Assembly (NCBI RefSeq): GCF_000732605.1
Contig: NZ_JPME01000023.1
Span: 1-64,000 of the forward strand
DNA length: 64,000 nt
Reading direction: 5' to 3'
Source: Lacrimispora celerecrescens
Lineage (GTDB): Bacteria > Bacillota > Clostridia > Lachnospirales > Lachnospiraceae
A program made the position numbers and the translations under genes. The notes below the pieces were generated by a model that made no database searches, was not told where the DNA came from, and saw only the letters and a program-made list of their open reading frames with translations. Within the stretch, counting starts at the first letter, position 1; every line of letters begins with the position of its first letter. This document shows, piece after piece, positions 1 to 64,000 of this stretch.

Positions 1-481
1 CATGGGTTCTCATGTCTCGGAGTGTCCCAACCAGCAGACGGGAAGAACGGTTTCCATTGATACAAGAGCGGCTCTTGCCTATTTCGGGACCTTTGGATAT
101 GAGCTGGATTTAAATGAAATATCAGAGGAAGAGCAGGACGCGGTCCGCAGGCAGGTGAAATACTATCAGGATCACGGACTTGTGTCCGCCCATGGAGACT
201 ATTACCGGCTGACCAATCCGGAAAGAGAGCGGGAGTATGGGGCGTTTATGTCGGTCTCCCAGGATAGGAAAGAGGCGGTCGTAGGATATGTGCAGAGGGT
301 TTCCGGAGCAAATAAGGGAATTATTTATTTAAAGCTGCGGGGTCTTGAAGAGCAGACGGTGTATGATATTCCGGAGCTAGGAATAAAGCTTTCCGGGGCA
401 GCGCTGATGTACGCAGGACTGCCTATGCCGGTGATCAAGGCGGACAATGAAGCCAGGGTGTTCACTTTGATGGCGCAGTGA
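1..481 (+). CDS. Alpha-galactosidase (GH36), C-terminal end only
   Basis: This is the last ~159 residues of a gene that begins before the window. The residues match the C-terminal part of GH36 alpha-galactosidases: a GSHVS..PN.QTGR stretch where the catalytic barrel ends, then an ALAYFGTFGYELDL segment, a GDYYRL..P motif, and the beta-sandwich tail (MSVSQDRKEAVV..., LRGLEEQTVYDI). GH36 enzymes remove terminal alpha-1,6-galactose from raffinose-type sugars and galactomannan, usually in the cytoplasm in Firmicutes. The reading frame is open to the window edge, so neither the start nor the catalytic Asp residues can be seen. It is followed by a strong hairpin and faces the two-component operon tail to tail. 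Confidence 0.9.
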   Translation, partial: MGSHVSECPNQQTGRTVSIDTRAALAYFGTFGYELDLNEISEEEQDAVRRQVKYYQDHGLVSAHGDYYRLTNPEREREYGAFMSVSQDRKEAVVGYVQRVSGANKGIIYLKLRGLEEQTVYDIPELGIKLSGAALMYAGLPMPVIKADNEARVFTLMAQ

Positions 482-529
482 GGAAATTCTAACTGGTTTT
501 AAATACTTATAGGGAGTTATGGAAAGAGA

Positions 530-577
530 GGATCGGAGACGGGGAACACATCAGATGTTGTTCCCCGTCTCCGATCC
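530..577. terminator. Perfect 19-bp hairpin terminator between convergent genes
   Basis: A perfect 19-bp inverted repeat (arms 530-548 and 559-577) with a 10-nt loop lies between the alpha-galactosidase and the convergent histidine kinase gene. A T-rich stretch follows on the plus strand, so it most likely ends the alpha-galactosidase transcript and may act in both directions. The arm sequence GGATCGGAGACGGG recurs in the hairpin at 9721-9766. Confidence 0.85.
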
Positions 578-585
578 TGTTTATA

Positions 586-2349
586 TTATTTTTTGCAATT
601 AACAATTCGATTTTGCGGGATTTTGAATGATATGCACGTTCCCATATATTTTTTACTAAGTATTTTTAATTGAGAAGTGTTTCCATATTGCATTACCAGG
701 CGGCTGTTAACATTGGCCAGGCCGATGTTTTCCTGACTGGGATGATTGATTTTCTCATTGAGGGCGGCCACTTCTTCTTTGCTCATGCCAACACCTGTAT
801 CTATTACGGTAATGGTAAGCCATTGATTTTTCTCCGCTATTTTGAGTTTGATAAAGCCTGAGCCTGGAAGGGGCTTGATGCCATGATACAGGCTGTTTTC
901 AATAAGTGGCTGCAGGATGAGCCTCATGATGGGGTAAGATTCCACTGCCTTGTCATAATCGTAGTACAGGATATATTTATCCTCATATCGGTATCTCTGG
1001 ATACTGTCATATTTTTTCAGATATTCAACCTCATCCCTGATGGTTACCATGGAGGTGGTATTTTGAAGCGAATATTTGAGAATATCGGAGAGTGCTTCAA
1101 TGATATTGTTTAGAGACGTAGGTTCTCCGGTAAATTCAATGGCCTTAAAATCCAGTGTCTGCAGAGTGTTAAAGAGAAAATGTGGATTGATTTGCAGCTG
1201 TAGAGCAGCCATTTCCGCCAGCTTTTGTTCCTGCTTCTTTAATGTCAGCTGATTTTTCAGGAAGGTCTGATTAACAAATAGCCGGACGATATTATTCAGA
1301 ATAATATCGTATTCATCCTTGATGAAGCTTGGCTTCTCCTGATTGTAGGTACCCCGTTCTGCATTGGAGAATACAGTAACAAAGTAATCAATCTGCTGAA
1401 AGTTCTTCTTGGTAATGGTATATGCAATCCAGACCATTGTGCACATTACCACTGCCAGAACCATAAGAAACTGGAAAAGAAGTGTGTACAGCGCCAGATA
1501 GTAATTAGACTTACTGATGCAAGCGGCTATATAGGTACCGCAAGCGGCCGGTATGATTCTGACATAATAGTTTTGGTGGTTAAAAGATATCCAATCCTGG
1601 TAGGGCTGGTCAGAAGAAGCCATTACCATAGATACAATGGCTTCCCTGTCATGGTCGCCTAGTTCCTGCATGTTTCCGTTTCCCTGTAAAAGAAAATTGC
1701 CCTGCGAGTCAATGATAAAAAACTGATCCAGATTAGAGCCAGAATTGAGAAGCTGTTTTAATTGCTCCTCATAGATATTAACCAGAATGACGCCCTGGAA
1801 CATACTGAGCTTTCTATAATAAGTCAGAACCGGAGTAGGCCGGCTGTAGGAATATAAGGTCATATTCCGTTTTTCAATCCACTCACTTTTGTCAGAGGTT
1901 TTATAGGATACCATCCAGTTTAAGTCAGAAAATTGCGACAACTGGGCAATACCTCCGGTATAAGAGGTAAGGATGGAATCATATCCATCCAGATAATAAT
2001 ATACCGAGGAGATATAAGAAGCATTACTGGTCAGAGAGGCAAAATTGGAGAAAATACTGTTAGTGAGGATCACATCCATGTAACCAAGCTGTTTATGAAA
2101 TATAAAATTGCGCAGCGAAATGGACATCCTGGGATTTCGGACCAACATATCATATTGGGTAGCAGCACTGTCAAGAACAAGGGAATAGCTGTCTCTGACG
2201 GCTTGGGCTGATTTGATGGCTTCGGCTTCTATATCTTTTTGCTTTCCATACACAATGGCAGCGAGAAAAATCATAAAAACTGTGATGATGGGAAGCGTTA
2301 TGATTCCTGTATAATATAAAAATCGTTTGATAAAATTCCGTTTTCTCAT
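586..2349 (-). CDS. Two-component sensor histidine kinase, YesM type
   Basis: A membrane sensor kinase of 587 aa. Residues 13-34 form the first membrane segment, an extracellular Cache-like region fills about 35-285, and a second membrane segment lies at about 286-312. A linker leads to a His_kinase domain with the phosphoacceptor in LQINPHFLFNTLQ (His390). The HATPase part has the N box near LILQPLIENSLYHG and the G box in DTGVGMS. These are hallmarks of the YesM/LytS class, which senses sugars or partner binding proteins. It is the downstream gene of a pair with the response regulator (one base between them). The divergent ABC transporter and GH43 genes are the likely targets, by analogy with other YesMN-CUT1 loci. 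Confidence 0.9.
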   Translation of the reverse strand: MRKRNFIKRFLYYTGIITLPIITVFMIFLAAIVYGKQKDIEAEAIKSAQAVRDSYSLVLDSAATQYDMLVRNPRMSISLRNFIFHKQLGYMDVILTNSIFSNFASLTSNASYISSVYYYLDGYDSILTSYTGGIAQLSQFSDLNWMVSYKTSDKSEWIEKRNMTLYSYSRPTPVLTYYRKLSMFQGVILVNIYEEQLKQLLNSGSNLDQFFIIDSQGNFLLQGNGNMQELGDHDREAIVSMVMASSDQPYQDWISFNHQNYYVRIIPAACGTYIAACISKSNYYLALYTLLFQFLMVLAVVMCTMVWIAYTITKKNFQQIDYFVTVFSNAERGTYNQEKPSFIKDEYDIILNNIVRLFVNQTFLKNQLTLKKQEQKLAEMAALQLQINPHFLFNTLQTLDFKAIEFTGEPTSLNNIIEALSDILKYSLQNTTSMVTIRDEVEYLKKYDSIQRYRYEDKYILYYDYDKAVESYPIMRLILQPLIENSLYHGIKPLPGSGFIKLKIAEKNQWLTITVIDTGVGMSKEEVAALNEKINHPSQENIGLANVNSRLVMQYGNTSQLKILSKKYMGTCISFKIPQNRIVNCKK

Positions 2350-2350
2350 G

Positions 2351-3100
2351 TCATTCTCCGTGAGTGGGGCAGTGGTTCTGCCGGTACTGCGATGGCGTCA
2401 TATGGAAATACTGATGAAAAGCCCTTGAGAAATTTTTTGGATTATCATATCCCACCCGGTAGGCAATTTCATATTGTTTATAACCGATATCCTTCAGCAT
2501 CCTAGCTGCATTATCCATGCGTGTCTTAAGCAGATAATTGGAAAAGCTTAAATCGGAGTGTTCCTTCATGACCTTCGATAAGTAATTAGGGCTTAATTCC
2601 ACAAGTCTGGCTGCTTGTTCCAGCGTGGCATTCTGGTAATTCGTATCCAGATAATTCTTAACCATGCCGATAAGCTTTTCATAGTAGCTCAAATTCTCTT
2701 CTTCCGGTGCAGGAGACCGATGATTTTCTATATTGAGGTTTTCTCTGATTTTTGTAAGGCAATCTACCAGATCTTCATACTTGACAGGCTTTAAGAGATA
2801 GTCAATGGCACCGCTGCGCAGAGCCCGTCTGACATAGTCGAAATCCTGGTATCCGCTGAAAAAAATAATCCGGACCTTCCTCTTTGAAGAAAGCTTTTCT
2901 GACAGTTCCAATCCATCCATAATAGGCATCCGGATGTCGGAAAGAATCAGATCGACATGATTTCCCAGTATGAATTCATAGGCTTCCTTGCCATTGGCAA
3001 AGCAGCCAGCTACTTCAAAACCCAGTTGGCTCCAGGGAAACAGGTTTACGAGGCCGCTGCGGATCTTGGCTTCATCATCAACGATGATCACTTGATACAT
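2351..3100 (-). CDS. Response regulator with AraC-type output domain, YesN type
   Basis: A receiver domain (about 1-120) with the acidic pocket VDDE and phosphoacceptor Asp55 in LSDIRMP is followed by a two-helix-turn-helix AraC domain (about 150-248) ending in NPKNFSRAFHQYFHMTPSQYR. The reading frame can start at 3118, but the ATG at 3100 is chosen because AAGGGAG lies at the right distance upstream and the protein then begins MYQVIIVDDE, as usual for the family. It is partner to the YesM-type kinase just downstream and is transcribed away from the sugar ABC transporter operon it probably activates. Confidence 0.9.
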   Translation of the reverse strand: MYQVIIVDDEAKIRSGLVNLFPWSQLGFEVAGCFANGKEAYEFILGNHVDLILSDIRMPIMDGLELSEKLSSKRKVRIIFFSGYQDFDYVRRALRSGAIDYLLKPVKYEDLVDCLTKIRENLNIENHRSPAPEEENLSYYEKLIGMVKNYLDTNYQNATLEQAARLVELSPNYLSKVMKEHSDLSFSNYLLKTRMDNAARMLKDIGYKQYEIAYRVGYDNPKNFSRAFHQYFHMTPSQYRQNHCPTHGE

Positions 3101-3245
3101 AATGAACACTCCCTTCATAAAGATCTGATTTTATTATAAAGAAAAAAATTAAAAAAGCATCTTTTATTTTTAAGGAATCGGCGAGATCGTTGAAAATGAA
3201 GAAATTTAGTTCATAATGATACTTTGTCTGGAAAGTCTATAAAAA

Positions 3246-3263
3246 ATGATACGATTCTATCAT
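3246..3263. promoter_or_regulatory. Palindrome in the divergent control region, possible operator
   Basis: ATGATA-CGATTC-TATCAT is a perfect 6-bp inverted repeat with a 6-bp spacer in the 246-bp gap between the YesN regulator and the ABC transporter. It lies 84 bp upstream of the binding protein start. A weak promoter (TTACTA, 17 bp, TACAAT at 3273-3301) lies just downstream. A role as a YesN or other activator site is inferred only from position. Confidence 0.3.
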
Positions 3264-3346
3264 GTAAGTTTCTTACTATTTCATAAAACTTCAGTTACAA
3301 TAATCATAGTTAATGATTCACTTAAAAGCAAACGGAGGTAAAAATT

Positions 3347-4708
3347 ATGAGAAAAGTGACGAAACTGACATGTCTGCTTCTAACAGGAATGATGGCAGCA
3401 ACCGCCCTGACAGGCTGCACGAATAAACCCGCAGCCACGTCTTCCGGAGCAGAGACAGAAAAGGCAGCGGATCAGACAACGGCAGGAAAATCAACTGCAG
3501 AACAGATAACGCTCCGCTTCATGTGGTGGGGAGGTGATGCCAGAAATGAGGCGACCTTGGCAGTGATTGAGCAATATCAGAAGCTTCATCCGGAAGTAAA
3601 GATTGAGGCAGAGATGAATTCCGACCAGGGTTATATTGATAAGATATCCACCATGCTGGCCAACGGAACAGCACCGGATATCATGCAGCAGAACGTGGAC
3701 TCCCTCCCTGATTTTATATCAAGAGGCGATTTCTTCGTAAACTTTAATGATTACCCTGATTTATTTGATACCTCAGGTTTTGAAAAGACTTTCATCAGTC
3801 AGTTCGGAACCTTTGACGACAAGCTTCTGGCCATTCCCACAGGGATGTCCTGCTTAGCCACCGTAGCCAATGAAGATGCAGCTAAAACTTGCGGTATCGA
3901 TTTAAGCAGACAGATTACCTGGGAATCAATGCTGGAAGACGGGAAAAAGCTTCATGAACAGAATCCTGAGTACTTCTATATGAATACGGATACCAGAATT
4001 TTGTGTGAATATGTGTTAAGACCATATCTTCGTCAGTTGACAGGTCAGTCTTTTATCATTGACAGCGAAAAGAAGATGAGCTTTACAAGAGAGCAGCTGG
4101 TGGAAGTGCTTCAATATATCAAAGACTGTTATAGCGGCGGTGTTTTTGAGCCTGCGGAAGACAGTGCAACCTTTAAGGGACAGATTCAAACCAATCCCAT
4201 GTGGATGGACGGGAAATTTGTATTTGCCTATGGTCCTTCTTCCAGTATTAATCTGTTGATTGATGCCGTTCCAGATAACACATGTACGGTAGTGCAGATG
4301 CCCTTGTCGACTGAAAGGGTTAATGACGGGTTCTTTGCAGATACGCCCCAGTACATGACAGTAAACAAGAACTCCAAGCATGTGGAAGAAGCAGTGAAAT
4401 TCCTGGATTATTTCTATAACAATTCAGAAGCTCAGGAGACATTAAAAGACGTCAGAAGCGTGCCGCCGACCTCTACAGCCAGAAACCTCTGTGCAGAGAA
4501 AAAACTGTTAAATCCGGTTGTTGTAAGCGCAGTAGATCTGGCAGCTGGGTTAAATGGTAAGAGTGACAAGGGGTATACTACCAGCGCGGAAGTTTATGCC
4601 ATTCAGGAAGATATGATTGAAAGCGTTGCTTATGGACAGAGTACACCGGAAGATGCTGCCGATAACGCGATTGATTTGATCAATGATTACTTAAGCGGTT
4701 TAAAATAA
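3347..4708 (+). CDS. Sugar ABC transporter substrate-binding lipoprotein (family 1)
   Basis: Extracellular binding protein of 453 aa for a CUT1 sugar importer. The N-terminus is a lipoprotein signal (MRKVTKLTCLLLTGMMAATALTGC) with lipobox LTGC, followed by a low-complexity Ser/Thr/Ala linker. The mature part starts ITLRFMWWGGDARNEA and has the usual ANGTAPDIM and MWMDGKFVF segments of the SBP_bac_1 family. A clear GGAGG lies 6-8 nt before the ATG. It is first in an operon with two permeases and a GH43 enzyme, so the ligand is probably a xylo- or arabino-oligosaccharide (inference). No ATPase gene is in this operon. Confidence 0.92.
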   Translation: MRKVTKLTCLLLTGMMAATALTGCTNKPAATSSGAETEKAADQTTAGKSTAEQITLRFMWWGGDARNEATLAVIEQYQKLHPEVKIEAEMNSDQGYIDKISTMLANGTAPDIMQQNVDSLPDFISRGDFFVNFNDYPDLFDTSGFEKTFISQFGTFDDKLLAIPTGMSCLATVANEDAAKTCGIDLSRQITWESMLEDGKKLHEQNPEYFYMNTDTRILCEYVLRPYLRQLTGQSFIIDSEKKMSFTREQLVEVLQYIKDCYSGGVFEPAEDSATFKGQIQTNPMWMDGKFVFAYGPSSSINLLIDAVPDNTCTVVQMPLSTERVNDGFFADTPQYMTVNKNSKHVEEAVKFLDYFYNNSEAQETLKDVRSVPPTSTARNLCAEKKLLNPVVVSAVDLAAGLNGKSDKGYTTSAEVYAIQEDMIESVAYGQSTPEDAADNAIDLINDYLSGLK

Positions 4709-4719
4709 AAGTACGTAAT

Positions 4720-4761
4720 GGGCTGCCGGGAAATGAACTTTCATTTTACGGCAGCTCTTTT
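4720..4761 (+). terminator. Intercistronic hairpin after the binding protein gene
   Basis: Arms 4720-4737 and 4740-4757 pair almost fully (GGGCTGCCG with CGGCAGCTC, extending inward) and are followed by TTTTAAAA. It sits between the binding protein stop and the first permease start. Such elements usually let the binding protein be made in excess over the permeases, through partial termination or protection of the upstream mRNA. Confidence 0.65.
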
Positions 4762-4783
4762 AAAAGGCGGGAGGAATAAATAT

Positions 4784-5695
4784 ATGGCTAATAGTAAGGT
4801 CAAAATAAAGCCCAATTGTGGCGGATGGACCAAGAGAAACAAGATTGGTTTTATGTATGTATGCATCTGGATTTTTGGATTCCTGTTATTTCAGATGTAC
4901 CCCTTTATTAGTTCTCTGATCTATTCCTTTACAGATTATGATATCTTCGATAAGCCGTCCTTCATAGGCTTAGATAACTATATCAAGCTATTTACAAAGG
5001 ATAAGGAGTTTTGGAATTCTCTGACAGTCACCTTAAAATATACCTTTATTACAGTTCCTGGAAAGGTAGTTCTGGCTTTGATTATCGCCATGATCTTAAA
5101 CAGGGAATTGAAAGGAATCAACTTTATGAGAACTGTGTATTATATTCCTTCCCTTTTAAGCGGTTCCGTAGCGGTGGCGATCTTGTGGAAGGTGCTTTTC
5201 ATGAACGACGGTTTTATCAACAGTCTGTTGGGTGTTGTACATATACCGCCTGTAAAATGGATGGGCAATCCCAGTATGGCGGTGATCACCATCTGTATGC
5301 TGGAGATCTGGCAGTTTGGTTCTTCCATGGTGCTGTTTTTATCAGCTTTAAAGCAGGTGCCTAGGGAACTGTATGAAGCGGCCAGGATTGATGGAGCCAC
5401 AAAGATAAGGATCTTTTTTAAGATAACGTTACCGATGATTACATCCATCGCATTTTTTAATATTATCATGCAGCTGATCACAGCTCTACAGAATTTCACA
5501 TCGGCCTTTGTAGTGACAAATGGCGGGCCTAACAAGGCTACCTACGTGCTGGGCATGAAACTATATACGGATGCATTTAAATATTTTAAAATGGGCTATG
5601 CCTGTGCCACATCTTGGATTTTGTTTATCATCATTATGATTATGACCCTGATCCTGTTTGTAACATCAAAAAAATGGGTCTATTACGATAACTAG
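4784..5695 (+). CDS. Sugar ABC transporter permease, CUT1 (MalF/UgpA type)
   Basis: Integral membrane permease of 303 aa with six predicted membrane segments. The cytoplasmic EAA loop reads YEAARIDGATKIRIFFKITLPMI, which docks to the ATPase subunit. The reading frame extends upstream to 4718, but the ATG at 4784 is preferred because a GGGAGG site lies directly before it and the upstream part is the intercistronic hairpin. It pairs with the second permease 14 bp downstream. Confidence 0.92.
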   Translation: MANSKVKIKPNCGGWTKRNKIGFMYVCIWIFGFLLFQMYPFISSLIYSFTDYDIFDKPSFIGLDNYIKLFTKDKEFWNSLTVTLKYTFITVPGKVVLALIIAMILNRELKGINFMRTVYYIPSLLSGSVAVAILWKVLFMNDGFINSLLGVVHIPPVKWMGNPSMAVITICMLEIWQFGSSMVLFLSALKQVPRELYEAARIDGATKIRIFFKITLPMITSIAFFNIIMQLITALQNFTSAFVVTNGGPNKATYVLGMKLYTDAFKYFKMGYACATSWILFIIIMIMTLILFVTSKKWVYYDN

Positions 5696-5709
5696 AAAGG
5701 AGAGGCTGA

Positions 5710-6549
5710 ATGAAAAACAAAAAAATTAACATTGTAATTACATATGTACTTTTGGGGATATTTGGTATTGTCATGCTGTTTCCGGTAATCTGGATGTTTT
5801 TCGCGTGCTTTAAGTCCAATAATGAAATATTCGGCAGCCTGGCTCTGCTTCCAGAGAGCTGGAGCCCGGAAGCTTTTATTAAGGGCTGGGCAACAACGGG
5901 TACCTATACCTATGCAAAGTATTTTATCAACACCTTCGCCTTGGTTATCCCTACCACCCTGCTGACTCTGGTGTCATGTTCACTGGTGGCCTATGGCTTT
6001 GCAAGATTTGATTTCCCGGGAAACCAGTTCCTTTTTATGATACTGATAACAACGTTGATGCTTCCCAATGCAGTAATCATTATACCGAGATATGCACTGT
6101 TTAATAAGCTTGGCTGGCTGGATTCCTACATGACATTTTTTGCACCAGCGGCCGTAGGCTGCTATCCCTTCTTTGTCTTTATGATGGTACAGTTCTTGAG
6201 GGGGCTTCCCAGAGACTTAGATGAATCCGCTTATATTGATGGCTGCGGACCGTTTCAGTGTTTTATCAGAATTTTGCTGCCTCTTTTAAAACCTGCACTC
6301 TTTTCTGCCGGACTGTTCCAGTTTTTGTGGACCTGGAATGATTTCTTTAATACAAATATCTACATTAATACTGTGGCTAAATTCCCGTTATCGCTGGCGC
6401 TGAGAGTCAGTATAGATGTAACTTCCAATATCAAATGGAATCAGGTGATGTCTATGGCTTTGGTTTCTGTAGTACCACTGATCATTTTATTTTTTGCAGC
6501 GCAGAAATATTTCGTGGAAGGGATAGCTACAACTGGTATGAAAGGGTAG
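5710..6549 (+). CDS. Sugar ABC transporter permease, CUT1 (MalG/UgpE type)
   Basis: Second permease of the importer, 279 aa with six predicted membrane segments. Its EAA loop is LDESAYIDGCGPFQCFIRILLPLL. The C-terminus KYFVEGIATTGMKG is typical of the MalG/AraQ branch. AGGAGAG precedes the ATG. It lies between permease 1 and the GH43 gene. The complex must borrow an ATPase from elsewhere. The UgpC-type ATPase at 32103-33206 is one possible donor. Confidence 0.92.
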   Translation: MKNKKINIVITYVLLGIFGIVMLFPVIWMFFACFKSNNEIFGSLALLPESWSPEAFIKGWATTGTYTYAKYFINTFALVIPTTLLTLVSCSLVAYGFARFDFPGNQFLFMILITTLMLPNAVIIIPRYALFNKLGWLDSYMTFFAPAAVGCYPFFVFMMVQFLRGLPRDLDESAYIDGCGPFQCFIRILLPLLKPALFSAGLFQFLWTWNDFFNTNIYINTVAKFPLSLALRVSIDVTSNIKWNQVMSMALVSVVPLIILFFAAQKYFVEGIATTGMKG

Positions 6550-6586
6550 TGTTGGAGAATTAGCAGAGCATAACAATGGAGGAATC

Positions 6587-8113
6587 ATGAAGACTTATAA
6601 AAATCCAGTATTATATGCGGATTATTCCGACCCGGATGTGATCCGAGTCGGCGGCGATTATTATATGGTAGCATCATCATTTACCTATGTTCCGGGAGTT
6701 CCGCTTCTTCACTCTAAAGATTTGGTACACTGGGAAATCATTAATTATTGTGTAAAAGCGCTTCCTTTTGAAAAATATAAGGAACCGTCCCATGGTTCAG
6801 GAACGTGGGCTCCCTCCATCCGCTTTCATCAAGGAACATTTTTCGTATTTATCCCATTGGTGGATGAGGGTATCCTGGTTGCCAGAAGCGATAATCCTTA
6901 TGGTGAATTTCAATTAAATATGCTGTGCGAAAGAAAAGGATGGATAGACCCCTGTCCGTTTTGGGATGAGACTGGGAAAGCCTATATGGTGTTTGCGTAT
7001 GCAGGCAGCAGGGCAGGAATCAAACATCGTCTGATGCTGGTAGAGATTAATACGGACTGTAGGTATTTGGTGGGAGAACCTCAAATGATTTTTAACGGGG
7101 AACAGATAGCGCCTATAACCGAGGGACCGAAGCTGTATAAAAAGAATGCATATTATTACATACTAATGCCCTCAGGAGGTGTGGAAAACGGCTGGCAGTC
7201 ATGCCTTAAATCCAGGGATATTTGGGGCCCCTATGAATACAAGGTTGTCATGCGGCAGGGGTATTCTAAAGTTAATGGCCCTCATCAAGGTGGCTGGATC
7301 ACAACTCCTGACGGGCAGGATTGGTTCATTCATTTCCAGGATGTAAATGAGCTGGGTAGAATTATTCATCTGGAGCCTATGTGTTTTCTTAAAGGCTGGC
7401 CATTTATTGGCCAGGACAAAGATGGTGATGGAATTGGAGAACCGGTAGAAGAGTGGCGAATGCCTGTGGAGAACATGCCTGAATATGAAATCCTTCAATC
7501 GGATGAGTTTATGTCTGAGGTACTTGGACTCCAATGGCAGTGGCAGGCAAACCCCAATCCCAATAATTATTCTCTTACTGCCAATCCGGGCTGTCTGCGG
7601 CTGTATTGCCGGAAACATCCTAAAAGAGATAATCTTTTGTGGTATGCGCCGAATGTGCTAACTCAGATTCCACAGAGCAAGTCTTTTACTATGACGGCCA
7701 AGCTTGTATTAAACGGAGAAAAGACAGGGGATTTCGGGGGAATCGGCATGATAGGGCACTCCTATTCCTACATGGGGTTATATCAGACGGAGGATGGAAC
7801 AGAACTAAGATGCTACGAAGGAATCGTCACGGACAAGATGTTCAAAGGAAAAGCTAACGAGGAATGCGTTTTTAAAAGCATAGGAAATGGAAATAGAATA
7901 TGGTTGAAGCTTCGTGTATTGGAGGATAAGACGTATCGCTTTTCCTATTCCTGGGATGGAGAAGAATTTCTGGAGACAGACCCTTCATTTAAGCTTTGCC
8001 GAGCTACCTGGACGGGCGCCAAGCTCTGTCTATGGGCTTGCGCCCGGGAGAATGCGGAGTCGGAAGGTTACTGCGATTATGAATATATACGTATCCGAAA
8101 GGGAGAAATATAA
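6587..8113 (+). CDS. Glycoside hydrolase family 43 (beta-xylosidase / arabinofuranosidase)
   Basis: A 508-aa enzyme without a signal peptide, so cytoplasmic. The N-terminal five-bladed propeller has the GH43 triad in typical contexts: Asp15 in YSDPDVIR (general base), Asp121 in GWIDPCPFWD (pKa modulator) and Glu179 in ITEGPKLY (general acid). From about residue 305 there is a beta-sandwich of the kind found C-terminal in GH43 xylosidases. It removes xylose or arabinose from oligosaccharides brought in by the upstream transporter. It is the last gene of that operon; GGAGGAATC precedes the ATG. Confidence 0.9.
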   Translation: MKTYKNPVLYADYSDPDVIRVGGDYYMVASSFTYVPGVPLLHSKDLVHWEIINYCVKALPFEKYKEPSHGSGTWAPSIRFHQGTFFVFIPLVDEGILVARSDNPYGEFQLNMLCERKGWIDPCPFWDETGKAYMVFAYAGSRAGIKHRLMLVEINTDCRYLVGEPQMIFNGEQIAPITEGPKLYKKNAYYYILMPSGGVENGWQSCLKSRDIWGPYEYKVVMRQGYSKVNGPHQGGWITTPDGQDWFIHFQDVNELGRIIHLEPMCFLKGWPFIGQDKDGDGIGEPVEEWRMPVENMPEYEILQSDEFMSEVLGLQWQWQANPNPNNYSLTANPGCLRLYCRKHPKRDNLLWYAPNVLTQIPQSKSFTMTAKLVLNGEKTGDFGGIGMIGHSYSYMGLYQTEDGTELRCYEGIVTDKMFKGKANEECVFKSIGNGNRIWLKLRVLEDKTYRFSYSWDGEEFLETDPSFKLCRATWTGAKLCLWACARENAESEGYCDYEYIRIRKGEI

Positions 8114-8160
8114 GCAAACATATAAGTTTTCAGAGACAGATCAGTATGGCTAAAGAATAA

Positions 8161-8204
8161 AATGAAGTACGAAGAAGCATAGCCTCTTAGTACTTCATTT
8201 TTTG
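8161..8204. terminator. Rho-independent terminator after GH43
   Basis: Arms AATGAAGTAC (8161-8170) and GTACTTCATT (8190-8199) form a perfect 10-bp stem followed by T-rich sequence. It lies between convergent genes and could also end the anti-sigma transcript from the other side. Confidence 0.8.
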
Positions 8205-8224
8205 CAGATTAGCTGCTGTCTATT

Positions 8225-9010
8225 TTACTTTACGTCTATAACTTCCTTCGCCATACCAATTAAATCATCACAGCTCAAATCATCAGAGGAGCTGAGAGTA
8301 TACTTCATACCGTTTTCACTCCAGTTTACATAACGGTATACCTTGCGCTCTTCTTCGCTGCTTCCATAGCTGATCATCAGCTTTCCCTCTTCCTCCAGCT
8401 TTGAATCTTCCTCTGATGGTTTTGCATCTGGCGGTAAAAACAGATAGTCATCTTCATGAGCTTCTAATGTGATATCCTGATAAACTTCATGCTTTATCAC
8501 CGTAGAGGATCCCTGAGGAATCATATCCTGATTTTCATGAATGTCAAGTCCCACGCGATTGTTTTCCCCATAGCCGGCATAGAGTTCCGGGTAAGTAATC
8601 AATGGATTCTGATTCTCATCCCTTCCTTCCACCTTAGTAATAGAGCCTTCATTAAAGGAAATACCATTTGAAAATGTATCTACTATCTTTGGAGTGGTCC
8701 CCATCTGGCGTTCAGCTAATTGAATCAGCTCAGCTTTTGAATGGACCATTTCGTCCCGGGAAGTAGAGCTGAACAAGCCTGTAATTTTACCGCCTGCAAT
8801 CGCCGTGACAGTTCCCATTACCGTTATTGTACACACTGCGGCCAATGCGGCCACCATTCTCTTTTTATTAAATTTCATAATTCTACTCCTCATTTCTATT
8901 TTTTTATGAATTTCTCTAAGACAACGATTCTCTGCATGCGCATCCGGCTTTATCTGATCCAGCTCGGACTTAATGATTTGTTTTAATCTGTCATCCCCAA
9001 GGTTATCCAT
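8225..9010 (-). CDS. Membrane anti-sigma factor (predicted)
   Basis: A 261-aa protein with a cytoplasmic N-terminus of about 50 residues, one membrane segment (AALAAVCTITVMGTVTAIAGG) and a ~190-residue extracytoplasmic domain rich in acidic residues. This architecture, and a start that overlaps the end of the ECF sigma gene by 8 bp, mark it as the cognate anti-sigma factor. The ATG at 9010 is chosen over the upstream GTG because GAAAGGGG precedes it. No zinc-binding HxxxCxxC motif is visible, so it is not a ZAS-type anti-sigma. The signal it senses is not evident. Confidence 0.7.
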   Translation of the reverse strand: MDNLGDDRLKQIIKSELDQIKPDAHAENRCLREIHKKIEMRSRIMKFNKKRMVAALAAVCTITVMGTVTAIAGGKITGLFSSTSRDEMVHSKAELIQLAERQMGTTPKIVDTFSNGISFNEGSITKVEGRDENQNPLITYPELYAGYGENNRVGLDIHENQDMIPQGSSTVIKHEVYQDITLEAHEDDYLFLPPDAKPSEEDSKLEEEGKLMISYGSSEEERKVYRYVNWSENGMKYTLSSSDDLSCDDLIGMAKEVIDVK

Positions 9011-9617
9011 GGCAAAAACCCCTTTCCATTTCTGTTTTTTCACTACTGTCAGCCTTCAATAAATCCTTCAGCAGTTTTCTTGCTTTATGCAGACGGGATT
9101 TTACCGTCCCTTCCATGGCTCCTGTAATATGGGCGATCTCTCTGGTGCTCAATTCATTATAATAATACAGAAGAATCACGGTACGGTATTTTATATCCAG
9201 ATTGCTGAGTGCTGCCTGGATTTCATTTGCTGTCTCTGCCACTAAAACAGATTCCAATGGTCCATCTGTTTTCTTGTCTTCCCGGATGTGCTCCGCACTC
9301 TTTTTGTCCTCTTCATTTTCTAAAATACCTTCATAGGAGATTTCAGCCCTCCCTTTTTTCTTTCGTTCAAGCCGCCAGGCTGTCCGGACCAAAATCTGAT
9401 ACAGCCACGGTTCAAAGCGTTCCGTTTGTTTCAGTTTTGACTTGTAAAGATAGCATTTAACAAATGTCTCCTGTAAAATGTCCTCACTGTCACTTCGGTT
9501 ACCTGTAATAAAATACGCCATACGGTATAGCTTTCCGGAATAGGAATGGTATAGTTCGTCAAATGCTGCTTCGCTGCCGTTTATCATGCTTTCCACCAAA
9601 GCCTTTTTTTCTTCCAT
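9003..9617 (-). CDS. ECF (sigma-70 family) RNA polymerase sigma factor
   Basis: A 204-aa sigma factor. Region 2 lies at about 10-80 (FDELYHSYSGKLYRMAYFITGNRSDSEDILQETFVKCY, with the DAED-like -10 recognition segment). Region 4 lies at about 130-185 (ALSNLDIKYRTVILLYYYNELSTREIAHITGAMEGTVKSRLHKAR, with the helix-turn-helix for -35 binding). It directs RNA polymerase to a small regulon and is held inactive by the membrane protein encoded by the overlapping downstream gene. Confidence 0.92.
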   Translation of the reverse strand: MEEKKALVESMINGSEAAFDELYHSYSGKLYRMAYFITGNRSDSEDILQETFVKCYLYKSKLKQTERFEPWLYQILVRTAWRLERKKKGRAEISYEGILENEEDKKSAEHIREDKKTDGPLESVLVAETANEIQAALSNLDIKYRTVILLYYYNELSTREIAHITGAMEGTVKSRLHKARKLLKDLLKADSSEKTEMERGFCHG

Positions 9618-9720
9618 CTTAACCTTTTTCCTTTCCTTTTTAGATGCATCTGATAATAAGAGTCATGGAATTATCATTTGGTTCATTTTTTACAGCTTAT
9701 ATTTTAAAAAGTATAAAAAA

Positions 9721-9766
9721 GGATCGGAGACGGGTAACTAACAGCTGTTGTTCCCGTCTCCGATCC
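9721..9766 (-). terminator. Terminator of the V-type ATPase operon
   Basis: Arms 9721-9738 and 9750-9766 pair over 17 bp with one bulged T. On the minus strand the stem is followed directly by TTTTTTATAC, a classical intrinsic terminator just after ntpD. The 14-bp arm GGATCGGAGACGGG is identical to the hairpin at 530-577. Confidence 0.9.
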
Positions 9767-9823
9767 TTATGGCTAATAAGACTTTTGATTTCAGGTGAGT
9801 TCCGCAGTCCCTAGAACTGACCG

Positions 9824-10444
9824 CTAAATTCCATTTTTATTCCTCTTAATCACCTTAAGCCTGGTAAACTCCTCCCTGTCCTTTTCTTCCAGTGAATTAG
9901 TAATGTTCTTAGTCAGCGTCTCATACCTGGGAATTGTAATATTCTTTAAGGCATTGGCCCGTTTCTGGGTCCTCTTGATGCTGTTTGCCAGACGGTAGGC
10001 GGAATTCTCCACCATGGAAAGCTTTACCGTCAGCTTCTTTACCTTTTCAAACTGGTAACGGGCTTCATCCAGGGATTCCCTGGTGCTGTAATAGGCATAG
10101 GTCAGATTTAATGGCATTTCATCATGCTCTACCAGAGGAATCTCCGTTCCCATGATGCTTCTGGTTTTTATGCGCACGGAAGTATCCGCAGGGACTGCCA
10201 TGGCAATATCCTGCACATAGTTGATCCCCAGTTCAATGTTAGCCTTTTGCAGGGCCTTATAGGCGGAAGTGAAGGTGACGTCAATTTCTGACTGAATGCC
10301 TTTTGCTTCATCGATCAGGCTCATCAGCTCCTTGATGAGGATGTTCCGTTTCTTATCCATCAGCTCATAGCCCTGTCTGGCTAAAGTCAGAGAGCTTTTC
10401 GCAAGGATTAAATTCCCCTTGGTGGGAAATGTATTGGGATTCAT
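9824..10444 (-). CDS. ntpD: V-type ATPase subunit D (central stalk)
   Basis: A 206-aa helical protein matching V/A-ATPase subunit D, the rotor shaft inside the A3B3 hexamer. It has the N-terminal NPTKGNLI-like start (FPTKGNLILAKSSLTLARQGYELMDKKRNILIKELM) and a C-terminal coiled coil (RRTQKRANALKNITIPRYE type). It is the last gene of the operon, 11 bp after ntpB, and is followed by an intrinsic terminator. Confidence 0.95.
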   Translation of the reverse strand: MNPNTFPTKGNLILAKSSLTLARQGYELMDKKRNILIKELMSLIDEAKGIQSEIDVTFTSAYKALQKANIELGINYVQDIAMAVPADTSVRIKTRSIMGTEIPLVEHDEMPLNLTYAYYSTRESLDEARYQFEKVKKLTVKLSMVENSAYRLANSIKRTQKRANALKNITIPRYETLTKNITNSLEEKDREEFTRLKVIKRNKNGI

Positions 10445-10455
10445 GAATATCCCTC

Positions 10456-11859
10456 CTATTCTTCCGAGCCTTCAAGGGTGGTTGGCTTGTAATACTGGTC
10501 TAAGACCTTAGTGTCGATGCGGTCTAACTCGGCTCTTGGGAGCAGGCCTAAAAGCTCCCAGCCAATAGTCAGAGTTTCGATGATGTTCCGGTTGGCATGA
10601 TTTCCCTGTCCGACAAACCGGTTTTCAAATTCCTTTCCGAACACCAGATATTTTTTATCAATAGGGGATAGTTCATCTTCACCAATGACCGATGCAAGCG
10701 CTCTGGCGTCTCCTACCTTAGCATAACAGGAGAATAGCTGGTTTGCTAGGCCCTGATGGTCGGCTCTTGTAAAGCCTTCTCCAATGCCGTCCTTCATCAG
10801 ACGGCTTAAGGAAGGAAGAACGTTAATAGGAGGATATACGGACTGGCCGAATAAGTTGCGGTCCAGAACGATCTGCCCTTCCGTGATATATCCCGTAAGG
10901 TCCGGAATGGGGTGAGTGATGTCGTCGTTTGGCATGGTTAAGATGGGGATCTGGGTTACGGATCCATGCCGGTCCTTTACGATGCCGGCCCGTTCATAAA
11001 GGGATGCCAGCTCGCTGTATAAATAGCCGGGGTAGCCCTTTCTGGAAGGGATCTCCCCCTTTGAGGAGGAAACTTCACGTAGAGCCTCCGCATAGGCTGT
11101 CATATCGGTTAAAATAACCAGTATGTGCATTCCCTTTTCAAAAGCCAGATATTCCGCCAGTGTTAACGCAACCTTTGGCGTGATCAGACGCTCAACAACA
11201 GGGTCGTTTGCCAGGTTGATGAACATAGCCACGTGGTCGGAAACGCCGCTTTCTTCAAAGGTACGCCGGAAGAAGTCGGCCACATCGTACTTTACGCCCA
11301 TGGCGGCAAATACCACGGCAAATTTCTCGCTGGAAAGGGCGTCGTCTCCCAAGGAGGCCTGCTGCACGATCTGGGCTGCCAGTTCGTCATGGGGAAGACC
11401 GTTTCCGGAGAAGATGGGAAGTTTTTGGCCCCGGATCAGAGTCATCAACCCGTCGATGGCTGAGATTCCCGTTCGGATATAATCTCTTGGGTATTCCCTG
11501 GTAACAGGATTTAAGGGTTTTCCGTTGATGTCCAGACGAATGTCGGAGCTGATGTCTCCAAGACCGTCAATAGGCTCTCCAATTCCATTAAAGGTGCGTC
11601 CCAGCATATCTTCGGACACAGCCAGCTCCATCGGATGCCCGGTGAGGCGGGTGTGAACATTTCTTAAGGCCAGACCATCGGTACCTTCAAACACCTGGAT
11701 GATTGCCTTATCCTCGTAAACCTCAATGATACGTCCCAGCTTCTTTGTCTTTTTTTCTACGGTCATTTCCACGATTTCGTCGAAAGCAGCATTCTGGACG
11801 CCTTCTAAAACAACTAATGGACCATTGATCGCACTTAGTCCTAAATATTCGATTGCCAT
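10456..11859 (-). CDS. ntpB: V-type ATPase subunit B (non-catalytic)
   Basis: A 467-aa regulatory nucleotide-binding subunit. Typical segments include the start [18 protein letters not shown], the [11 protein letters not shown] loop and [16 protein letters not shown]. As expected for subunit B, this last segment replaces a true P-loop Lys-Thr. It alternates with subunit A in the catalytic hexamer. A ribosome site is present at GGGAGGAGG before the ATG. Confidence 0.96.
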
Positions 11860-11873
11860 AGCCTGCCTCCTCC

Positions 11874-13640
11874 CTATGCGTTGCGTTCGATGACGGAATC
11901 ATAGAAGGTATCTACCTGCTTTTTATAGTCATCAAACATATCGAGTCTGTCGTTAGGTACATCATATTTAATGGAAATAATCTTATCAAAGATCGGATCC
12001 TCCTTTAAAACAGACATCGGCATTCCCATGGAAACCAGGGAACGGGATTTCTTGTATAAATAAAGGATTAAGTCCATCATTTTAAACTGTTTCTCCATTG
12101 GCACGCAGGTATCTTCCTTATGGAAGGCGTTCTGCTGTAAAAATCCGATTCTGATTACCTTGGAGATCTCCAGAATGAGCTTCTGGTCATCGGGAAGCAT
12201 GTCACCGCCGATCAGCTTTACAATCTCCATCAGGCTGCTCTCCTGGGTCAGAAGAAAGACCAGTCGGTTTCTGTAGTCCACGAATTTCTTATCAACATGT
12301 TCCACGTACCAGGGAGCTAAATCAGTCAGATATTCAGAATAGCTGCTGAGCCAGTGGATGGCCGGGAAATGGCGTTCGTTTGCCAGATTTCTGTCCAGAC
12401 CCCAGAAGCAGCGAACAAAACGCTTGGTGTTCTGGGTGACCGGTTCGGAGAAGTCGCCTCCCTGAGGGGATACGGCCCCGATGATGGTAACCGAGCCTTC
12501 GGTTCCGTTCATGTTCTGCATCATCCCGGCTCTTTCATAGAAGGCCGATAAGCGGGAAGCCAAATAAGCCGGAAAGCCTTCCTCTGCGGGCATTTCCTCC
12601 AGACGTCCTGATAATTCCCTTAAGGCCTCGGCCCAGCGGGAGGTGGAGTCTGCCATGATTGCCACATGATATCCCATATCCCGATAGTATTCCGCCAGGG
12701 TAAGGCCGGAGTAGAGACTGGCTTCACGGGCGGCTACAGGCATGTTGGAGGTATTGGCGATCAGTGTGGTCCGGTCCATCAGAGGATTTCCGGAACGGGG
12801 ATCAACGAGTTCAGAGAACTCCTCCAGTACCTGAGTCATCTCGTTGCCTCGTTCCCCGCAGCCGATATAGATGATGATATCCGCATCAGACCATTTGGCG
12901 ATCTGGTGCTGGGTCATAGTTTTTCCTGTACCAAAGCCGCCGGGGATACAGGCGGTGCCTCCCTTTGCAAGAGGGAACAGGGTATCAATGATTCTCTGCC
13001 CGGTAATAAGAGGTTTTCCTGCCGGATATCTCTTTAAAATGGGTCTTGGTACGCGGATCGGCCATTTCTGGGTCATGGTAATCTTCTTTTCAGAGCCGTC
13101 CGGTAGCTGGAGAGTCAGAAGAGGATCGGATATGGTATAAGAACCATCCTCTACTACATCGATGACATAGCCCTCCATATCAGGAGGAAGCATAACCTTA
13201 TGGACAATGGCAGGAGTTTCGGGAACCTCGGCAATGATGGCTCCAGGAAACAGATGGTCACCCTTTTTTACTGTTATGTGAGTCTTCCAAAGCTTTTCAC
13301 CGTCAAGGGAGTCCACGTGAATACCTCGGTCAATGTATGCCCCACCAGTCTTTGCAATCTCACTTAAAGGGCGTTCGATTCCGTCAAAGATGTTATTTAA
13401 AATACCGGGGGCAAGTGTGACGGATACGGGAAAGCCGGAGGAGGAGACCGTTTCTCCCGGCTTTAAGCCGCTGGTTTCCTCATACACCTGAACAATGGTG
13501 CGGCGGTCCGTAAGACCGATGACCTCACCGACTAAGTGGTCCTTTCCCACGTAGACCATTTCATTCATTCGAAATCCGGAATCGCCCTTTAAATAGATGA
13601 CAGGGCCGTTAATGCCGGAAATGGTGCCTGTATTAGTCAT
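11874..13640 (-). CDS. ntpA: V-type ATPase catalytic subunit A
   Basis: A 588-aa catalytic subunit with the P-loop [11 protein letters not shown], the family-specific bulge domain (about 115-185), and the GERGNEM and [24 protein letters not shown] segments around the catalytic Glu and Walker B. It hydrolyses or makes ATP in the A3B3 head. Its start overlaps ntpE by 8 bp, so translation is probably coupled. Confidence 0.97.
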
Positions 13641-14244
13641 TAGTCGTACCTCCCATGAGATCCTTTACATCAAAGCGGAAGTCGCGTTTTGCCTCCGCCA
13701 GCTTGGTCTGAAATGAATTGTCGATTAAAATGTGCCTGGAAGGGATGACAGACCGGGTTCCTCCCAGAAAGGAATATTCGCTTACCCGGACATCAGGGCG
13801 GCCTGAGATCGCCAGTTCATTGATTCTTTCCTCATCTGCAGGATCGATGTAAATGGTGATGAATTCTTTTCCTGCCAGGGCTTTTGCATCCTGTATCTGC
13901 TTTTCCAAAAGCTTTGTATATTCCGGGGATTCCATAAATGTGGCCAGTTTATCCCGAAGCTCCGAAAACAGCTTATCTTTCAGCTCATCCTGTTTTTTTC
14001 CAAAGACCCGCTTCATGCCAATCTGTTCCAGGGAAAGTTTTTTGTTGATTTCCCGTTCGATCCGATCACTCTCTAAAGCTACCTGCTGTGCGGCCCTTCG
14101 TTTTGCATCCTCCTGATGCTCCGAAAAGGACTGCTCCAAAGCAGCTGTATATTCATCAAGCATCTTTGCACTGCGGGTTCTGGCATCTTCCATACAAAAT
14201 TCCAGGAAATGCTGTAATTTTTCCTCAGTCGTCAAGATGACCAC
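13633..14244 (-). CDS. ntpE: V-type ATPase subunit E (peripheral stalk)
   Basis: A 203-aa protein with a long N-terminal coiled coil (about 10-105, rich in Glu, Lys, Arg and Gln) and a globular C-terminal domain ending in SVIPSRHILIDNSFQTKLAEAKRDF, the usual subunit E signature. It forms the stator with the small G-like subunit encoded first in the operon. It overlaps ntpA by 8 bp and follows the subunit F gene by 7 bp. Confidence 0.92.
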   Translation of the reverse strand: MVILTTEEKLQHFLEFCMEDARTRSAKMLDEYTAALEQSFSEHQEDAKRRAAQQVALESDRIEREINKKLSLEQIGMKRVFGKKQDELKDKLFSELRDKLATFMESPEYTKLLEKQIQDAKALAGKEFITIYIDPADEERINELAISGRPDVRVSEYSFLGGTRSVIPSRHILIDNSFQTKLAEAKRDFRFDVKDLMGGTTND

Positions 14245-14251
14245 CTCTTTC

Positions 14252-14560
14252 TTATAGTTTTAATCCGATGGCTTCATTTACATAATCCGTGATAAAATTC
14301 GGCTTGCGGCCGGTACCATGGCGGTCAGGGATTTCTATGATCAATGGAAGCTTGCGGTTCAGCTTTACATCATTGATGATGTCTGGAAATTCTTTTCCGA
14401 ATTTTTCCGTCAGGAGAATAATCCCGATCTCCTTATCGGCCAGGACTTTATCCAGTTCATGTTTCAGTTCAGCCTTTTCATGAACGACAGCGCCCTCAAC
14501 TCCGGCTAATCTCATGCCGGTCCAGGTGTCTACGTTGTCGCTGATCAAATACATTTTCAT
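14252..14560 (-). CDS. ntpG: V-type ATPase subunit F (central stalk)
   Basis: A 102-aa Rossmann-like small subunit: MYLISDNVDTWTGMRLAGVEG at the start, then the GIILLTEKFG strand and LPLIIEIPD near the end, all typical of V/A-ATPase subunit F. It binds subunit D in the rotor. The symbol follows the Enterococcus hirae scheme, where NtpG is subunit F. The gene lies 3 bp after ntpK. Confidence 0.92.
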   Translation of the reverse strand: MKMYLISDNVDTWTGMRLAGVEGAVVHEKAELKHELDKVLADKEIGIILLTEKFGKEFPDIINDVKLNRKLPLIIEIPDRHGTGRKPNFITDYVNEAIGLKL

Positions 14561-14563
14561 GGA

Positions 14564-14995
14564 TTAGAGCTTACCTAAGATCATGAAAGAAATGATCAAG
14601 CCATACAGACACACGCCTTCGGCAAGCCCCACGAAGATCAATGATTTACCAAGTATGGAACCATCCTCACTGATGGCACCGAGAGCGGCGCTGGCAGCAG
14701 CTGAAACGGCAATACCGCCGCCGATGCAGGCAAGACCTGTGGAAAGAGCTGCAGCTAAGTAACCCATTCCGGCAATGTTTCCAGTGCTGGCTGCGGCACT
14801 TTCCGCAGCGGAAGCCTGGCCATTAAACATCAAAACGCTGGAAACAATCAGGGTTCCAAAGAATAAAAGGGTGTTGATCCCAAGGGCAGTTTTATAGCGG
14901 CCCTTTGTTTTTGCGCCCATGGCAAATGCTCCGAAGGGCAGGGCAATACTTAAAGTTAATGCAATTGCTAATGTGATTTTCACTAAGATTGACAT
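14564..14995 (-). CDS. ntpK: V-type ATPase subunit K (membrane rotor proteolipid)
   Basis: A 143-aa proteolipid with four membrane helices at about 4-27, 38-57, 74-100 and 115-140, built as two fused hairpins. Only the last carries the ion-binding carboxylate, Glu126 in GLAEGVCLYG. The ATG at 14995 is used because GGAGGTAATATT precedes it; the longer frame to 15115 runs into ntpI. Compared with the Na+-type NtpK of E. hirae (TQ in helix 2, Gln in helix 3, ET in helix 4), the matching polar ligands are missing here, which argues for protons as the coupling ion (inference). Confidence 0.92.
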   Translation of the reverse strand: MSILVKITLAIALTLSIALPFGAFAMGAKTKGRYKTALGINTLLFFGTLIVSSVLMFNGQASAAESAAASTGNIAGMGYLAAALSTGLACIGGGIAVSAAASAALGAISEDGSILGKSLIFVGLAEGVCLYGLIISFMILGKL

Positions 14996-15017
14996 AATAT
15001 TACCTCCGTTTTGGTTT

Positions 15018-16945
15018 TTATATTTTCTTCCCGTATGGTTTAAATGCACGGCCGGTTCCCCGATAGAAACGGCTGAATAATTCATAATATTCCAGACGCA
15101 GCACCTGGATTCCAACGATCAGGCCTTCCATGCCGCAGACAAATAAGTTGCCAAGAACTACAATCAGCCAGTTTGGTGTTCCTGCTTCCGCACCGGACAG
15201 CATGAGAACTACCTCCATCATGGCCGCATGGCTGACAGCAAAGGCGCCTACACGGACAAAGGAAAGGGTATTGGAAAAATAGCTTAATAACACTTCAAAC
15301 AGTTCAAAGAAGCCCTGGACCACAAACATGCCCTTTTCCTTTGGCATGATCTGCGCTTTCTTTTCTACCAGATTGGTGAGTGGCTCCTTAAAGAACATAA
15401 CAAGCAGCGGGATACCAAACATGATAACAAGGAGTATGGCAGCCGGAATGGGGTTATTTGTCATGTAAAGAACGATGGTCAGCACAAGGCTTGCGTAGAA
15501 GACAAGTCCTGCCGCACCGTTTGTGTCAAACAGGGTCTTTTCCGGATCATGAAAGCGGATGCTGTTTATGATATTAAGGACCATGGTCAACAGGATAATT
15601 CCCATTCCAATGGAAACCGCAACAATAAATACGGTATTTAGTTTCCCTATAAAGGCAGGTTGGTCATATGCTCCATGGGTCGAAGCCAGACGGCCTGAAT
15701 AATATTTTCGAATCCAAAAACGCTTCCAAACAGGAATCCGAATATGGTTGAAAAGAAACCACAGCAGGAGATAATTGCTGCCAGATTTACTTTTTTCAGT
15801 TGGTAGAGGAGAAACCCTCCAAACAGAAGGCACATTCCCTGTCCCACATCCCCGAACATAAAGCCAAACAGGAAGGAATAGGTGATGCCGATCAATATAG
15901 TTGGGTCGATCTCGTTGTAAGCCGGCAGGCCATACATCTGTATGAACATCTCAAAGGGTTTAAATAGCCCGGGATTTTGAAGCTTGGTGGGGGGCTTACT
16001 CATAATTTTGTTATGATCATCCTCCATGATACAGAAAGTTTTTTCGTCATCAGAGATTTCTTTCTGAAATGCGGCAGCATCCCGATTGCTCATCCAACCG
16101 CAGAGGATGTAAAAGGTGTTTACTTTCTGCTTAGTGCATGCAGCTAGTTTTCTCACATTAAAGTTGGTAGAAAATACCTCCAGCTCGTTCAATGCCGCCA
16201 ATAACTCATCTTGTCTTGATGCCAGCAATTCGGACATCTGCTTTCGGATGCTGTTGATATCGAACTGAAGAGCGCTTATCTTATCTTCCAGAGAATGAAT
16301 GGCATCCAAAGGCGTGCCTTTGTATTCATCTGGTAAAAAGAAGCGTTCAAAGCGCATGGAGGCATAAATGGCATCAATCTGATTTGAGATGGTTTCCGGT
16401 ACAAAATAAACCAGCCAGACATATTCGTCATCCTCCCGGCATTTATAGAGAACGGTATCAATGGTATCATATACATAGTTAACAAATTTGTTGTAATACT
16501 CATGTGAAATACGCCCAAAACGGAATTTAATGTACTTAAACTGAAGGATGGAGCTTAAATCATAGTTTAGTCCGGTAAATGGAAGGATTCGTTCCAGAGA
16601 CTGTTGGAAGGAATTTTGTTCCGATACAATGGCCTCTTCCTTTGCTGAAAGCTCCTTTACCTGTTCCCCGATCTCAGTGACAATTCTGGCTGCTTGCTGG
16701 ATAGGGATCTTTTTCCTGCTGCCAGCCTGACTACTCTGCGGGAGTAATTCCGCCAGTTCTATGGCACGCTGGTAGGCGTCTTTGTATGGATTTGTTTCAA
16801 TATAAGGCCTTAAGTCTTTCACCGTTTTTAACTCTGACAGGGCATTTTCCAAATGAATTTCATATTTGGATAAATACGTATCGATGACCCGGTCAATATC
16901 GTCCTTAGGTCCGGTGATACTTAAGAATTTCATCTTTTCTATCAC
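15018..16945 (-). pseudogene. ntpI: V-type ATPase subunit I, broken by a single-base frameshift
   Basis: Subunit I is the membrane stator with an N-terminal cytoplasmic coiled-coil arm and a C-terminal membrane domain that forms the ion half-channels. The first part (432 aa, 16945 down to 15647) ends in ...RPMEHMTNLPL-stop. The family continues LPFIGKLNTVF, and that text is found in the next frame, running to 15018. Adding one base to the AAA run at 15651-15653 (TTT on the coding strand) restores one 642-aa reading frame. The rest of the operon is intact. Either a real disabling mutation or a sequencing error in a short homopolymer; no credible slippery site is present. Confidence 0.9.
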
Positions 16946-16961
16946 GAAAAAACAACCCCCT

Positions 16962-18008
16962 TTACATTTTTACTACATAGGAGATGATTTCATCCGGGCT
17001 TACGCGGTAACGGATGCTCTCTATGAGGGTGATAATCTTTTGAATTTCTTCCTCCTTAAAATAAAGATAGGTATTCAGCGTGGCAATGGAATAAGGATTC
17101 TGCCGGCTGGAGGAAAGGTATATTTTGTCCAGTATTTCTTGAGTCAGTTGTTCCAAGTTCGGTATTTCTGCGGTTTCCCAATCTGATTTCCTTCCATAAA
17201 AGGTAGTTCTTAGTACGGAAAAGAACTCTTCCAGTGTGGCTGTCTCTACCATTTTCGTAATCTGCTCCTTATTCAAATGGTAATTAATAGGGATGAGCAG
17301 GGAATAAATATCAGCAGGCTGCTGATGATAATATTTTTTGGAACGGTAAATCCACTGGACATTAAGTAAATCCAGCTTGCTGCCGAAGCAGCGTGCAAGA
17401 AGCTCCTGTTCCTTCCTGGTAAGATATTTACCCATAACCCTCCAAATGGTCTTGAAGTATAGAAGGTCTAAATGAACCTCATAATCGAACAAGGTAGGCT
17501 GGTCCCTGTCGTCTAGGTGGGACAACAGGTCATAATAGGCCGAGCCTTCCAAATTAGCTATGAACTCTCGTAAGTCCGCTGAGGATGACAGTTTCATCAA
17601 ATCCAGCTTGGAATGTTTCTCAAAAAAGTCCTGGAAAACAGAGAGATCGATATCCAACCGGTTCCGCCCCATGGCATTGCGGAAACACTTTTTCAGGATA
17701 TCGATTTCAAAGTGCATAAAATACAGGTCCAGGAATTTACGCTGGGTTAAATTGGCGAATCGGTAGAGCTTGGCAAAATCCTGGTACAGGGAAAGGATCA
17801 GCCTCTGTTCAATGGCACCCCGGTGAAGGGCCACACCCTCCAGATTTGCAAACAACCCTTCATAGGCAGGGAGGCGCCTTAAATATTCCACTGCATCAGA
17901 AACAGTTTCAAGGGCCGCCATTTCGCGGAACTGGCTGTCGGTGATCAGATGGCTCTCCATGGCTCTTACCTTGGTTGTAATGCCGCTGTAGGATAGTAAG
18001 TCTCCCAT
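16962..18008 (-). CDS. ntpC: V-type ATPase subunit C (collar / stalk connector)
   Basis: A 348-aa, almost all helical protein that fits the V/A-ATPase subunit C (d) family. It starts MGDLLSYSGITTKVRAMESHLI, has the repeated FxDLYFMHFEIDILKKCFRN-type helices, and ends with NPYSIATLNTYLYFKEEEIQKIITLIESIRYRV. It links the central shaft to the membrane ring. The gene lies 4 bp after the small G-like subunit and 16 bp before ntpI. Confidence 0.93.
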   Translation of the reverse strand: MGDLLSYSGITTKVRAMESHLITDSQFREMAALETVSDAVEYLRRLPAYEGLFANLEGVALHRGAIEQRLILSLYQDFAKLYRFANLTQRKFLDLYFMHFEIDILKKCFRNAMGRNRLDIDLSVFQDFFEKHSKLDLMKLSSSADLREFIANLEGSAYYDLLSHLDDRDQPTLFDYEVHLDLLYFKTIWRVMGKYLTRKEQELLARCFGSKLDLLNVQWIYRSKKYYHQQPADIYSLLIPINYHLNKEQITKMVETATLEEFFSVLRTTFYGRKSDWETAEIPNLEQLTQEILDKIYLSSSRQNPYSIATLNTYLYFKEEEIQKIITLIESIRYRVSPDEIISYVVKM

Positions 18009-18012
18009 AGGA

Positions 18013-18324
18013 TCACTCCTTTATCATAGTATTGAATAATTCCCCCACATATTGTGTATGATGATCTTCAAAACGCTGTTCCATGGCTTCAAGGACCTTT
18101 TGGGAATCATTCCGCTGTTTTTCCAGGCGGTTGTTCATGTTGATTTCCATGCTGGCCTGCAGCTCTTCAATCTTCTTATTGGTTTCTGCTTCCAGCTGCG
18201 CATCAAATGCAACGGTCCGTTCTTCCATTTCTTTGGCAAACGCCTTTTTGCGCTCATTGGCATCATTCATAATGGAAGCCGCAGCCGATTCAATCTCGGA
18301 TATTTTCTCGATCACAGTATCCAT
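18013..18324 (-). CDS. ntpF: V-type ATPase G-like peripheral stalk subunit
   Basis: A 103-aa, highly charged, continuous coiled-coil protein (Glu/Lys/Arg/Gln rich from about 5 to 95). It is the first gene of the V-ATPase operon, where E. hirae carries NtpF (subunit G/H). Its partner is subunit E in the stator. Sequence identity in this family is low, so the call rests on position, length and coiled-coil character. GGAGGGCACGGT precedes the ATG. Confidence 0.75.
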   Translation of the reverse strand: MDTVIEKISEIESAAASIMNDANERKKAFAKEMEERTVAFDAQLEAETNKKIEELQASMEINMNNRLEKQRNDSQKVLEAMEQRFEDHHTQYVGELFNTMIKE

Positions 18325-18493
18325 ACCGTGCCCTCCTTTTCGTAATAGTTCATTAAAAATATAATGCTAATTTATAATGATACTACAATTTTAAAAAATT
18401 GCCATAGGATGTTAGAAAAAAACCTTAATCTTAATGAAATTTTATCATAAATATAAGTTACGCCGCCTTAGCTATGGTTATGCATGTGCAACA

Positions 18494-18541
18494 AAAAAAG
18501 CGAAGTTCAGAGGGGATTTTCCCTGAAATCTTCGCTTTTTT
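18494..18541 (-). terminator. Bidirectional terminator after the DUF4145/SH3 gene
   Basis: Arms AAAAAAGCGAAG (18494-18505) and CTTCGCTTTTTT (18530-18541), with an inner TCAG/CTGA and GGG/CCC extension, form an A-stem-T hairpin that can work on both strands. It follows the stop codon of the SH3 gene and separates it from the V-ATPase promoter region (about 18325-18490). Confidence 0.9.
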
Positions 18542-18551
18542 AACGTTTTCT

Positions 18552-19670
18552 TTATTGGGTGGCAGTTGTTGTACTTTCTTCGGCAGAAGTGGATTCCCCT
18601 GCTTCCGTTCCTGCCCCGTCTTCCGTTACGGTCAGAAACTCGGTGGCAACATAAGCCTCTGTTCCTTCAAACATAATGGCTGTCCATTTATCATCATAGG
18701 TCTTGACGTATTCCACCACCGTACCGGAAGCCAGGCTTCCAAGCTTGGCGCCGTCGGTGGAAGGTTCGGAGCGGACGTTAAGCTTGCTCTTGGTGGTATA
18801 TATTTTAGGTGCTTCTGTTTCTGGCTGCGTAGGCTCTGCAGAAGTTTCGGCACTTGTCACGGCTTCGGTAGTGACCTCAGCAACCGTATCGGCTGTTGTT
18901 GGCTCTTTTTTTGAGTTCTTTCCGGGGATCAGCTTTACGATGATCAGGGCAAGTACAAGAAGAACCAAAAAGATGAGGGCAGGTTTCAGCAGTTCGTATA
19001 CATCGAAGCCTTTCTTTTTAGTGCGCCGTCTGCTTCTGCTTGAAGTGGACCTTTGACCGCTTCTGGGAACATTCCTCTGGGCTGGCCTTTGCCCGGGCCT
19101 TGCACCGTCTGGTCTTGCTCCATTGCGCCCGGTACCGCCAGTATGCTCCTGAGTCCTTAAAGGCGCATTCCTTGCGCCGGTGCTTCTTTGATTTCCTGTT
19201 GTTTGGAATTCATTTTTAGGAGCGCCGCTTCGCGTAGGATTATTTCGGGGAGTAGAGGACATGGTCCTAACGTCTGTAGGACGTTTATTGATTGGGGTTA
19301 CCCCCTGGCTTCCTCTATTATGAGAGTTTGCAAAGGTATTGACTTCCTGAGACAGAAGCTGGAATGCTTCGTTGGCATCATAGGGACTGTCATCCCCTTC
19401 GTGAACTGCCTTGTTTCCCAGCACGCGGATCCTGTGATAGTGGTCTTTGGCAGCCTGAGAAATAAAGCGTCCTTCAAAAAGCTGGTCTATGCTGTCTGCC
19501 AGATCGCCTTCCACAATCAGAGCCCTTTCTCCAAGATAATTCACCATATATTCCAGGGTTTGCCGGGCTTTGATCATGGCCATGTTATACTGCTTCTGGC
19601 TCATGAGCTTTTCCGTTTCCCTTTGACCCTGCTGGATTCTTAGTAAGAAACTGTTGTTTGTAGTTCCCAT
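18552..19670 (-). CDS. DUF4145 - membrane anchor - SH3 domain protein
   Basis: A 372-aa protein of three parts. Residues ~1-115 are helical and resemble DUF4145 (QGQRETEKLMSQKQYNMAMIKARQTLEYMVNYL, HRIRVLGNKAVHEG). Then comes a long Pro/Arg/Ser/Thr-rich linker, a basic patch and one membrane segment (PALIFLVLLVLALIIVKLIPG). Last is a Thr/Glu-rich stretch leading to a bacterial SH3 domain (KSKLNVRSEPSTDGAKLGSLASG). DUF4145 would be inside the cell and SH3 outside, suggesting a link between wall and cytoplasm. The ATG at 19670 has AAAGGAGG before it. The function is unknown. Confidence 0.75.
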   Translation of the reverse strand: MGTTNNSFLLRIQQGQRETEKLMSQKQYNMAMIKARQTLEYMVNYLGERALIVEGDLADSIDQLFEGRFISQAAKDHYHRIRVLGNKAVHEGDDSPYDANEAFQLLSQEVNTFANSHNRGSQGVTPINKRPTDVRTMSSTPRNNPTRSGAPKNEFQTTGNQRSTGARNAPLRTQEHTGGTGRNGARPDGARPGQRPAQRNVPRSGQRSTSSRSRRRTKKKGFDVYELLKPALIFLVLLVLALIIVKLIPGKNSKKEPTTADTVAEVTTEAVTSAETSAEPTQPETEAPKIYTTKSKLNVRSEPSTDGAKLGSLASGTVVEYVKTYDDKWTAIMFEGTEAYVATEFLTVTEDGAGTEAGESTSAEESTTTATQ

Positions 19671-20660
19671 ATATATCCTCCTTTGCAAAAACGGTTGTAT
19701 TCCAATATACAGATATTATACTAGATTAATGCAAATTGTGCACCTGTTATTTTGTCGTTTTTTGATTTGTAAGAGAAAAGTAAAAAACATATTGATAATC
19801 ATTATAAATAAAGGAAAATTTGAACTTTAAATTTTCCGTGATACTAATTTGTTACTAAATCATGTAATTTGCTTGCGACCTTACTATGCTTATTAGGGGA
19901 TAAGTGCCCATAAATATTGTTTACCATATCGACAGAGTCCCCTATACGCTCTGCTATAAGATAGGGAGAGAGTGAATACGTATTGGTTTGATACCGGAAG
20001 AAGTGCTGGCTTCTCCCCCTCCTCTACAATCCGGTTGCACCACATGTTGCAATAAATACCGATGATGCAATGGATATGAGACCTTGTGCTTTTAATGATA
20101 TCGGGGAGCGTATTGTAGCGGATGATTTAATATCAAGTGAATATGATAGTGAAGTCGAAGACGGTGAATAAAGCCCCTAAAAAAGGAAGGAGCCGGTAAG
20201 ATCGGGGGAATCCTGCCGGCTGAAGTATGAAAAAAAGTTTATTTAAAAGGGTTATTGGCCTCTTTGTGATTATTAATATACCGGGGAATTGTGACGGAAA
20301 TTTGATGAATTTGTGAAGAGTCTGTGAAAGTAAGTGGCACGTTGAAAACTTAATATTGATAGTAAGTACGATTCCAAGCGGAGCATCTCGCCCCGATAGA
20401 CTTAGACTTTTCTTTTCCATGTCCCTCCGGTGAGCGGCCTGTTCCTCTACCATTTCGAAAATTCTCGTTGCCGCACCCGGAAGAATTTCTTCATACTTGG
20501 CAAAATGGAATTGTAAGTGACAAGATTATACCATAAATGATAGAAATAAGGTTATATGTTGTATATAGTTACTAAAATTTGATAAAAACGTGAAATAAGC
20601 CTATTTTATTACCGATTTTGGCCGATATAGTTCATGGATAACATAGGGGGAGGTAGGAGT
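19671..20660. other. Gene-poor 990-bp stretch with short coding-like remnants
   Basis: No full gene is visible. A frame open from 19992 to the stop at 20169-20171 reads like the end of a protein with an acidic tail (...ISSEYDSEVEDGE) but lacks a clear start or ribosome site. It could be the remnant of a decayed gene. Just after it lies the first copy of the repeat described at 20166-20330. The far end (20460-20640) is AT-rich and should hold the promoter of the SGNH gene, but no strong -35/-10 pair was found. Confidence 0.5.
20166..20330 (+). repeat. Degenerate ~160-bp repeat, copy 1
   Basis: This stretch aligns along its length with 22188-22343. Shared parts are a purine-rich lead, a hairpin (20191-20221; AGCCGG...CCGGCT around GGGGG), GTATGAAAAAAAGTTTAT, TATTAATATA.CGG and TTTGTGAA...GTGAAAG. 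In this copy the ATG at 20227 opens a 29-codon frame (to 20316) that starts like a signal peptide (MKKSLFKRVIGLFVII). In copy 2 one A is missing and the frame closes at once. It looks like the decayed front end of a secreted protein gene with its leader, present twice in the same orientation. Confidence 0.6.
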
Positions 20661-21506
20661 ATGAAACGTTCAGTATTAGTAAAATTAGGGATAGGAATTT
20701 TGGCATTTTTGGTTATTATTTTCTTAACCGGATATTTTTTTATCTCCAGCGCATTAAAGGGTTTTAAAGTCCAGGTGATGGATTTTGACCAGGAGTTAAA
20801 TTTAAGAAAACCGGCACAGGTAAAAACGGAACCCACCATTCTGTTTTTAGGAAACAGCATGACCTATTTTAATGATCTACCGACGGTTTTTATGAATTTA
20901 AGCCGGAGCGGAGGATTCGCAGCTGAGGTATATGAATTGACGGAAGGTTCGTACCGCCTTGAATATTTTGCCGATGAAACAGATGAAGTTGGGGCACAGG
21001 TATATGATGCACTGGAAAGTTACGATTGGGATTATGTGATTTTGCAGGAACAAAGCGGTATTTCCACAATAGGAGCAGAAGAGCACATGTATCCTGCCGC
21101 AAGGACGCTTGACAGTATGATACGGGAAGCAAATGGTGAATCCGTGTTTCTTATGACGTGGGCTTATAGAGAAGGTTTTTCATTACCATTATTAGGGTTG
21201 GAATTTAAAAATACAAGAGAAGAAATGCAGACTCAAATGGCTCAAAATTATAGGGACATTGCCACTGAATTGGATGCACTGCTGGCACCTGCCGGTATCG
21301 CATTTATGCGGTGTTCTGCCAATTATCCAGAAATTGAACTCTGGGATGAAGACGGGAATCACCCGTCACCGGCCGGGACTTATTTGGCTGCATGTGTTTT
21401 GTATCAGGTGTTATACGATCAGTCTCCCGGCGAACTTGGATACACCGCCGATCTGGATAGGCAGACGGCTTTAAAGCTACAGCTGGTTGCTGCGGGTATC
21501 CAATAA
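20661..21506 (+). CDS. Membrane-anchored SGNH-type hydrolase (predicted esterase)
   Basis: A 281-aa protein with an N-terminal membrane segment at about 8-29 (a signal anchor or uncleaved signal), then an SGNH hydrolase-like domain. The nucleophile block is ILFLGNSMTYFNDLP (Ser66). The strand VILQEQSG and the C-terminal DGNHPSPAGTYLA (Asp231, His234) complete the expected triad. It resembles DUF4886-type secreted esterases that may deacetylate wall or surface sugars (family-level inference). The ATG at 20661 is chosen because GGGAGGTAGGAG stands right before it. Confidence 0.7.
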   Translation: MKRSVLVKLGIGILAFLVIIFLTGYFFISSALKGFKVQVMDFDQELNLRKPAQVKTEPTILFLGNSMTYFNDLPTVFMNLSRSGGFAAEVYELTEGSYRLEYFADETDEVGAQVYDALESYDWDYVILQEQSGISTIGAEEHMYPAARTLDSMIREANGESVFLMTWAYREGFSLPLLGLEFKNTREEMQTQMAQNYRDIATELDALLAPAGIAFMRCSANYPEIELWDEDGNHPSPAGTYLAACVLYQVLYDQSPGELGYTADLDRQTALKLQLVAAGIQ

Positions 21507-21562
21507 CAGAATCTGGGGTTCTGTTCTATATGAATATTAAATTAGTTTTGGAGGATGTAAGT

Positions 21563-22045
21563 ATGAAAAAGAAATGGAATGTAATGATTGGTGAGAGAGA
21601 GCATGAGATTATTTTTAAACCCGGCGCCTTTCGAGGAAAGAAGATCGTGGATGGTGTTTCTACACCTGTTAAGAGTACAAGCATGTTTATCCGGGTATTT
21701 GATGAGCCAATCGAGCTGGAGGGAAAAACACTTCATCTTACGGCAATCGGTTCCAAAGTAGATTTAGCAGTGGATGACGTTTACTTAAATTCAAAGAAAC
21801 CATATGTACCGCTTAATGAAATACCCCGCTGGGCTTATGGATTCACAGCTGCCATAATTATAATTGGCTGGATCCTAAGCGGCCTATTCGGATTATTAGT
21901 TGGTACCATGGGAGGCGTGTTTATTATTAAAAGATCGATTTCTCCGATACAGAAGAGTCCGATGCCTTCCTGCCTGGGCGTATCAGTTTTGTGTGTAGTT
22001 ATACAGTTTCTATGCTTATTCGTTAGAATCGCGGTAGCTTTATAG
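21563..22045 (+). CDS. Unknown membrane protein with a FAIM-like N-terminal domain
   Basis: A 160-aa protein not assigned with certainty. Residues ~1-85 form a predicted beta domain (KKWNVMIGEREHEIIFKPGAFRGKKIVDGV...). Its spacing of W, H, I.F.PG, GK and DG resembles the FAIM1 fold. Residues ~95-160 contain two hydrophobic segments (FTAAIIIIGWILSGLFGLLVGTMGG and LGVSVLCVVIQFLCLFVRIAVAL). The ATG at 21563 has GGAGG 8 nt upstream and is preferred over the one at 21530. It follows the SGNH gene by 56 bp and ends at its own terminator, so the two may form a unit. Confidence 0.55.
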   Translation: MKKKWNVMIGEREHEIIFKPGAFRGKKIVDGVSTPVKSTSMFIRVFDEPIELEGKTLHLTAIGSKVDLAVDDVYLNSKKPYVPLNEIPRWAYGFTAAIIIIGWILSGLFGLLVGTMGGVFIIKRSISPIQKSPMPSCLGVSVLCVVIQFLCLFVRIAVAL

Positions 22046-22095
22046 GTGTTCATAAAAACAGGATAGATAAGAACTTAATTAAAAGCAAGAAAACT

Positions 22096-22138
22096 AAAAA
22101 CACTGACGATCATCCTAAGGTTGACTGTCAGTGTTTTT
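22096..22138 (+). terminator. Intrinsic terminator after the FAIM-like gene
   Basis: Perfect 12-bp arms AAAAACACTGAC (22096-22107) and GTCAGTGTTTTT (22127-22138) with the T-run inside the 3' arm. Confidence 0.9.
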
Positions 22139-22187
22139 ATTGCCCTAAAGTTTGGATAAATTGAGAAAATCATCAAAGGAGCTCCGT

Positions 22188-22343
22188 GAACAAGATCCCA
22201 ATAAAGGAGAGGAGCCGGCAGGATTGGAGGAATCCTGCCGGCTGTATGAAAAAAGTTTATCTATAAGGATATTACCTGTAACAAGTATTAATATATCGGT
22301 CGGTTGTGTAGAAAAGTTGTGGGAGATGTGAACAATTTGTGAA
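22188..22343 (+). repeat. Degenerate ~160-bp repeat, copy 2, with GGAGG-loop hairpin
   Basis: Second copy of the element at 20166-20330, 2.02 kb downstream in the same orientation. It contains a perfect 13-bp hairpin (arms 22213-22225 and 22231-22243, AGCCGGCAGGATT/AATCCTGCCGGCT) whose 5-nt loop is exactly GGAGG, a Shine-Dalgarno sequence. A start-like GTATGAAAAAAG follows. The stem is better kept here than in copy 1, but the reading frame after the ATG is shorter. Confidence 0.6.
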
Positions 22344-22498
22344 AGAGGCTTCGCTTTTCGCCAGGGACAATCCCGGGTTACCTTTCATATTTTTATACTA
22401 AAGAATCATGTGGATAGACATGAACATCCAATTGATTCACACTCTCAGTGTTGAAGGCTGATATTTTTTCATGCCTTACAAAAAAGAAAGGTGAGAAT

Positions 22499-23338
22499 AT
22501 GACATCACAGGAAAAAAGACAGGCTGTATGTGATAAATATGCAACCATCATAGGCCGTAATATCTATAGTCAGAATTTGCGGGATTACTGTTTTAAAAAA
22601 TATATTGATAATAACTATTACAGCGACTGCAGCAGTTCCATTTGCTATTCCTATAAAGAAACCGGCTATGGCTATGGCATTTTGACTACAGCTGGGATAT
22701 TCCAGTCCAGTGACCTTACTGTGGTAGCTGTGAATATTATAAATGGTATTCCGGATAGTTCCAAACTACGAAAGGGTGATATGCTGGAATTTGCCGACAC
22801 GAATACCGAAAGACCGCTTAAAATAGGTCACGTAGAAATGTACTATGGGAATAATATTCTTTGCGGCCATGGCAGCGGTACTCCGTCCTATAAGGATCTC
22901 AAAGGCTATTGTACCAGCCGGTACGATTCATGGGCTCCAGGAGGCTGGCGGGAAGGTCTGGTATGCGTCCGCAGATACATTCAGGATGATGCGGATACAG
23001 TGTTAGAATCCATCAAACTATCAGGCTGGAAGCGGGAAGCTGACGGCTGGCATTTTTATCTTGGAAATTCTGGGGAAGCAGTAAAAAATTCCTGGTATCA
23101 GGATTCTGACGGGAAATGGTACTGGTTCAACGCAGTCGGTGTTATGGTTACAAATACCTGGTACCAGCACAAAGATGACTGGTACTATCTGGGATCGGAT
23201 GGAGCCATGAACAAAGGTCTGCAGAATATTGACGGCAGCTGGTATTATCTGGATCAGAATGGCAGGATGGAGGCGGAACCAGTGAAACTGACCCTAAATG
23301 AAAACGGGGCACTGCAATACCCGGGACTGGCAGTATAA
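22499..23338 (+). CDS. Cell-wall hydrolase (Cys/His amidase type) with wall-binding repeats, no signal peptide
   Basis: A 279-aa lysin-like protein. The catalytic domain (about 1-165) has the Cys of an NlpC/P60- or CHAP-like papain fold in YSDCSSSICY (Cys44) and the His in KIGHVEMYYG (His111). Residues ~185-270 carry choline-binding-type repeats (GWKREADGWHFYL, NSWYQDSDGKWYWFN, NTWYQHKDDWYYLG, GSWYYLDQNGRM). There is no signal peptide or membrane segment, which is the layout of a phage endolysin rather than an exported autolysin. No holin or other phage gene is nearby. The start at 22499 is set by AAAGGTGAG. Confidence 0.8.
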   Translation: MTSQEKRQAVCDKYATIIGRNIYSQNLRDYCFKKYIDNNYYSDCSSSICYSYKETGYGYGILTTAGIFQSSDLTVVAVNIINGIPDSSKLRKGDMLEFADTNTERPLKIGHVEMYYGNNILCGHGSGTPSYKDLKGYCTSRYDSWAPGGWREGLVCVRRYIQDDADTVLESIKLSGWKREADGWHFYLGNSGEAVKNSWYQDSDGKWYWFNAVGVMVTNTWYQHKDDWYYLGSDGAMNKGLQNIDGSWYYLDQNGRMEAEPVKLTLNENGALQYPGLAV

Positions 23339-23369
23339 GAAAAAAATTGAAAACTTACAAACAGCAAAC

Positions 23370-23399
23370 TTGCGTTCCCCGCACCATATATGATACAAT
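23370..23399 (+). promoter_or_regulatory. Predicted promoter of trmB
   Basis: TTGCGT (23370-23375), an 18-bp spacer, and TACAAT (23394-23399), 55 bp upstream of the trmB start. Confidence 0.5.
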
Positions 23400-23453
23400 C
23401 GATCAGTTGATGCATGTTATCATTAAGATGAATTTATTTGGAGGAATTTTAAT

Positions 23454-24095
23454 ATGAGGTTACGTCATATACCAGGCTCGGAGGAGGAAATCGCGGGCAG
23501 TCCCTACGTTGTCCAGAATCCCGTTGAGAAAAAGGGCTGCTGGAAGGATGTGTTTGGCAATGAAAATCCCATAGAGATTGAAGTAGGAATGGGAAAGGGC
23601 CGTTTTATCATGGAACTGGCTGCGATTCATCCGGAAATCAATTATGTTGGTATTGAGAGGTACCCCAGTGTCCTTTTGAGAGGCTTGCAGAAAAGGGCTC
23701 AGATGGAATTTGATAATATATACTTTATGTGCGTGGATGCAATAAACCTGGCCGATATATTTGCTCCGGGGGAGGTTCAGAAGGTCTATTTAAACTTTTC
23801 CGATCCCTGGCCAAAGGACCGCCACGCTAAGCGCAGGCTCACATCAGAGGATTTTATGGCGGTTTATGACCAGATTTTAAAGCCTGACGGCGTTGTGGAA
23901 TTTAAAACCGACAACAAGGGCCTGTTTGATTATTCTCTGGAAGCAATACCTAGAGCTGGGTGGCAGGTTAAGGAATTCACCTATGACCTTCACCACAGTC
24001 AGATGGGCGAAGGAAATGTGATGACAGAGTATGAAGAGAAATTCTCCTCTAAGGGGAACCCTATTTATAAATTGATTGCAGGAAGAAAACAATAA
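23454..24095 (+). CDS. trmB: tRNA (guanine-N7-)-methyltransferase
   Basis: A full-length 213-aa TrmB that methylates G46 in the variable loop of tRNAs using S-adenosylmethionine. Family motifs are all present: the IEIEVGMGKGRFI SAM loop, NYVGIERYPSVLLR, LNFSDPWPKDRHAKRRLT (the catalytic and tRNA-binding signature) and FKTDNKGLFDYS. GGAGG precedes the ATG. It is a single-gene unit with its own promoter and a terminator-like hairpin after it. A tRNA gene lies 350 bp downstream. Confidence 0.96.
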   Translation: MRLRHIPGSEEEIAGSPYVVQNPVEKKGCWKDVFGNENPIEIEVGMGKGRFIMELAAIHPEINYVGIERYPSVLLRGLQKRAQMEFDNIYFMCVDAINLADIFAPGEVQKVYLNFSDPWPKDRHAKRRLTSEDFMAVYDQILKPDGVVEFKTDNKGLFDYSLEAIPRAGWQVKEFTYDLHHSQMGEGNVMTEYEEKFSSKGNPIYKLIAGRKQ

Positions 24096-24101
24096 TTTTT
24101 A

Positions 24102-24139
24102 AAATCGGCATTCGGTTTTAATAACCGTGATGCCGGTTT
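24102..24139 (+). terminator. Terminator after trmB
   Basis: AAATCGGCAT (24102-24111) pairs with ATGCCGGTTT (24130-24139), with an inner CGGTT/AACCG stem, followed by T-rich sequence. Confidence 0.7.
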
Positions 24140-24179
24140 TGCATATAATAGAGCAAAAGCAGATACGGGTGCAGCAGTT

Positions 24180-24332
24180 ATGGGAATGAAAGACAAGGTT
24201 ACAAGCAAGCTTCTTCAGGCAACCAGTGATAAAACGGAATTAAATAAGAAAATGCTGACTTGGAACAAATCTTTTGTAGAAGTGAACAAAACACTAGGCG
24301 GAAATGCACAAAAAAATAAGAATAATAAATAA
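24180..24332 (+). CDS. Small basic ORF of unknown status
   Basis: A 50-codon frame (MGMKDKVTSKLLQ..., ending NAQKNKNNK) between trmB and the tRNA promoter. It is Lys- and Asn-rich and has no cysteine or membrane segment. The frame stays open further upstream through the trmB terminator. There is no good ribosome site at the ATG. It could be a small gene, the tail of a decayed gene, or chance. Confidence 0.3.
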   Translation: MGMKDKVTSKLLQATSDKTELNKKMLTWNKSFVEVNKTLGGNAQKNKNNK

Positions 24333-24368
24333 ATTCGAAAAAGTTGTAAAAAATTTGTAAAAAAGGTG

Positions 24369-24397
24369 TTGACTTTTGTTGTATACGGTTATATAAT
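24369..24397 (+). promoter_or_regulatory. Consensus promoter of the tRNA-Lys gene
   Basis: TTGACT (24369-24374), exactly 17 bp, TATAAT (24392-24397), 49 bp upstream of the mature tRNA 5' end. A short leader follows that can fold (CTCGTGCTTGAGACGAG). Confidence 0.9.
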
Positions 24398-24446
24398 TAC
24401 ACTCGTGCTTGAGACGAGAGCACAGTGAAAGAAAAACAAAAGACAT

Positions 24447-24519
24447 GCGCCTTTAGCTCAGTTGGTAGAGCAGTAGACTCTTAATCTATTTGTCCGGGGT
24501 TCGAGCCCCCGAAGGCGCA
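24447..24519 (+). tRNA. tRNA-Lys (anticodon CTT)
   Basis: A 73-nt cloverleaf. The acceptor stem is GCGCCTT paired with AAGGCGC, the D-arm is GCTC...GAGC, the anticodon stem GTAGA/TCTAT holds the loop CTCTTAA (anticodon CTT), and the T-arm is CGGGG-TTCGAGC-CCCCG. The discriminator base is A at 24519 and CCA is not encoded. It reads AAG codons. Confidence 0.96.
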
Positions 24520-24529
24520 CTAAAAAGTT

Positions 24530-24561
24530 CCGGTTTTGCAGACAGAGAGCTGCGGGGTTGG
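24530..24561 (+). terminator. GU-rich terminator after the tRNA
   Basis: CCGGTTTTGCAG (24530-24541) can pair over all 12 positions, including several G-U pairs, with CTGCGGGGTTGG (24550-24561). GGCTTTTACTTT follows. Confidence 0.6.
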
Positions 24562-24960
24562 GGCTTTTACTTTGTCTGGATTTATGCGGGGTTCCTGGTG
24601 TTTGCTGTGTTAAATTTAAATTGGTGAGAGAGCGGATGCCAAGTGGTGTACGCTTTTTTATTTTAGAAAAAGTGTGTCTTTGCAAATTCAAGCTATTTCA
24701 GCTTTTCCTTTAATGAAATATCTTGTTGTCCTTGTCTGAATTTGCTTTCTGGTCCTTTCCGTAACCAAGCGTTGCATTCAGTTGCCGTGAAACTCTTTAT
24801 TTTACAAGGAAAACTCCAAAGTGAACCCCAGGAGAAGATCATCTCTAGGGGTTCGCTTTTTAGGTGCAGACTTACGCCTAATCAACGATATCTGTCACTT
24901 TCGTATCTTTCCTATAATGATTGTCAAGAGTATGCGAAAGTCAATAGAAAATTGATCATC
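24562..24960. other. Non-coding stretch between the tRNA and the LysE remnant
   Basis: No convincing gene is seen. A hairpin at about 24821-24860 (GTGAACCCC...GGGGTTCGC followed by TTTTT) is a good plus-strand terminator with no obvious gene before it, which suggests that a gene has been lost here. A 100-codon open frame across 24742-25044 runs antisense into the LysE remnant and has no ribosome site, so it is not called. Confidence 0.5.
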
Positions 24961-25338
24961 TTATATATCGAATGCCAGCGATACTGCACACCAGAGCAAT
25001 ACCAGAGCCATGGCGATATTAAACGGACGATAGTACTTCTTTAAGAGCTTCTGGAATACTCCCCCAGCTGCAGCCCATGTGACAGTTCCTGCATCGCCTA
25101 TGCCTGTCAGGCAAAAAGCGTGGATGAGCAAAGAACCAAGGCTGCTTTCATACGGCAACACATATCCTGTGTAGACCGTGATGGCATACAGGATAATCTT
25201 CACATTGACAAACTCAAGCAGAAAGACTTTCATAAACGACATTTGATTGCTTTCACCGCCATCCGGTTTACTACGTGCCACATAGATTGCCAGATATGCG
25301 ATGTAGGCAGCGCCCACATACTTGAGTATGTTTGCCAC
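24961..25338 (-). pseudogene. LysE/RhtB-family exporter, N-terminus missing
   Basis: The 125 aa match only the C-terminal part of LysE-type amino acid exporters: the LKYVGAAYIAYLAIYVARSKP motif that normally lies near residue 65-85, then FLLEFVNVKIILYAIT and three hydrophobic helices. The family is ~200 aa with six helices, so about 70 N-terminal residues, including the signature glycine-rich helix 1, are absent. The sequence upstream (25339-25445) does not encode them in any frame; it holds the IclR promoter instead. Most likely a truncated remnant. Confidence 0.7.
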
Positions 25339-25366
25339 TGATGGTAACAGAACATTGTGTTACATA

Positions 25367-25395
25367 TTGACACTAAGACAAAAATAGAATACAAT
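25367..25395 (+). promoter_or_regulatory. Predicted promoter of the IclR regulator
   Basis: TTGACA (25367-25372), exactly 17 bp, TACAAT (25390-25395). The operator-like element at 25414 lies 19 bp after the -10 box. Confidence 0.85.
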
Positions 25396-25413
25396 CAATC
25401 CAATTATGAATTT

Positions 25414-25431
25414 AATTCGTATATATAAACT
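25414..25431. promoter_or_regulatory. Predicted IclR operator in front of its own gene
   Basis: AATTCGTATATATAAACT matches 15 of 18 positions of the palindromic element at 26413-26430. It lies just downstream of the expected transcription start and 4 nt before the GGAGG of the iclR-type gene, so binding would block the gene's own transcription (autorepression). This is an inference from the paired sites. Confidence 0.65.
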
Positions 25432-25445
25432 TTCGGAGGTATGAA

Positions 25446-26201
25446 ATGAATCGAACCGTAGAACGTACATTTATGATTTTGCAGTTGATCGCTGACAGGA
25501 AAAGGGGGATAACCTTACAGGAGATTACCAATGAAATGGGGATGGCTAAGAGTAGTGTTTTTGTCATTGTACAGTCATTATTGGAGCTGAACTATATTAC
25601 AACACTCCGTGATAATGATAAGAAATACTGTTTAGGGATAGAGACTTTTTCCTTGGGTATGAAATATGTAGATGATATGAGCCTGATAAAAGAATGTACC
25701 GTAAATCTGCAGCCCATAGCTGAAAAGTATAATAAAACTGCTTTTGTTGCAGTATTAAATGGAACCAAGATCGTATATGTGCATAAATATGTGGCTCAGA
25801 ATGCAAGATTAGCTTCATGCGCCATTGGAACCAGAAAGGATGCCTATGCAACTTCTCTGGGAAAGGCAATTCTTGCATTTTTACCTAAAGAAGAACAGAG
25901 CGCAATTTTGGATAAGATAGATTTTAAGCCATTAACAGACTATACTATTACTTCCAAAGAACAGCTGCTGGAAGAACTAAGAAGAACAAAAGAACGGGGG
26001 TATTCTTTGGATCAACGGGAATTAGAGGACATAACCAGCTGCTGTGGAGCACCAGTTTTTGATTATACAGGGAAAGTGGTAGCCGCTGTTTCTTTATCGG
26101 ATATCTATGATGAAACGCTTGATGATGAGCAGGTTGCTAAAGAACTTAGAGAAGTAGCACTTCATATATCTAAAAATTTAGGATATCATCCCAATCCATG
26201 A
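25446..26201 (+). CDS. IclR-family transcriptional regulator (KdgR-like)
   Basis: A 251-aa regulator: an N-terminal winged helix (about 1-65; TFMILQLIADRKRGITLQEITNEMGMAKSSVFVIVQSLLEL) and an IclR effector domain (about 75-247) with the usual GTRKDAYATSLGKAILAFLP and YSLDQRELEDITSCCGAPVFDYTGKVVAAVSLS segments. IclR/KdgR proteins commonly repress genes for uronate breakdown and respond to KDG-type intermediates. The next operon encodes lyases, KdgF and an SDR, so such an effector is likely. GGAGG precedes the ATG. A matching operator pair supports control of itself and of the operon at 26499. Confidence 0.92.
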   Translation: MNRTVERTFMILQLIADRKRGITLQEITNEMGMAKSSVFVIVQSLLELNYITTLRDNDKKYCLGIETFSLGMKYVDDMSLIKECTVNLQPIAEKYNKTAFVAVLNGTKIVYVHKYVAQNARLASCAIGTRKDAYATSLGKAILAFLPKEEQSAILDKIDFKPLTDYTITSKEQLLEELRRTKERGYSLDQRELEDITSCCGAPVFDYTGKVVAAVSLSDIYDETLDDEQVAKELREVALHISKNLGYHPNP

Positions 26202-26233
26202 TGACTTAACCTTATTATTGATGAATAAATATT

Positions 26234-26300
26234 ATGCGAGAATCAACCCCTTTGTTTCCGAAGATGTAATACGGTACAAAGGGCATTCTCGCATTTTTTA
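26234..26300 (+). terminator. Long terminator after the IclR gene
   Basis: Outer arms ATGCGAGAAT (26234-26243) and ATTCTCGCAT (26285-26294) plus an inner CCCTTTGT/ACAAAGGG pair make a tall stem followed by TTTTTT. Confidence 0.9.
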
Positions 26301-26364
26301 TTGTATGCTTTTTGAAATTCATATTTATGATAATCAAATCAGCAATATAAAGTGTACATTTATG

Positions 26365-26393
26365 TTGACAAGAACTAAAATGAAATGTATAAT
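26365..26393 (+). promoter_or_regulatory. Consensus promoter of the uronate-lyase operon
   Basis: TTGACA (26365-26370), exactly 17 bp, TATAAT (26388-26393): a full sigma-A consensus, as expected for a strong promoter held down by a repressor. Confidence 0.93.
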
Positions 26394-26412
26394 ATGCTCA
26401 TATTGAAAACTT

Positions 26413-26430
26413 AGTTCTTATATATGAACT
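26413..26430. promoter_or_regulatory. Predicted IclR operator of the lyase operon
   Basis: AGTTCTTATATATGAACT is an interrupted palindrome (AGTTC-N-TATATA-N-GAACT) starting 20 bp downstream of the -10 box. A near copy lies at the same place relative to the IclR promoter. Another inverted repeat (AGATCTCTATTAAGAGATCT, from 26442) follows in the leader. Confidence 0.7.
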
Positions 26431-26498
26431 TTTGCGATTAAAGATCTCTATTAAGAGATCTCATTTTATAAAAAATCTTATGAACGAGGTTCTTAATT

Positions 26499-27077
26499 AT
26501 GAACAAGACAAATGAGGTTTTTATATTTCCATATTTGGATTTATTATTTTTCTCCATACTTGCTGCTGTTTCAGAAATTATGAGTTATAAGATGCTGGAA
26601 TTTTGGAATAGCAGCTTCTATTACAGCTTTTCCGTGGTTCTCTGCCTCATATCCATGATTCGCTGGGGAGCAGCCGGAGTTGTAGTGGCCATGATCGGAG
26701 GAATTCCGGGTATACTGTTTTCCCCTATGTCCCTTTGGTCCGGATTTTTATTTTACAGCCTTTCCAATGCATTTATTGGGATTCCTATGATGGTTTACAG
26801 AAGCAGGAACAGAGATGCCATTGCTGAGGGACATGTTTTTCTGCTCCTTTATATTTTTCTTTCTCATTGCAGTCTGTCAGCAGGAAAGGGAATTGCCATA
26901 TTTTTACTAACCGGAGAAACAACAGGAGCTAAGGATTATTTTTGGGCAACATTTTTTACCTTGATGATCAATATCATTGTGTGCAGTGTGCTGCAAATGC
27001 GGAAAGGGTTGATATGTGATATGAGATATTATTTTACTGATATGGAAGGAGAAGGGTATGGAAACGGAAGAAATTAA
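26499..27077 (+). CDS. Unknown integral membrane protein, first gene of lyase operon
   Basis: A 192-aa protein with five to six predicted membrane helices. The start is LDLLFFSILAAVSEIMSYKMLEFWNSSFYYSFSVVLCLISMIRWG, and a central AAGVVVAMIGGIPGILFSP segment is rich in Gly/Pro. The overall pattern (small, very hydrophobic, AxxxGGxPG-type loop) recalls S-components of ECF transporters, but no ECF ATPase is nearby and I cannot assign a family. It overlaps the first permease by 20 bp, so the two are probably co-translated. The start follows ACGAGG. Confidence 0.65.
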   Translation: MNKTNEVFIFPYLDLLFFSILAAVSEIMSYKMLEFWNSSFYYSFSVVLCLISMIRWGAAGVVVAMIGGIPGILFSPMSLWSGFLFYSLSNAFIGIPMMVYRSRNRDAIAEGHVFLLLYIFLSHCSLSAGKGIAIFLLTGETTGAKDYFWATFFTLMINIIVCSVLQMRKGLICDMRYYFTDMEGEGYGNGRN

Positions 27078-28022
27078 AATGCGTGAGCCCCAGACAAAAA
27101 AGATATGGAAAGCTGTGAGGAAGGATTGGCGTTTATATGTACTCCTGCTTCCCCTGGTAATCTGGTTTGCTATGTGGCTTATAAGCCAATGGGAGGGCTG
27201 CTCATTGCGTTTAAACGGTTTGATCCTCAATTTGGGGTCTGGGGAAGTGAATTTAAAGGAATTGACAATTTTATCAACCTTGTTTCCGGAGTCAATAAGG
27301 TTGAGTTTTGGCAGGCGTTCAGAAATACATTTATTATCAGTGCTTACAGCCTGATATTTGGATTCCCTGTACCGATTATACTGGCCTTATTATTTGCTGA
27401 AATAGGAAATGATACGGTGAGGAAGCTTACGCAGACCGCAACCTATCTGCCTCATTTCCTTTCAGAGGTTACAATTACAGGAATTGCCCTCATGCTGGTA
27501 TACAGTGGTGTCCGCTCAACTGGAATTATCGCTTCTCTGCTCCAGCAAATTGGATTGATTGAACCGGGTGTTTCGATCATGCAGAAATCCAATTATTTCA
27601 GGCCCCTCTATATTATGGTAGGGATCTGGAAAGAAAGCGGATATAATTCTATTGTTTATTTTGCAGCTATTATGGGGATTTCCCCTACACTGTATGAGGC
27701 TTTAAAAGTGGATGGGGGCAATAAATTTCAGGAAATCCGCTTTATCACATTTCCGGGTATGGCACCGACTCTGATCATCATGATCATCATGAGGATAGGA
27801 AGTATGCTGACCATTGGCTATGAAAGAGTTTTGCTTTTATACAATGCCAATATTTATGTGACAGCAGATGTGCTCTCCACCTTTGAACAAAGAATAGGTA
27901 TTCTGTCAGGCAACTATGGAATCGGAGCTGCTGTCAGCCTGTTCAATTCCTTGATTGCGTTTGCACTGGTGATCGGTGCCAATACAATCAGCAGAAATAT
28001 ATCAGAAACATCCCTGTGGTAG
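27058..28022 (+). pseudogene. Lpl-type ABC transporter permease 1, broken by a single-base frameshift
   Basis: The N-terminal part (from the ATG at 27058, with AAGGAG before it) reads ...KDWRLYVLLLPLVIWFAMW and then leaves the family sequence. The continuation AYKPMGGLLIAFKRFDPQFGVWGSEF is in the next frame and runs to 28022. One extra G in the GG at 27176-27177 (TGG-GCT-TAT) restores a 321-aa permease of the LplB/UgpA type with an EAA loop (YEALKVDGGNKFQEIRFITFPGM). Without a working copy the importer would fail, so either the strain is defective or this is a sequencing error. No sign of programmed slippage. Confidence 0.9.
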
Positions 28023-28040
28023 ATTAGAAAGGCGGAAACG

Positions 28041-28904
28041 ATGGAGCGCTTAAACAGAAGTGAAAAGATATTTAAGGTGTTTTCCTATACGATGATTATC
28101 ATCTTTGCATTGCTTGCCCTGTATCCGGTTTTGTACGCATTCAGCGTTTCAATCAGCGGAAAGGTAGCATATGAAAGCGGTCAGATTGTACTCCTGCCAA
28201 AGGAAGTGACATTTCAGGCCTATGATATGGTGCTGCACAACAAAGGCTTTTGGATTGCGTATACCAATACCCTGTTCTATACCGTACTTGGTACTGCCTG
28301 GAGTATGGCAATTTCCATTACAGGTGCTTATGCATTGCAAAAAACAAAGCTGATGTTCAGACGGCAATGGAACTTTCTGCTGGTATTTACCATGTGGTTC
28401 AGTGCCGGAATGATTCCTTTGTACCTGAATTATAAGACCATGCACGTGGATAACCGATGGGGAATGATTATAGCCTTCGGCGTGCAGGCATATAACATCA
28501 TTCTTCTCAGAAACTATTTCAGCAGCATACCAAAAGAAATAGAAGAAGCTGCAATCATGGATGGAGCCAATGAGTTTCAGATGCTTGGAAAAGTTTACAT
28601 ACCAATGTCCACTGCCAGCATTGCAACAGTAACCTTATTCTATGCCATTTCAAGATGGAATGGTTATTATTGGTCAAGGATGCTGCTGTCAAACCCCTAT
28701 GAGCAGCCGTTACAGGTATATCTGCGGCAGTTGATTGAAAATTATCAGAAACTATATGATGAGTCACCGGTTAATCTTGCATATTCCGCAGATAGCCTGG
28801 CTTATGCAATTATTATATGTTCGATTATCCCGGTGTTAGTTATTTACCCGTATATTCAGAAGTACTTTGCAAAAGGTGTGAATATGGGGGGAGTCAAAGG
28901 ATAA
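28041..28904 (+). CDS. Lpl-type ABC transporter permease 2 (LplC/YtcP type)
   Basis: A 287-aa permease with six predicted membrane helices and the EAA loop IEEAAIMDGANEFQMLGKVYIPM. The C-terminus YIQKYFAKGVNMGGVKG is diagnostic for the LplC/YtcP branch, which imports complex oligosaccharides such as uronate-containing ones. It lies 18 bp after permease 1 and 36 bp before the binding protein gene. Confidence 0.93.
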   Translation: MERLNRSEKIFKVFSYTMIIIFALLALYPVLYAFSVSISGKVAYESGQIVLLPKEVTFQAYDMVLHNKGFWIAYTNTLFYTVLGTAWSMAISITGAYALQKTKLMFRRQWNFLLVFTMWFSAGMIPLYLNYKTMHVDNRWGMIIAFGVQAYNIILLRNYFSSIPKEIEEAAIMDGANEFQMLGKVYIPMSTASIATVTLFYAISRWNGYYWSRMLLSNPYEQPLQVYLRQLIENYQKLYDESPVNLAYSADSLAYAIIICSIIPVLVIYPYIQKYFAKGVNMGGVKG

Positions 28905-28940
28905 ATGTTTTATTCGCCATAAAGGCAGAAGGAGGATTTT

Positions 28941-31043
28941 ATGAGGAACAAAGTAGCAGGGGGTATCCTGTGTGCTGCGATACTTGCATCGGCATTGACC
29001 GGATGCGGTACTTCCGTTGTGGATCAGGCATCAACCAGGGCAGCAGAAGAAACGCAACAGGAAACCAGTGAGGCAGCAGGTGATAAGACTGATCTAACAG
29101 AGATGGTAGAGCTAAAGTTTAATATTGCCAATGGAAATAAGTCAAGAACCATGACCTATAATCAGGAATCTCCATTGACCCTTCCGGATGGTACTGTTGT
29201 AACAGCCGGTATGCTTAAACCAATGTGGTCTTATATGGAAAAGGAATTAAACAGCAAGTTTTCCGACGTGACGTTACAGGATGTGAAGGCCAGCGATATG
29301 ATTCAGACAGAATCTACATCAAACTTTTCCGGAGCCAATATTTTTGGAGGCGAATCAATTGCAGAACGGCTTATGTTTTATGGAACGGAAGGAAAATTTG
29401 TGAATCTGACCGACATGATGAAAACCGGCTATATGCCTAATTTCATGGAATATTTATCAAAGAATCCTGACGTTAAGACTGCGATTACCGCTTACGACGG
29501 AAATATTTATCATGTGCCTTATATTGCGGAACTGAATCAGATCGCAAGGACCTTTGTTATCCGGGAATCCTGGGTCACCGGACTGCTGGATTCAGAAGGC
29601 GCAGCCTATGATAAGAATCCCTTTGATGTGCATTATAAAGGATTTTATGTGGAAAATAACCGCAGAACAGGGGAAAACGGGGGCACGGTTACTCCCAAAG
29701 AAGGAATCGATATTGTAAAGAAAACCGACCAGGATATTATTGAAATTCAGAATGCACTGGAAGTGAAAAATGGGGAAACCTTAACCAGGGCGTTAATTCA
29801 GTATATTAAAGACAACTACGATTACAGCAGCCCATCGGAATTATTCCTTGGGGAAAAGGCAGCCTATGACATTGATGAAATGATTGCACTGATGCGCTGC
29901 ATTAAAGCCAATCCGGCCTTGCTGACCAAGGGGAAAGCTGATGTTGTATGGCCTCTTTTTGTGAGACAGTCCAACTACCGCGAGGATTTGCTTCGGTTAT
30001 CTACATATTTTGACGGCGTGAAGGTACATGGAGCAGACTCCTATACCGCAAGGTGGTATATTGATGAGAACGGGCAAATCCAGTATTCCTATTCAGAAGA
30101 AGGCGTGTACAATGTCTTACAGTATTTATCCATGATGGAGGCGGAAGGACTGATCTATTCCGACGCTTATGATCTGACTGAAAAGACCAATTACCGATCC
30201 ACCTTATGGGGAACTGATGACGGAGACGCCCCTTCCTTTGGTTTTATGACTTATGATTGGATTGCTTCGTCTACTTCTGAATCCTTAAATCCTGACACGG
30301 TTGTGATCCTGCCTCCGGTTGCCAAGGTGAATGGTGCATGGCAGTATTATCTGGATAACGGAAGGGCCATTAAGCCGGATGGCTGGGCTATTTCTGTAGC
30401 AGGTTCTACGGATGATCAGATTCACAGAGCATGTGCAGTTATGGATTACCTTTTTACAGAGGAAGGAAGCAGATTGCAGAATTATGGCTTACCTATGAAT
30501 CTGGAGGAAGGAAAAGATTATGCAGGACCGGATGGGTTAAAATATCCGTTATTCACCAGCTGGGTATATGAGACCTCAGGCAAAGTGGCAAAAGGAGATC
30601 TGTCTACGTTCTTAAGAGACTGGTTGGGCTGTCTGATCCCCATTGGATACCAGAAAGAAATTGGTTTTGAGTATCAGTATACTTCTGAACGGGGATTTGA
30701 AGGCTGGGCGTTGCTTCAAAACTCCACGACTAACTTTGCAACTTATGCAGGAAAAGGAGTAAGCGGGGATAATCCAAATTATTATAAAATGGTTCCGCCG
30801 GTCTTTTCCCTGACTTCCAGACAGAAAGAAACGATTTCAGATACCACATCCCTTGATACAGAAGATATTGTAGAATTCATGTTTAATATCATCCGCTATC
30901 AGGCAAAAGGCAATGCGCCTCAGGGGGCGGTAGTAGCAAAAAGCTATGAAGAGTATGCGGCAGAATTTAAGAAACGGGGACTTGATATTTATGAAGAAAC
31001 TTATCAGGCCGCTTATGATGTTATGAAAATGGATAAACAGTAG
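28941..31043 (+). CDS. Large oligosaccharide-binding lipoprotein of the Lpl-type importer
   Basis: A 700-aa extracellular binding protein, larger than the 430-550 aa usual in this class. The signal peptide ends at lipobox LTGC (MRNKVAGGILCAAILASALTGC), followed by a Thr/Glu/Ala linker. The mature part has binding-protein features such as IVRESW-type loops (TFVIRESWVTGLLDSEG), KPDGWAISVAGSTDDQIHRACAVMDYLFTEEGSR and repeated aromatic clusters. The extra length suggests a long oligosaccharide ligand (inference). GGAGG precedes the ATG. A GC-rich hairpin follows the gene. Confidence 0.9.
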   Translation: MRNKVAGGILCAAILASALTGCGTSVVDQASTRAAEETQQETSEAAGDKTDLTEMVELKFNIANGNKSRTMTYNQESPLTLPDGTVVTAGMLKPMWSYMEKELNSKFSDVTLQDVKASDMIQTESTSNFSGANIFGGESIAERLMFYGTEGKFVNLTDMMKTGYMPNFMEYLSKNPDVKTAITAYDGNIYHVPYIAELNQIARTFVIRESWVTGLLDSEGAAYDKNPFDVHYKGFYVENNRRTGENGGTVTPKEGIDIVKKTDQDIIEIQNALEVKNGETLTRALIQYIKDNYDYSSPSELFLGEKAAYDIDEMIALMRCIKANPALLTKGKADVVWPLFVRQSNYREDLLRLSTYFDGVKVHGADSYTARWYIDENGQIQYSYSEEGVYNVLQYLSMMEAEGLIYSDAYDLTEKTNYRSTLWGTDDGDAPSFGFMTYDWIASSTSESLNPDTVVILPPVAKVNGAWQYYLDNGRAIKPDGWAISVAGSTDDQIHRACAVMDYLFTEEGSRLQNYGLPMNLEEGKDYAGPDGLKYPLFTSWVYETSGKVAKGDLSTFLRDWLGCLIPIGYQKEIGFEYQYTSERGFEGWALLQNSTTNFATYAGKGVSGDNPNYYKMVPPVFSLTSRQKETISDTTSLDTEDIVEFMFNIIRYQAKGNAPQGAVVAKSYEEYAAEFKKRGLDIYEETYQAAYDVMKMDKQ

Positions 31044-31052
31044 TTAAACCGG

Positions 31053-31073
31053 GGGAGGAGGCTTTCTCCTCCC
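31053..31073 (+). terminator. Intercistronic hairpin after the binding protein gene
   Basis: GGGAGGAG (31053-31060), loop GCTTT, CTCCTCCC (31066-31073), then TTATAAAAAGG. It lies between the binding protein stop and the next start, and probably raises binding protein mRNA relative to the downstream genes. Confidence 0.6.
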
Positions 31074-31093
31074 TTATAAAAAGGTGGGAGCTG

Positions 31094-31645
31094 ATGATGC
31101 AGAAGTATTTTAAAACTCAAAAGTTAGCAGCAGGAATATATACCGGGATCGTTATCATTGTATTCTTCTATACTCTTTGCTTCATGACGGAGTATAAAGA
31201 TTTGTTCGGGTTGAAATTAACACAGAATGATCAGATTTCTTTTTTCCATGATTACATTCTTCAGATATTTAATAAACAGATTTTTACCTTTGCGGTATTT
31301 GGAATTCTGGTGATTTTGCTTTCCTTTCTGCTGGAGATCTTCGGTAAAATACCGGATAAATTTGCTTTAATCATAATGGAGCTGTCACTTCTTCTTTGCT
31401 GCGCATGTTCCGCCTATGCCTTGTTTAATCTTCAGGCCATAGAAAGCTATTATGCCGGACTGGATTTCCAGTATTTGCGGTTAGAAAGTGCAAGTGATTA
31501 TAAGCCTCATTTTGCCACGTTCCGAATTGGATTGGGAATCTACATTTCCCATATTCTCTGCTGTGCTTTTTATATCGTTGCAATTGGCAGAAGCCATTTT
31601 AAATTCCAGAAGAATCAGAAAAAGAGGAGCACAAGGAATGGATAA
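31094..31645 (+). CDS. Unknown four-helix membrane protein A of the lyase operon
   Basis: A 183-aa protein with four predicted membrane helices (about 12-30, 60-82, 88-110 and 143-165), an extracytoplasmic loop between helices 1 and 2 and a Lys/Arg-rich cytoplasmic tail (RSHFKFQKNQKKRSTRNG). No family is recognised. GGTGGGAG lies before two adjacent ATG codons (31094 and 31097). The end overlaps the next start by 8 bp, indicating coupled translation with membrane protein B. Confidence 0.65.
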   Translation: MMQKYFKTQKLAAGIYTGIVIIVFFYTLCFMTEYKDLFGLKLTQNDQISFFHDYILQIFNKQIFTFAVFGILVILLSFLLEIFGKIPDKFALIIMELSLLLCCACSAYALFNLQAIESYYAGLDFQYLRLESASDYKPHFATFRIGLGIYISHILCCAFYIVAIGRSHFKFQKNQKKRSTRNG

Positions 31646-32087
31646 TCGGTTGCTTAAAAAAGAAAAAAAGGCATACGTGTCATTATATAAAAAGGATGTG
31701 CTGCCATATTCACTGATACTATGTGCCATATTGGCTGAACTCATCTATGATATCTTGATTTTGGATGTGATGCCTGTAAGTTACCTGATGGGAGTTACGG
31801 TAATGATTAATATTGTGATATTGTTTGTACTTTTCACCTGTGCCGTAAAAGTCAATATCTATCATAAAACTTGGGCGGCCATTGCTGTTTTTCTTGGTAT
31901 TTACATGCTGGTAAGGATGTCTGTGCTGGTTCCCCTTGTATTAAAGCCCTATGCCAGGCATACGGAGATCATGGCTGCAAATTTTTTGGGAGGGCTCTTG
32001 CTTCTTACGGCCGGCTTCATCAGTTTGAAGCATACCGACAGAAGACAAAGGCTTCAGGAACAGTTAAAGCAGACAGATGCCAGCTAG
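31638..32087 (+). CDS. Unknown four-helix membrane protein B of the lyase operon
   Basis: A 149-aa protein with four predicted membrane helices and charged ends (MDNRLLKKEKKAYVSLYKK at the front, DRRQRLQEQLKQTDAS at the back). The ATG at 31638 is used because GGAGCACAAGG precedes it, and the earlier start at 31488 lies deep inside protein A. The pair A/B has matched size and topology, and the two could form a heteromer (inference). No family is recognised. Confidence 0.65.
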   Translation: MDNRLLKKEKKAYVSLYKKDVLPYSLILCAILAELIYDILILDVMPVSYLMGVTVMINIVILFVLFTCAVKVNIYHKTWAAIAVFLGIYMLVRMSVLVPLVLKPYARHTEIMAANFLGGLLLLTAGFISLKHTDRRQRLQEQLKQTDAS

Positions 32088-32102
32088 GATGAGGTGAAAA
32101 AT

Positions 32103-33206
32103 ATGGGAAAACTCCTGTTTAAAAATATAAGTAAATCATATGCAAATGGATTTTGTGCGGTTAATAACTTCAATTTAGAGATTCAGGATGGAGAATTTAT
32201 TGTTCTAGTGGGGCCGTCAGGCTGTGGAAAGTCAACCATCCTGCGCATGATTGCCGGGCTGGAAAAGATATCTGACGGAGATCTGATTCTGGATGAAAAG
32301 GTAATCAATAAATGTCCGCCGGTAGAACGGGATATTGCTGTAGTATTCCAGGATTATGCGCTGTATGGCAATATGTCGGTTTATGATAACGTTGGGATGA
32401 GCATGCGTGTCAGACATGAAAAAGACACGGTTATTTATGATAAGGTGAAGGAAGCTTCCGGTATTTTAGGAATCGGAAGCCTGTTAAAGCGTTTGCCGGG
32501 ACAATTATCCGGAGGACAGAAACAGAGAGTGGCTCTGGCCAGATCCGTAGTAAGAAAGCCAAAGGTATTTCTTATGGATGAGCCGCTTTCAAACCTGGAT
32601 GCAAAGCTGAGGACCAGTACAAGGGCTGAAATAGTAAAGCTCCAGAGGGAATTAAAGGTTACGACTGTTTATGTTACTCATGATCAGACAGAGGCCATGA
32701 CAATGGCAGACCGTATGGTAGTATTAAAGGATGGAATAATCCAGCAGGCAGGAACCCCAAATGAAATTTATTATGAACCCTGCAATTTATTTGTAGCCGG
32801 TTTTATTGGAGCGCCTCAGATGAATTTTATAGAAGGAAGGGTGGTGGGCAGTCGGTTTGTGTTTGGCTCTCATGCACTTTACCTTCCGAAGAAAATCGCG
32901 GACCCCTTAAAACAATATTCTGACAGGGAACTCATATTGGGAATCAGGCCGGAGCAATTTTCCATTTCCAATGGGGAAGACATCAATGTGATTGAAGGAG
33001 AACTGGAAAACAAAGAGTTTTTAGGTAATTGTTATATTTTATATGTAAGGATCGGAGAATCGGTCCTGGCATGTCAGATCGAAAGCATGGAGGACAGCTT
33101 TGACGAGCAGGTCAATATCCACTTTGGTATGGAACATATCTATTTTTTTGATAAGGAGACAACAGAATTGCTGATGCATGCAAAGGTGGGAGAGAATGAT
33201 GAGTAA
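32103..33206 (+). CDS. Sugar ABC transporter ATPase (MalK/UgpC/MsmK type)
   Basis: A 367-aa ATPase: Walker A GPSGCGKST, Q loop VFQDYALY, signature LSGGQKQRVA, Walker B VFLMDEPLSNLDAK, and the switch His in YVTHDQTEAM. The C-terminal part (about 240-365) is the TOBE regulatory domain of the MalK group, including LGIRPEQF. It powers CUT1 importers. Being the only such ATPase in the window, it may serve both the Lpl-type importer and the transporter at 3347-6549. The ATG at 32103 has GAGGTG upstream; a GTG at 32094 is less likely. Confidence 0.95.
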   Translation: MGKLLFKNISKSYANGFCAVNNFNLEIQDGEFIVLVGPSGCGKSTILRMIAGLEKISDGDLILDEKVINKCPPVERDIAVVFQDYALYGNMSVYDNVGMSMRVRHEKDTVIYDKVKEASGILGIGSLLKRLPGQLSGGQKQRVALARSVVRKPKVFLMDEPLSNLDAKLRTSTRAEIVKLQRELKVTTVYVTHDQTEAMTMADRMVVLKDGIIQQAGTPNEIYYEPCNLFVAGFIGAPQMNFIEGRVVGSRFVFGSHALYLPKKIADPLKQYSDRELILGIRPEQFSISNGEDINVIEGELENKEFLGNCYILYVRIGESVLACQIESMEDSFDEQVNIHFGMEHIYFFDKETTELLMHAKVGENDE

Positions 33207-33600
33207 ACAGTTAACCGGTATAGCGAAAGCGATGATTATAATTTCTTCTGTGGTGCATCTGATTTTTACTAATATACATGTAAAAGCTCTTCTGCTCCTG
33301 GAACATGAGATGTGCGGTTTTGTGATGTTCCTGTTTGTTCTGATTGGACTGGTAGCTTTATTTGAGGCGACCCGCATAAAGAAAAGAGAAACGGCAGAAC
33401 GGATTTTCACCGCATTGATTTGTTTTGTAACAGCAGGATTAGGATCATATCTGGTCATGATTTACCGGGATGCGATTTCAGTGCAGCGATCTCTTGATGT
33501 GGGTGTGGTATATCGTGCGGTAGTTTTCAGTATGGCAATCATTTTGGCTTATGTTATTTCCGGCCTCCTGCTGATTGCTGATTTAATTAAGAACAGGTGA
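33199..33600 (+). CDS. Unknown four-helix membrane protein C of the lyase operon
   Basis: A 133-aa membrane protein with four predicted helices, short loops and Lys/Arg on the predicted inner side (EATRIKKRETAERIF, LIKNR end). A His/Glu pair lies in the first hairpin (HVKALLLLEHEMCG). The start codon at 33199 follows GGGAG and overlaps the ATPase gene end by 8 bp. No family is recognised. Confidence 0.6.
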   Translation: MSKQLTGIAKAMIIISSVVHLIFTNIHVKALLLLEHEMCGFVMFLFVLIGLVALFEATRIKKRETAERIFTALICFVTAGLGSYLVMIYRDAISVQRSLDVGVVYRAVVFSMAIILAYVISGLLLIADLIKNR

Positions 33601-33607
33601 TGGTATC

Positions 33608-34120
33608 ATGACAGGCAGAGAAAGAAAGTATGGAAAAAAGAAGATTTCAGATAATGTGAAAGCGGGAGTTTTCAGGTGGTGGATCGCAGGAATGTGTTAC
33701 TTTTTTATTGGATTTGGCACCCAGTCCGGAATTTTTGCCGATCCCCTGGATATGATTTTTTTCCTTGGGCTGGGATTGGGGCTTGCAACCTTGTTTCTTT
33801 ATAATCCGGTTGCTTACCGGATGTTTGATATAGTAAGAAAAGGGAAAATTTACAATCAAAACTATTTTGAACGGAGCGGGTGGCAAAATGCAGTTTTAAA
33901 GCTGGCTGAAATCCTAAAAAATATGGTTCTTGTGTTTTTGATTTATATGACGTACCAAAGCGTAAATCTGCTGCTGGAAAGACTGCTTCACCTTCCGGAA
34001 GGAACGGTCACCATCCCGGGTGAACCCATTGGCTTTGCTGTGATTTACACCATCTATTATTACCTGCTGACCGGATTGATGGATACAGTGGCCGAAATGA
34101 GGAAGAAGGAGGAGAAATAG
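33608..34120 (+). CDS. Unknown four-helix membrane protein D of the lyase operon
   Basis: A 170-aa protein with a basic N-terminus (MTGRERKYGKKK) and four hydrophobic segments: WWIAGMCYFFIGFG, MIFFLGLGLGLATLFLY, MVLVFLIYMTYQSVNLLL and GFAVIYTIYYYLLTGLM. Its middle, NPVAYRMFDIVRKGKIYNQNYFERSGWQN, is probably a cytoplasmic loop. No family is recognised. It is 7 bp from its upstream neighbour and 4 bp from the first lyase gene, firmly inside the operon. Confidence 0.6.
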   Translation: MTGRERKYGKKKISDNVKAGVFRWWIAGMCYFFIGFGTQSGIFADPLDMIFFLGLGLGLATLFLYNPVAYRMFDIVRKGKIYNQNYFERSGWQNAVLKLAEILKNMVLVFLIYMTYQSVNLLLERLLHLPEGTVTIPGEPIGFAVIYTIYYYLLTGLMDTVAEMRKKEEK

Positions 34121-34124
34121 AGGC

Positions 34125-36101
34125 ATGAGCAATCTTGTATTTATTGGTGATATAGGGCCTTACAAAGGACAGATTAGTGGCGTGAGAAAAAAGCAGTATC
34201 AAAGGCTGCTTCAGCAGGCCGATCGGTATGAGGCGTATCAATTGCCTGCACACCATCCAAAAGAGAGTACCACATATATGGGGGTAGCAATTATGAATCT
34301 TTCTCTTGCCTATTGCCTGAGCGGGGAGGATAAGTATCTTTCCCAGGCAAAGCGGTTCATTGGGGTGGTTTTGTCCTATGAGCAATGGGGGAATGCCCAT
34401 TTAGTGAATGTGGATTTATCAGCTTCGTGGATCTTATTTGGGTTATCCTTGGGATACGACTGGTTGAAGCCGTTTTTAAGGGAAGAAGAAAAAGAGAAAA
34501 TTCTGGCTAAGATCAGACATCACGCAGATATTATGTACCAGTATAAATTGGACACATACGGCCATGGCTGGTCAACCAGCTATTATCAGAACCATAACTG
34601 GATCAACATGACAGGTCTGGCAGCGGCAGGATATGCGCTTTCAGAGACTTATGACAAAGCCGGCCAATATACAGAGGAAGCAAAAAAGAATTTTGGCAGA
34701 GTGTTTTCTCTCCTTGCAGATGACGGTTCAAATTATGAAGGTGTCCCCTACTGGAGATACGGAGGAATGTGGCTGTTTGTTTATGCCCATCTGCTTAAAG
34801 TACAGGAAGGTATAGATTATTTTCAGACAAGCAATTATCTGAAGAATACTTTTTATTACCGCTTATATCAATCCTGCGGCGATTTTGAGCAACAGATGAA
34901 TTTTGGAGACAGTCATGACCGCCACAGCGGACATGCCCCCTGTGTCTATTATAAGGCGGCTGCCGAGTATGGGGATGGCTTTGCTCAGACCTTTGCCAAT
35001 CTTGTTCTTGATGAATTCCTCATGGCGGAAGCGGAAAAGAGTAAAATCAAGCCGGGCATTTTACCGGAGGCCGCATTTGAATTTCTGTGGTATGATCCTC
35101 AAGTGTCAGAGAAGCCCCTTTCTCTTCTTCCAAAAGTCAGGTACTTTGAAGATTTGGGTTTGCTGTCAATGAGAGAAGACTGGAGCAGAAGAAGCAAGGT
35201 TCTGACAATAAAATGCGGCTGTCCTGGGGGCAGAAAACAGTGGATGAATGGCTGGGACTTATACCGCAGGGAAGGCTTGGATTGTCTTTCCCTATCCCAC
35301 CATCATTCAGATAATCTTTCTTATATTTTTGCAAGGGGAAGTGAATATCTGACCTGTGAAGACGGATATAACCGGAACCTTATGCCGGATAACCACAATG
35401 TAATTCTGGTAGACAATCAATACACGGATGCGGAAAATGTAAATGATATTTATATGAGCAGTGCAGGGAAAAGGCTGGAAAAGGATCCCTTTTATCCCAT
35501 TGAAGAAAGATACCGGGGAGATGTGGTTTACTTAGAGCTTGATGATTCCATGGTTATTTACAAAGGCGAAACCTCCGGTATATATCCGGAAGCCCTTGGC
35601 ATGAAAGAAGTAAGCCGGCTGTTATTTACCGATCAGTTATTCTTTTTCCTGTTCGTTGACGTGTGTGTGTCTGACAGGGATCATATTTACCGTATTATTT
35701 CAAATACGGATATGCCGGCACAAAAGCAGAACGATCATACCTACTATTATCCAATGAAGACCGGAGGTATTACATATACTGTTTTTTCAGATCAGGAAAT
35801 CTGTTCGGATCAGTACACCCAGGAAATTGTCAGTGTGATGACATCCCAGGAGCCGGATAAGCTTTGCAGATCTTTCATCAATACTTTGTCATTTCAATCA
35901 GCAGCTCCCACAAAAAAACAAACGTTGATTGAATGCTTTACCTTTGATGGAATGAATACGGAGATTACCTTTAAAGGTGAGAACCTTCATGTCAGACACG
36001 GAGACAAAGACTATCAGTTGATTTTTGGAGATGGAATGACTGTAAATATCATAGAGGTCTGCAGCAACAGCGGAGAAAGAAAAAGTTATCGGATTCCGTA
36101 A
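34125..36101 (+). CDS. Heparinase II/III-fold polysaccharide lyase 1 (cytoplasmic)
   Basis: A 658-aa two-domain protein: an N-terminal alpha/alpha toroid (about 40-330, with NHNWINMTGLAAAGYALSE and YEGVPYWRYGGMWLFVYAHLL) and a C-terminal beta-sandwich (about 340-650) with LSLSHHHSDNLSYIFARGSEYLTCEDGY and DNHNVILVDNQYT. These are hallmarks of the Hepar_II_III/DUF4962 group, which includes PL15, PL17 and PL21-type beta-eliminating lyases; the Tyr and His residues in these motifs are candidate catalytic residues. No signal peptide is present, so it should act on imported oligosaccharides. The exact family and substrate cannot be settled from sequence alone. Confidence 0.85.
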   Translation: MSNLVFIGDIGPYKGQISGVRKKQYQRLLQQADRYEAYQLPAHHPKESTTYMGVAIMNLSLAYCLSGEDKYLSQAKRFIGVVLSYEQWGNAHLVNVDLSASWILFGLSLGYDWLKPFLREEEKEKILAKIRHHADIMYQYKLDTYGHGWSTSYYQNHNWINMTGLAAAGYALSETYDKAGQYTEEAKKNFGRVFSLLADDGSNYEGVPYWRYGGMWLFVYAHLLKVQEGIDYFQTSNYLKNTFYYRLYQSCGDFEQQMNFGDSHDRHSGHAPCVYYKAAAEYGDGFAQTFANLVLDEFLMAEAEKSKIKPGILPEAAFEFLWYDPQVSEKPLSLLPKVRYFEDLGLLSMREDWSRRSKVLTIKCGCPGGRKQWMNGWDLYRREGLDCLSLSHHHSDNLSYIFARGSEYLTCEDGYNRNLMPDNHNVILVDNQYTDAENVNDIYMSSAGKRLEKDPFYPIEERYRGDVVYLELDDSMVIYKGETSGIYPEALGMKEVSRLLFTDQLFFFLFVDVCVSDRDHIYRIISNTDMPAQKQNDHTYYYPMKTGGITYTVFSDQEICSDQYTQEIVSVMTSQEPDKLCRSFINTLSFQSAAPTKKQTLIECFTFDGMNTEITFKGENLHVRHGDKDYQLIFGDGMTVNIIEVCSNSGERKSYRIP

Positions 36102-36126
36102 AGCAGGGAAAAAGTGAGGTATGGGA

Positions 36127-38031
36127 ATGAAGTATGTAAATGACAGATTTTATGAACGGATGAATGGAGAGGACAGGAACCGGGAGCTGATACAGGAAAT
36201 GAAAAAAGAGGTAGATGAGTTTCTTCCTTATTTTTCAGACTCTCCTGACCGGTTAAGCCGTTGGGGGCACTACTATTTTTGTGACGATGACGGAGGACGG
36301 CTGATTTTTGATATAAACTCCCCTGACAGGCATCGGTGTGAAGTGTGCGAAAAGGTGTATGAAAGTGAGATTTTAGATGGCGTTTGGGTTTATTTTTACC
36401 GGAATAAAGCGGTGATCATGGCGCTGGTATCTGCATTTGTTTATAAAGCCACAAAGGAAAAGAAGTATTTTGATTATTCCGTGTCAGTAATGGAATATTA
36501 CGCCCGTCATTATAAGGAGTTTCTGCTGCATAACAAAGAAAATCTGACCGCAGATTCCTATGACGCAATGCCCTGGGGATGCGGAAGAATGATGCCCCAG
36601 GGGCTGAATGAATCCATAGTTGCCATACGTTTTGTCCAGACTATTGAGATATTAAGAGATGAATTAAGTCCGGAATTTCTTGATCTGGTGTATCACAATA
36701 TGTTCCGGGAAATGTATTTCCTGCTGGCACCTCAGGCCACCAGAATTCATAATATCAGCTGTTGGAATCTGTCTGCTATCGGTGTTATGGGGCTGGCATT
36801 CCAGGATCAGGAGATGATTGATTTTGCATTCAACAGTGAGTTCAATGTAAGAAAACAGCTTGAAACAGGAGTGACGAAAGACTTTTTCTGGTATGAAGGA
36901 TCCATTCATTATAATTTCTTTTTGCTGGAAGGCATTACGTATCTGTTTTTGTTCAGTAAGGTTTACGGTTATGATTTTGGAGAAACCGGGACTGAAATTT
37001 TGCAGAATATGTTTGTACAGGCATACAATTATGCATTTGACAATCAATTTCTGCCCAATCCCAACGATGGCTGGCCCAATCTGAATCTACGCACATTTAG
37101 TTATATTTACCATACGGCTGCCAGGGCTATGGGAGAGGACAGCCCGATCGGCAATCTTGTGAAGAACATTGAAGCGTCCGATTCCGTTCGTACGCCTCTG
37201 CCCTTGTCAGAGCCATATTATTGCAAAAACAGCGTTTGTCTGGAACAGCTGCTGTTTAACATTGACTTTGATTATGAAAAATTTACCTCGATTAAGCAGC
37301 AGTCAAATAACTTTCCTGAATCCAATTATGTAATTTTGAGAAATGCCAAATGGAATGGGTTTATGAAATATGGATTAAATGGAAAATCACACGCCCATCC
37401 GGACATCATGAATGTGGAACTGATGTATGGGAATCACAGAATATCCAGGGACTTGTCAAATGCAGGGTACCGGTCCCGCCTGTGCAATGAATGGCACCGG
37501 AAAACCCTGTCTCATAATACTGTCTGCTGGAATGGAATGGATATTACCTCAGTAAGTCCTGGAGAATGCCTGTATTATGATAAAAATAAGGTGACTGCAG
37601 CTGCAAGAAATGTCTATGAAGGTATTAACTATACCAGGACGATACAGATCTCAGAGAATACCTTTACTGATGATTTTTGGGTGGAAAGCGGAATGAATGG
37701 AATTTTTGATTATGTGTTCCATTTGGAATCGGCTCTTAGCCTGGAATATGATCTGGATCTGGAAGATGGGAACCTGGGATTTGAAAAAAATGGCTATCAG
37801 CATATCCTTGAAACCAAACGGGTAAAAACAAATGAAAACCATGTTGTGTTGCGAGCCTGGGCAGAAGACGTAATGTGGAGTATCTGGATCGATCTGACTG
37901 GGGGACACCAGTTATACCTCTTAAAAACATTGGATAATCCGGTAAATCAAAGGAGAAATACAATTTTACTTAGGAATACAGGAACATCTCCCCATTATCA
38001 TTTAAAAATAATGGCGGAGGCAAAACAATAA
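36127..38031 (+). CDS. Heparinase II/III-fold polysaccharide lyase 2 (cytoplasmic)
   Basis: A 634-aa alpha/alpha-toroid plus beta-sandwich lyase. Key segments are HNISCWNLSAIGVMGLAF (Asn/His of the active cleft), FFWYEGSIHYNFFLLEGI (Tyr/His), KSHAHPDIMNVELMYGNHRISRDLSNAGY and EWHRKTLSHNTVCWNG. The last two are the strongest heparinase II/III signatures, seen in oligo-alginate and heparin lyases. No signal peptide. The ATG at 36127 is preferred to 36121 because GTGAGGT ends directly before 36121. It pairs with lyase 1 (25 bp apart) but is a distinct subfamily, so the two probably cut different linkages. Confidence 0.87.
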   Translation: MKYVNDRFYERMNGEDRNRELIQEMKKEVDEFLPYFSDSPDRLSRWGHYYFCDDDGGRLIFDINSPDRHRCEVCEKVYESEILDGVWVYFYRNKAVIMALVSAFVYKATKEKKYFDYSVSVMEYYARHYKEFLLHNKENLTADSYDAMPWGCGRMMPQGLNESIVAIRFVQTIEILRDELSPEFLDLVYHNMFREMYFLLAPQATRIHNISCWNLSAIGVMGLAFQDQEMIDFAFNSEFNVRKQLETGVTKDFFWYEGSIHYNFFLLEGITYLFLFSKVYGYDFGETGTEILQNMFVQAYNYAFDNQFLPNPNDGWPNLNLRTFSYIYHTAARAMGEDSPIGNLVKNIEASDSVRTPLPLSEPYYCKNSVCLEQLLFNIDFDYEKFTSIKQQSNNFPESNYVILRNAKWNGFMKYGLNGKSHAHPDIMNVELMYGNHRISRDLSNAGYRSRLCNEWHRKTLSHNTVCWNGMDITSVSPGECLYYDKNKVTAAARNVYEGINYTRTIQISENTFTDDFWVESGMNGIFDYVFHLESALSLEYDLDLEDGNLGFEKNGYQHILETKRVKTNENHVVLRAWAEDVMWSIWIDLTGGHQLYLLKTLDNPVNQRRNTILLRNTGTSPHYHLKIMAEAKQ

Positions 38032-38057
38032 AGAAAGCTAAGAAAAGGAGATCAAAA

Positions 38058-38792
38058 ATGAGAGCAGTAATCACAGGAGGAACAAGCGGAATTGGCTTAA
38101 GTGCCGCCATAGAGCTGGGGAAGGCTGGTTATGATATTATTATCACCGGAATTAGTCAGGAGGATGGGAAATCGGCACAGGAAACTCTGAAAAGCCATGG
38201 GATTAACAGCGAATTTATTTATGCAGATTCGATGAATGAGGAAGACGTCAATCGCTGCTTTGAAAAAATAACCCAGACTTATGATTCCTTGGATGTGTTA
38301 GTGAACAATGTGGGAGGTCTTGGCGGAAGGCAGCGTTTTGAAGAGATGGAGACTTCTTTTATGAGAAAGGTTATGGCACTTAACTTTGACAGCGCATTTT
38401 TTGCAAGCCGAGCAGCCATTCCTTTACTGAAAAAGGGCAATCACCCATCCATCATTAACTATAGTACCATTGCAGTTACCTCCGGCGGAGGCCCGGGCGC
38501 GGGAATCTATGCAGCAAGCAAGGCAGCAATTGAAGGACTGACACGGGCACTGGCAAAAGACCTTGTGGATTATGGAATCCGTGTAAATGCCGTTTCCCCT
38601 GGTACCATAGATACGGCATTTCATTCTGCAACAAAACGTGAGATCCTGGAGTCCTGGAAGGATGGGATTCTTATGAAACGGCTTGGAGAACCATCGGAGG
38701 TAGCAGCAGTGATCGGATTCCTGGTATCTGAAAAAGCATCCTTTATTACAGGAGAGATTATACAGATCAATGGCGGTCAGGTGTTTATCTGA
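38058..38792 (+). CDS. Short-chain dehydrogenase/reductase, likely uronate (DEH/DKI-type) reductase
   Basis: A 244-aa classical SDR: cofactor loop TGGTSGIG (residues 6-13), NNVGG, catalytic Ser/Thr in INYSTIAV (about 136-137), Tyr151 and Lys155 in YAASK, and the C-terminal EVAAVIGFLVSEKASFITGEIIQINGG. In uronate pathways an SDR reduces the 4-deoxy-5-keto sugar (DEH) to KDG, or acts on DKI as KduD does. Sitting between two lyases and KdgF, that role is the best inference here; the sequence alone does not give the substrate. GGAG precedes the ATG. Confidence 0.88.
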   Translation: MRAVITGGTSGIGLSAAIELGKAGYDIIITGISQEDGKSAQETLKSHGINSEFIYADSMNEEDVNRCFEKITQTYDSLDVLVNNVGGLGGRQRFEEMETSFMRKVMALNFDSAFFASRAAIPLLKKGNHPSIINYSTIAVTSGGGPGAGIYAASKAAIEGLTRALAKDLVDYGIRVNAVSPGTIDTAFHSATKREILESWKDGILMKRLGEPSEVAAVIGFLVSEKASFITGEIIQINGGQVFI

Positions 38793-38815
38793 TGATATAG
38801 AAAGGGAGCGGCGAT

Positions 38816-39145
38816 ATGGTTTTAAAATATGAAGATATAATTCCCGGGAATCCAGAGCCGGGAATCACCAGGCGTATTCTTGCAAGAGGCGGGAGCCTGA
38901 TGGGGGTTGAGGCCTCTTTTATAAAGGGAGCAGTGGGAAGTGTACATAAGCATCCTCATGAGCAGGTCAGCTATATAGTATCCGGGTCCTTCCAGTATGA
39001 AGCAGATGGTGTTAAATATATTCTAAAGGCAGGCGACAGCTATTATGTAGAACCAGAATCACTGCATGGCGCAACTGCATTGGAAGATTCTATAATCCTG
39101 GATATTTTTACACCCCAGCGGGAGGACTTTATAGGGGATGTATAA
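38816..39145 (+). CDS. kdgF: KdgF: converts unsaturated monouronate to linear ketosugar
   Basis: A 109-aa single-domain cupin that matches KdgF closely. It has metal ligands in VHKHPHEQVSYIVSG (His46, His48) and LHGATALEDS (His84), and the C-terminal LDIFTPQREDFIGD signature. KdgF opens 4,5-unsaturated uronates released by exo-lyases to give the 5-keto-4-deoxy form. It is the strongest functional clue of the operon, since it shows that lyase products reach the monouronate stage. It is the last gene of the operon, followed by a terminator. Confidence 0.92.
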   Translation: MVLKYEDIIPGNPEPGITRRILARGGSLMGVEASFIKGAVGSVHKHPHEQVSYIVSGSFQYEADGVKYILKAGDSYYVEPESLHGATALEDSIILDIFTPQREDFIGDV

Positions 39146-39191
39146 GAAGGGAATAAGGTAAAAATTCAGTTATAAAATTTTACACATAATG

Positions 39192-39230
39192 TGACAGGCT
39201 GCCAAAATGATAAATCGGCAGGCTGTCATT
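39192..39230 (+). terminator. Terminator of the uronate-lyase operon
   Basis: TGACAG.CTGCC (39192-39203) pairs with GGCAG.CTGTCA (39217-39228) with one internal mismatch, followed by TTATTGT. It ends the ~12.7 kb transcript after kdgF. Confidence 0.75.
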
Positions 39231-39346
39231 ATTGTATTCCAACCATTATTTTCATTTAAATTAGACTATATTGAAAAATTATGTCATAATACTTATGGTA
39301 GTAGACAGGATGATATTAATCTATTTGGAAACAGAAAGGCGTTATT

Positions 39347-40135
39347 ATGTATACAAAACAAGATCTAAAGCAGAATTTGAAAGAAATGGGAATTATGCCC
39401 CATGACACTTTGCTCCTGCACTCATCCATGAAAGCAATCGGAGAGGTTGAAGGCGGGGCGGATACCGTACTTGATGCTTTTATGGAATATATGTCTGACG
39501 GTCTGCTTATACTGCCCACTCATACATGGGCTGCCATGTCAGAATACCACAATGTATATGATCCACGAATAGAGCCGGCTTGCGTAGGAATTTTACCCAA
39601 TCTTTTTATGAGACGGAAAGGAGTACTTCGATCCTTACATCCAACCCATAGTGTAGCCGTGTACGGAAAGGATAGTAAGGCATTTATTGAGGGAGAAGAA
39701 AACCGAACAACGCCCTGCCCGCCAGGTGGCTGTTATGATCGTTTAAAAAATAGAAATGGTAAAATCCTGCTTCTTGGGGTTGGTCACGAGCGGAATACTT
39801 TTATACATTGCGTGGAAGAACATTTAGATGTACCGGAGCGCCTGACCAAGGAACCCACTTATTTTAAGATAGTCATGCCAGGCAATCAGATTAAGCCCTC
39901 CTTTATGCACTGTCATGAAAATCCTGTTACGGATCATATTTCTGATAATTACACAAAACTGGAACAGGCCTTCTACGACAGGAATGCAGCAGTTAAGAGC
40001 AGTTTTGGCGATGCCGCCTGCATTCTGTGCGATGCGAATGCAGTATATGAGGTGACAAAAGATGTGTTGTCCCACCAGATTAATTGTATCATAGAATTAG
40101 AAACAATTCCTAAGGAGTGGTGGCTGAACGTATAA
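39347..40135 (+). CDS. AAC(3)-family N-acetyltransferase
   Basis: A 262-aa protein of the Antibiotic_NAT (AAC(3)/YokD) family: LLLHSSMKAIGEVEGGADTVLDAF, LLILPTHTWA, GILPNLFMRRKGVLRSLHPTHSVAVYG (acetyl-CoA and catalytic His region) and ILLLGVGHERNTFIHCVEE. Known members acetylate the 3-amino group of 2-deoxystreptamine antibiotics. Many chromosomal relatives have other amine substrates, and its position between two lyase transcription units hints at an amino-sugar role. No resistance phenotype should be assumed. It has its own start region with a weak promoter (TAGACT, 17 bp, CATAAT at 39262-39290). Confidence 0.85.
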   Translation: MYTKQDLKQNLKEMGIMPHDTLLLHSSMKAIGEVEGGADTVLDAFMEYMSDGLLILPTHTWAAMSEYHNVYDPRIEPACVGILPNLFMRRKGVLRSLHPTHSVAVYGKDSKAFIEGEENRTTPCPPGGCYDRLKNRNGKILLLGVGHERNTFIHCVEEHLDVPERLTKEPTYFKIVMPGNQIKPSFMHCHENPVTDHISDNYTKLEQAFYDRNAAVKSSFGDAACILCDANAVYEVTKDVLSHQINCIIELETIPKEWWLNV

Positions 40136-40198
40136 GATTTCACCCAATTCTATAGTTTTGTAAATCTGAAAAAAGAATATAAATCTGGAAATCGTTTA

Positions 40199-40227
40199 TT
40201 TCATTTATTCATTTATTCCATTATAAT
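40199..40227 (+). promoter_or_regulatory. Possible promoter of lyase 3
   Basis: TTTCAT (40199-40204), 17 bp, TATAAT (40222-40227), 43 bp upstream of the start codon. The spacer carries a TTTATTC-like motif repeated three times (40196-40219). No copy of the IclR operator is seen here. Confidence 0.45.
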
Positions 40228-40269
40228 TATAGTAACTAAAAAAATCTATTACGGAAGAGGTGGAACCAG

Positions 40270-42288
40270 ATGTCAAAGGAACAGTATTTTGAAAACAAGA
40301 ACAACTATATAGCCTTTGAGGACAAGGCGTGGGTCACAGATTATTGCCAAAGGAACTGGCCGGAGGAAGTGAATCATATCCTTCGCATTGCAGATGATGC
40401 AGTGGAGCATACGTTTTTGTTTGATTTGCGGTGGGATATGGAGAGAACCTATGAGCCGGTTCACTTTGATCAGGAAGTGGATTGGTACTACATGCCGGGA
40501 GATGACCCGGAGTTTATCTTTCAGTTCAACCGCCACCAGTTCTTTATATGCCTGGGACAGGCATATGCCATGACTGGTGATGAAAAGTATGCAAAGACTT
40601 TTGCAGAGCTTCTGGATTCCTGGATAAAAAACAGCCCTCTGACAGAGGAAACCAAGCAAACCACATGGAGGAGCATTGAGGCTGGTATCCGGGCTGAAAC
40701 CTGGGTAAAGGCCATGGGTTATTTTAAGGACAGCCCCTCCGTAGATGACGGGCTTGTGAAGGCATATATGGATTGTCTCACCGTTCATGCGGAATACCTT
40801 ATGACAACCTATAAGCATTTCCAGATTAAGAGCAACTGGGGAGTCATTGAGAACCGGGGCCTTATGGAGATTGCACTGGCCCTTCCTATCAGTGATCGGA
40901 CAAGGGAATATCTGGATGCAGCGCTTTTGCGCCTTGGTGAGGAGATCGAGGTGCAGATTGCAGACGATGGAGTACACTGGGAGCAATCCCCTATGTATCA
41001 TAATGAGGTATTTCACTGTTATCTGGAAGTGATGCGGCTTGCCAGGCGTTACGGAATTAAACTTTCGAAGAAAAGAATGGAGAAAGTACGACAGATGGCC
41101 TATGCAAATATTGCATGGAAAAAGCCAAACCATTGCCAGCCCATGCAGGGAGACAGTGATGAGACCGATATCAGGGACTTACTGACTCAAAGCGCCTGGC
41201 TGTTTGCAGACCCGGTATTGAAATTCTGCGCTTATGACAAAATGGATTTTGACGGAGCCTGGGACTTCTTAAAAGAAGGCATCGAGGGCTACGGAAAACT
41301 TAATGCACAAGAACCAGATTTTTTAGACAGGGTTATGGAAAGCACCGGTAATCTTTTTGTCCGGTCCAGCTGGGAAGAAAACGCAGATTATTTCCACTTC
41401 CGCTGCGGATTCCTGGGAGGAGGCCACGGCCATTCCGACAAGCTGCATGTAGATCTTGTGATCAATGGAGAAGATATACTCATGGACACAGGGCGTTACC
41501 ATTATGTGCCTGGTGAAACAAGAACCTGGCTTAAAAGTGCCCTGGGACATAATGTTCCATTAATAGACAATCAAGACTATTTAAAATGCCGGGATGCCTG
41601 GGGAGTGGATCAAATGTCTGCTGCGTATTTTGGCGGTTATAAGAAAAAGGCTGGGTATCGCTATATCCAGGGAAGTCACGGCGGGTATTTAAATGGAAAT
41701 GAGGGAAACGTTTGGATCACCAGAAAAGTGATAGCAATTGATACGGATCTTTATTTAATTGCTGATGAGTTTTTCTCCGGGGAAAAGCACACATACCAGC
41801 AGCTTTTCCATTTTAATAATCAGGGAAAGGTTTCCCGTTCCGGACATACCGTGCGTTATTCCGGCAGCAGGACAGACGGGGAATTGACAGTTCTTACGGA
41901 AGGTTGTGAGATGAAGCTGTCCGATGGCTGGATCTCCAGAAACTATAACCAAATGGAAACAGGAAGGCAGCTTTTAACCGGTAAAGAAGCAGATGGCTTT
42001 TCTTCCATTATTACTGTTGTATCAGGCGGGGAAAAGAGTAAATACAAATCCCCGGAACTTTCTCTTCTTCCTGTATTCGGAGCGGATCCATCGGTTCCAT
42101 TAGATCCTTCTGATGCGGAAGCGGTATCTATTAACTGGAAGGGAAAGAACTATGTGGTTATTTTAGCCCACCGTGATATCGGGGATTCCTGTGACCTGCT
42201 TACAGCTGGAGGCGTGAAGGGACTTGGAACGGTAATTGTGTTTGATACGGAAAAGCAGAAGGTGGGAGGTACAGTCCTTCACTGGTAG
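40270..42288 (+). CDS. Heparinase II/III-fold polysaccharide lyase 3 (cytoplasmic)
   Basis: A 672-aa lyase of the heparinase II/III superfamily. The N-terminal toroid has FQIKSNWGVIENRGLMEIALAL (Asn in the active cleft) and HWEQSPMYHNEVFHCYLEVM (Tyr/His). The beta-sandwich begins with FRCGFLGGGHGHSDKLHVDLVINGEDILMDTGRYHY, the most canonical of the three lyases here, and KSALGHNVPLID. This pattern is shared by PL12 and PL21-type heparan lyases and related oligo-lyases. No signal peptide. It is a separate unit with its own promoter and terminator, so it can be regulated apart from lyases 1 and 2. Confidence 0.88.
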   Translation: MSKEQYFENKNNYIAFEDKAWVTDYCQRNWPEEVNHILRIADDAVEHTFLFDLRWDMERTYEPVHFDQEVDWYYMPGDDPEFIFQFNRHQFFICLGQAYAMTGDEKYAKTFAELLDSWIKNSPLTEETKQTTWRSIEAGIRAETWVKAMGYFKDSPSVDDGLVKAYMDCLTVHAEYLMTTYKHFQIKSNWGVIENRGLMEIALALPISDRTREYLDAALLRLGEEIEVQIADDGVHWEQSPMYHNEVFHCYLEVMRLARRYGIKLSKKRMEKVRQMAYANIAWKKPNHCQPMQGDSDETDIRDLLTQSAWLFADPVLKFCAYDKMDFDGAWDFLKEGIEGYGKLNAQEPDFLDRVMESTGNLFVRSSWEENADYFHFRCGFLGGGHGHSDKLHVDLVINGEDILMDTGRYHYVPGETRTWLKSALGHNVPLIDNQDYLKCRDAWGVDQMSAAYFGGYKKKAGYRYIQGSHGGYLNGNEGNVWITRKVIAIDTDLYLIADEFFSGEKHTYQQLFHFNNQGKVSRSGHTVRYSGSRTDGELTVLTEGCEMKLSDGWISRNYNQMETGRQLLTGKEADGFSSIITVVSGGEKSKYKSPELSLLPVFGADPSVPLDPSDAEAVSINWKGKNYVVILAHRDIGDSCDLLTAGGVKGLGTVIVFDTEKQKVGGTVLHW

Positions 42289-42311
42289 AAAATCGAAATG
42301 AGTATATAAAG

Positions 42312-42350
42312 AAAGCAGCGTTTATCCAAAAAGGAAAAACGCTGCTTTTT
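42312..42350 (+). terminator. Terminator of lyase 3
   Basis: AAAGCAGCGTTT (42312-42323) and AAACGCTGCTTT (42337-42348) are perfect arms followed by a T-run. It may also serve the convergent hydrolase gene. Confidence 0.9.
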
Positions 42351-42387
42351 GCAATGGCCTGAAGTTTAAAAAGATGGTATACTTATC

Positions 42388-43197
42388 TTAATGAGAAATC
42401 CGCGCCTCAATCCAGTGAAGGACGTCGCCGATGACTTCATCCCTGCAGTATTCATTAAAGATCTCGTGGAATAATCCACCGTAGATTTTCATCTGCTTAT
42501 CTTTTGATGGGGCATCTGCAAAGAATTGATAAGTATCCTGAACGCTTACCAATCCATCCTTTTCCCCATGAAGCATGAGGATTGGGTATTCAAACCTTTC
42601 CACTGCCTCTTCAAACCAGGCAATTCCCTGGCAGAGGGCGTAGCATAAGCCGGTGGTAAAGGTTATGGAGTTAAGGGGATCTTTGCCGTACCATTCAACA
42701 ACTTCGGCTACGGAACATACGCCGGCTCCCAGTTCATTGGGAAGCTTCGTGTGGGGATCCATGCCTCCCGGAACACCGCTGATAAGTCCCCTATTATCTT
42801 TTGTCAATGCTCCGCTGGTGATGATGCCACGAAGCTTCTTGTCCGGGTATTTTGCGCCGTATAAAGAAACGGTGAAGCCCCCCATACTGTGACCGATTAA
42901 AAATACCGGGATATCCGGATGCTCCATGATTGCCATGTCCACCACTACATTGGTGTCATCAAGCAGTTCATTGAAGTCTTCATAGTGAGTCCGTTCCCCC
43001 TCGGAACGACCGTGACCCCTGTGATCGAAACGGTAGGTTGCGATCCCGGCTTTGTGAAACAGCTCTGCAACATAATCATACCTTCCCTGATGCTCACATA
43101 ATCCATGTACAATGACGGCTGCTCCCCGGGCTGCCTCTGGAACTTCCTTGTTTAAAAACAGCTTGGTCCCGTCGAATGAAGAAATCATTTCTCCCAT
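42388..43197 (-). CDS. Alpha/beta hydrolase, monoacylglycerol lipase type
   Basis: A 269-aa soluble hydrolase of the Hydrolase_4 (lysophospholipase/monoglyceride lipase) group: oxyanion loop VIVHGLCEHQGRYD, YRFDHRGHGRSEG, nucleophile elbow FLIGHSMGGF, acid in LHGEKDGLVS and catalytic His in LFHEIFNE. It probably cleaves monoacylglycerols or small lipid esters in the cytoplasm. GGGAGG precedes the ATG. It stands alone between lyase 3 and the F-ATPase operon. Confidence 0.9.
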   Translation of the reverse strand: MGEMISSFDGTKLFLNKEVPEAARGAAVIVHGLCEHQGRYDYVAELFHKAGIATYRFDHRGHGRSEGERTHYEDFNELLDDTNVVVDMAIMEHPDIPVFLIGHSMGGFTVSLYGAKYPDKKLRGIITSGALTKDNRGLISGVPGGMDPHTKLPNELGAGVCSVAEVVEWYGKDPLNSITFTTGLCYALCQGIAWFEEAVERFEYPILMLHGEKDGLVSVQDTYQFFADAPSKDKQMKIYGGLFHEIFNEYCRDEVIGDVLHWIEARISH

Positions 43198-43751
43198 AGA
43201 AATACCTCCCTTTGTTGCATTGGTTTTTGTATTTCCTTATTATACCAGATCTATATCTATTTTAATAGGAAGAAAGCCATGAAAGGCAGGAAAAATTTTT
43301 TACTAGTCTTTTGTAGGATTTGATAGCGACAAAAGAAGGAATGACCGGGAGCATATATTTTTTCCATATCTATTCTAATCTAATTATAACTGCGTTAGGT
43401 ACTAATGACGGTGAAAAGAAAAAAAGCAAAAAAAACATGGTCAAATTACACAAATTATTAGAAAAAAATTCTACATAAAACCCAGAAAAATTCGCTAAAA
43501 ATAAAAAACTTTATGTTTTGGACATAATTCCGGTTAAAAAATTAATAATAATTTTAGAAATTCATGCGAAAAATTGTCTCAAATGTTCAAACAATTAACT
43601 GCATTAATAAGATGTTATGAAACTTGCAAAAAGTTGACAATTTCCGCAGATGAAAGTATGATACACGGTAGACCTCTGATATATTGTACATTTAGGAGTA
43701 CAATCCGTAAATCTGGTAATATATAAAGGGGAAGATAGTTTAAGAAAGGAA
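43198..43751. promoter_or_regulatory. AT-rich control region with the F-ATPase promoter
   Basis: A 554-bp gap with no gene. A full promoter TTGACA (43634-43639), 17 bp, TATGAT (43657-43662) faces the atp operon and lies 90 bp before atpB. The part from 43400 to 43600 is very A-rich with repeated AAAAATT-type tracts, which may act as an UP element or bend. No atpI-like gene precedes atpB, unlike in many Firmicutes. Confidence 0.85.
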
Positions 43752-44447
43752 GTGAGCATTACGGAGGATTTGGCAGAGAAGTTATTAGAGGAACTGAACT
43801 GCGAAACGGTTTTTACCATTCCGATATTCGGAGGCATTCCCATTGCTGAATCAGTAGTGGTGACATGGATTATCATGGCAGCACTAACACTCCTTTCCAT
43901 CATTCTGGTGAGAAATCTTAAGGTTGAGAATCCTGGAAAGAAGCAGCTGGTGCTTGAAATGGCAATCGGTGGAATTTACAATTTCTTTGAAGATTTAGTG
44001 GGGGAGGAAGGTAAGAGATATATTCCTTATCTCATTTCAGTGGGAATTTATCTCGGAGTGGCTAATTTGATTGGTCTGGCAGGTTTCAAGCCGCCTACCA
44101 AGGATTTAAATACCACTGCAGCGCTTGCTGTCATGAGCATACTTCTGATAGAGTATTCAGGCCTTCACAAAAAAGGGGTAAAAGGTTTTATAAAAGGCTT
44201 TGCAGAGCCGTCACCGATTATAGCCCCTATTAACATCCTGGAATTATTTATTAAACCGCTTTCTTTGTGTATGCGGCTTTTTGGTAATATCCTGGCATCA
44301 TTTGTAGTAATGGAATTGCTTAAGCAGTTTGCAGCACTCCTAGTACCAATTCCGTTCAGTTTTTATTTTGATATTTTTGACGGATTGATTCAGGCGTATG
44401 TATTTGTATTTTTGACTGCCCTTTTCATTAAGGAATCGGTAGAATAA
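43752..44447 (+). CDS. atpB: F-type ATP synthase subunit a
   Basis: A 231-aa membrane stator with five to six helices. The essential Arg of helix 4 is in PLSLCMRLFGNILASFVVM, and the last helix region IQAYVFVFLTALFIKESVE has the usual Gln/Glu. It provides the two half-channels next to the c-ring. The start is uncertain: the GTG at 43752 has AAAGGAA directly against it, while a TTG at 43770 has GGAGG 2 nt upstream. First gene of the atp operon. Confidence 0.93.
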   Translation: MSITEDLAEKLLEELNCETVFTIPIFGGIPIAESVVVTWIIMAALTLLSIILVRNLKVENPGKKQLVLEMAIGGIYNFFEDLVGEEGKRYIPYLISVGIYLGVANLIGLAGFKPPTKDLNTTAALAVMSILLIEYSGLHKKGVKGFIKGFAEPSPIIAPINILELFIKPLSLCMRLFGNILASFVVMELLKQFAALLVPIPFSFYFDIFDGLIQAYVFVFLTALFIKESVE

Positions 44448-44476
44448 ACAATAGTAAATTAAAAGGAGAGATTATT

Positions 44477-44695
44477 ATGTTAATAGCAATTGGAGCAGGA
44501 ATCGCAGTATTCACAGGTATTGGAGCAGGAATCGGAATTGGTATAGCAACCTCAAAAGCAGTGGATTCCATTGCAAGACAGCCTGAGGCAGAAAGCAAGA
44601 TCAGCAAGGCCCTTCTGTTAGGTTGTGCGCTTGCAGAGGCAACTGCCATCTATGGTTTCGTTATAGCCCTTCTCATCATTTTATTCCTTAAATAA
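44477..44695 (+). CDS. atpE: F-type ATP synthase subunit c
   Basis: A 72-aa hairpin proteolipid: Gly-rich helix 1 (GIGAGIGIGIATSKAV), the polar loop ARQPEAE, and helix 2 with Glu54 in LAEATAIYG. Relative to the Na+-type c subunit of Ilyobacter tartaricus, the Gln ligand is Ile21 and the Ser after the Glu is Ala55; only the Thr (Thr56) is kept. Two of the signature Na+ ligands are thus missing, which points to proton coupling (inference). GGAG precedes the ATG. Confidence 0.95.
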   Translation: MLIAIGAGIAVFTGIGAGIGIGIATSKAVDSIARQPEAESKISKALLLGCALAEATAIYGFVIALLIILFLK

Positions 44696-44749
44696 TTAAC
44701 CAGGTCAGGATTAAGATGGAAAAATTGAAAAGAAAGGCAGGCGGTACAG

Positions 44750-45250
44750 ATGCTTAGACTGGATATGAACTTTGTGTGGACTATCGTGAATCTCATCGTC
44801 CTGTATCTTTTGCTTAGGCATTTCCTTATAGGGCCGGTTTTGGATGTGATGAATAAACGGCGGGGAATGATTGAGCAGAGCATTTCAGATGCCAGGAATA
44901 AGGAAGTTTTAGCAGCGGATCTTAAAAAGCAATATGAAGTAAAGCTGGCTGCCTCCTCAGATGAGGGCTCAAAGCTTATTGAAGAAGCGAAAATCCAGGC
45001 AAAGGCCCAGTACGACCGGATCTTAAAGGATGCGGAGGAAGATGCAGGCCGTTTGATGGCCGAGGCCAGGAAACAGGCTGAGGCTGATCAGGAAAAGGCA
45101 TTGCGTGAGGCCAAGGCGCAGATTGCGGGCATAGTGATCGCAGCAGCGGCCAAGGTGGTTAATCAGGAGGTGAGCGCCAGGGCAAATCAGGCGCTTTACG
45201 ATTCATTTATAGCAGAAGCAGGTGATTTTCATGATGCAGGCAGCAATTAA
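44750..45250 (+). CDS. atpF: F-type ATP synthase subunit b
   Basis: A 166-aa peripheral stalk subunit: one N-terminal membrane helix (FVWTIVNLIVLYLLLRHFLIGPV) followed by an Ala/Glu/Lys-rich coiled coil to about residue 150. It overlaps the delta subunit start by about 20 bp. AAAGGCAGGCGG lies before the ATG. Confidence 0.94.
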   Translation: MLRLDMNFVWTIVNLIVLYLLLRHFLIGPVLDVMNKRRGMIEQSISDARNKEVLAADLKKQYEVKLAASSDEGSKLIEEAKIQAKAQYDRILKDAEEDAGRLMAEARKQAEADQEKALREAKAQIAGIVIAAAAKVVNQEVSARANQALYDSFIAEAGDFHDAGSN

Positions 45251-45734
45251 TTACGGGCAGGTGCTTTATGAGCTCTCTGTTCCTGAAACAGCCATTGAGG
45301 AAACGGCTCTGGCATTAAAGACTGTGCCGGAGCTTAAGCGTGCCCTTAACAGCCCTGTGGTTGCAAGGAGCAGCAAGCACCGGATTATTGACCGCGTATT
45401 TCCTGCTGAGATCAGAACCTTTTTAAAGGTTTTGGTGGATCGCCGGGATGTAGATCTTGCAGATGATATTTTTCATGCATGGCGTGCCTGTGTTTGCAGA
45501 CAGGAAGGAATCCTGGAGGCTTCCCTTTTCTACGTGACAGAACCGGAGGAAGAACAGCTTCGCGAGATCAAAGCAATGCTGTGTAAAAAATATGATAAAC
45601 GTGATGTAAGGCTTCGCCTGATTCAGGACCCCGGTTTGATCGGTGGCTTCATCATCCGCGTAGGAGATGTGGAAACTGACTGGAGCTTAAGGGGACGCCT
45701 TAGAGAATTGGAACAAAAAATAATGCGGAGGTGA
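45231..45734 (+). CDS. atpH: F-type ATP synthase subunit delta
   Basis: A 167-aa OSCP/delta subunit that ties the b stalk to the top of alpha3beta3. It has the N-terminal helical bundle ([24 protein letters not shown]) and the C-terminal signature [29 protein letters not shown]. One of the adjacent ATG codons (45231 or 45234) with AGGTGA upstream is the likely start, inside the end of atpF. Confidence 0.93.
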
Positions 45735-45739
45735 AAAAC

Positions 45740-47248
45740 GTGGCTTCCATCAATTCAGATGAAATAATTTCTATATTGAGAAGTGAAATTGAAGATTATG
45801 ACGCTCATGCCAGGGACCAGGAAGTTGGGACTGTTATTAGCGTTGGCGACGGCATTGCAACGGTTTATGGAATTGACCGTGCGATGTACGGCGAGATCGT
45901 TATTTTTGATAGTGGAATCAAGGGAATGGTACAGGACATCAGAAAAGAAGATATCGGATGTATCCTGTTCGGTTCTGACCGGGACGTTAGGGAAGGTTCC
46001 AAGGTAACAAGAACCAAAAAGCGTGCCGGAATCCCGGTAGGCGAGAAATTTGTGGGAAGAGTGGTCAATGCACTTGGTGCTCCCATTGACGGGAAGGGAG
46101 AGATCATCTCTGACGATTACCGTCCCATTGAACATGAAGCACCTGGCATTGTTGACCGTAAGAGCGTGTCTGTTCCAATGGAAACAGGTATTCTTGCCAT
46201 TGACTCCATGTTCCCTATTGGACGGGGACAAAGAGAGCTGATCATTGGCGACCGTCAGACCGGTAAGACTTCCATCGCCATTGATGCTATCTTAAACCAG
46301 AAGGGAAAAGGCGTGATCTGCGTTTATGTAGCTGTGGGGCAGAAGGCTTCTACCGTTGCAAAGCTGGTGAATACCCTGTCACATTACGGCGCTATGGATT
46401 ATACCATTGTGGTATCTTCTTCAGCCAGCGAACCGGCACCCTTACAGTATATCTCACCTTATTCCGGTACTGCTCTTGCAGAGTATTTCATGTACCAGGG
46501 GAAAGATGTGCTGATTGTTTATGATGATCTGTCTAAGCATGCGGTAGCATACCGATCCTTATCCCTGTTATTAGAGCGTTCTCCTGGACGTGAGGCATAT
46601 CCAGGCGACGTATTTTATCTTCACTCCAGGCTTTTGGAGCGTTCCAGCCGGTTGAGCGAGGAAGCAGGAGGCGGTTCCATTACTGCACTGCCTATTATTG
46701 AAACACAGGCCGGTGATGTATCGGCTTATATTCCGACTAATGTTATTTCCATTACAGACGGTCAGATATTCTTAGAAAGCGACCTCTTCTTCTCCGGTAT
46801 GAGACCGGCAGTAAACGTAGGTCTTTCCGTATCCAGAGTTGGTGGAGCGGCTCAAACCAAGGCGATGAAAAAGGCTGCTGGAAGCATCCGTATCGACCTG
46901 GCACAGTGCCGGGAGATGGAAGTGTTCACCCAGTTCAGCTCAGATCTTGATCCGGCTACTAAGGAGCAGATCCAATATGGTAAGGGACTTACAGAGCTGT
47001 TAAAACAGCCTTTATGCCATCCATTGAGCCTTCATGCCCAGGTGATCAGCTTGATTGTAGCCAATAACCGTCTGCTCTTAGATGTGGAAGTTACAAAGAT
47101 AAAAGAGTTTCAGAGAGAATTGCTGGCATTCTTTGATGAGCGCTATCCGGAAGTCGGAAAAGAAATTGAAGAAAGCAGAGCGCTGTCTGACGAGCTGAAG
47201 CAGAAGATTGTAGATGTGACAGCCGAATTTAAACAGAAACGGGTGTAG
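45740..47248 (+). CDS. atpA: F-type ATP synthase subunit alpha
   Basis: A 502-aa non-catalytic nucleotide-binding subunit: P-loop [21 protein letters not shown]-like segment ([32 protein letters not shown]) and the arginine finger region [17 protein letters not shown]. The GTG at 45740 with GCGGAGGTG upstream is preferred to the GTG at 45731, which lies inside that ribosome site. It starts 5 bp after atpH. Confidence 0.96.
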
Positions 47249-47251
47249 GAT

Positions 47252-48148
47252 ATGGCAAATGCGAGAGAGATACAAAGCAGGATGAACAGCATCAAAAGTA
47301 CCATGAAGATAACCAATGCGATGTATACCATTTCCTCGTCAAAGCTGAAAAGAGCAAGGAAAGCCCTGACTGATACAGAGCCTTACTTTTACGCACTGCA
47401 AAGGACCATTGCCAGAATCATAAGGCACACGCCCGAAATTGACGACCCGTATCTGGATACCAGGCCGCATATTAAGAAAGAAGACCGTAAGATCGGATAC
47501 ATTGTGGTAACGGCTGACAAGGGGCTGGCCGGTTCTTATAATCATAACATTTTTAAACTGGCTCAGGAGCAGATTGACAAGGGCGGAAATCCCATGCTGT
47601 TTGTAGTTGGTGATCTGGGACAGCAGTATTTTACGAAAAAGGGAATACCGGTGGAACAGGATTTCCGGTATACCGTTCAAAAGCCAAATATGAGCCGGGC
47701 CAGAATCATTGAGGAAAAGATCGTGGATTACTTCCTGACAGGAAAGCTTGATGAGGTATATATGATCTACACCAGAATGGTGAATGCCATGAAAATGGAG
47801 GCTGAGATCGAACAGCTTCTTCCCATTCCTAAGCACCGGTTAAGCCAGGGCGTACCAATTAATGTACATTTGGAAGAGATCACCATGAAGCCATCTCCAC
47901 AGGCAGTGATTGATGCCATCGTGCCCAATTACATTGCAGGCTTTATCTATGGAGGTTTGGTGGAGTCTTATTCCAGCGAGCAGAATTCCAGAATGATGGC
48001 CATGCAGGCTGCAACAAAGAGTGCTCAGGAGATGCTTGATGAACTGGCGATCACCTATAACAGAGTCCGCCAGGCGGCCATTACCCAGGAGATCACCGAG
48101 GTAATCAGCGGTGCAAAGGCCCAAAAGAAAAAAAGGAAGAAAGCATAG
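47252..48148 (+). CDS. atpG: F-type ATP synthase subunit gamma
   Basis: A 298-aa rotor shaft: N-terminal coiled coil (MANAREIQSRMNSIKSTMKITNAMYTISSSKLKRA) and C-terminal coiled coil (SEQNSRMMAMQAATKSAQEMLDELAITYNRVRQAAITQEITEVISGA), both typical. It starts 3 bp after atpA. Confidence 0.95.
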   Translation: MANAREIQSRMNSIKSTMKITNAMYTISSSKLKRARKALTDTEPYFYALQRTIARIIRHTPEIDDPYLDTRPHIKKEDRKIGYIVVTADKGLAGSYNHNIFKLAQEQIDKGGNPMLFVVGDLGQQYFTKKGIPVEQDFRYTVQKPNMSRARIIEEKIVDYFLTGKLDEVYMIYTRMVNAMKMEAEIEQLLPIPKHRLSQGVPINVHLEEITMKPSPQAVIDAIVPNYIAGFIYGGLVESYSSEQNSRMMAMQAATKSAQEMLDELAITYNRVRQAAITQEITEVISGAKAQKKKRKKA

Positions 48149-48205
48149 TATCATCGGATGTTCCGGTTGACTTTAGAGAGGAGGAGTCCTCACGACTGTG
48201 AGTAA

Positions 48206-49606
<1,401 letters not shown>

Positions 49607-49622
49607 CTTGGAGGTGCTGCCT

Positions 49623-50039
49623 GTGAGTAAAAATACATTTTTCCTTCAGGTTCTTGCCAGTGATAAGGTGTTTTACAAAGGCTCTTGCCAGGAACTGGTG
49701 ATTCCTCTTGCAGATGGAGAAAAGGCGATTCTTCCCCATCATGAGGATATGGTCATTGCAGTATCCATAGGGGAAATGCGTTTGTTGGATGAAAATGATC
49801 AATGGATTCATGCTGTTGTAGGAAATGGTTTTATCCAGATCATCAACAACCGTGTGACACTTCTTGTTGATACTGCCGAGCATCCGGAAGAAATTGACGA
49901 ACGCCGTGCAGAGGAAGCTATGGAAAGAGCGGCTGAGCAGCTAAGGCAGAGTAAAAGCCTTCAGGAGCATTCTCATTTTGAGGCTTCTATGGCCAGGTCG
50001 CTGGCCAGACTGCGTACAAAACACAAATTTGAGCTTTGA
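49623..50039 (+). CDS. atpC: F-type ATP synthase subunit epsilon
   Basis: A 138-aa rotor/regulatory subunit: N-terminal beta-sandwich (FFLQVLASDKVFYKGSCQELVIPLADGEKAILPHHEDMVIAVSIGEMRL) and a C-terminal helical hairpin (RRAEEAMERAAEQLRQSK...SLARLRTKH) that can inhibit ATP hydrolysis. The GTG at 49623 is chosen because TTGGAGGTG at 49608 is its ribosome site. Last gene of the operon. Confidence 0.94.
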   Translation: MSKNTFFLQVLASDKVFYKGSCQELVIPLADGEKAILPHHEDMVIAVSIGEMRLLDENDQWIHAVVGNGFIQIINNRVTLLVDTAEHPEEIDERRAEEAMERAAEQLRQSKSLQEHSHFEASMARSLARLRTKHKFEL

Positions 50040-50061
50040 CAGGAAATGATGATAAAAAAAG

Positions 50062-50108
50062 AAGGATATCCGGGAGGGAGAAATCTGCCTCCCGGATATC
50101 CTTTTTTC
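50062..50108 (+). terminator. Terminator of the F-ATPase operon
   Basis: Perfect 16-bp arms AAGGATATCCGGGAGG (50062-50077) and CCTCCCGGATATCCTT (50088-50103), then a T-run. It lies directly against the stop codon of the convergent ZIP gene and can serve both. Confidence 0.95.
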
Positions 50109-50915
50109 TTATCCTAAAGCTACGTCTAAAATCATCATGATTAGAAATCCCACCATAACGCCAAGGGTTCCAACATTGGAATGTTCTCCTAAATGAGCCT
50201 CGGGAATCAGCTCTTCCACCACTACGTACATCATGGCGCCGGCTGCAAAGGACAAAAGCCAGGGCATGAGCGGCTGGATACTGCCTGCCACAAGCACAGT
50301 GAGGATTCCGAATATAGGCTCTACGATGCCGGACATGCTGCCCCGGAAAAATGCTTTTCCCGTGGAAAGACCTTCCTGCCTTAAGGGCAGGGAAATAGCA
50401 GCGCCTTCCGGGAAGTTCTGGATGCCGATTCCAATTGCAAGTGCCATAGCAGCAGTATAAAGAGTTGGATCACCTCCATGCTGTGCGGCCAGGGCAAAGG
50501 CCAGTCCTACGGCCATACCCTCCGGAATGTTATGAAGTGTCACAGCCATGACAAGCAAGGTAGTACGTTTCCAGGTGGATGAGATTCCTTCCGCTTCATT
50601 TTCTCTACTACTATTTAAGTCGGGATGAAGGTGAGGAAGAAGTGTATCCAATACTATGAGAAAAAGTATTCCTAAAATAAATCCTCCGGCAGCGGGTATC
50701 CAACCCGGAGTCCCACTTGCCTCGGCCTCTTCGATAGCCGGAATGAGAAGCGACCATACCGAGGCTGCGATCATAACACCGGCAGCAAATCCTAGGAAGA
50801 TTCTCTGGATAGACTGGTTTACCTCTTTACGGAAGAAGAATACAACCGAGGCCCCCAGGGTTGTCATTAGAAATGTAAAGCCGGTACCACCGGCAGCCCA
50901 CAAAACAGGCGTCAT
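50109..50915 (-). CDS. ZIP-family divalent metal transporter
   Basis: A 268-aa membrane protein with eight predicted helices, of the GufA/ZupT branch of ZIP importers (Zn2+ and similar ions). The two metal-site helices are clear: VTLHNIPEGMAVGLAFAL and GIQNFPEGAAISLPLR. The ATG at 50915 has AAAGGAGG before it; the frame is open to 51023 but that part is not family-like. It is a single-gene unit. Confidence 0.9.
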   Translation of the reverse strand: MTPVLWAAGGTGFTFLMTTLGASVVFFFRKEVNQSIQRIFLGFAAGVMIAASVWSLLIPAIEEAEASGTPGWIPAAGGFILGILFLIVLDTLLPHLHPDLNSSRENEAEGISSTWKRTTLLVMAVTLHNIPEGMAVGLAFALAAQHGGDPTLYTAAMALAIGIGIQNFPEGAAISLPLRQEGLSTGKAFFRGSMSGIVEPIFGILTVLVAGSIQPLMPWLLSFAAGAMMYVVVEELIPEAHLGEHSNVGTLGVMVGFLIMMILDVALG

Positions 50916-51139
50916 AATAATCCCTCCTTTTCTATTTAAAGTCAAAGGTTTTGACTGTGTTTTCATTGCTTTAACTATACCATAACCTCTGTTTAGGCGC
51001 AATGAGATAAATTCCCTTTCCATTTCCGACAGTTTTATGCTAAAATAGACCTAATTTTACATAGTAAGTACACCTTCATGCCCCAAGAGCGTGGGCAACA
51101 AATAGGAAACACCCTATACATAGGAAAGGAATTTGATTT

Positions 51140-52672
51140 ATGAATATAAAAATAAGATGGAAAAGGCGTTCTGCCTATACTGTATTTCTGGCAGCAGCAA
51201 CGGCTTCTTTATTAGCAGGCTGCAATAAAACAGAAGCAGTCAAAGGACCTGGAAAGGATGCAACGCCATCCATTGCCATAGCAACGGAGCGAAAAAACGA
51301 ACTGCAGCCTATTGATGCACTTACTCCAGGAGGAGATTTAATGCCAAGGCTTCTTATGGTGCCGGAACAAAAGGAAAATCCTATCCCGGAGTTTTTACGG
51401 AACGGGGTGGAGCATCCGGTGGTGGCCAGTCTTCAGGAGCGTTTGATGAATTTAGGCTTTATGGATAACGATGAGCCCACACAGTACTTTGGTAACGTTA
51501 CGGAGGCTGCTGTCAAGACCTTCCAGCGCCAGAATTGCCTGGTTCAAGATGGAATTGTAGGGCCTGAGACGTTAAATTCCATTATGTCACCATCTGCCAA
51601 ATATTATGCTGTATCAAAGGGTGTGGAGGGTGATGACATATCACGGATTCAGAACCGTCTTTATGAACTGGGGTATCTAGCCAGTGCGGGTCAGGTATCC
51701 GGCAGCTTTGGGGATGAAACAGAGGCAGCGGTTATGAAGCTTCAGGAAGTCAACGGCTTAAACATAGATGGAAAAGTTGGGCGTCAGACCATAAACTTAC
51801 TTTACAGTGAAGAGATCAAGCCGAACTTCCTGGCTTATGGAGAAAAAAGCGATTTGGTTTTATCCAGTCAGCAGCGTCTTAAAGAGTTGGGGTATTTAAC
51901 AACCACTCCGGACGGAGCTTACGGAGATGATACGGTGACAGCGGTGAAACAGTTCCAGTCCAGGAATGACCTGGTTGTGGATGGGTATTTAGGGCCATCC
52001 ACCCGGATAACCTTAATGAGCGCTGGGGCGCAGCCTAACGGCTTGACCTTGGGTGAACAGGGAGAATCGGTTACCAGGATTCAGCAGCTGTTAAATAAAT
52101 ACGGGTACTTAGCTTCCGCTAATGTGACAGGATATTACGGTGAAGTGACGGAAAAGGCGGTTAAGGATTTCCAGAGCAACAATGGTTTGAAAGTGGATGG
52201 TTCTGTGGGACAGCTTACCATGAGTAAGCTTACAGGAAGCGGTATAAAATCTGCAGGCTCTTCCGGTTCCTCAGGCGGTTCATCCAAGGGTGGTACCGTT
52301 AAGGGAGGCTCCGGTGTAAGCGGATTGCTTTCCATTGCCAGATCAAAGCTAGGGCGTCCCTATGTATGGGGGGCCAAGGGATCAGAGTCCTTTGACTGTT
52401 CGGGATTTGTTTACTGGTCTCTCAACCAGGCTGGCGTCAGACAGAGTTATCTAACCTCTTCCGGTTGGAGAAACGTAGGTAAATATACAAAGATCACCAG
52501 CTTTGGAAGCCTGCAGGCAGGTGATATCATCGTCGTAAGCGGACACGTGGGAATCGTAGCCGGAGGCGGAAAAGTTATCGATGCTTCTTCCAGTAACGGA
52601 AAGGTAGTGGAACGTTCCTTAAGCTCCTGGTGGAAGAGCAACTTTATCTGCGGCTGGCGTATATTTGGATAG
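51140..52672 (+). CDS. Peptidoglycan-binding NlpC/P60 lipoprotein (endopeptidase)
   Basis: A 510-aa exported wall hydrolase. The signal peptide ends in lipobox LLAGC (Cys28). Four PG_binding_1 repeats follow (about 90-150, 160-220, 232-290 and 303-365), each with a LQxRLxxLGY...VKxFQ..N.L.VDG.vG pattern. Then come a Gly/Ser linker and an NlpC/P60 domain with Cys420 in ESFDCSGFVYW and His469 in VSGHVGIVAGGG. It should cut the stem peptide of peptidoglycan at the cell surface. It has its own start region, with GAAAGGA before the ATG. Confidence 0.93.
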   Translation: MNIKIRWKRRSAYTVFLAAATASLLAGCNKTEAVKGPGKDATPSIAIATERKNELQPIDALTPGGDLMPRLLMVPEQKENPIPEFLRNGVEHPVVASLQERLMNLGFMDNDEPTQYFGNVTEAAVKTFQRQNCLVQDGIVGPETLNSIMSPSAKYYAVSKGVEGDDISRIQNRLYELGYLASAGQVSGSFGDETEAAVMKLQEVNGLNIDGKVGRQTINLLYSEEIKPNFLAYGEKSDLVLSSQQRLKELGYLTTTPDGAYGDDTVTAVKQFQSRNDLVVDGYLGPSTRITLMSAGAQPNGLTLGEQGESVTRIQQLLNKYGYLASANVTGYYGEVTEKAVKDFQSNNGLKVDGSVGQLTMSKLTGSGIKSAGSSGSSGGSSKGGTVKGGSGVSGLLSIARSKLGRPYVWGAKGSESFDCSGFVYWSLNQAGVRQSYLTSSGWRNVGKYTKITSFGSLQAGDIIVVSGHVGIVAGGGKVIDASSSNGKVVERSLSSWWKSNFICGWRIFG

Positions 52673-52687
52673 GAATGGTTCAGAATA

Positions 52688-54049
52688 ATGAGTATGAAAA
52701 CGCAGAAAAAAGCAATTAATATGGTAACAGATTCACCGGGAAGGGCCCTTTTGCTCTTTGCCCTTCCCATGATTCTTGGGAATTTATTTCAACAGTTTTA
52801 TAACATCATAGACTCTGTTGTAGTTGGACGGTTTGTGGGAGAAGAGGCCCTGGCATCAGTAGGTGCCTCTTATTCCATTACAAACGTTTTTATCGCCATT
52901 GCGGTAGGAGGCGGGATCGGAAGCTCGGTGGTGGTGTCCCAGTTTTTAGGGGCAAAACAGACTGGAAACATGAAAACCGCCATATCCACCACTCTTATTA
53001 ATTTTTTATCCATAGGAGTGATACTAGGCGGTCTCGGACTTCTTTTCAATCATCGGATTTTAAGCTTCATGAACACCCCAGAGAATGTATTTCATGAAGC
53101 CTCGGTGTATCTGGGAATTTATTTTATAGGGCTGCCCTTCTTATTTATGTATAATGTACAGGCTTCTGTTTTTCAAGCCCTGGGAGATTCCAAGACTCCC
53201 TTATATCTGCTTGTCTTTTCTTCTCTTTTAAATGTAGTGCTGGATCTGTTGTTCGTGACTCAGTTTTTCATGGGGGTGGCCGGAGTGGCCATTGCCACTT
53301 TGATAGCCCAGGGGCTTTCCGCAGTCCTGTCCTTTCTTATTTTGATAAAACGGTTAAAGGAGTATGAGACAACAGAGCCGTTTCGGCTTTATGACTGGAA
53401 TATGATGCTTCATATGATGCGCGTCGCCATTCCTTCCACTCTTCAGCAATCCATCGTCCATATCGGTATGCTTCTTGTACAGTCCGTTGTCAATGGGTTT
53501 GGATCTGCAGTCATGGCGGGCTTTGCGGCAGGAACCAGAATCGAATCCATCTGTATTGTTCCCATGCTTGCACTGGGAAATGCCATGTCCACCTACACGG
53601 CACAGAACATTGGCGCTGGAAAGAAAGACCGGGTAAAAGTGGGATACCGTTACTGCTATCTCATGGCAGGGGTTTTTGCGGTTATTATCTGTGTGATTAT
53701 GGAGACCTGGGGAGATTTGTTTATACGAAGCTTTCTAAATGAAGGCAGTGCGGATACAGCGTTTCAGACAGGCATGAGTTATGTCCGGTTCATTTCCTTT
53801 TTCTATATCTGCATAGGCTGTAAGGCGACCACAGACGGGCTTTTGCGCGGTGCAGGAGATGTGGTGGTATTTACTGTCGCCAATCTGGTTAATCTGGCGA
53901 TCCGGGTATCGGTAGCAGCAGTGTTCGCTCCTATTATTGGCGTCCAGGCCGTATGGTTTGCGGTTCCAATGGGCTGGACGGCCAATTATATTATATCATT
54001 CATCCGTTATCTGACGGGAAAGTGGGAGAGGATACAGCTTATTTCTTGA
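52688..54049 (+). CDS. MATE-family multidrug/Na+ antiporter
   Basis: A 453-aa membrane protein with 12 predicted helices and the MATE signatures: PMILGNLFQQFYNIIDSVVVGRFVGEEALASVGASYSI near the N-terminus, and FAAGTRIESICIVPMLALGNAMSTYTAQNIGAGKKDRV at the start of the second half. It is close to the DinF/NorM-like group common in Clostridia. Substrate unknown. It starts 15 bp after the NlpC/P60 gene and its 3' end overlaps the convergent kinase by 11 bp. Confidence 0.92.
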   Translation: MSMKTQKKAINMVTDSPGRALLLFALPMILGNLFQQFYNIIDSVVVGRFVGEEALASVGASYSITNVFIAIAVGGGIGSSVVVSQFLGAKQTGNMKTAISTTLINFLSIGVILGGLGLLFNHRILSFMNTPENVFHEASVYLGIYFIGLPFLFMYNVQASVFQALGDSKTPLYLLVFSSLLNVVLDLLFVTQFFMGVAGVAIATLIAQGLSAVLSFLILIKRLKEYETTEPFRLYDWNMMLHMMRVAIPSTLQQSIVHIGMLLVQSVVNGFGSAVMAGFAAGTRIESICIVPMLALGNAMSTYTAQNIGAGKKDRVKVGYRYCYLMAGVFAVIICVIMETWGDLFIRSFLNEGSADTAFQTGMSYVRFISFFYICIGCKATTDGLLRGAGDVVVFTVANLVNLAIRVSVAAVFAPIIGVQAVWFAVPMGWTANYIISFIRYLTGKWERIQLIS

Positions 54050-56306
54050 TGGGGAAGGCGACGCCTGCTTTAAATAGATCTCCGTCAATGTAAAGCCTTA
54101 ATTCTCCGCCCTGAAGCTCGGCCAGGCTTTTAGCGATGGAGATTCCCAGTCCGCTTCCTTCCGTGGTTCGGGCAACATCTCCCCGGACAAAGCGTTCCGT
54201 CAGTTCGTCCGCGTGGATGTTTAGTGGGTTTTGGGATATATTCTTCATAGTGAAAACTGCCATATCCCCTTCTTCTGTAATGTCTACGTATACCCGGCTT
54301 TGTTCCATGGCATACTTGCATGCATTGTTATAAAGATTCTCAAGCACTCTCCACAAATACCTGCCGTCCGCCTCAATCAGGATGGATTCGGCCGGCAGGG
54401 TGGAAACCAGTTCCAGGTGCCTGAGGGCAAACTTTTCTTCAAATTCTCCGTTAGTCTGGTGGATGAGCTCCACGAAATCAATGCTGGTGATATCCAGCTT
54501 CAAATTTCCGGAACTTGCCTTTGAAGCCTCCACTAAATCTTCGGTCAAAGTCTTTAATCGCTGGGACTTCTGTTCCAGGACTTCTAAGTATCCCTGAATT
54601 TTCGGGTCCTGAATCTTTTCCCTTTTTATAAGGTCCACATAATTTATAATGGATGTCAGGGGAGTCTTAATATCATGAGATACATTGGTGATTAAGTCCG
54701 CCTTTAAGCGCTCGCTCCGTACCTTTTCCTGGAGTGCTGTTTCAAGTCCGGTGCTGATGTGATTGATGTGTTCCGCTAGTTCCCGCTCTTTTCCGTTAAA
54801 TTTCAGAGTATCGATCTTATATGTGGTATCACCTCTGGAAATAGTTAAAAGCGCCTCATTGATCTGATCAGTTTCCCACGCATTTTTGTACATCTGGTGG
54901 AAGATCCAGAAATCCAGACAGAAAAACAACAGAGCAACCACCCCCATAAGAATCCGGGACTCTAAGCTGTTATAGGTAAATAAAAGGAAGGCAAAAGCCA
55001 TTGTCATGGCAACGTTAAAGATTAAGAACAAGGAATAAGAAAACATAATCCGCGTGGTAAAACGACGGTTTTTAAAATACAGGGATAAATTTTTAAGTCC
55101 CCGGTGCATAAGGCTTCCGGTCCAGAGATTTCCTGCTTTATAACGTTTTAACAGGCTTAAGGCGGCGGAAAGTCCCGCTGCATAATAAATGAGAACCCGA
55201 AGGGCCAGTTCCCCATACTCCCATTGGTCAACGGCAAAGAAGAGATGTATGATCTTAAATGCCAGCCGGTTAGCAAGAAACAGGGTGAGAACGGCAGCCA
55301 TGAAATACAGAAGGATACAGCTTTCCGCAGGGAGCCGGTCAATCCGGCTCAAGGTACCGTGGTTCTGCTCTCTGTCCGGCTGCCCGGTCAGGCTTACCAG
55401 AGAGTAAAGGGTCGCTATACAACCCAGGATTCCAAGGCACAGGCTGATCATTCCGGTGATGAATAACAAGCGCATTCGGTCATATGAAGCAGCGGCCCTT
55501 GCGTAAGCATCGCCATAGGGATAGGAAGTATTCACGGCTATGGTCATATGATAATTGCCGTTGTTATAGGGATTCATCTTTTCCAGCTGGGAAGAAACAT
55601 TCTTTGGAACCGTGGTTAAGTTGGAGTCCACATAAAGCGCTTCTCCTGTTACATAAAGATATCTTCCCATTGCCTTAAAATCATTGACGGTTTTGCCGGA
55701 AACGTTGCTGTATAGCTTATAATCTTCGGCCGTGTTCTGATAGAGGACCTCGAATTTTAAGTTGCTGGGGTTTTGGATATAACGGTAATAAAAAGAATAG
55801 TAGTTGCCCAGGTGGGTCAGCACTTCATAGGCCAGCTGGTCCATGGTAATAAATGCTTCTCCAGGCTCCGTGATCTTAAAGTCCGGTTCATAGGCCCGGT
55901 AATCTACCCGTACATACGAGTCTGAGTCATCTGCAGCCGGCTGTCCTCCGCTCACCTTAAACTGTTCATTCAGATAATAGCCCAGAGATTTGGCCCTCCG
56001 TATCATCTCATCCACCGTATATTCCACTGTGGTTCCAGGTCCTTCCATGACCCGGACAATGGGCTTTGAATAGTCAAGCTTTCCGTTAGTCTCAAACACT
56101 TCTTTATATTTCACATAATTAAAAATATCGTCAATATCAGATTTAAGCTGACGGGTAAACTCAGGCGTGTCCTCATACGTTTCATGGTTGATCCAGTGTA
56201 TTCCCTCCCCATAATGGGAATTGCTGTACATGATGGTAACCCCGACGACGACAAGAAGGGAGAAGATCATATGCATAAGGGCTGCAAAATCTTTTCTTTT
56301 TTTCAT
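54039..56306 (-). CDS. Sensor histidine kinase with large extracellular and multi-helix membrane domain
   Basis: A 755-aa kinase, long for its class. It has one N-terminal membrane helix (about 9-28), an extracellular domain of ~250 residues, then about five membrane helices (GMISLCLGILGCIATLYSLV, CILLYFMAAVLTLFLANRLAF, VLIYYAAGLSAALSLL, FSYSLFLIFNVAMTMAFAFLLF, ILMGVVALLFFCLDFWIF) and a HAMP-like linker. The kinase core has LITNVSHDIKTPLTSIINYVDLI (H box), NLYNNACKYAM (N box) and GSGLGISIAKSLAELQGG (G box). It forms an operon with the OmpR-type regulator upstream. The signal is unknown. Confidence 0.9.
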   Translation of the reverse strand: MKKRKDFAALMHMIFSLLVVVGVTIMYSNSHYGEGIHWINHETYEDTPEFTRQLKSDIDDIFNYVKYKEVFETNGKLDYSKPIVRVMEGPGTTVEYTVDEMIRRAKSLGYYLNEQFKVSGGQPAADDSDSYVRVDYRAYEPDFKITEPGEAFITMDQLAYEVLTHLGNYYSFYYRYIQNPSNLKFEVLYQNTAEDYKLYSNVSGKTVNDFKAMGRYLYVTGEALYVDSNLTTVPKNVSSQLEKMNPYNNGNYHMTIAVNTSYPYGDAYARAAASYDRMRLLFITGMISLCLGILGCIATLYSLVSLTGQPDREQNHGTLSRIDRLPAESCILLYFMAAVLTLFLANRLAFKIIHLFFAVDQWEYGELALRVLIYYAAGLSAALSLLKRYKAGNLWTGSLMHRGLKNLSLYFKNRRFTTRIMFSYSLFLIFNVAMTMAFAFLLFTYNSLESRILMGVVALLFFCLDFWIFHQMYKNAWETDQINEALLTISRGDTTYKIDTLKFNGKERELAEHINHISTGLETALQEKVRSERLKADLITNVSHDIKTPLTSIINYVDLIKREKIQDPKIQGYLEVLEQKSQRLKTLTEDLVEASKASSGNLKLDITSIDFVELIHQTNGEFEEKFALRHLELVSTLPAESILIEADGRYLWRVLENLYNNACKYAMEQSRVYVDITEEGDMAVFTMKNISQNPLNIHADELTERFVRGDVARTTEGSGLGISIAKSLAELQGGELRLYIDGDLFKAGVAFPIKK

Positions 56307-56314
56307 AAACGCTC

Positions 56315-57010
56315 CTATTGTTTCTCAATCTTATAGCCTACACCCCATACCACTTTTAAATAGCGAGGTTCTCTTGGGTTGATTTCGATCTTTTCCCGGA
56401 TGTGCCGGATGTGTACGGCTACCGTATTATCTGCGCCAATCGCTTCTTCGTTCCAGATCTGCTCATAGATTTCGTCAATGGAGAATACTTTTCCTGCATT
56501 CTTTACCAGAAGCAGCAGGATGTTATACTCAATGGGAGTCAGCTTGATTAGTTCTCCCTCTACTGCAACTTCCTTGTTATCATCATTGATGGCCAGGCCT
56601 CCGCATTTATACACCTGTCCGGCTGGCTGCTGGTTCATATTGCCAAGCTGGGTATAACGGCGCATCTGGGATTTTACTCTTGCCACCAGCTCCAGCGGAT
56701 TAAAGGGCTTGGTAATGTAATCATCTGCTCCAATGTTTAGTCCCAGGATCTTATCTGTATCCTCAGATTTGGCAGAGAGAATGATGATTGGGATGCTGCT
56801 TGTCTCACGAACCTTTAAAGTGGTCCGGATTCCGTCAAGCCCCGGCATCATTACATCCAGAATCATTAAATCCACTTCGTTTTCTTCCAGAAGCTTTAAT
56901 GCATCATAACCATCATAGGCTTTAATTACATGAAACCCTTCTCCTGTTAAATATATATCAATAGCTTCCACGATTTGTTTGTCATCATCACATACTAAAA
57001 TATTCTGCAT
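56315..57010 (-). CDS. Response regulator, OmpR/PhoB type
   Basis: A 231-aa regulator: receiver domain (1-118) with Asp52 in LMILDVMMPGLDG and the switch Lys in ITKPFNPLEL, and a winged helix C-terminal domain (about 135-230; LTPIEYNILLLLVKNAGKVFSIDEIYEQIW, VAVHIRHIREKIEINPREPRYLKVVWGVGY). AAAAGGAGG precedes the ATG at 57010. The kinase follows 8 bp downstream. The divergent LysM-GH18 gene is one candidate target. Confidence 0.94.
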   Translation of the reverse strand: MQNILVCDDDKQIVEAIDIYLTGEGFHVIKAYDGYDALKLLEENEVDLMILDVMMPGLDGIRTTLKVRETSSIPIIILSAKSEDTDKILGLNIGADDYITKPFNPLELVARVKSQMRRYTQLGNMNQQPAGQVYKCGGLAINDDNKEVAVEGELIKLTPIEYNILLLLVKNAGKVFSIDEIYEQIWNEEAIGADNTVAVHIRHIREKIEINPREPRYLKVVWGVGYKIEKQ

Positions 57011-57159
57011 ACGAAAACCTCCTTTTTCAATATTATACAACGAAGGCCGCAAAAAAGCACATTACATTTTTCTAAAGAAACCTGTAAAGATGTCTGTTTC
57101 TGTCATGTTACGGATTTTATCATCATATGCTTTACCAATTCTGGTAAAAGGATGCTGTT

Positions 57160-58302
57160 ATGAGTATATATGTGGTAAAGCGGGGAGACAGTGTGGACAC
57201 CATTGCCGAATCCCAGGGCATTCCGGTACAAAGCCTTATATTTGATAACCAGATCGGTTATCCATACCGCCTGGCTGTAGGCCAGGCACTTTATATTAGA
57301 GAAAACCCTTCGGAAGAAAGGATGCCTCTTTATGTGTTTGGTTATGCATACCCGATCATCACTCCGGATAATCTGGAAAATACCCTTCCATTTTTGACGG
57401 ATCTTTATGTTTTCTCTTATGGATTTACCATGGAGGGAGAGCTGGTTCCGCCCATGAGCCCGGATGACTGGATGATTGAGCGGGCGTGGCAGCTTGGAGT
57501 GCGCCCGATTTTGACCCTTACTCCTCTTGGCCCTGACGGGCATTTTAATAACAATCTGGTATCTGAGGCTGTACATAATATGGAGGTTCAGCAGCGGCTG
57601 ATCTGGAATCTGGGTCTTAAGATGCTGGAAAAAGGATTTGGAGGCCTGGATTTCGACTTTGAGTACATTATGGCGGAGGACCGCGTGGCCTATGCGGACT
57701 TTGTAAGACTGACTACCCAGATTATGAACCGGTTCGGTTATCAGGTTACGGTTGCCCTTGCCCCCAAAACGTCGGCCACACAGGCCGGGCTTTTGTATGA
57801 GGGAGTAGATTACGCACTTTTGGGTGAGGCGGCTAACCGGGTGTTTCTTATGACTTATGAGTGGGGATATACTTTCGGTCCTCCCATGGCAGTTGCCCCC
57901 ATCAACATGGTCAGAAAAGTAGTAGAATACGCTGTGACAGCCATCCCAACGGAGAAAATCAGCCTTGGAATCCCTAATTACGGATATGACTGGCCGCTGC
58001 CCTATGAGAGAGGGGTGACGAGGGCAAGGACCATAAATAACTTGGAGGCGATTCAGATTGCCATTGATCATGGTGTGGAGATCCAGTTCGACGAAGTCGC
58101 CATGTCCCCATATTTCCGCTATTGGCAATATGGAGTCCAACATGAGGTATGGTTTGAGGATGTGAGGAGTTATAAAGCTAAGTTTGACTTGATCAAGGAA
58201 TTCGGACTGACTGGGGCCGGGTATTGGCAGCTTATGCAGTTTTTCCGTGCTAACTGGTTATTGCTGGAGCAGATGTTTGTTATTAAAAAGTATGGACAAT
58301 GA
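57160..58302 (+). CDS. LysM - glycoside hydrolase 18 (spore cortex hydrolase, SleL/YaaH type)
   Basis: A 380-aa protein: one LysM domain at the N-terminus (about 2-47; IYVVKRGDSVDTIAESQGI...YRLAVGQALYI) and a GH18 barrel (about 57-370) with the catalytic GGLDFDFEYI (Glu168). The C-terminus AGYWQLMQFFRANWLLLEQMF matches the YaaH/SleL group, an N-acetylglucosaminidase acting on cortex peptidoglycan fragments during germination. No signal peptide, as expected for a protein made in the mother cell or forespore. It supports a spore-forming host. Confidence 0.9.
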   Translation: MSIYVVKRGDSVDTIAESQGIPVQSLIFDNQIGYPYRLAVGQALYIRENPSEERMPLYVFGYAYPIITPDNLENTLPFLTDLYVFSYGFTMEGELVPPMSPDDWMIERAWQLGVRPILTLTPLGPDGHFNNNLVSEAVHNMEVQQRLIWNLGLKMLEKGFGGLDFDFEYIMAEDRVAYADFVRLTTQIMNRFGYQVTVALAPKTSATQAGLLYEGVDYALLGEAANRVFLMTYEWGYTFGPPMAVAPINMVRKVVEYAVTAIPTEKISLGIPNYGYDWPLPYERGVTRARTINNLEAIQIAIDHGVEIQFDEVAMSPYFRYWQYGVQHEVWFEDVRSYKAKFDLIKEFGLTGAGYWQLMQFFRANWLLLEQMFVIKKYGQ

Positions 58303-58328
58303 TTTTACCCGTTACCATAAAAAGTCCA

Positions 58329-58357
58329 TTGCATTTCTTCCGTTTTTCTGTTATATT
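58329..58357 (+). promoter_or_regulatory. Predicted promoter of the LRR-VWA-MoxR module
   Basis: TTGCAT (58329-58334), 17 bp, TATATT (58352-58357), 35 bp upstream of the LRR gene. Confidence 0.6.
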
Positions 58358-58391
58358 GATGTGTTAAACGGTTAGTGGAGAGGATTTTAAG

Positions 58392-59372
58392 ATGTTTTTA
58401 TATCAGATTGCAAATGACCATGTTCGGGTTCTGGGCTGCCGGGGATATGACGGTTTCATACGGATCCCGGAGAAAATCGGAGGCCAGCCGGTGACAGAGC
58501 TGGCTGCCTATGCATTCTCCGATGGTTGGGGGAAAAACGAAATGCTTTCATTGGCAGGAAAAGAGATACGCCTGTGCGATGAAGAGGGCAGCCCAATTGA
58601 AATAGAAGAAAAAGATATTCCGCCGGAGATAAGCTGTGAAGGGTTAAAAGATATATATCTGCCAGAAACGATTAGGAAGATAGGAAATTATGCATTCTAT
58701 AACTGTTATGAGCTAAGCCGTGTGGAGTGTTCGAGCTCCATCTTTGATGTAGGCTCCGGACTTTTTACCGGCTGCACTGGGATCCGGTTTTTAGATATTC
58801 ATATAATCGATGGAGAACGTTCTTGCATGAAGGAACTGCTTGCGGAATTGCGGCAGGAGCTTTATGTAAACTATTTTAGCGGCAAAGGGAATGCGAGACT
58901 GGTGTTTCCCGAAATGTTTGAGGAGTCTGTGGAGCATACGCCAGCCAAAATTATCCTTCGGGAAATGCATGGCTGCGGCCATATGTACCGTTATAGCTTT
59001 GATCAGACGGAATTTCAGTTTCATAAATACGACGCTTTGTTTCCTCACATTCTGGTGCAGGAGCCGGAGCGGGTGACCGCAGCTCTGGTTTTAGGAAGGC
59101 TTTACACTCCTGTGGAACTTCTTGAAAAGGATAGGGAGGTATACGAGGCTTACTTAATGGAGCATTTTAAGGGAGCAGCGAGACTGGCGCTTGAGGAAAA
59201 GGATCCGGCCCTTTTCCTTTGGCTTGCCGGGCAGTATGGCCATATTCAGGAGGATTTTGACGGAATGGTTGACATGGCGGGAAGTGCAGACAAGCCTGAG
59301 ATTCTAAGCGTTCTTATGAATCTCCGCCGCCAGCGTTTTAAAGCAGGGAAACGAAAGTTTTCTCTGATATAG
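58392..59372 (+). CDS. BspA-type leucine-rich repeat protein (cytoplasmic)
   Basis: A 326-aa protein with two to three LRR_5/BspA-like repeats in residues ~15-150 (GYDGFIRIPEKIGGQPVTELAAYAFSD, KDIYLPETIRKIGNYAFYNCYELSRVECSSSIFDVGSGLFTGCTGI) and a helical C-terminal half that is not recognised. There is no signal peptide, unlike the surface BspA proteins, so it should work inside the cell. It precedes the VWA and MoxR genes by 60 bp and may be part of their complex. GAGAGG precedes the ATG. Confidence 0.75.
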   Translation: MFLYQIANDHVRVLGCRGYDGFIRIPEKIGGQPVTELAAYAFSDGWGKNEMLSLAGKEIRLCDEEGSPIEIEEKDIPPEISCEGLKDIYLPETIRKIGNYAFYNCYELSRVECSSSIFDVGSGLFTGCTGIRFLDIHIIDGERSCMKELLAELRQELYVNYFSGKGNARLVFPEMFEESVEHTPAKIILREMHGCGHMYRYSFDQTEFQFHKYDALFPHILVQEPERVTAALVLGRLYTPVELLEKDREVYEAYLMEHFKGAARLALEEKDPALFLWLAGQYGHIQEDFDGMVDMAGSADKPEILSVLMNLRRQRFKAGKRKFSLI

Positions 59373-59431
59373 TTTAATGAAGGCAAATGAACTTCCTTCT
59401 ATATAGAATAAAACAGAAAGAGGGTGGAACC

Positions 59432-60751
59432 ATGATCGATCCGGTGAAACAGAGGCAGCTTGATGAACTGGCAGAGGTGGAACTGGGCCATGAGATTCTG
59501 ACCAATGCCCGCAATGAACTTTATTTAAGCTTCCGGTATCTGGATGTAGCCTTAAACAGTCTTGGTTTTGCGGCTGACTGGACAGGCCAAGGCGTAGGGA
59601 CAGATGGGTTTGCGATCTATTATCAGCCGGAGCATTTGTTTTCTATATACAAGAGAAGCCGGACCCTTGTGAACAGGGCTTATTTGCATATGCTGTTCCA
59701 CTGCCTGTTCTGCCATTTGAATGGCAAAGGGGAACGGGAAAAGGAATACTGGGATCTGGCTTGCGATATTACCATAGAATATATTTTAGATGGACTTTAT
59801 GTAAAACCTGTTTACCGGCACCAGACTTCTTACCGCAGAGAGGTATACGGCAGGCTGGCAGAAAAGCGAAAGGTATTTACCGCTGAGGGAATTTATAAAG
59901 AGCTTCAGGATATGAATCTGTCCGCAGAACAATATGGACGGATGGCAGCAGAATTCTATGTGGACAACCATGACCGGTGGGAAGAGGAGGCCCCCCCGGG
60001 AGTTCAGATGGAGCGGCAGAATAAATGGCAGAACATCCGGGAAACGATGCAGACGGAGATGGAGTCCTTCGGAGAAAAAAATGAGGATTCATCACGAAAC
60101 CTTTTGGAACAGGTGAAGATTGAAAACCGGGAAAAATATAATTACAAGCAGTTTTTAAGAAAGTTTGCGGTGTTAAGGGAGGAGGCAGAAATCGATCCGG
60201 ATTCCTTTGATCCCGTGTTTTATACTTACGGCATGTCTCTTTACCGGAATATGCCTCTTATTGAGCCTCAGGAAACAAAGGAAGTTTTTAAAATTGAGGA
60301 ATTTGTGATTGTGATTGATACATCCATGTCCGTATCCGGAGATCTGGTTCGGCATTTTCTTCAGGAAACCTATGGAGTCCTCGGGGAATCAGAAAGCTAT
60401 TTCCGGAAGATCAATATCCATATCATCCAGTGTGATGAGGAAATCCGCTCTGATGTGACCATTACAAGCAAAGAGGAGATGGAAGAATATATGGAGCATT
60501 TCACATTATCCGGATTTGGCGGGACGGATTTCCGACCGGCTTTCGAGTATGTGAACGGTCTTCTAAACAAAGGGGCTTTTAAAAAGCTCCGGGGTCTTTT
60601 GTATTTCACCGATGGGAAAGGGATATATCCGGTAAAAATGCCGCCCTATGACACGGCCTTTGTTTTTATGGAGGACCAGTATGAGGACATTTCCGTACCA
60701 GGCTGGGCCATGAAGGTGATCCTGACGGAAGAGGATCTGGAAGTTACTTGA
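59432..60751 (+). CDS. VWA-like protein (DUF2201), partner of MoxR ATPase
   Basis: A 439-aa protein. The N-terminal half matches the putative metallopeptidase-like domain of DUF2201 proteins, with NRAYLHMLFHCLFCHLNGKGEREKEYWDLACDITIEYILDG giving HxxFH...D. The C-terminal third is a von Willebrand A-like fold with a complete MIDAS DTSMS and GFGGTDFRPAF. This is the ViaA/CoxE-type partner of MoxR ATPases. The ATG at 59432 (GAGGGTGG upstream) is chosen over 59387. The metallopeptidase activity is only inferred from the HxxxH pattern. It overlaps the MoxR frame slightly. Confidence 0.8.
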   Translation: MIDPVKQRQLDELAEVELGHEILTNARNELYLSFRYLDVALNSLGFAADWTGQGVGTDGFAIYYQPEHLFSIYKRSRTLVNRAYLHMLFHCLFCHLNGKGEREKEYWDLACDITIEYILDGLYVKPVYRHQTSYRREVYGRLAEKRKVFTAEGIYKELQDMNLSAEQYGRMAAEFYVDNHDRWEEEAPPGVQMERQNKWQNIRETMQTEMESFGEKNEDSSRNLLEQVKIENREKYNYKQFLRKFAVLREEAEIDPDSFDPVFYTYGMSLYRNMPLIEPQETKEVFKIEEFVIVIDTSMSVSGDLVRHFLQETYGVLGESESYFRKINIHIIQCDEEIRSDVTITSKEEMEEYMEHFTLSGFGGTDFRPAFEYVNGLLNKGAFKKLRGLLYFTDGKGIYPVKMPPYDTAFVFMEDQYEDISVPGWAMKVILTEEDLEVT

Positions 60752-60765
60752 CAGGAGATTTTATT

Positions 60766-62277
60766 ATGAATATTAAACGAGCGAAAGAAGAAATAAAGAA
60801 TACTATAGAAGCCTATCTGCTAAAGGATGAATACGGCGCTTATGAGATACCGGCGGTTCATCAAAGACCGGTGTTTCTCATGGGACCTCCGGGTGTGGGA
60901 AAGACCCAGATCATGGAGCAGGTAGCAAGAGAGTGCGGGATCGGTCTGGTGGCTTATACCATCACCCATCATACCCGCCAAAGTGCGGTAGGACTTCCCT
61001 TCATAAATGAAAAGGAATATGGAGGGAGCACATACCGGGTAACAGAATATACCATGAGTGAGATCGTGGCATCTATTTACAATAAGATCGAGAGCAGCGG
61101 CCTTAAGGAAGGGATTCTTTTTATCGATGAGATCAATTGTGTGTCCGAAACCCTTGCACCGACCATGCTCCAGTTTCTCCAGTATAAAACGTTCGGAAAC
61201 CACAGGATTCCGGAAGGCTGGGTTATCGTAACGGCTGGAAACCCGCCGGAATATAACAAGTCGGTCCGGGACTTTGATGTGGTGACCTTAGACCGTATCA
61301 AGCTTATTCATGTGGAAGCGGATTTCGAGGTATGGAAGGCTTATGCCTATGAGCAGGCCCTGCATCCGGCGGTTATTTCCTATCTGAATGCCAGGACCGA
61401 AAACTTCTGCCGGATTGAAACGACTGTTGACGGAAAATTCTTTGCTACCCCAAGAGGCTGGGATGACTTATCAAAATTTATTGAAATTTATGAACGCCTT
61501 GGTAAAAAGGTAGACCGGGATGTAGTGGGAGAGTATATACAGTTTCCTAAAATTTCCAAGGATTTTACCAACTACCTGGATCTTTACTATAAGTACCGGG
61601 ATGATTACCAAATTGATGAGATCTTATCAGGTATCATCAGGGAAAGCCTGTGCAACAGGCTGAAGCGGGCATCTTTTGATGAAAAGCTGAGCGTCATCGG
61701 CCTGCTGCTATCCAGATTGGGTCAGAACTTCCGCTCTGTGTCTGATCAGGGGGACAGAACCGGCCTTTTGATGGAAGAACTTAAAAAAATAAGTCCGGAA
61801 TCCGAAGAAGTTCAGGATACTTCTATGGTTGCCCGCCTTGCCGGATTAAGGGACCAGTGGAATGGTGATTGGGACAGGAGAAGAAAAGCCGGTCTCTTAA
61901 GCAGGAGAGAAGATTACCTGCGCCGGGATGTGGAGGCCCTTCTCCTTCAATTTGAAGATACACTCCGAATGGAAGGAACCGGGAATGAGGCTTCTTGGAA
62001 CCGGATACGGGAGATGTTTGAGGAACAAAATGCCAGATATGAGGCGCTTTTAGAAGAGGGTGGAAAATCCCTGGAGAACGCCTTTGATTTTATGGAAGCC
62101 GCTTTTGGAGACGGGCAGGAAATGGTGGTATTTATAACGGAATTAAATACCGGGTATCACAGTGTCAAGTTTTTAAAAGAATATGATTGTGAGCGGTATT
62201 ATCAATATAATGAGCGTCTTTTATTCAAGGACAGAGAGAGTGATATAAAAGCCAGGATCGATAGTTTAGGAAAATAA
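60766..62277 (+). CDS. MoxR-family AAA+ ATPase
   Basis: A 503-aa ATPase: Walker A MGPPGVGKTQ (residues 40-47), Walker B GILFIDEINCVSE, sensor 1 WVIVTAGNPPEYN, and Arg/sensor 2 elements in the following lid (TPRGWDDLSKFIEIYERLG). The last ~180 residues are a helical, charged region specific to this subgroup. MoxR ATPases with VWA partners act as chaperones in metal insertion or protein-complex assembly; the client here is unknown. The ATG at 60766 with AGGAGATTTT upstream lies 14 bp after the VWA stop. Confidence 0.88.
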   Translation: MNIKRAKEEIKNTIEAYLLKDEYGAYEIPAVHQRPVFLMGPPGVGKTQIMEQVARECGIGLVAYTITHHTRQSAVGLPFINEKEYGGSTYRVTEYTMSEIVASIYNKIESSGLKEGILFIDEINCVSETLAPTMLQFLQYKTFGNHRIPEGWVIVTAGNPPEYNKSVRDFDVVTLDRIKLIHVEADFEVWKAYAYEQALHPAVISYLNARTENFCRIETTVDGKFFATPRGWDDLSKFIEIYERLGKKVDRDVVGEYIQFPKISKDFTNYLDLYYKYRDDYQIDEILSGIIRESLCNRLKRASFDEKLSVIGLLLSRLGQNFRSVSDQGDRTGLLMEELKKISPESEEVQDTSMVARLAGLRDQWNGDWDRRRKAGLLSRREDYLRRDVEALLLQFEDTLRMEGTGNEASWNRIREMFEEQNARYEALLEEGGKSLENAFDFMEAAFGDGQEMVVFITELNTGYHSVKFLKEYDCERYYQYNERLLFKDRESDIKARIDSLGK

Positions 62278-62331
62278 TGTATAAAAACCAAAAAACTACT
62301 CCATAATAAAGAAAGAAAAGGAGGTAGTGCA

Positions 62332-62550
62332 ATGGGAAATAAAGCATTGAGTTACACAGCTCTGACTATAGCAATTATAGGCGCAGTCAATTGGGGGCTG
62401 GTAGGTTTCTTTAATTTCAACCTGGTGTCATTTATTTTCGGCAGCATGACATGGATTACAAGAATCGTGTATGCTCTAGTAGGAATTTGCGGGTTGTACC
62501 TGATTACTTTTTTTGGCCGTTCAGAGGCTGGAACAGAAGATAACAGATGA
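62332..62550 (+). CDS. DUF378 small membrane protein (YuzA-like)
   Basis: A 72-aa protein with two membrane helices and the DUF378 pattern: LTIAIIGAVNWGLVGFFNFNLVSFIFG then TRIVYALVGICGLYLI. A GGAGG site precedes the ATG. Function unknown; the family is widespread in spore formers. Confidence 0.85.
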   Translation: MGNKALSYTALTIAIIGAVNWGLVGFFNFNLVSFIFGSMTWITRIVYALVGICGLYLITFFGRSEAGTEDNR

Positions 62551-62864
62551 TTTTAAGGGCATTGCAGCATGAGCGGATCACTTACTATGCTGGAGTGCCC
62601 TCACTCATTTCGTGGAACATTCTTTGGGAATGCTATATAAAAAACATAGGAAAGGTGCTGCAAAATGGTAATTAACCAATCATTTTGCGGCACCTTTCTC
62701 TTTTGCTTTCTTTTTGAGCGAAACAACTAACGTGAATTTCGTATTCGCTTGCCTTTCATATGGCCTTATATGTGTTGTAAGCGACTTGGAATTATGATAA
62801 AATTCAAATAAATATTCATGATACATTCAAGGTCAAAACCAATATTCATTATCAGGAGGAACTT
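62551..62864. terminator. Intergenic region with intrinsic terminator at 62651-62702
   Basis: Arms AAAGGTGCTGCAAAATG (62651-62667) and CATTTTGCGGCACCTTT (62681-62697) form a 17-bp stem with one G-U pair, followed by CTCTTTTGCT. Nothing else was recognised in this 314-bp gap. A ribosome site (AGGAGG) stands before the next gene. Confidence 0.85.
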
Positions 62865-63245
62865 ATGTTTTTTATATGTGGCATGAGCCAGGGAAAGAAA
62901 ATACTCGATTATACAAAAACAGTGATCTGCGGCCTGTGTGGAGGCTATGGCAGATACCAGGTATTTATGACTTACAGTTATTTCAGTATCTTTTTCATCC
63001 CCATCATAAAATGGGACAGACATTATTACGTTCAAATGTCCTGCTGTAATACCCTTTACGAACTGAACTCCGAAAAAGGAAAAAGACTGAATCATAGGGA
63101 GTCTGTAGACATTAGCGAGCAGGATTTAACCCTGGTGCAGTCCGGCCGCAGGACTTCAGACTGGAACCGGAAGCAATGTTCCCACTGCGGATATGAAACC
63201 ACAGAGGACTTTGAATATTGCCCCAAATGCGGACAGAGATTTTAA
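62865..63245 (+). CDS. Small zinc-ribbon protein
   Basis: A 126-aa soluble protein. The N-terminal part has CxxC-like pairs (VICGLCGGYG) and a hydrophobic strand (YFSIFFIPIIKWDRHYYVQM), a layout like the zinc-ribbon-15 family. The C-terminus has a clear zinc ribbon (CSHCGYETTEDFEYCPKCGQRF). GGAGG precedes the ATG. Function unknown. Confidence 0.75.
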   Translation: MFFICGMSQGKKILDYTKTVICGLCGGYGRYQVFMTYSYFSIFFIPIIKWDRHYYVQMSCCNTLYELNSEKGKRLNHRESVDISEQDLTLVQSGRRTSDWNRKQCSHCGYETTEDFEYCPKCGQRF

Positions 63246-63313
63246 ACTATGGATTAGATGCCGTATCACCGCCTGTCCGGCAGGCGACGGAAGCGTAAGC
63301 CGGCTAAGGGTTC

Positions 63314-63883
63314 CTAAATGAACATATCATCAAGGGCTCTTTTAGGAACATAATGTACCTGATTCTCATCCCGGTAATAACGGGTATCCCCGTCTTCTTT
63401 CATTGGGACAATGACCACTTCTTCTTTGGGCTTTCCAAGGGCCAGGACTAAATCGATGGAGTACAGGGAAGGATCAATGGAAAGAGCTTCAGCCAGATGA
63501 CTTCTTTGTACGTTCCCCAATATACAGCCGCCGTATCCCTTTTCCACAGCCCCAAGCATGATGGTCTGGGCAGCAATTCCATCATCATACAGTTTGTTTT
63601 TTCCAAGGGACAGATCGCATAGAATGATGATGTAGGCAGATGGGCGTTCTCCCTTTTGTGGGCCATCCCAATCAGGCAAAGCACCGGCCCAGCCCAGGGT
63701 ATCGAATACCTTGGCATTTTCTTCCGGAGTGTTGCACAGCCGAAATTTCAGCGCCTGGGAATTAGCTGTTGAAGCGGTATGCCTGGCTAAATCCACCAGA
63801 TCCCTTAAGTCACTCGTGGAAACCGCTTCATTCTCATAAAACCGGCGGCAGGTACGGCATTTTAAAACCAGTTCTTTTAACAT
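63314..63883 (-). CDS. Nitroreductase family protein (FMN-dependent)
   Basis: A 189-aa oxidoreductase with the nitroreductase fold: FMN phosphate-binding CRTCRRFYENEAVS at the N-terminus, the DLARHTASTANSQALKFRL loop, and DDGIAAQTIMLGAVEKGYGGCILG in the second half. It uses NAD(P)H to reduce quinones, flavins or nitro compounds; the true substrate is unknown. The ATG at 63883 has CGGAGG upstream and is preferred to 63907. Confidence 0.9.
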   Translation of the reverse strand: MLKELVLKCRTCRRFYENEAVSTSDLRDLVDLARHTASTANSQALKFRLCNTPEENAKVFDTLGWAGALPDWDGPQKGERPSAYIIILCDLSLGKNKLYDDGIAAQTIMLGAVEKGYGGCILGNVQRSHLAEALSIDPSLYSIDLVLALGKPKEEVVIVPMKEDGDTRYYRDENQVHYVPKRALDDMFI

Positions 63884-63990
63884 AGAAAATTCCTCCGTTT
63901 TGTCCATATTTTATCCGTTACATATATGATAAGTATAGCAGGTATTGAACCGGCCTGCAATGGTCATGGGGAGAGAGGAGAGAGACTGCG

Positions 63991-64000
63991 ATGAAAACCA
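63991..64000 (+). CDS. Start of a further gene (cut by the window end)
   Basis: An ATG at 63991 (MKT...) follows GAGAGAGGAGAGAGACTGCG, a strong purine-rich ribosome site, and is divergent from the nitroreductase gene. Only three codons are visible, so the product is unknown. Confidence 0.4.

Follow-up and report, generated by a model that had tools for sequence, protein, structure and literature searches.

A cell-surface superchannel is a feature of the Sphingomonas-type pit system, and Gram-positive bacteria have no outer membrane. In the pit system of Sphingomonas sp. A1 (AlgQ, AlgM1M2SS, and cytoplasmic alginate lyases), an ABC transporter brings alginate to lyases in the cytoplasm, which cleave it to monouronate; alginate-using Firmicutes are said in the same source to take up oligomers by ABC transporter (PMC8286568). 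In Bacillus subtilis, galacturonic acid oligomers enter via related importers, the Lpl-type pectic importers YtcQP-YteP and YesOPQ (PMC5730181). These use a shared ATPase, MsmX. The first-pass annotation of the DNA analyzed here presented import before cutting as different from the usual scheme, but such import is already known from both systems. What is unusual at the locus is that its importer genes are interspersed with genes for small membrane proteins.

The window, a stretch of 64,000 nucleotides from Lacrimispora celerecrescens (contig NZ_JPME01000023.1), has a run of same-strand genes from 26499 to 39145 (forward strand, as are all features below) that joins an importer and its ATPase, the heparinase-fold proteins Ly1 and Ly2, a short-chain dehydrogenase/reductase (SDR), and KdgF. 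Gene order is identical across 14 genomes, two of which are truncated at contig ends, and all 12 compared genes are under purifying selection. For these counts, L018 and L071 were taken as one genome (G205), as were L020, L022, and L074 (G215), and overlapping unlabelled ORFs were thinned by size in the synteny listing. As in the pit system, ABC import is predicted to precede cytoplasmic cleavage to monouronate, a PL15-like enzyme is found in common, and the SDR is related to the pit-system DEH reductase. In contrast to the pit system, the locus belongs to a Gram-positive, its importer is of the Lpl type and comes with five small membrane proteins, its second lyase is PL17-like, and KdgF is encoded inside the operon. 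Relative to the B. subtilis importers, the locus co-encodes a dedicated ATPase and the membrane proteins TM1 to TM5, and heparinase-fold lyases come after the importer. Our reading is that a variant of an oligouronide importer, equipped with accessory membrane proteins, would feed a cytoplasmic two-lyase pathway. The cluster is conserved among Lacrimispora and certain relatives, and its products probably import short acidic-sugar chains whole and then cut them inside the cell. More specifically, we assign a probability of about 0.7 to an inducible operon for oligouronide scavenging, with lipoprotein capture, import, two cytoplasmic lyases, KdgF, SDR, and IclR control. Among the matches listed from literature with an open licence, no title concerned this operon or such accessory membrane proteins.

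All parts of an Lpl-type (CUT1) ABC importer are there. These are an LplB-type permease (27105–28022; BPD_transp_1, 1.8e-9), whose N-terminal part is in a different frame from about 27058, an LplC-type permease (28041–28904; BPD_transp_1, 1.3e-11), a solute-binding lipoprotein (SBP; 28941–31043), and a dedicated MalK/UgpC-type ATPase (32094–33206; ABC_tran, 6.9e-32) that scores 417.9 bits against the UgpC model, under the cut-off of 432. The SBP had no match in a Pfam scan and is named by its place, its conservation with the permeases, and its lipoprotein start, an N-terminal hydrophobic stretch followed by LTGC. This lipoprotein would capture short uronate chains outside the cell, and LplB and LplC, powered by the dedicated ATPase and together with TM2 to TM5 (usually TM1 too), would carry the chains inward. 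Importer modules of a related kind precede GH28/GH88 genes elsewhere, which counts in favor of an oligouronide role.

A type I sugar importer is considered to require a binding protein plus two membrane and two ATPase domains. The architecture given in PMC7658222 includes no further membrane subunits. Here, five small membrane proteins, on which the first-pass annotation was silent, are encoded amid the importer genes: TM1 (26499–27077), TM2 (31094–31645), TM3 (31638–32087), TM4 (33184–33600), and TM5 (33608–34120). TM5 was found in 12 of 295 genomes of the order; L101 has a weak TM5 match, and TM2 was left unresolved in L068. A Pfam scan of 62 sequences from the five TM alignments gave scattered weak matches and no convincing family; the commonest match was DUF4131, in four of 14 TM4 proteins (best 0.015). 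TM2 to TM5 are under purifying selection and keep the same positions where they reappear elsewhere in the order, outside this family, accompanied by either the Ly1-Ly2 pair or GH28/GH88 enzymes.

We tentatively suggest, at somewhat under even odds, that TM2 to TM5 belong, as dedicated subunits, to a class of oligouronide ABC importer not yet described. In it, four small membrane proteins would join the lipoprotein, the ATPase, and the permease pair, and might broaden or shield the passage for chains that are long and highly charged. One machine could then serve both lyase- and hydrolase-type cytoplasmic pathways and may have been transferred between distant lineages. A serious possibility, if not quite an even one, is that TM1 to TM5 stand outside the importer and have some other, merely co-expressed membrane function such as envelope adjustment. 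The Ly1-Ly2 pair, judged by gene context, works beside plain SBP-LplB-LplC importers too (L102 and L103), which rules out that the pair is always accompanied by TM2 to TM5, and TM1 is usual rather than universal, with no room for the gene in L061. Against a separate function, TM2 to TM5 hold their positions flanking the gene for the ATPase whichever of two enzyme sets is present.

The first-pass annotation held that the three heparinase-fold lyases in the window have no signal peptide and are clearly different from each other, and both points are borne out. A hydropathy scan with a 19-residue span, run over the N-terminal 60 residues and used as the signal-peptide check rather than SignalP, found no signal-peptide-like stretch in Ly1, Ly2, or Ly3 (maxima of 0.42, −0.50, and 0.32), with the SBP reaching 1.96 ahead of its LTGC. 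Compared with one another by BLASTP, the lyases never matched at better than E 0.003. Two AlphaFold2 models (mean pLDDT of 61.7 and 50.2) were too poor for active sites to be read from them.

Ly1 (34125–36101; DUF4962, 2.8e-16) is a predicted lyase, or epimerase, of the PL15/PL35/dermatan-sulfate epimerase type. Its alignment extends across the toroid and sheet domains and includes the catalytic His, Tyr, and His, though similarity is low. The catalytic residues of PL15, His311, Tyr365, and His531 (PMC12088678), align with H157, Y209, and H392 of Ly1, which are invariant in 10 of 10 Ly1 proteins. In the profile search the top-scoring solved relative is human dermatan-sulfate epimerase (5.8e-25), and PL35 (9.9e-15) also scores above PL15 (1.2e-13), so by this search Ly1 is not closer to PL15 than to these two. 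This ranking would fit Ly1 acting in the cytoplasm as a uronyl C5-epimerase and readying residues for Ly2, leaving one lyase and one epimerase in the operon. We regard such a role as unlikely, given that PL15 lyases use the same triad and that exolytic heparinases occur among DUF4962 enzymes, as reported in PMC7904915.

Ly2 (36121–38031) is PL17-like by profile and fold similarity. Its best profile match is at 8.1e-19, with PL17-type alginate lyases making up seven of the eight distinct sequences matched, and its ten best Foldseek matches are all PL17 (E 1.3e-17, from a weak model). Catalytic residues in PL17 are His200, Asn201, Tyr258, and His413 (PMC12088678). Like PL17 oligoalginate lyases such as Alg17c, Ly2 keeps His200, Asn201, and His413 (as H210, N211, and H424); unlike them, it has Ile at His202 and His in the Tyr258 column of the profile alignment, with Tyr one position later, and its identity in the fold alignment is 14–15%. 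The Ile and the His followed by Tyr are invariant in all nine Ly2 proteins, and these two departures from PL17 weigh against the proposed pathway. Loss of the catalytic tyrosine was considered and rejected on alignment grounds, because that residue, Tyr264 (Y264), appears to keep the PL12 spacing (Glu+5).

Ly1 and Ly2, as two different heparinase-fold lyases, would cleave the imported chains in the cytoplasm by beta-elimination, probably exolytically, to yield 4,5-unsaturated monouronate. KdgF (38816–39145), a cupin that aligns along nearly its full length with solved KdgF structures (5fpz, 5fpx, and 5fq0 at 1.5e-22 to 5.6e-22; 7zyb at 1.1e-27), is predicted to then open the ring. The SDR (38058–38792), a probable DEH reductase but equally near DEH reductase (4tkl, 2.4e-41) and FabG (2p68, 1.2e-41), would reduce the product to KDG, which enzymes encoded elsewhere may process further. 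One KDPG-aldolase-type gene is present elsewhere in the genome, which counts in favor of the pathway. The earlier proposal of import followed by cytoplasmic cleavage to the substrate of KdgF agrees with the genes present and with their retention across 14 genomes, though not as a departure from known schemes.

The ligand could instead be of the glycosaminoglycan type, a chain containing amino sugars that enters as oligosaccharides; a GH88 enzyme encoded elsewhere would then split unsaturated disaccharides. PL35 and PL12 are among the relatives of the lyases, the genome has 11 GH88-family places, and in L019 a GH88-like gene follows the operon (25.4 bits versus a Pfam cut-off of 26.6). But Ly2 resembles PL17, none of the 14 genomes, as annotated, has GH88 in the core gene set, and an Alginate_lyase-family gene (3e-47) lies within the operon of L021, making such a ligand improbable.

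All genes of the operon proposed in the first-pass annotation are present, but its third lyase lies outside the conserved unit, and the count of lyases should therefore be two. Ly3 (40270–42288; Hepar_II_III_N, 1.4e-48) follows the operon, after KdgF, in only two of 14 genomes and has no palindrome upstream, and a single unit of three lyases was rejected. An Antibiotic_NAT-fold protein (39347–40135; PF02522, 2.7e-60), scoring under every AAC(3) cut-off, adjoins the operon in three of 14. Both would be local additions. Promoter- and terminator-like sites in the interval between KdgF and Ly3 are no commoner than in shuffles, so read-through into Ly3 is possible. Ly3 resembles PL12 heparinase III (8.1e-28) and retains its Asn240, Tyr294, and His424 (PMC12088678) as N189, Y243, and H386, yet falls far under the HepC equivalog cut-offs (126.2 versus 700 bits).

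An IclR-family regulator (25446–26201; IclR_C, 2.5e-40; HTH_IclR, 6.7e-11) is the probable repressor of the operon, and its gene is likewise present in L070, L072, L073, L023, L021, and L059–L063. A promoter-like site preceding this gene has its −35 box at 25367; the operon has its own promoter at 26365–26393 (TTGACA-17-TATAAT, 12 of 12 consensus positions), alignable in five other loci. Downstream are two palindromes, O1 (GTTCTTATATATGAAC; 26414–26429), a likely operator with a single exact occurrence in its own genome, and O2 (GTTCTTAATTATGAAC; 26489–26504), which overlaps the TM1 start. The promoter, an O1-like site, and an O2-like site (at most two mismatches) are kept in all eight loci of the group formed by Lacrimispora, G194, and MCC353. 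Repressor acting on both operators would make the operon, possibly a single transcript, inducible. Counting against this model, none of the five upstream regions examined of f22/f24 loci has the palindromes. The frame change in LplB, near 27178, is absent from all 12 other genomes having the gene (320–321 aa in each) and could mark a decaying, nonfunctional copy in the window's own strain, but this is doubtful, as the remaining genes have open frames and show purifying selection, and the gene for V-ATPase subunit I, likewise split and likewise in the window, suggests sequencing error.

The operon holds two lyase groups that are distant from every solved enzyme, in a setting that names their likely product. 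That an importer operon retains four extra membrane proteins while swapping its enzyme partners points to extra importer parts, perhaps for long acidic oligosaccharides.

The locus is a real, conserved operon that, judged from its genes and their relatives, is predicted to serve oligouronide use. Within a 5.04-Mb genome, genes are ordered from position 25446 as IclR, TM1, LplB, LplC, SBP, TM2, TM3, ATPase, TM4, TM5, Ly1, Ly2, SDR (a short-chain dehydrogenase/reductase), KdgF, an Antibiotic_NAT-fold protein, and Ly3, where TM1 to TM5 are small membrane proteins encoded among the Lpl-type importer genes and Ly1 to Ly3 are heparinase-fold lyases. An alpha/beta hydrolase gene follows Ly3 on the opposite strand. 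Strand and spacing suggest that TM1 to KdgF form a single transcript. The uronate operon proposed by the first-pass annotation is a sensible reading, although the core holds fewer enzymes, and the transport side more components, than it had described. LplB is 320–321 aa in all 12 other genomes having the gene; in the window, its N-terminal part and the remainder are in different frames, with a switch near 27178. The V-ATPase subunit I also appears split (15018–15833 and 15647–16945, minus strand), with one ORF matching positions 75–422 of 815 of V_ATPase_I and the other having no match. A sequencing error is a fair explanation of both splits. The uronate operon is flanked by operons for a V-type ATPase (9824–18008, minus strand) and an F-type ATP synthase (43752–50039, plus strand), their main subunits being assigned by Pfam and the others by reading.

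Ly1 and Ly2 occur with this importer in 14 genomes: six of Lacrimispora, Clostridium MCC353, an Acholeplasmatales MAG (locus L021), and genomes G194, G247, G347, G392, G399, and G405. Contig ends interrupt the loci of G215 (L020/L022/L074) and L021. The six Lacrimispora, the source genome included, are among 25 of the genus. Across 200 genomes of the family, Ly2 matches at 1e-20 are found in six, again including the source genome, and identity of at least 70% only in that genome and G194; in a search of genome contigs, identity was 90% to Lacrimispora defluvii and 89–92% to a Lacrimispora MAG, which makes Lacrimispora the probable host. In a midpoint-rooted tree of Ly2, with some long branches flagged in other parts, the Acholeplasmatales protein groups with those of Lacrimispora, MCC353, and G194 (support 100/99), which points to transfer between distant lineages. 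In L021, TM3 and TM4 (2–880 and 1959–3026, plus strand) bear long charged N-terminal extensions, and an Alginate_lyase-family gene (PF05426, 3e-47; 8494–9657, plus strand) continues the operon, hinting at a homopolyuronide ligand.

The sole Pfam match of Ly1 is DUF4962 (2.8e-16), a group that includes exolytic heparinases according to PMC7904915. Among solved proteins, its profile matched a dermatan-sulfate epimerase (5.8e-25), a PL35 chondroitinase (9.9e-15), and a PL15 oligoalginate lyase (1.2e-13). PL15 residues His311, Tyr365, and His531, from the residue list of PMC12088678, correspond to H157, Y209, and H392 when counted along the profile alignment, and none of these residues varies among the 10 Ly1 proteins compared. 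Of the eight distinct solved sequences that the Ly2 profile matched, one was weak (0.0034); the other seven are alginate lyases of PL17 type, with a best E-value of 8.1e-19. From the same list, PL17 His200, Asn201, and His413 are kept as H210, N211, and H424; the His202 position is I212, and the Tyr258 column holds H263 with Y264 adjacent. I212, H263, and Y264 are invariant in 9 of 9 Ly2 proteins. Because the PL12 tyrosine lies equally far C-terminal to a conserved Glu, Y264 is probably the catalytic tyrosine. According to PMC8286568, Tyr450 is not conserved in PL17, and enzymes that lack it may use His202 as the base; a counterpart of either residue seems to be absent from Ly2. Two more PL17-like proteins of this genome (L025, 10506–12512, and L026, 9557–11554, both minus strand) have ∼23% identity to Ly2 and no signal-peptide-like start. 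In L105 (7048–11029, minus strand), a distant Ly2 relative adjoins an alpha-L-rhamnosidase, an indication that the substrates of the wider lyase group may extend beyond homopolyuronides.

Ly3 is PL12-like, with N189, Y243, and H386 present. It is not part of the conserved unit: within the stretches fetched, Ly3 is 3′ of KdgF in 2 of 14 genomes (the window and L070). The Antibiotic_NAT gene occurs there in three genomes, these two and L073, and no palindrome lies upstream of these genes in any of the three. KdgF is clearly identified by sequence, and the SDR, a candidate for DEH reduction, is equally near the DEH reductase A1-R′ and FabG. The genome has one KDPG-aldolase-family place and 11 GH88-family places; in G194, a UxuA gene sits between SDR and KdgF. 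Elsewhere in this genome (L106, C8:6001–26000), a stretch on the minus strand (2238–10721) combines another Lpl-type importer with a GH88-like protein and a member of the Alginate_lyase family (PF05426, 8.4e-71); both of these enzymes lack a signal-peptide-like start.

Downstream of the operon promoter, a 12/12 match to consensus, lie palindromes O1 and O2, whose separation in the window is 75 bp; O2 overlaps the TM1 start. All eight loci of the group formed by Lacrimispora, G194, and MCC353 have sites like both (at most two mismatches to GTTCWTAWWTAWGAAC), with far larger spacing in L023; the five upstream regions from f22/f24 loci have none. The 18-base palindrome form has two matches in the window versus 0.07 in shuffles. 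Genome-wide, exact O1 occurs once and sites with at most two mismatches in 11 places including O1 and O2; since a reversed control pattern gives 10, the weaker sites count for nothing. The operon leader also contains a hairpin (26442–26461, plus strand) whose tail is short and rich in T, and four other Lacrimispora leaders show it too.

At E up to 0.1, TM1, TM2, TM3, and TM5 had no Pfam match, TM4 had a single one below cut-off (DUF981, 0.055), and the 62 alignment members of TM1 to TM5 gave weak and scattered matches only. In two comparisons, dN/dS was 0.12–0.22 for TM1 to TM5, 0.09–0.17 for Ly1 and Ly2, and 0.003–0.016 for LplC. Of 295 genomes from the order, 12 have TM5; of 398 from the phylum, one does (the source genome). 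In all 11 other TM5 loci, TM5 is preceded by an ATPase gene and by an ORF positioned as TM4 (assigned as TM4 by profile in five, by place and alignment in six). TM3 is present in 10 of 11, L066 beginning within the ATPase gene; TM2 in eight (four by profile, four by place and alignment); and TM1 in seven, with three loci ending before its place and L061 having no room. Six TM5 genomes lack Ly1/Ly2: GH88 lies 3′ of the module in four (L064, L065, L066, and L068), as does GH28 in three of these, and the stretches of L067 and L069 end too early to read enzymes after the module. The importer module therefore swaps enzyme partners, those readable concerning uronates. Conversely, Ly2 occurs in 12 genomes of apparently the same 295, six without a TM5 match at 1e-5. 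Ly1, Ly2, and SDR adjoin an ordinary SBP-LplB-LplC set in L102 and L103, LplC is directly followed by Ly1 in L100, a 139-aa ORF 3′ of KdgF scores weakly as TM5 in L101 (15 bits, 8.6e-4), and L104 and L105 have no importer of this kind within the examined stretch. The lyase pair as such can thus presumably do without the accessory membrane proteins.

That the lyases lack a signal-peptide-like start was borne out: maximum hydropathy in the first 60 residues is 0.42, −0.50, and 0.32 for Ly1 to Ly3 and at most 0.89 for 13 enzymes from other loci, the exception being L021 Ly1 (1.51), read from an internal start. The scan supports, short of proof, a cytoplasmic location. Import before cleavage had been called unusual, but published accounts already describe it: in Sphingomonas A1, an ABC importer feeding cytoplasmic lyases is established, and alginate-using Firmicutes are noted to have an ABC transporter (PMC8286568); B. 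subtilis imports galacturonic acid oligomers by related importers, most probably sharing the ATPase MsmX (PMC5730181). PMC4818487 describes a DEH reductase and KDG kinase for alginate use in Defluviitalea, and PMC12838403 surveys KduI/DhuI clusters. The literature searched yielded no description of the accessory membrane proteins or of the Ly1–Ly2 pair. The operon is ordinary in principle, and TM2 to TM5 are its point of real interest.
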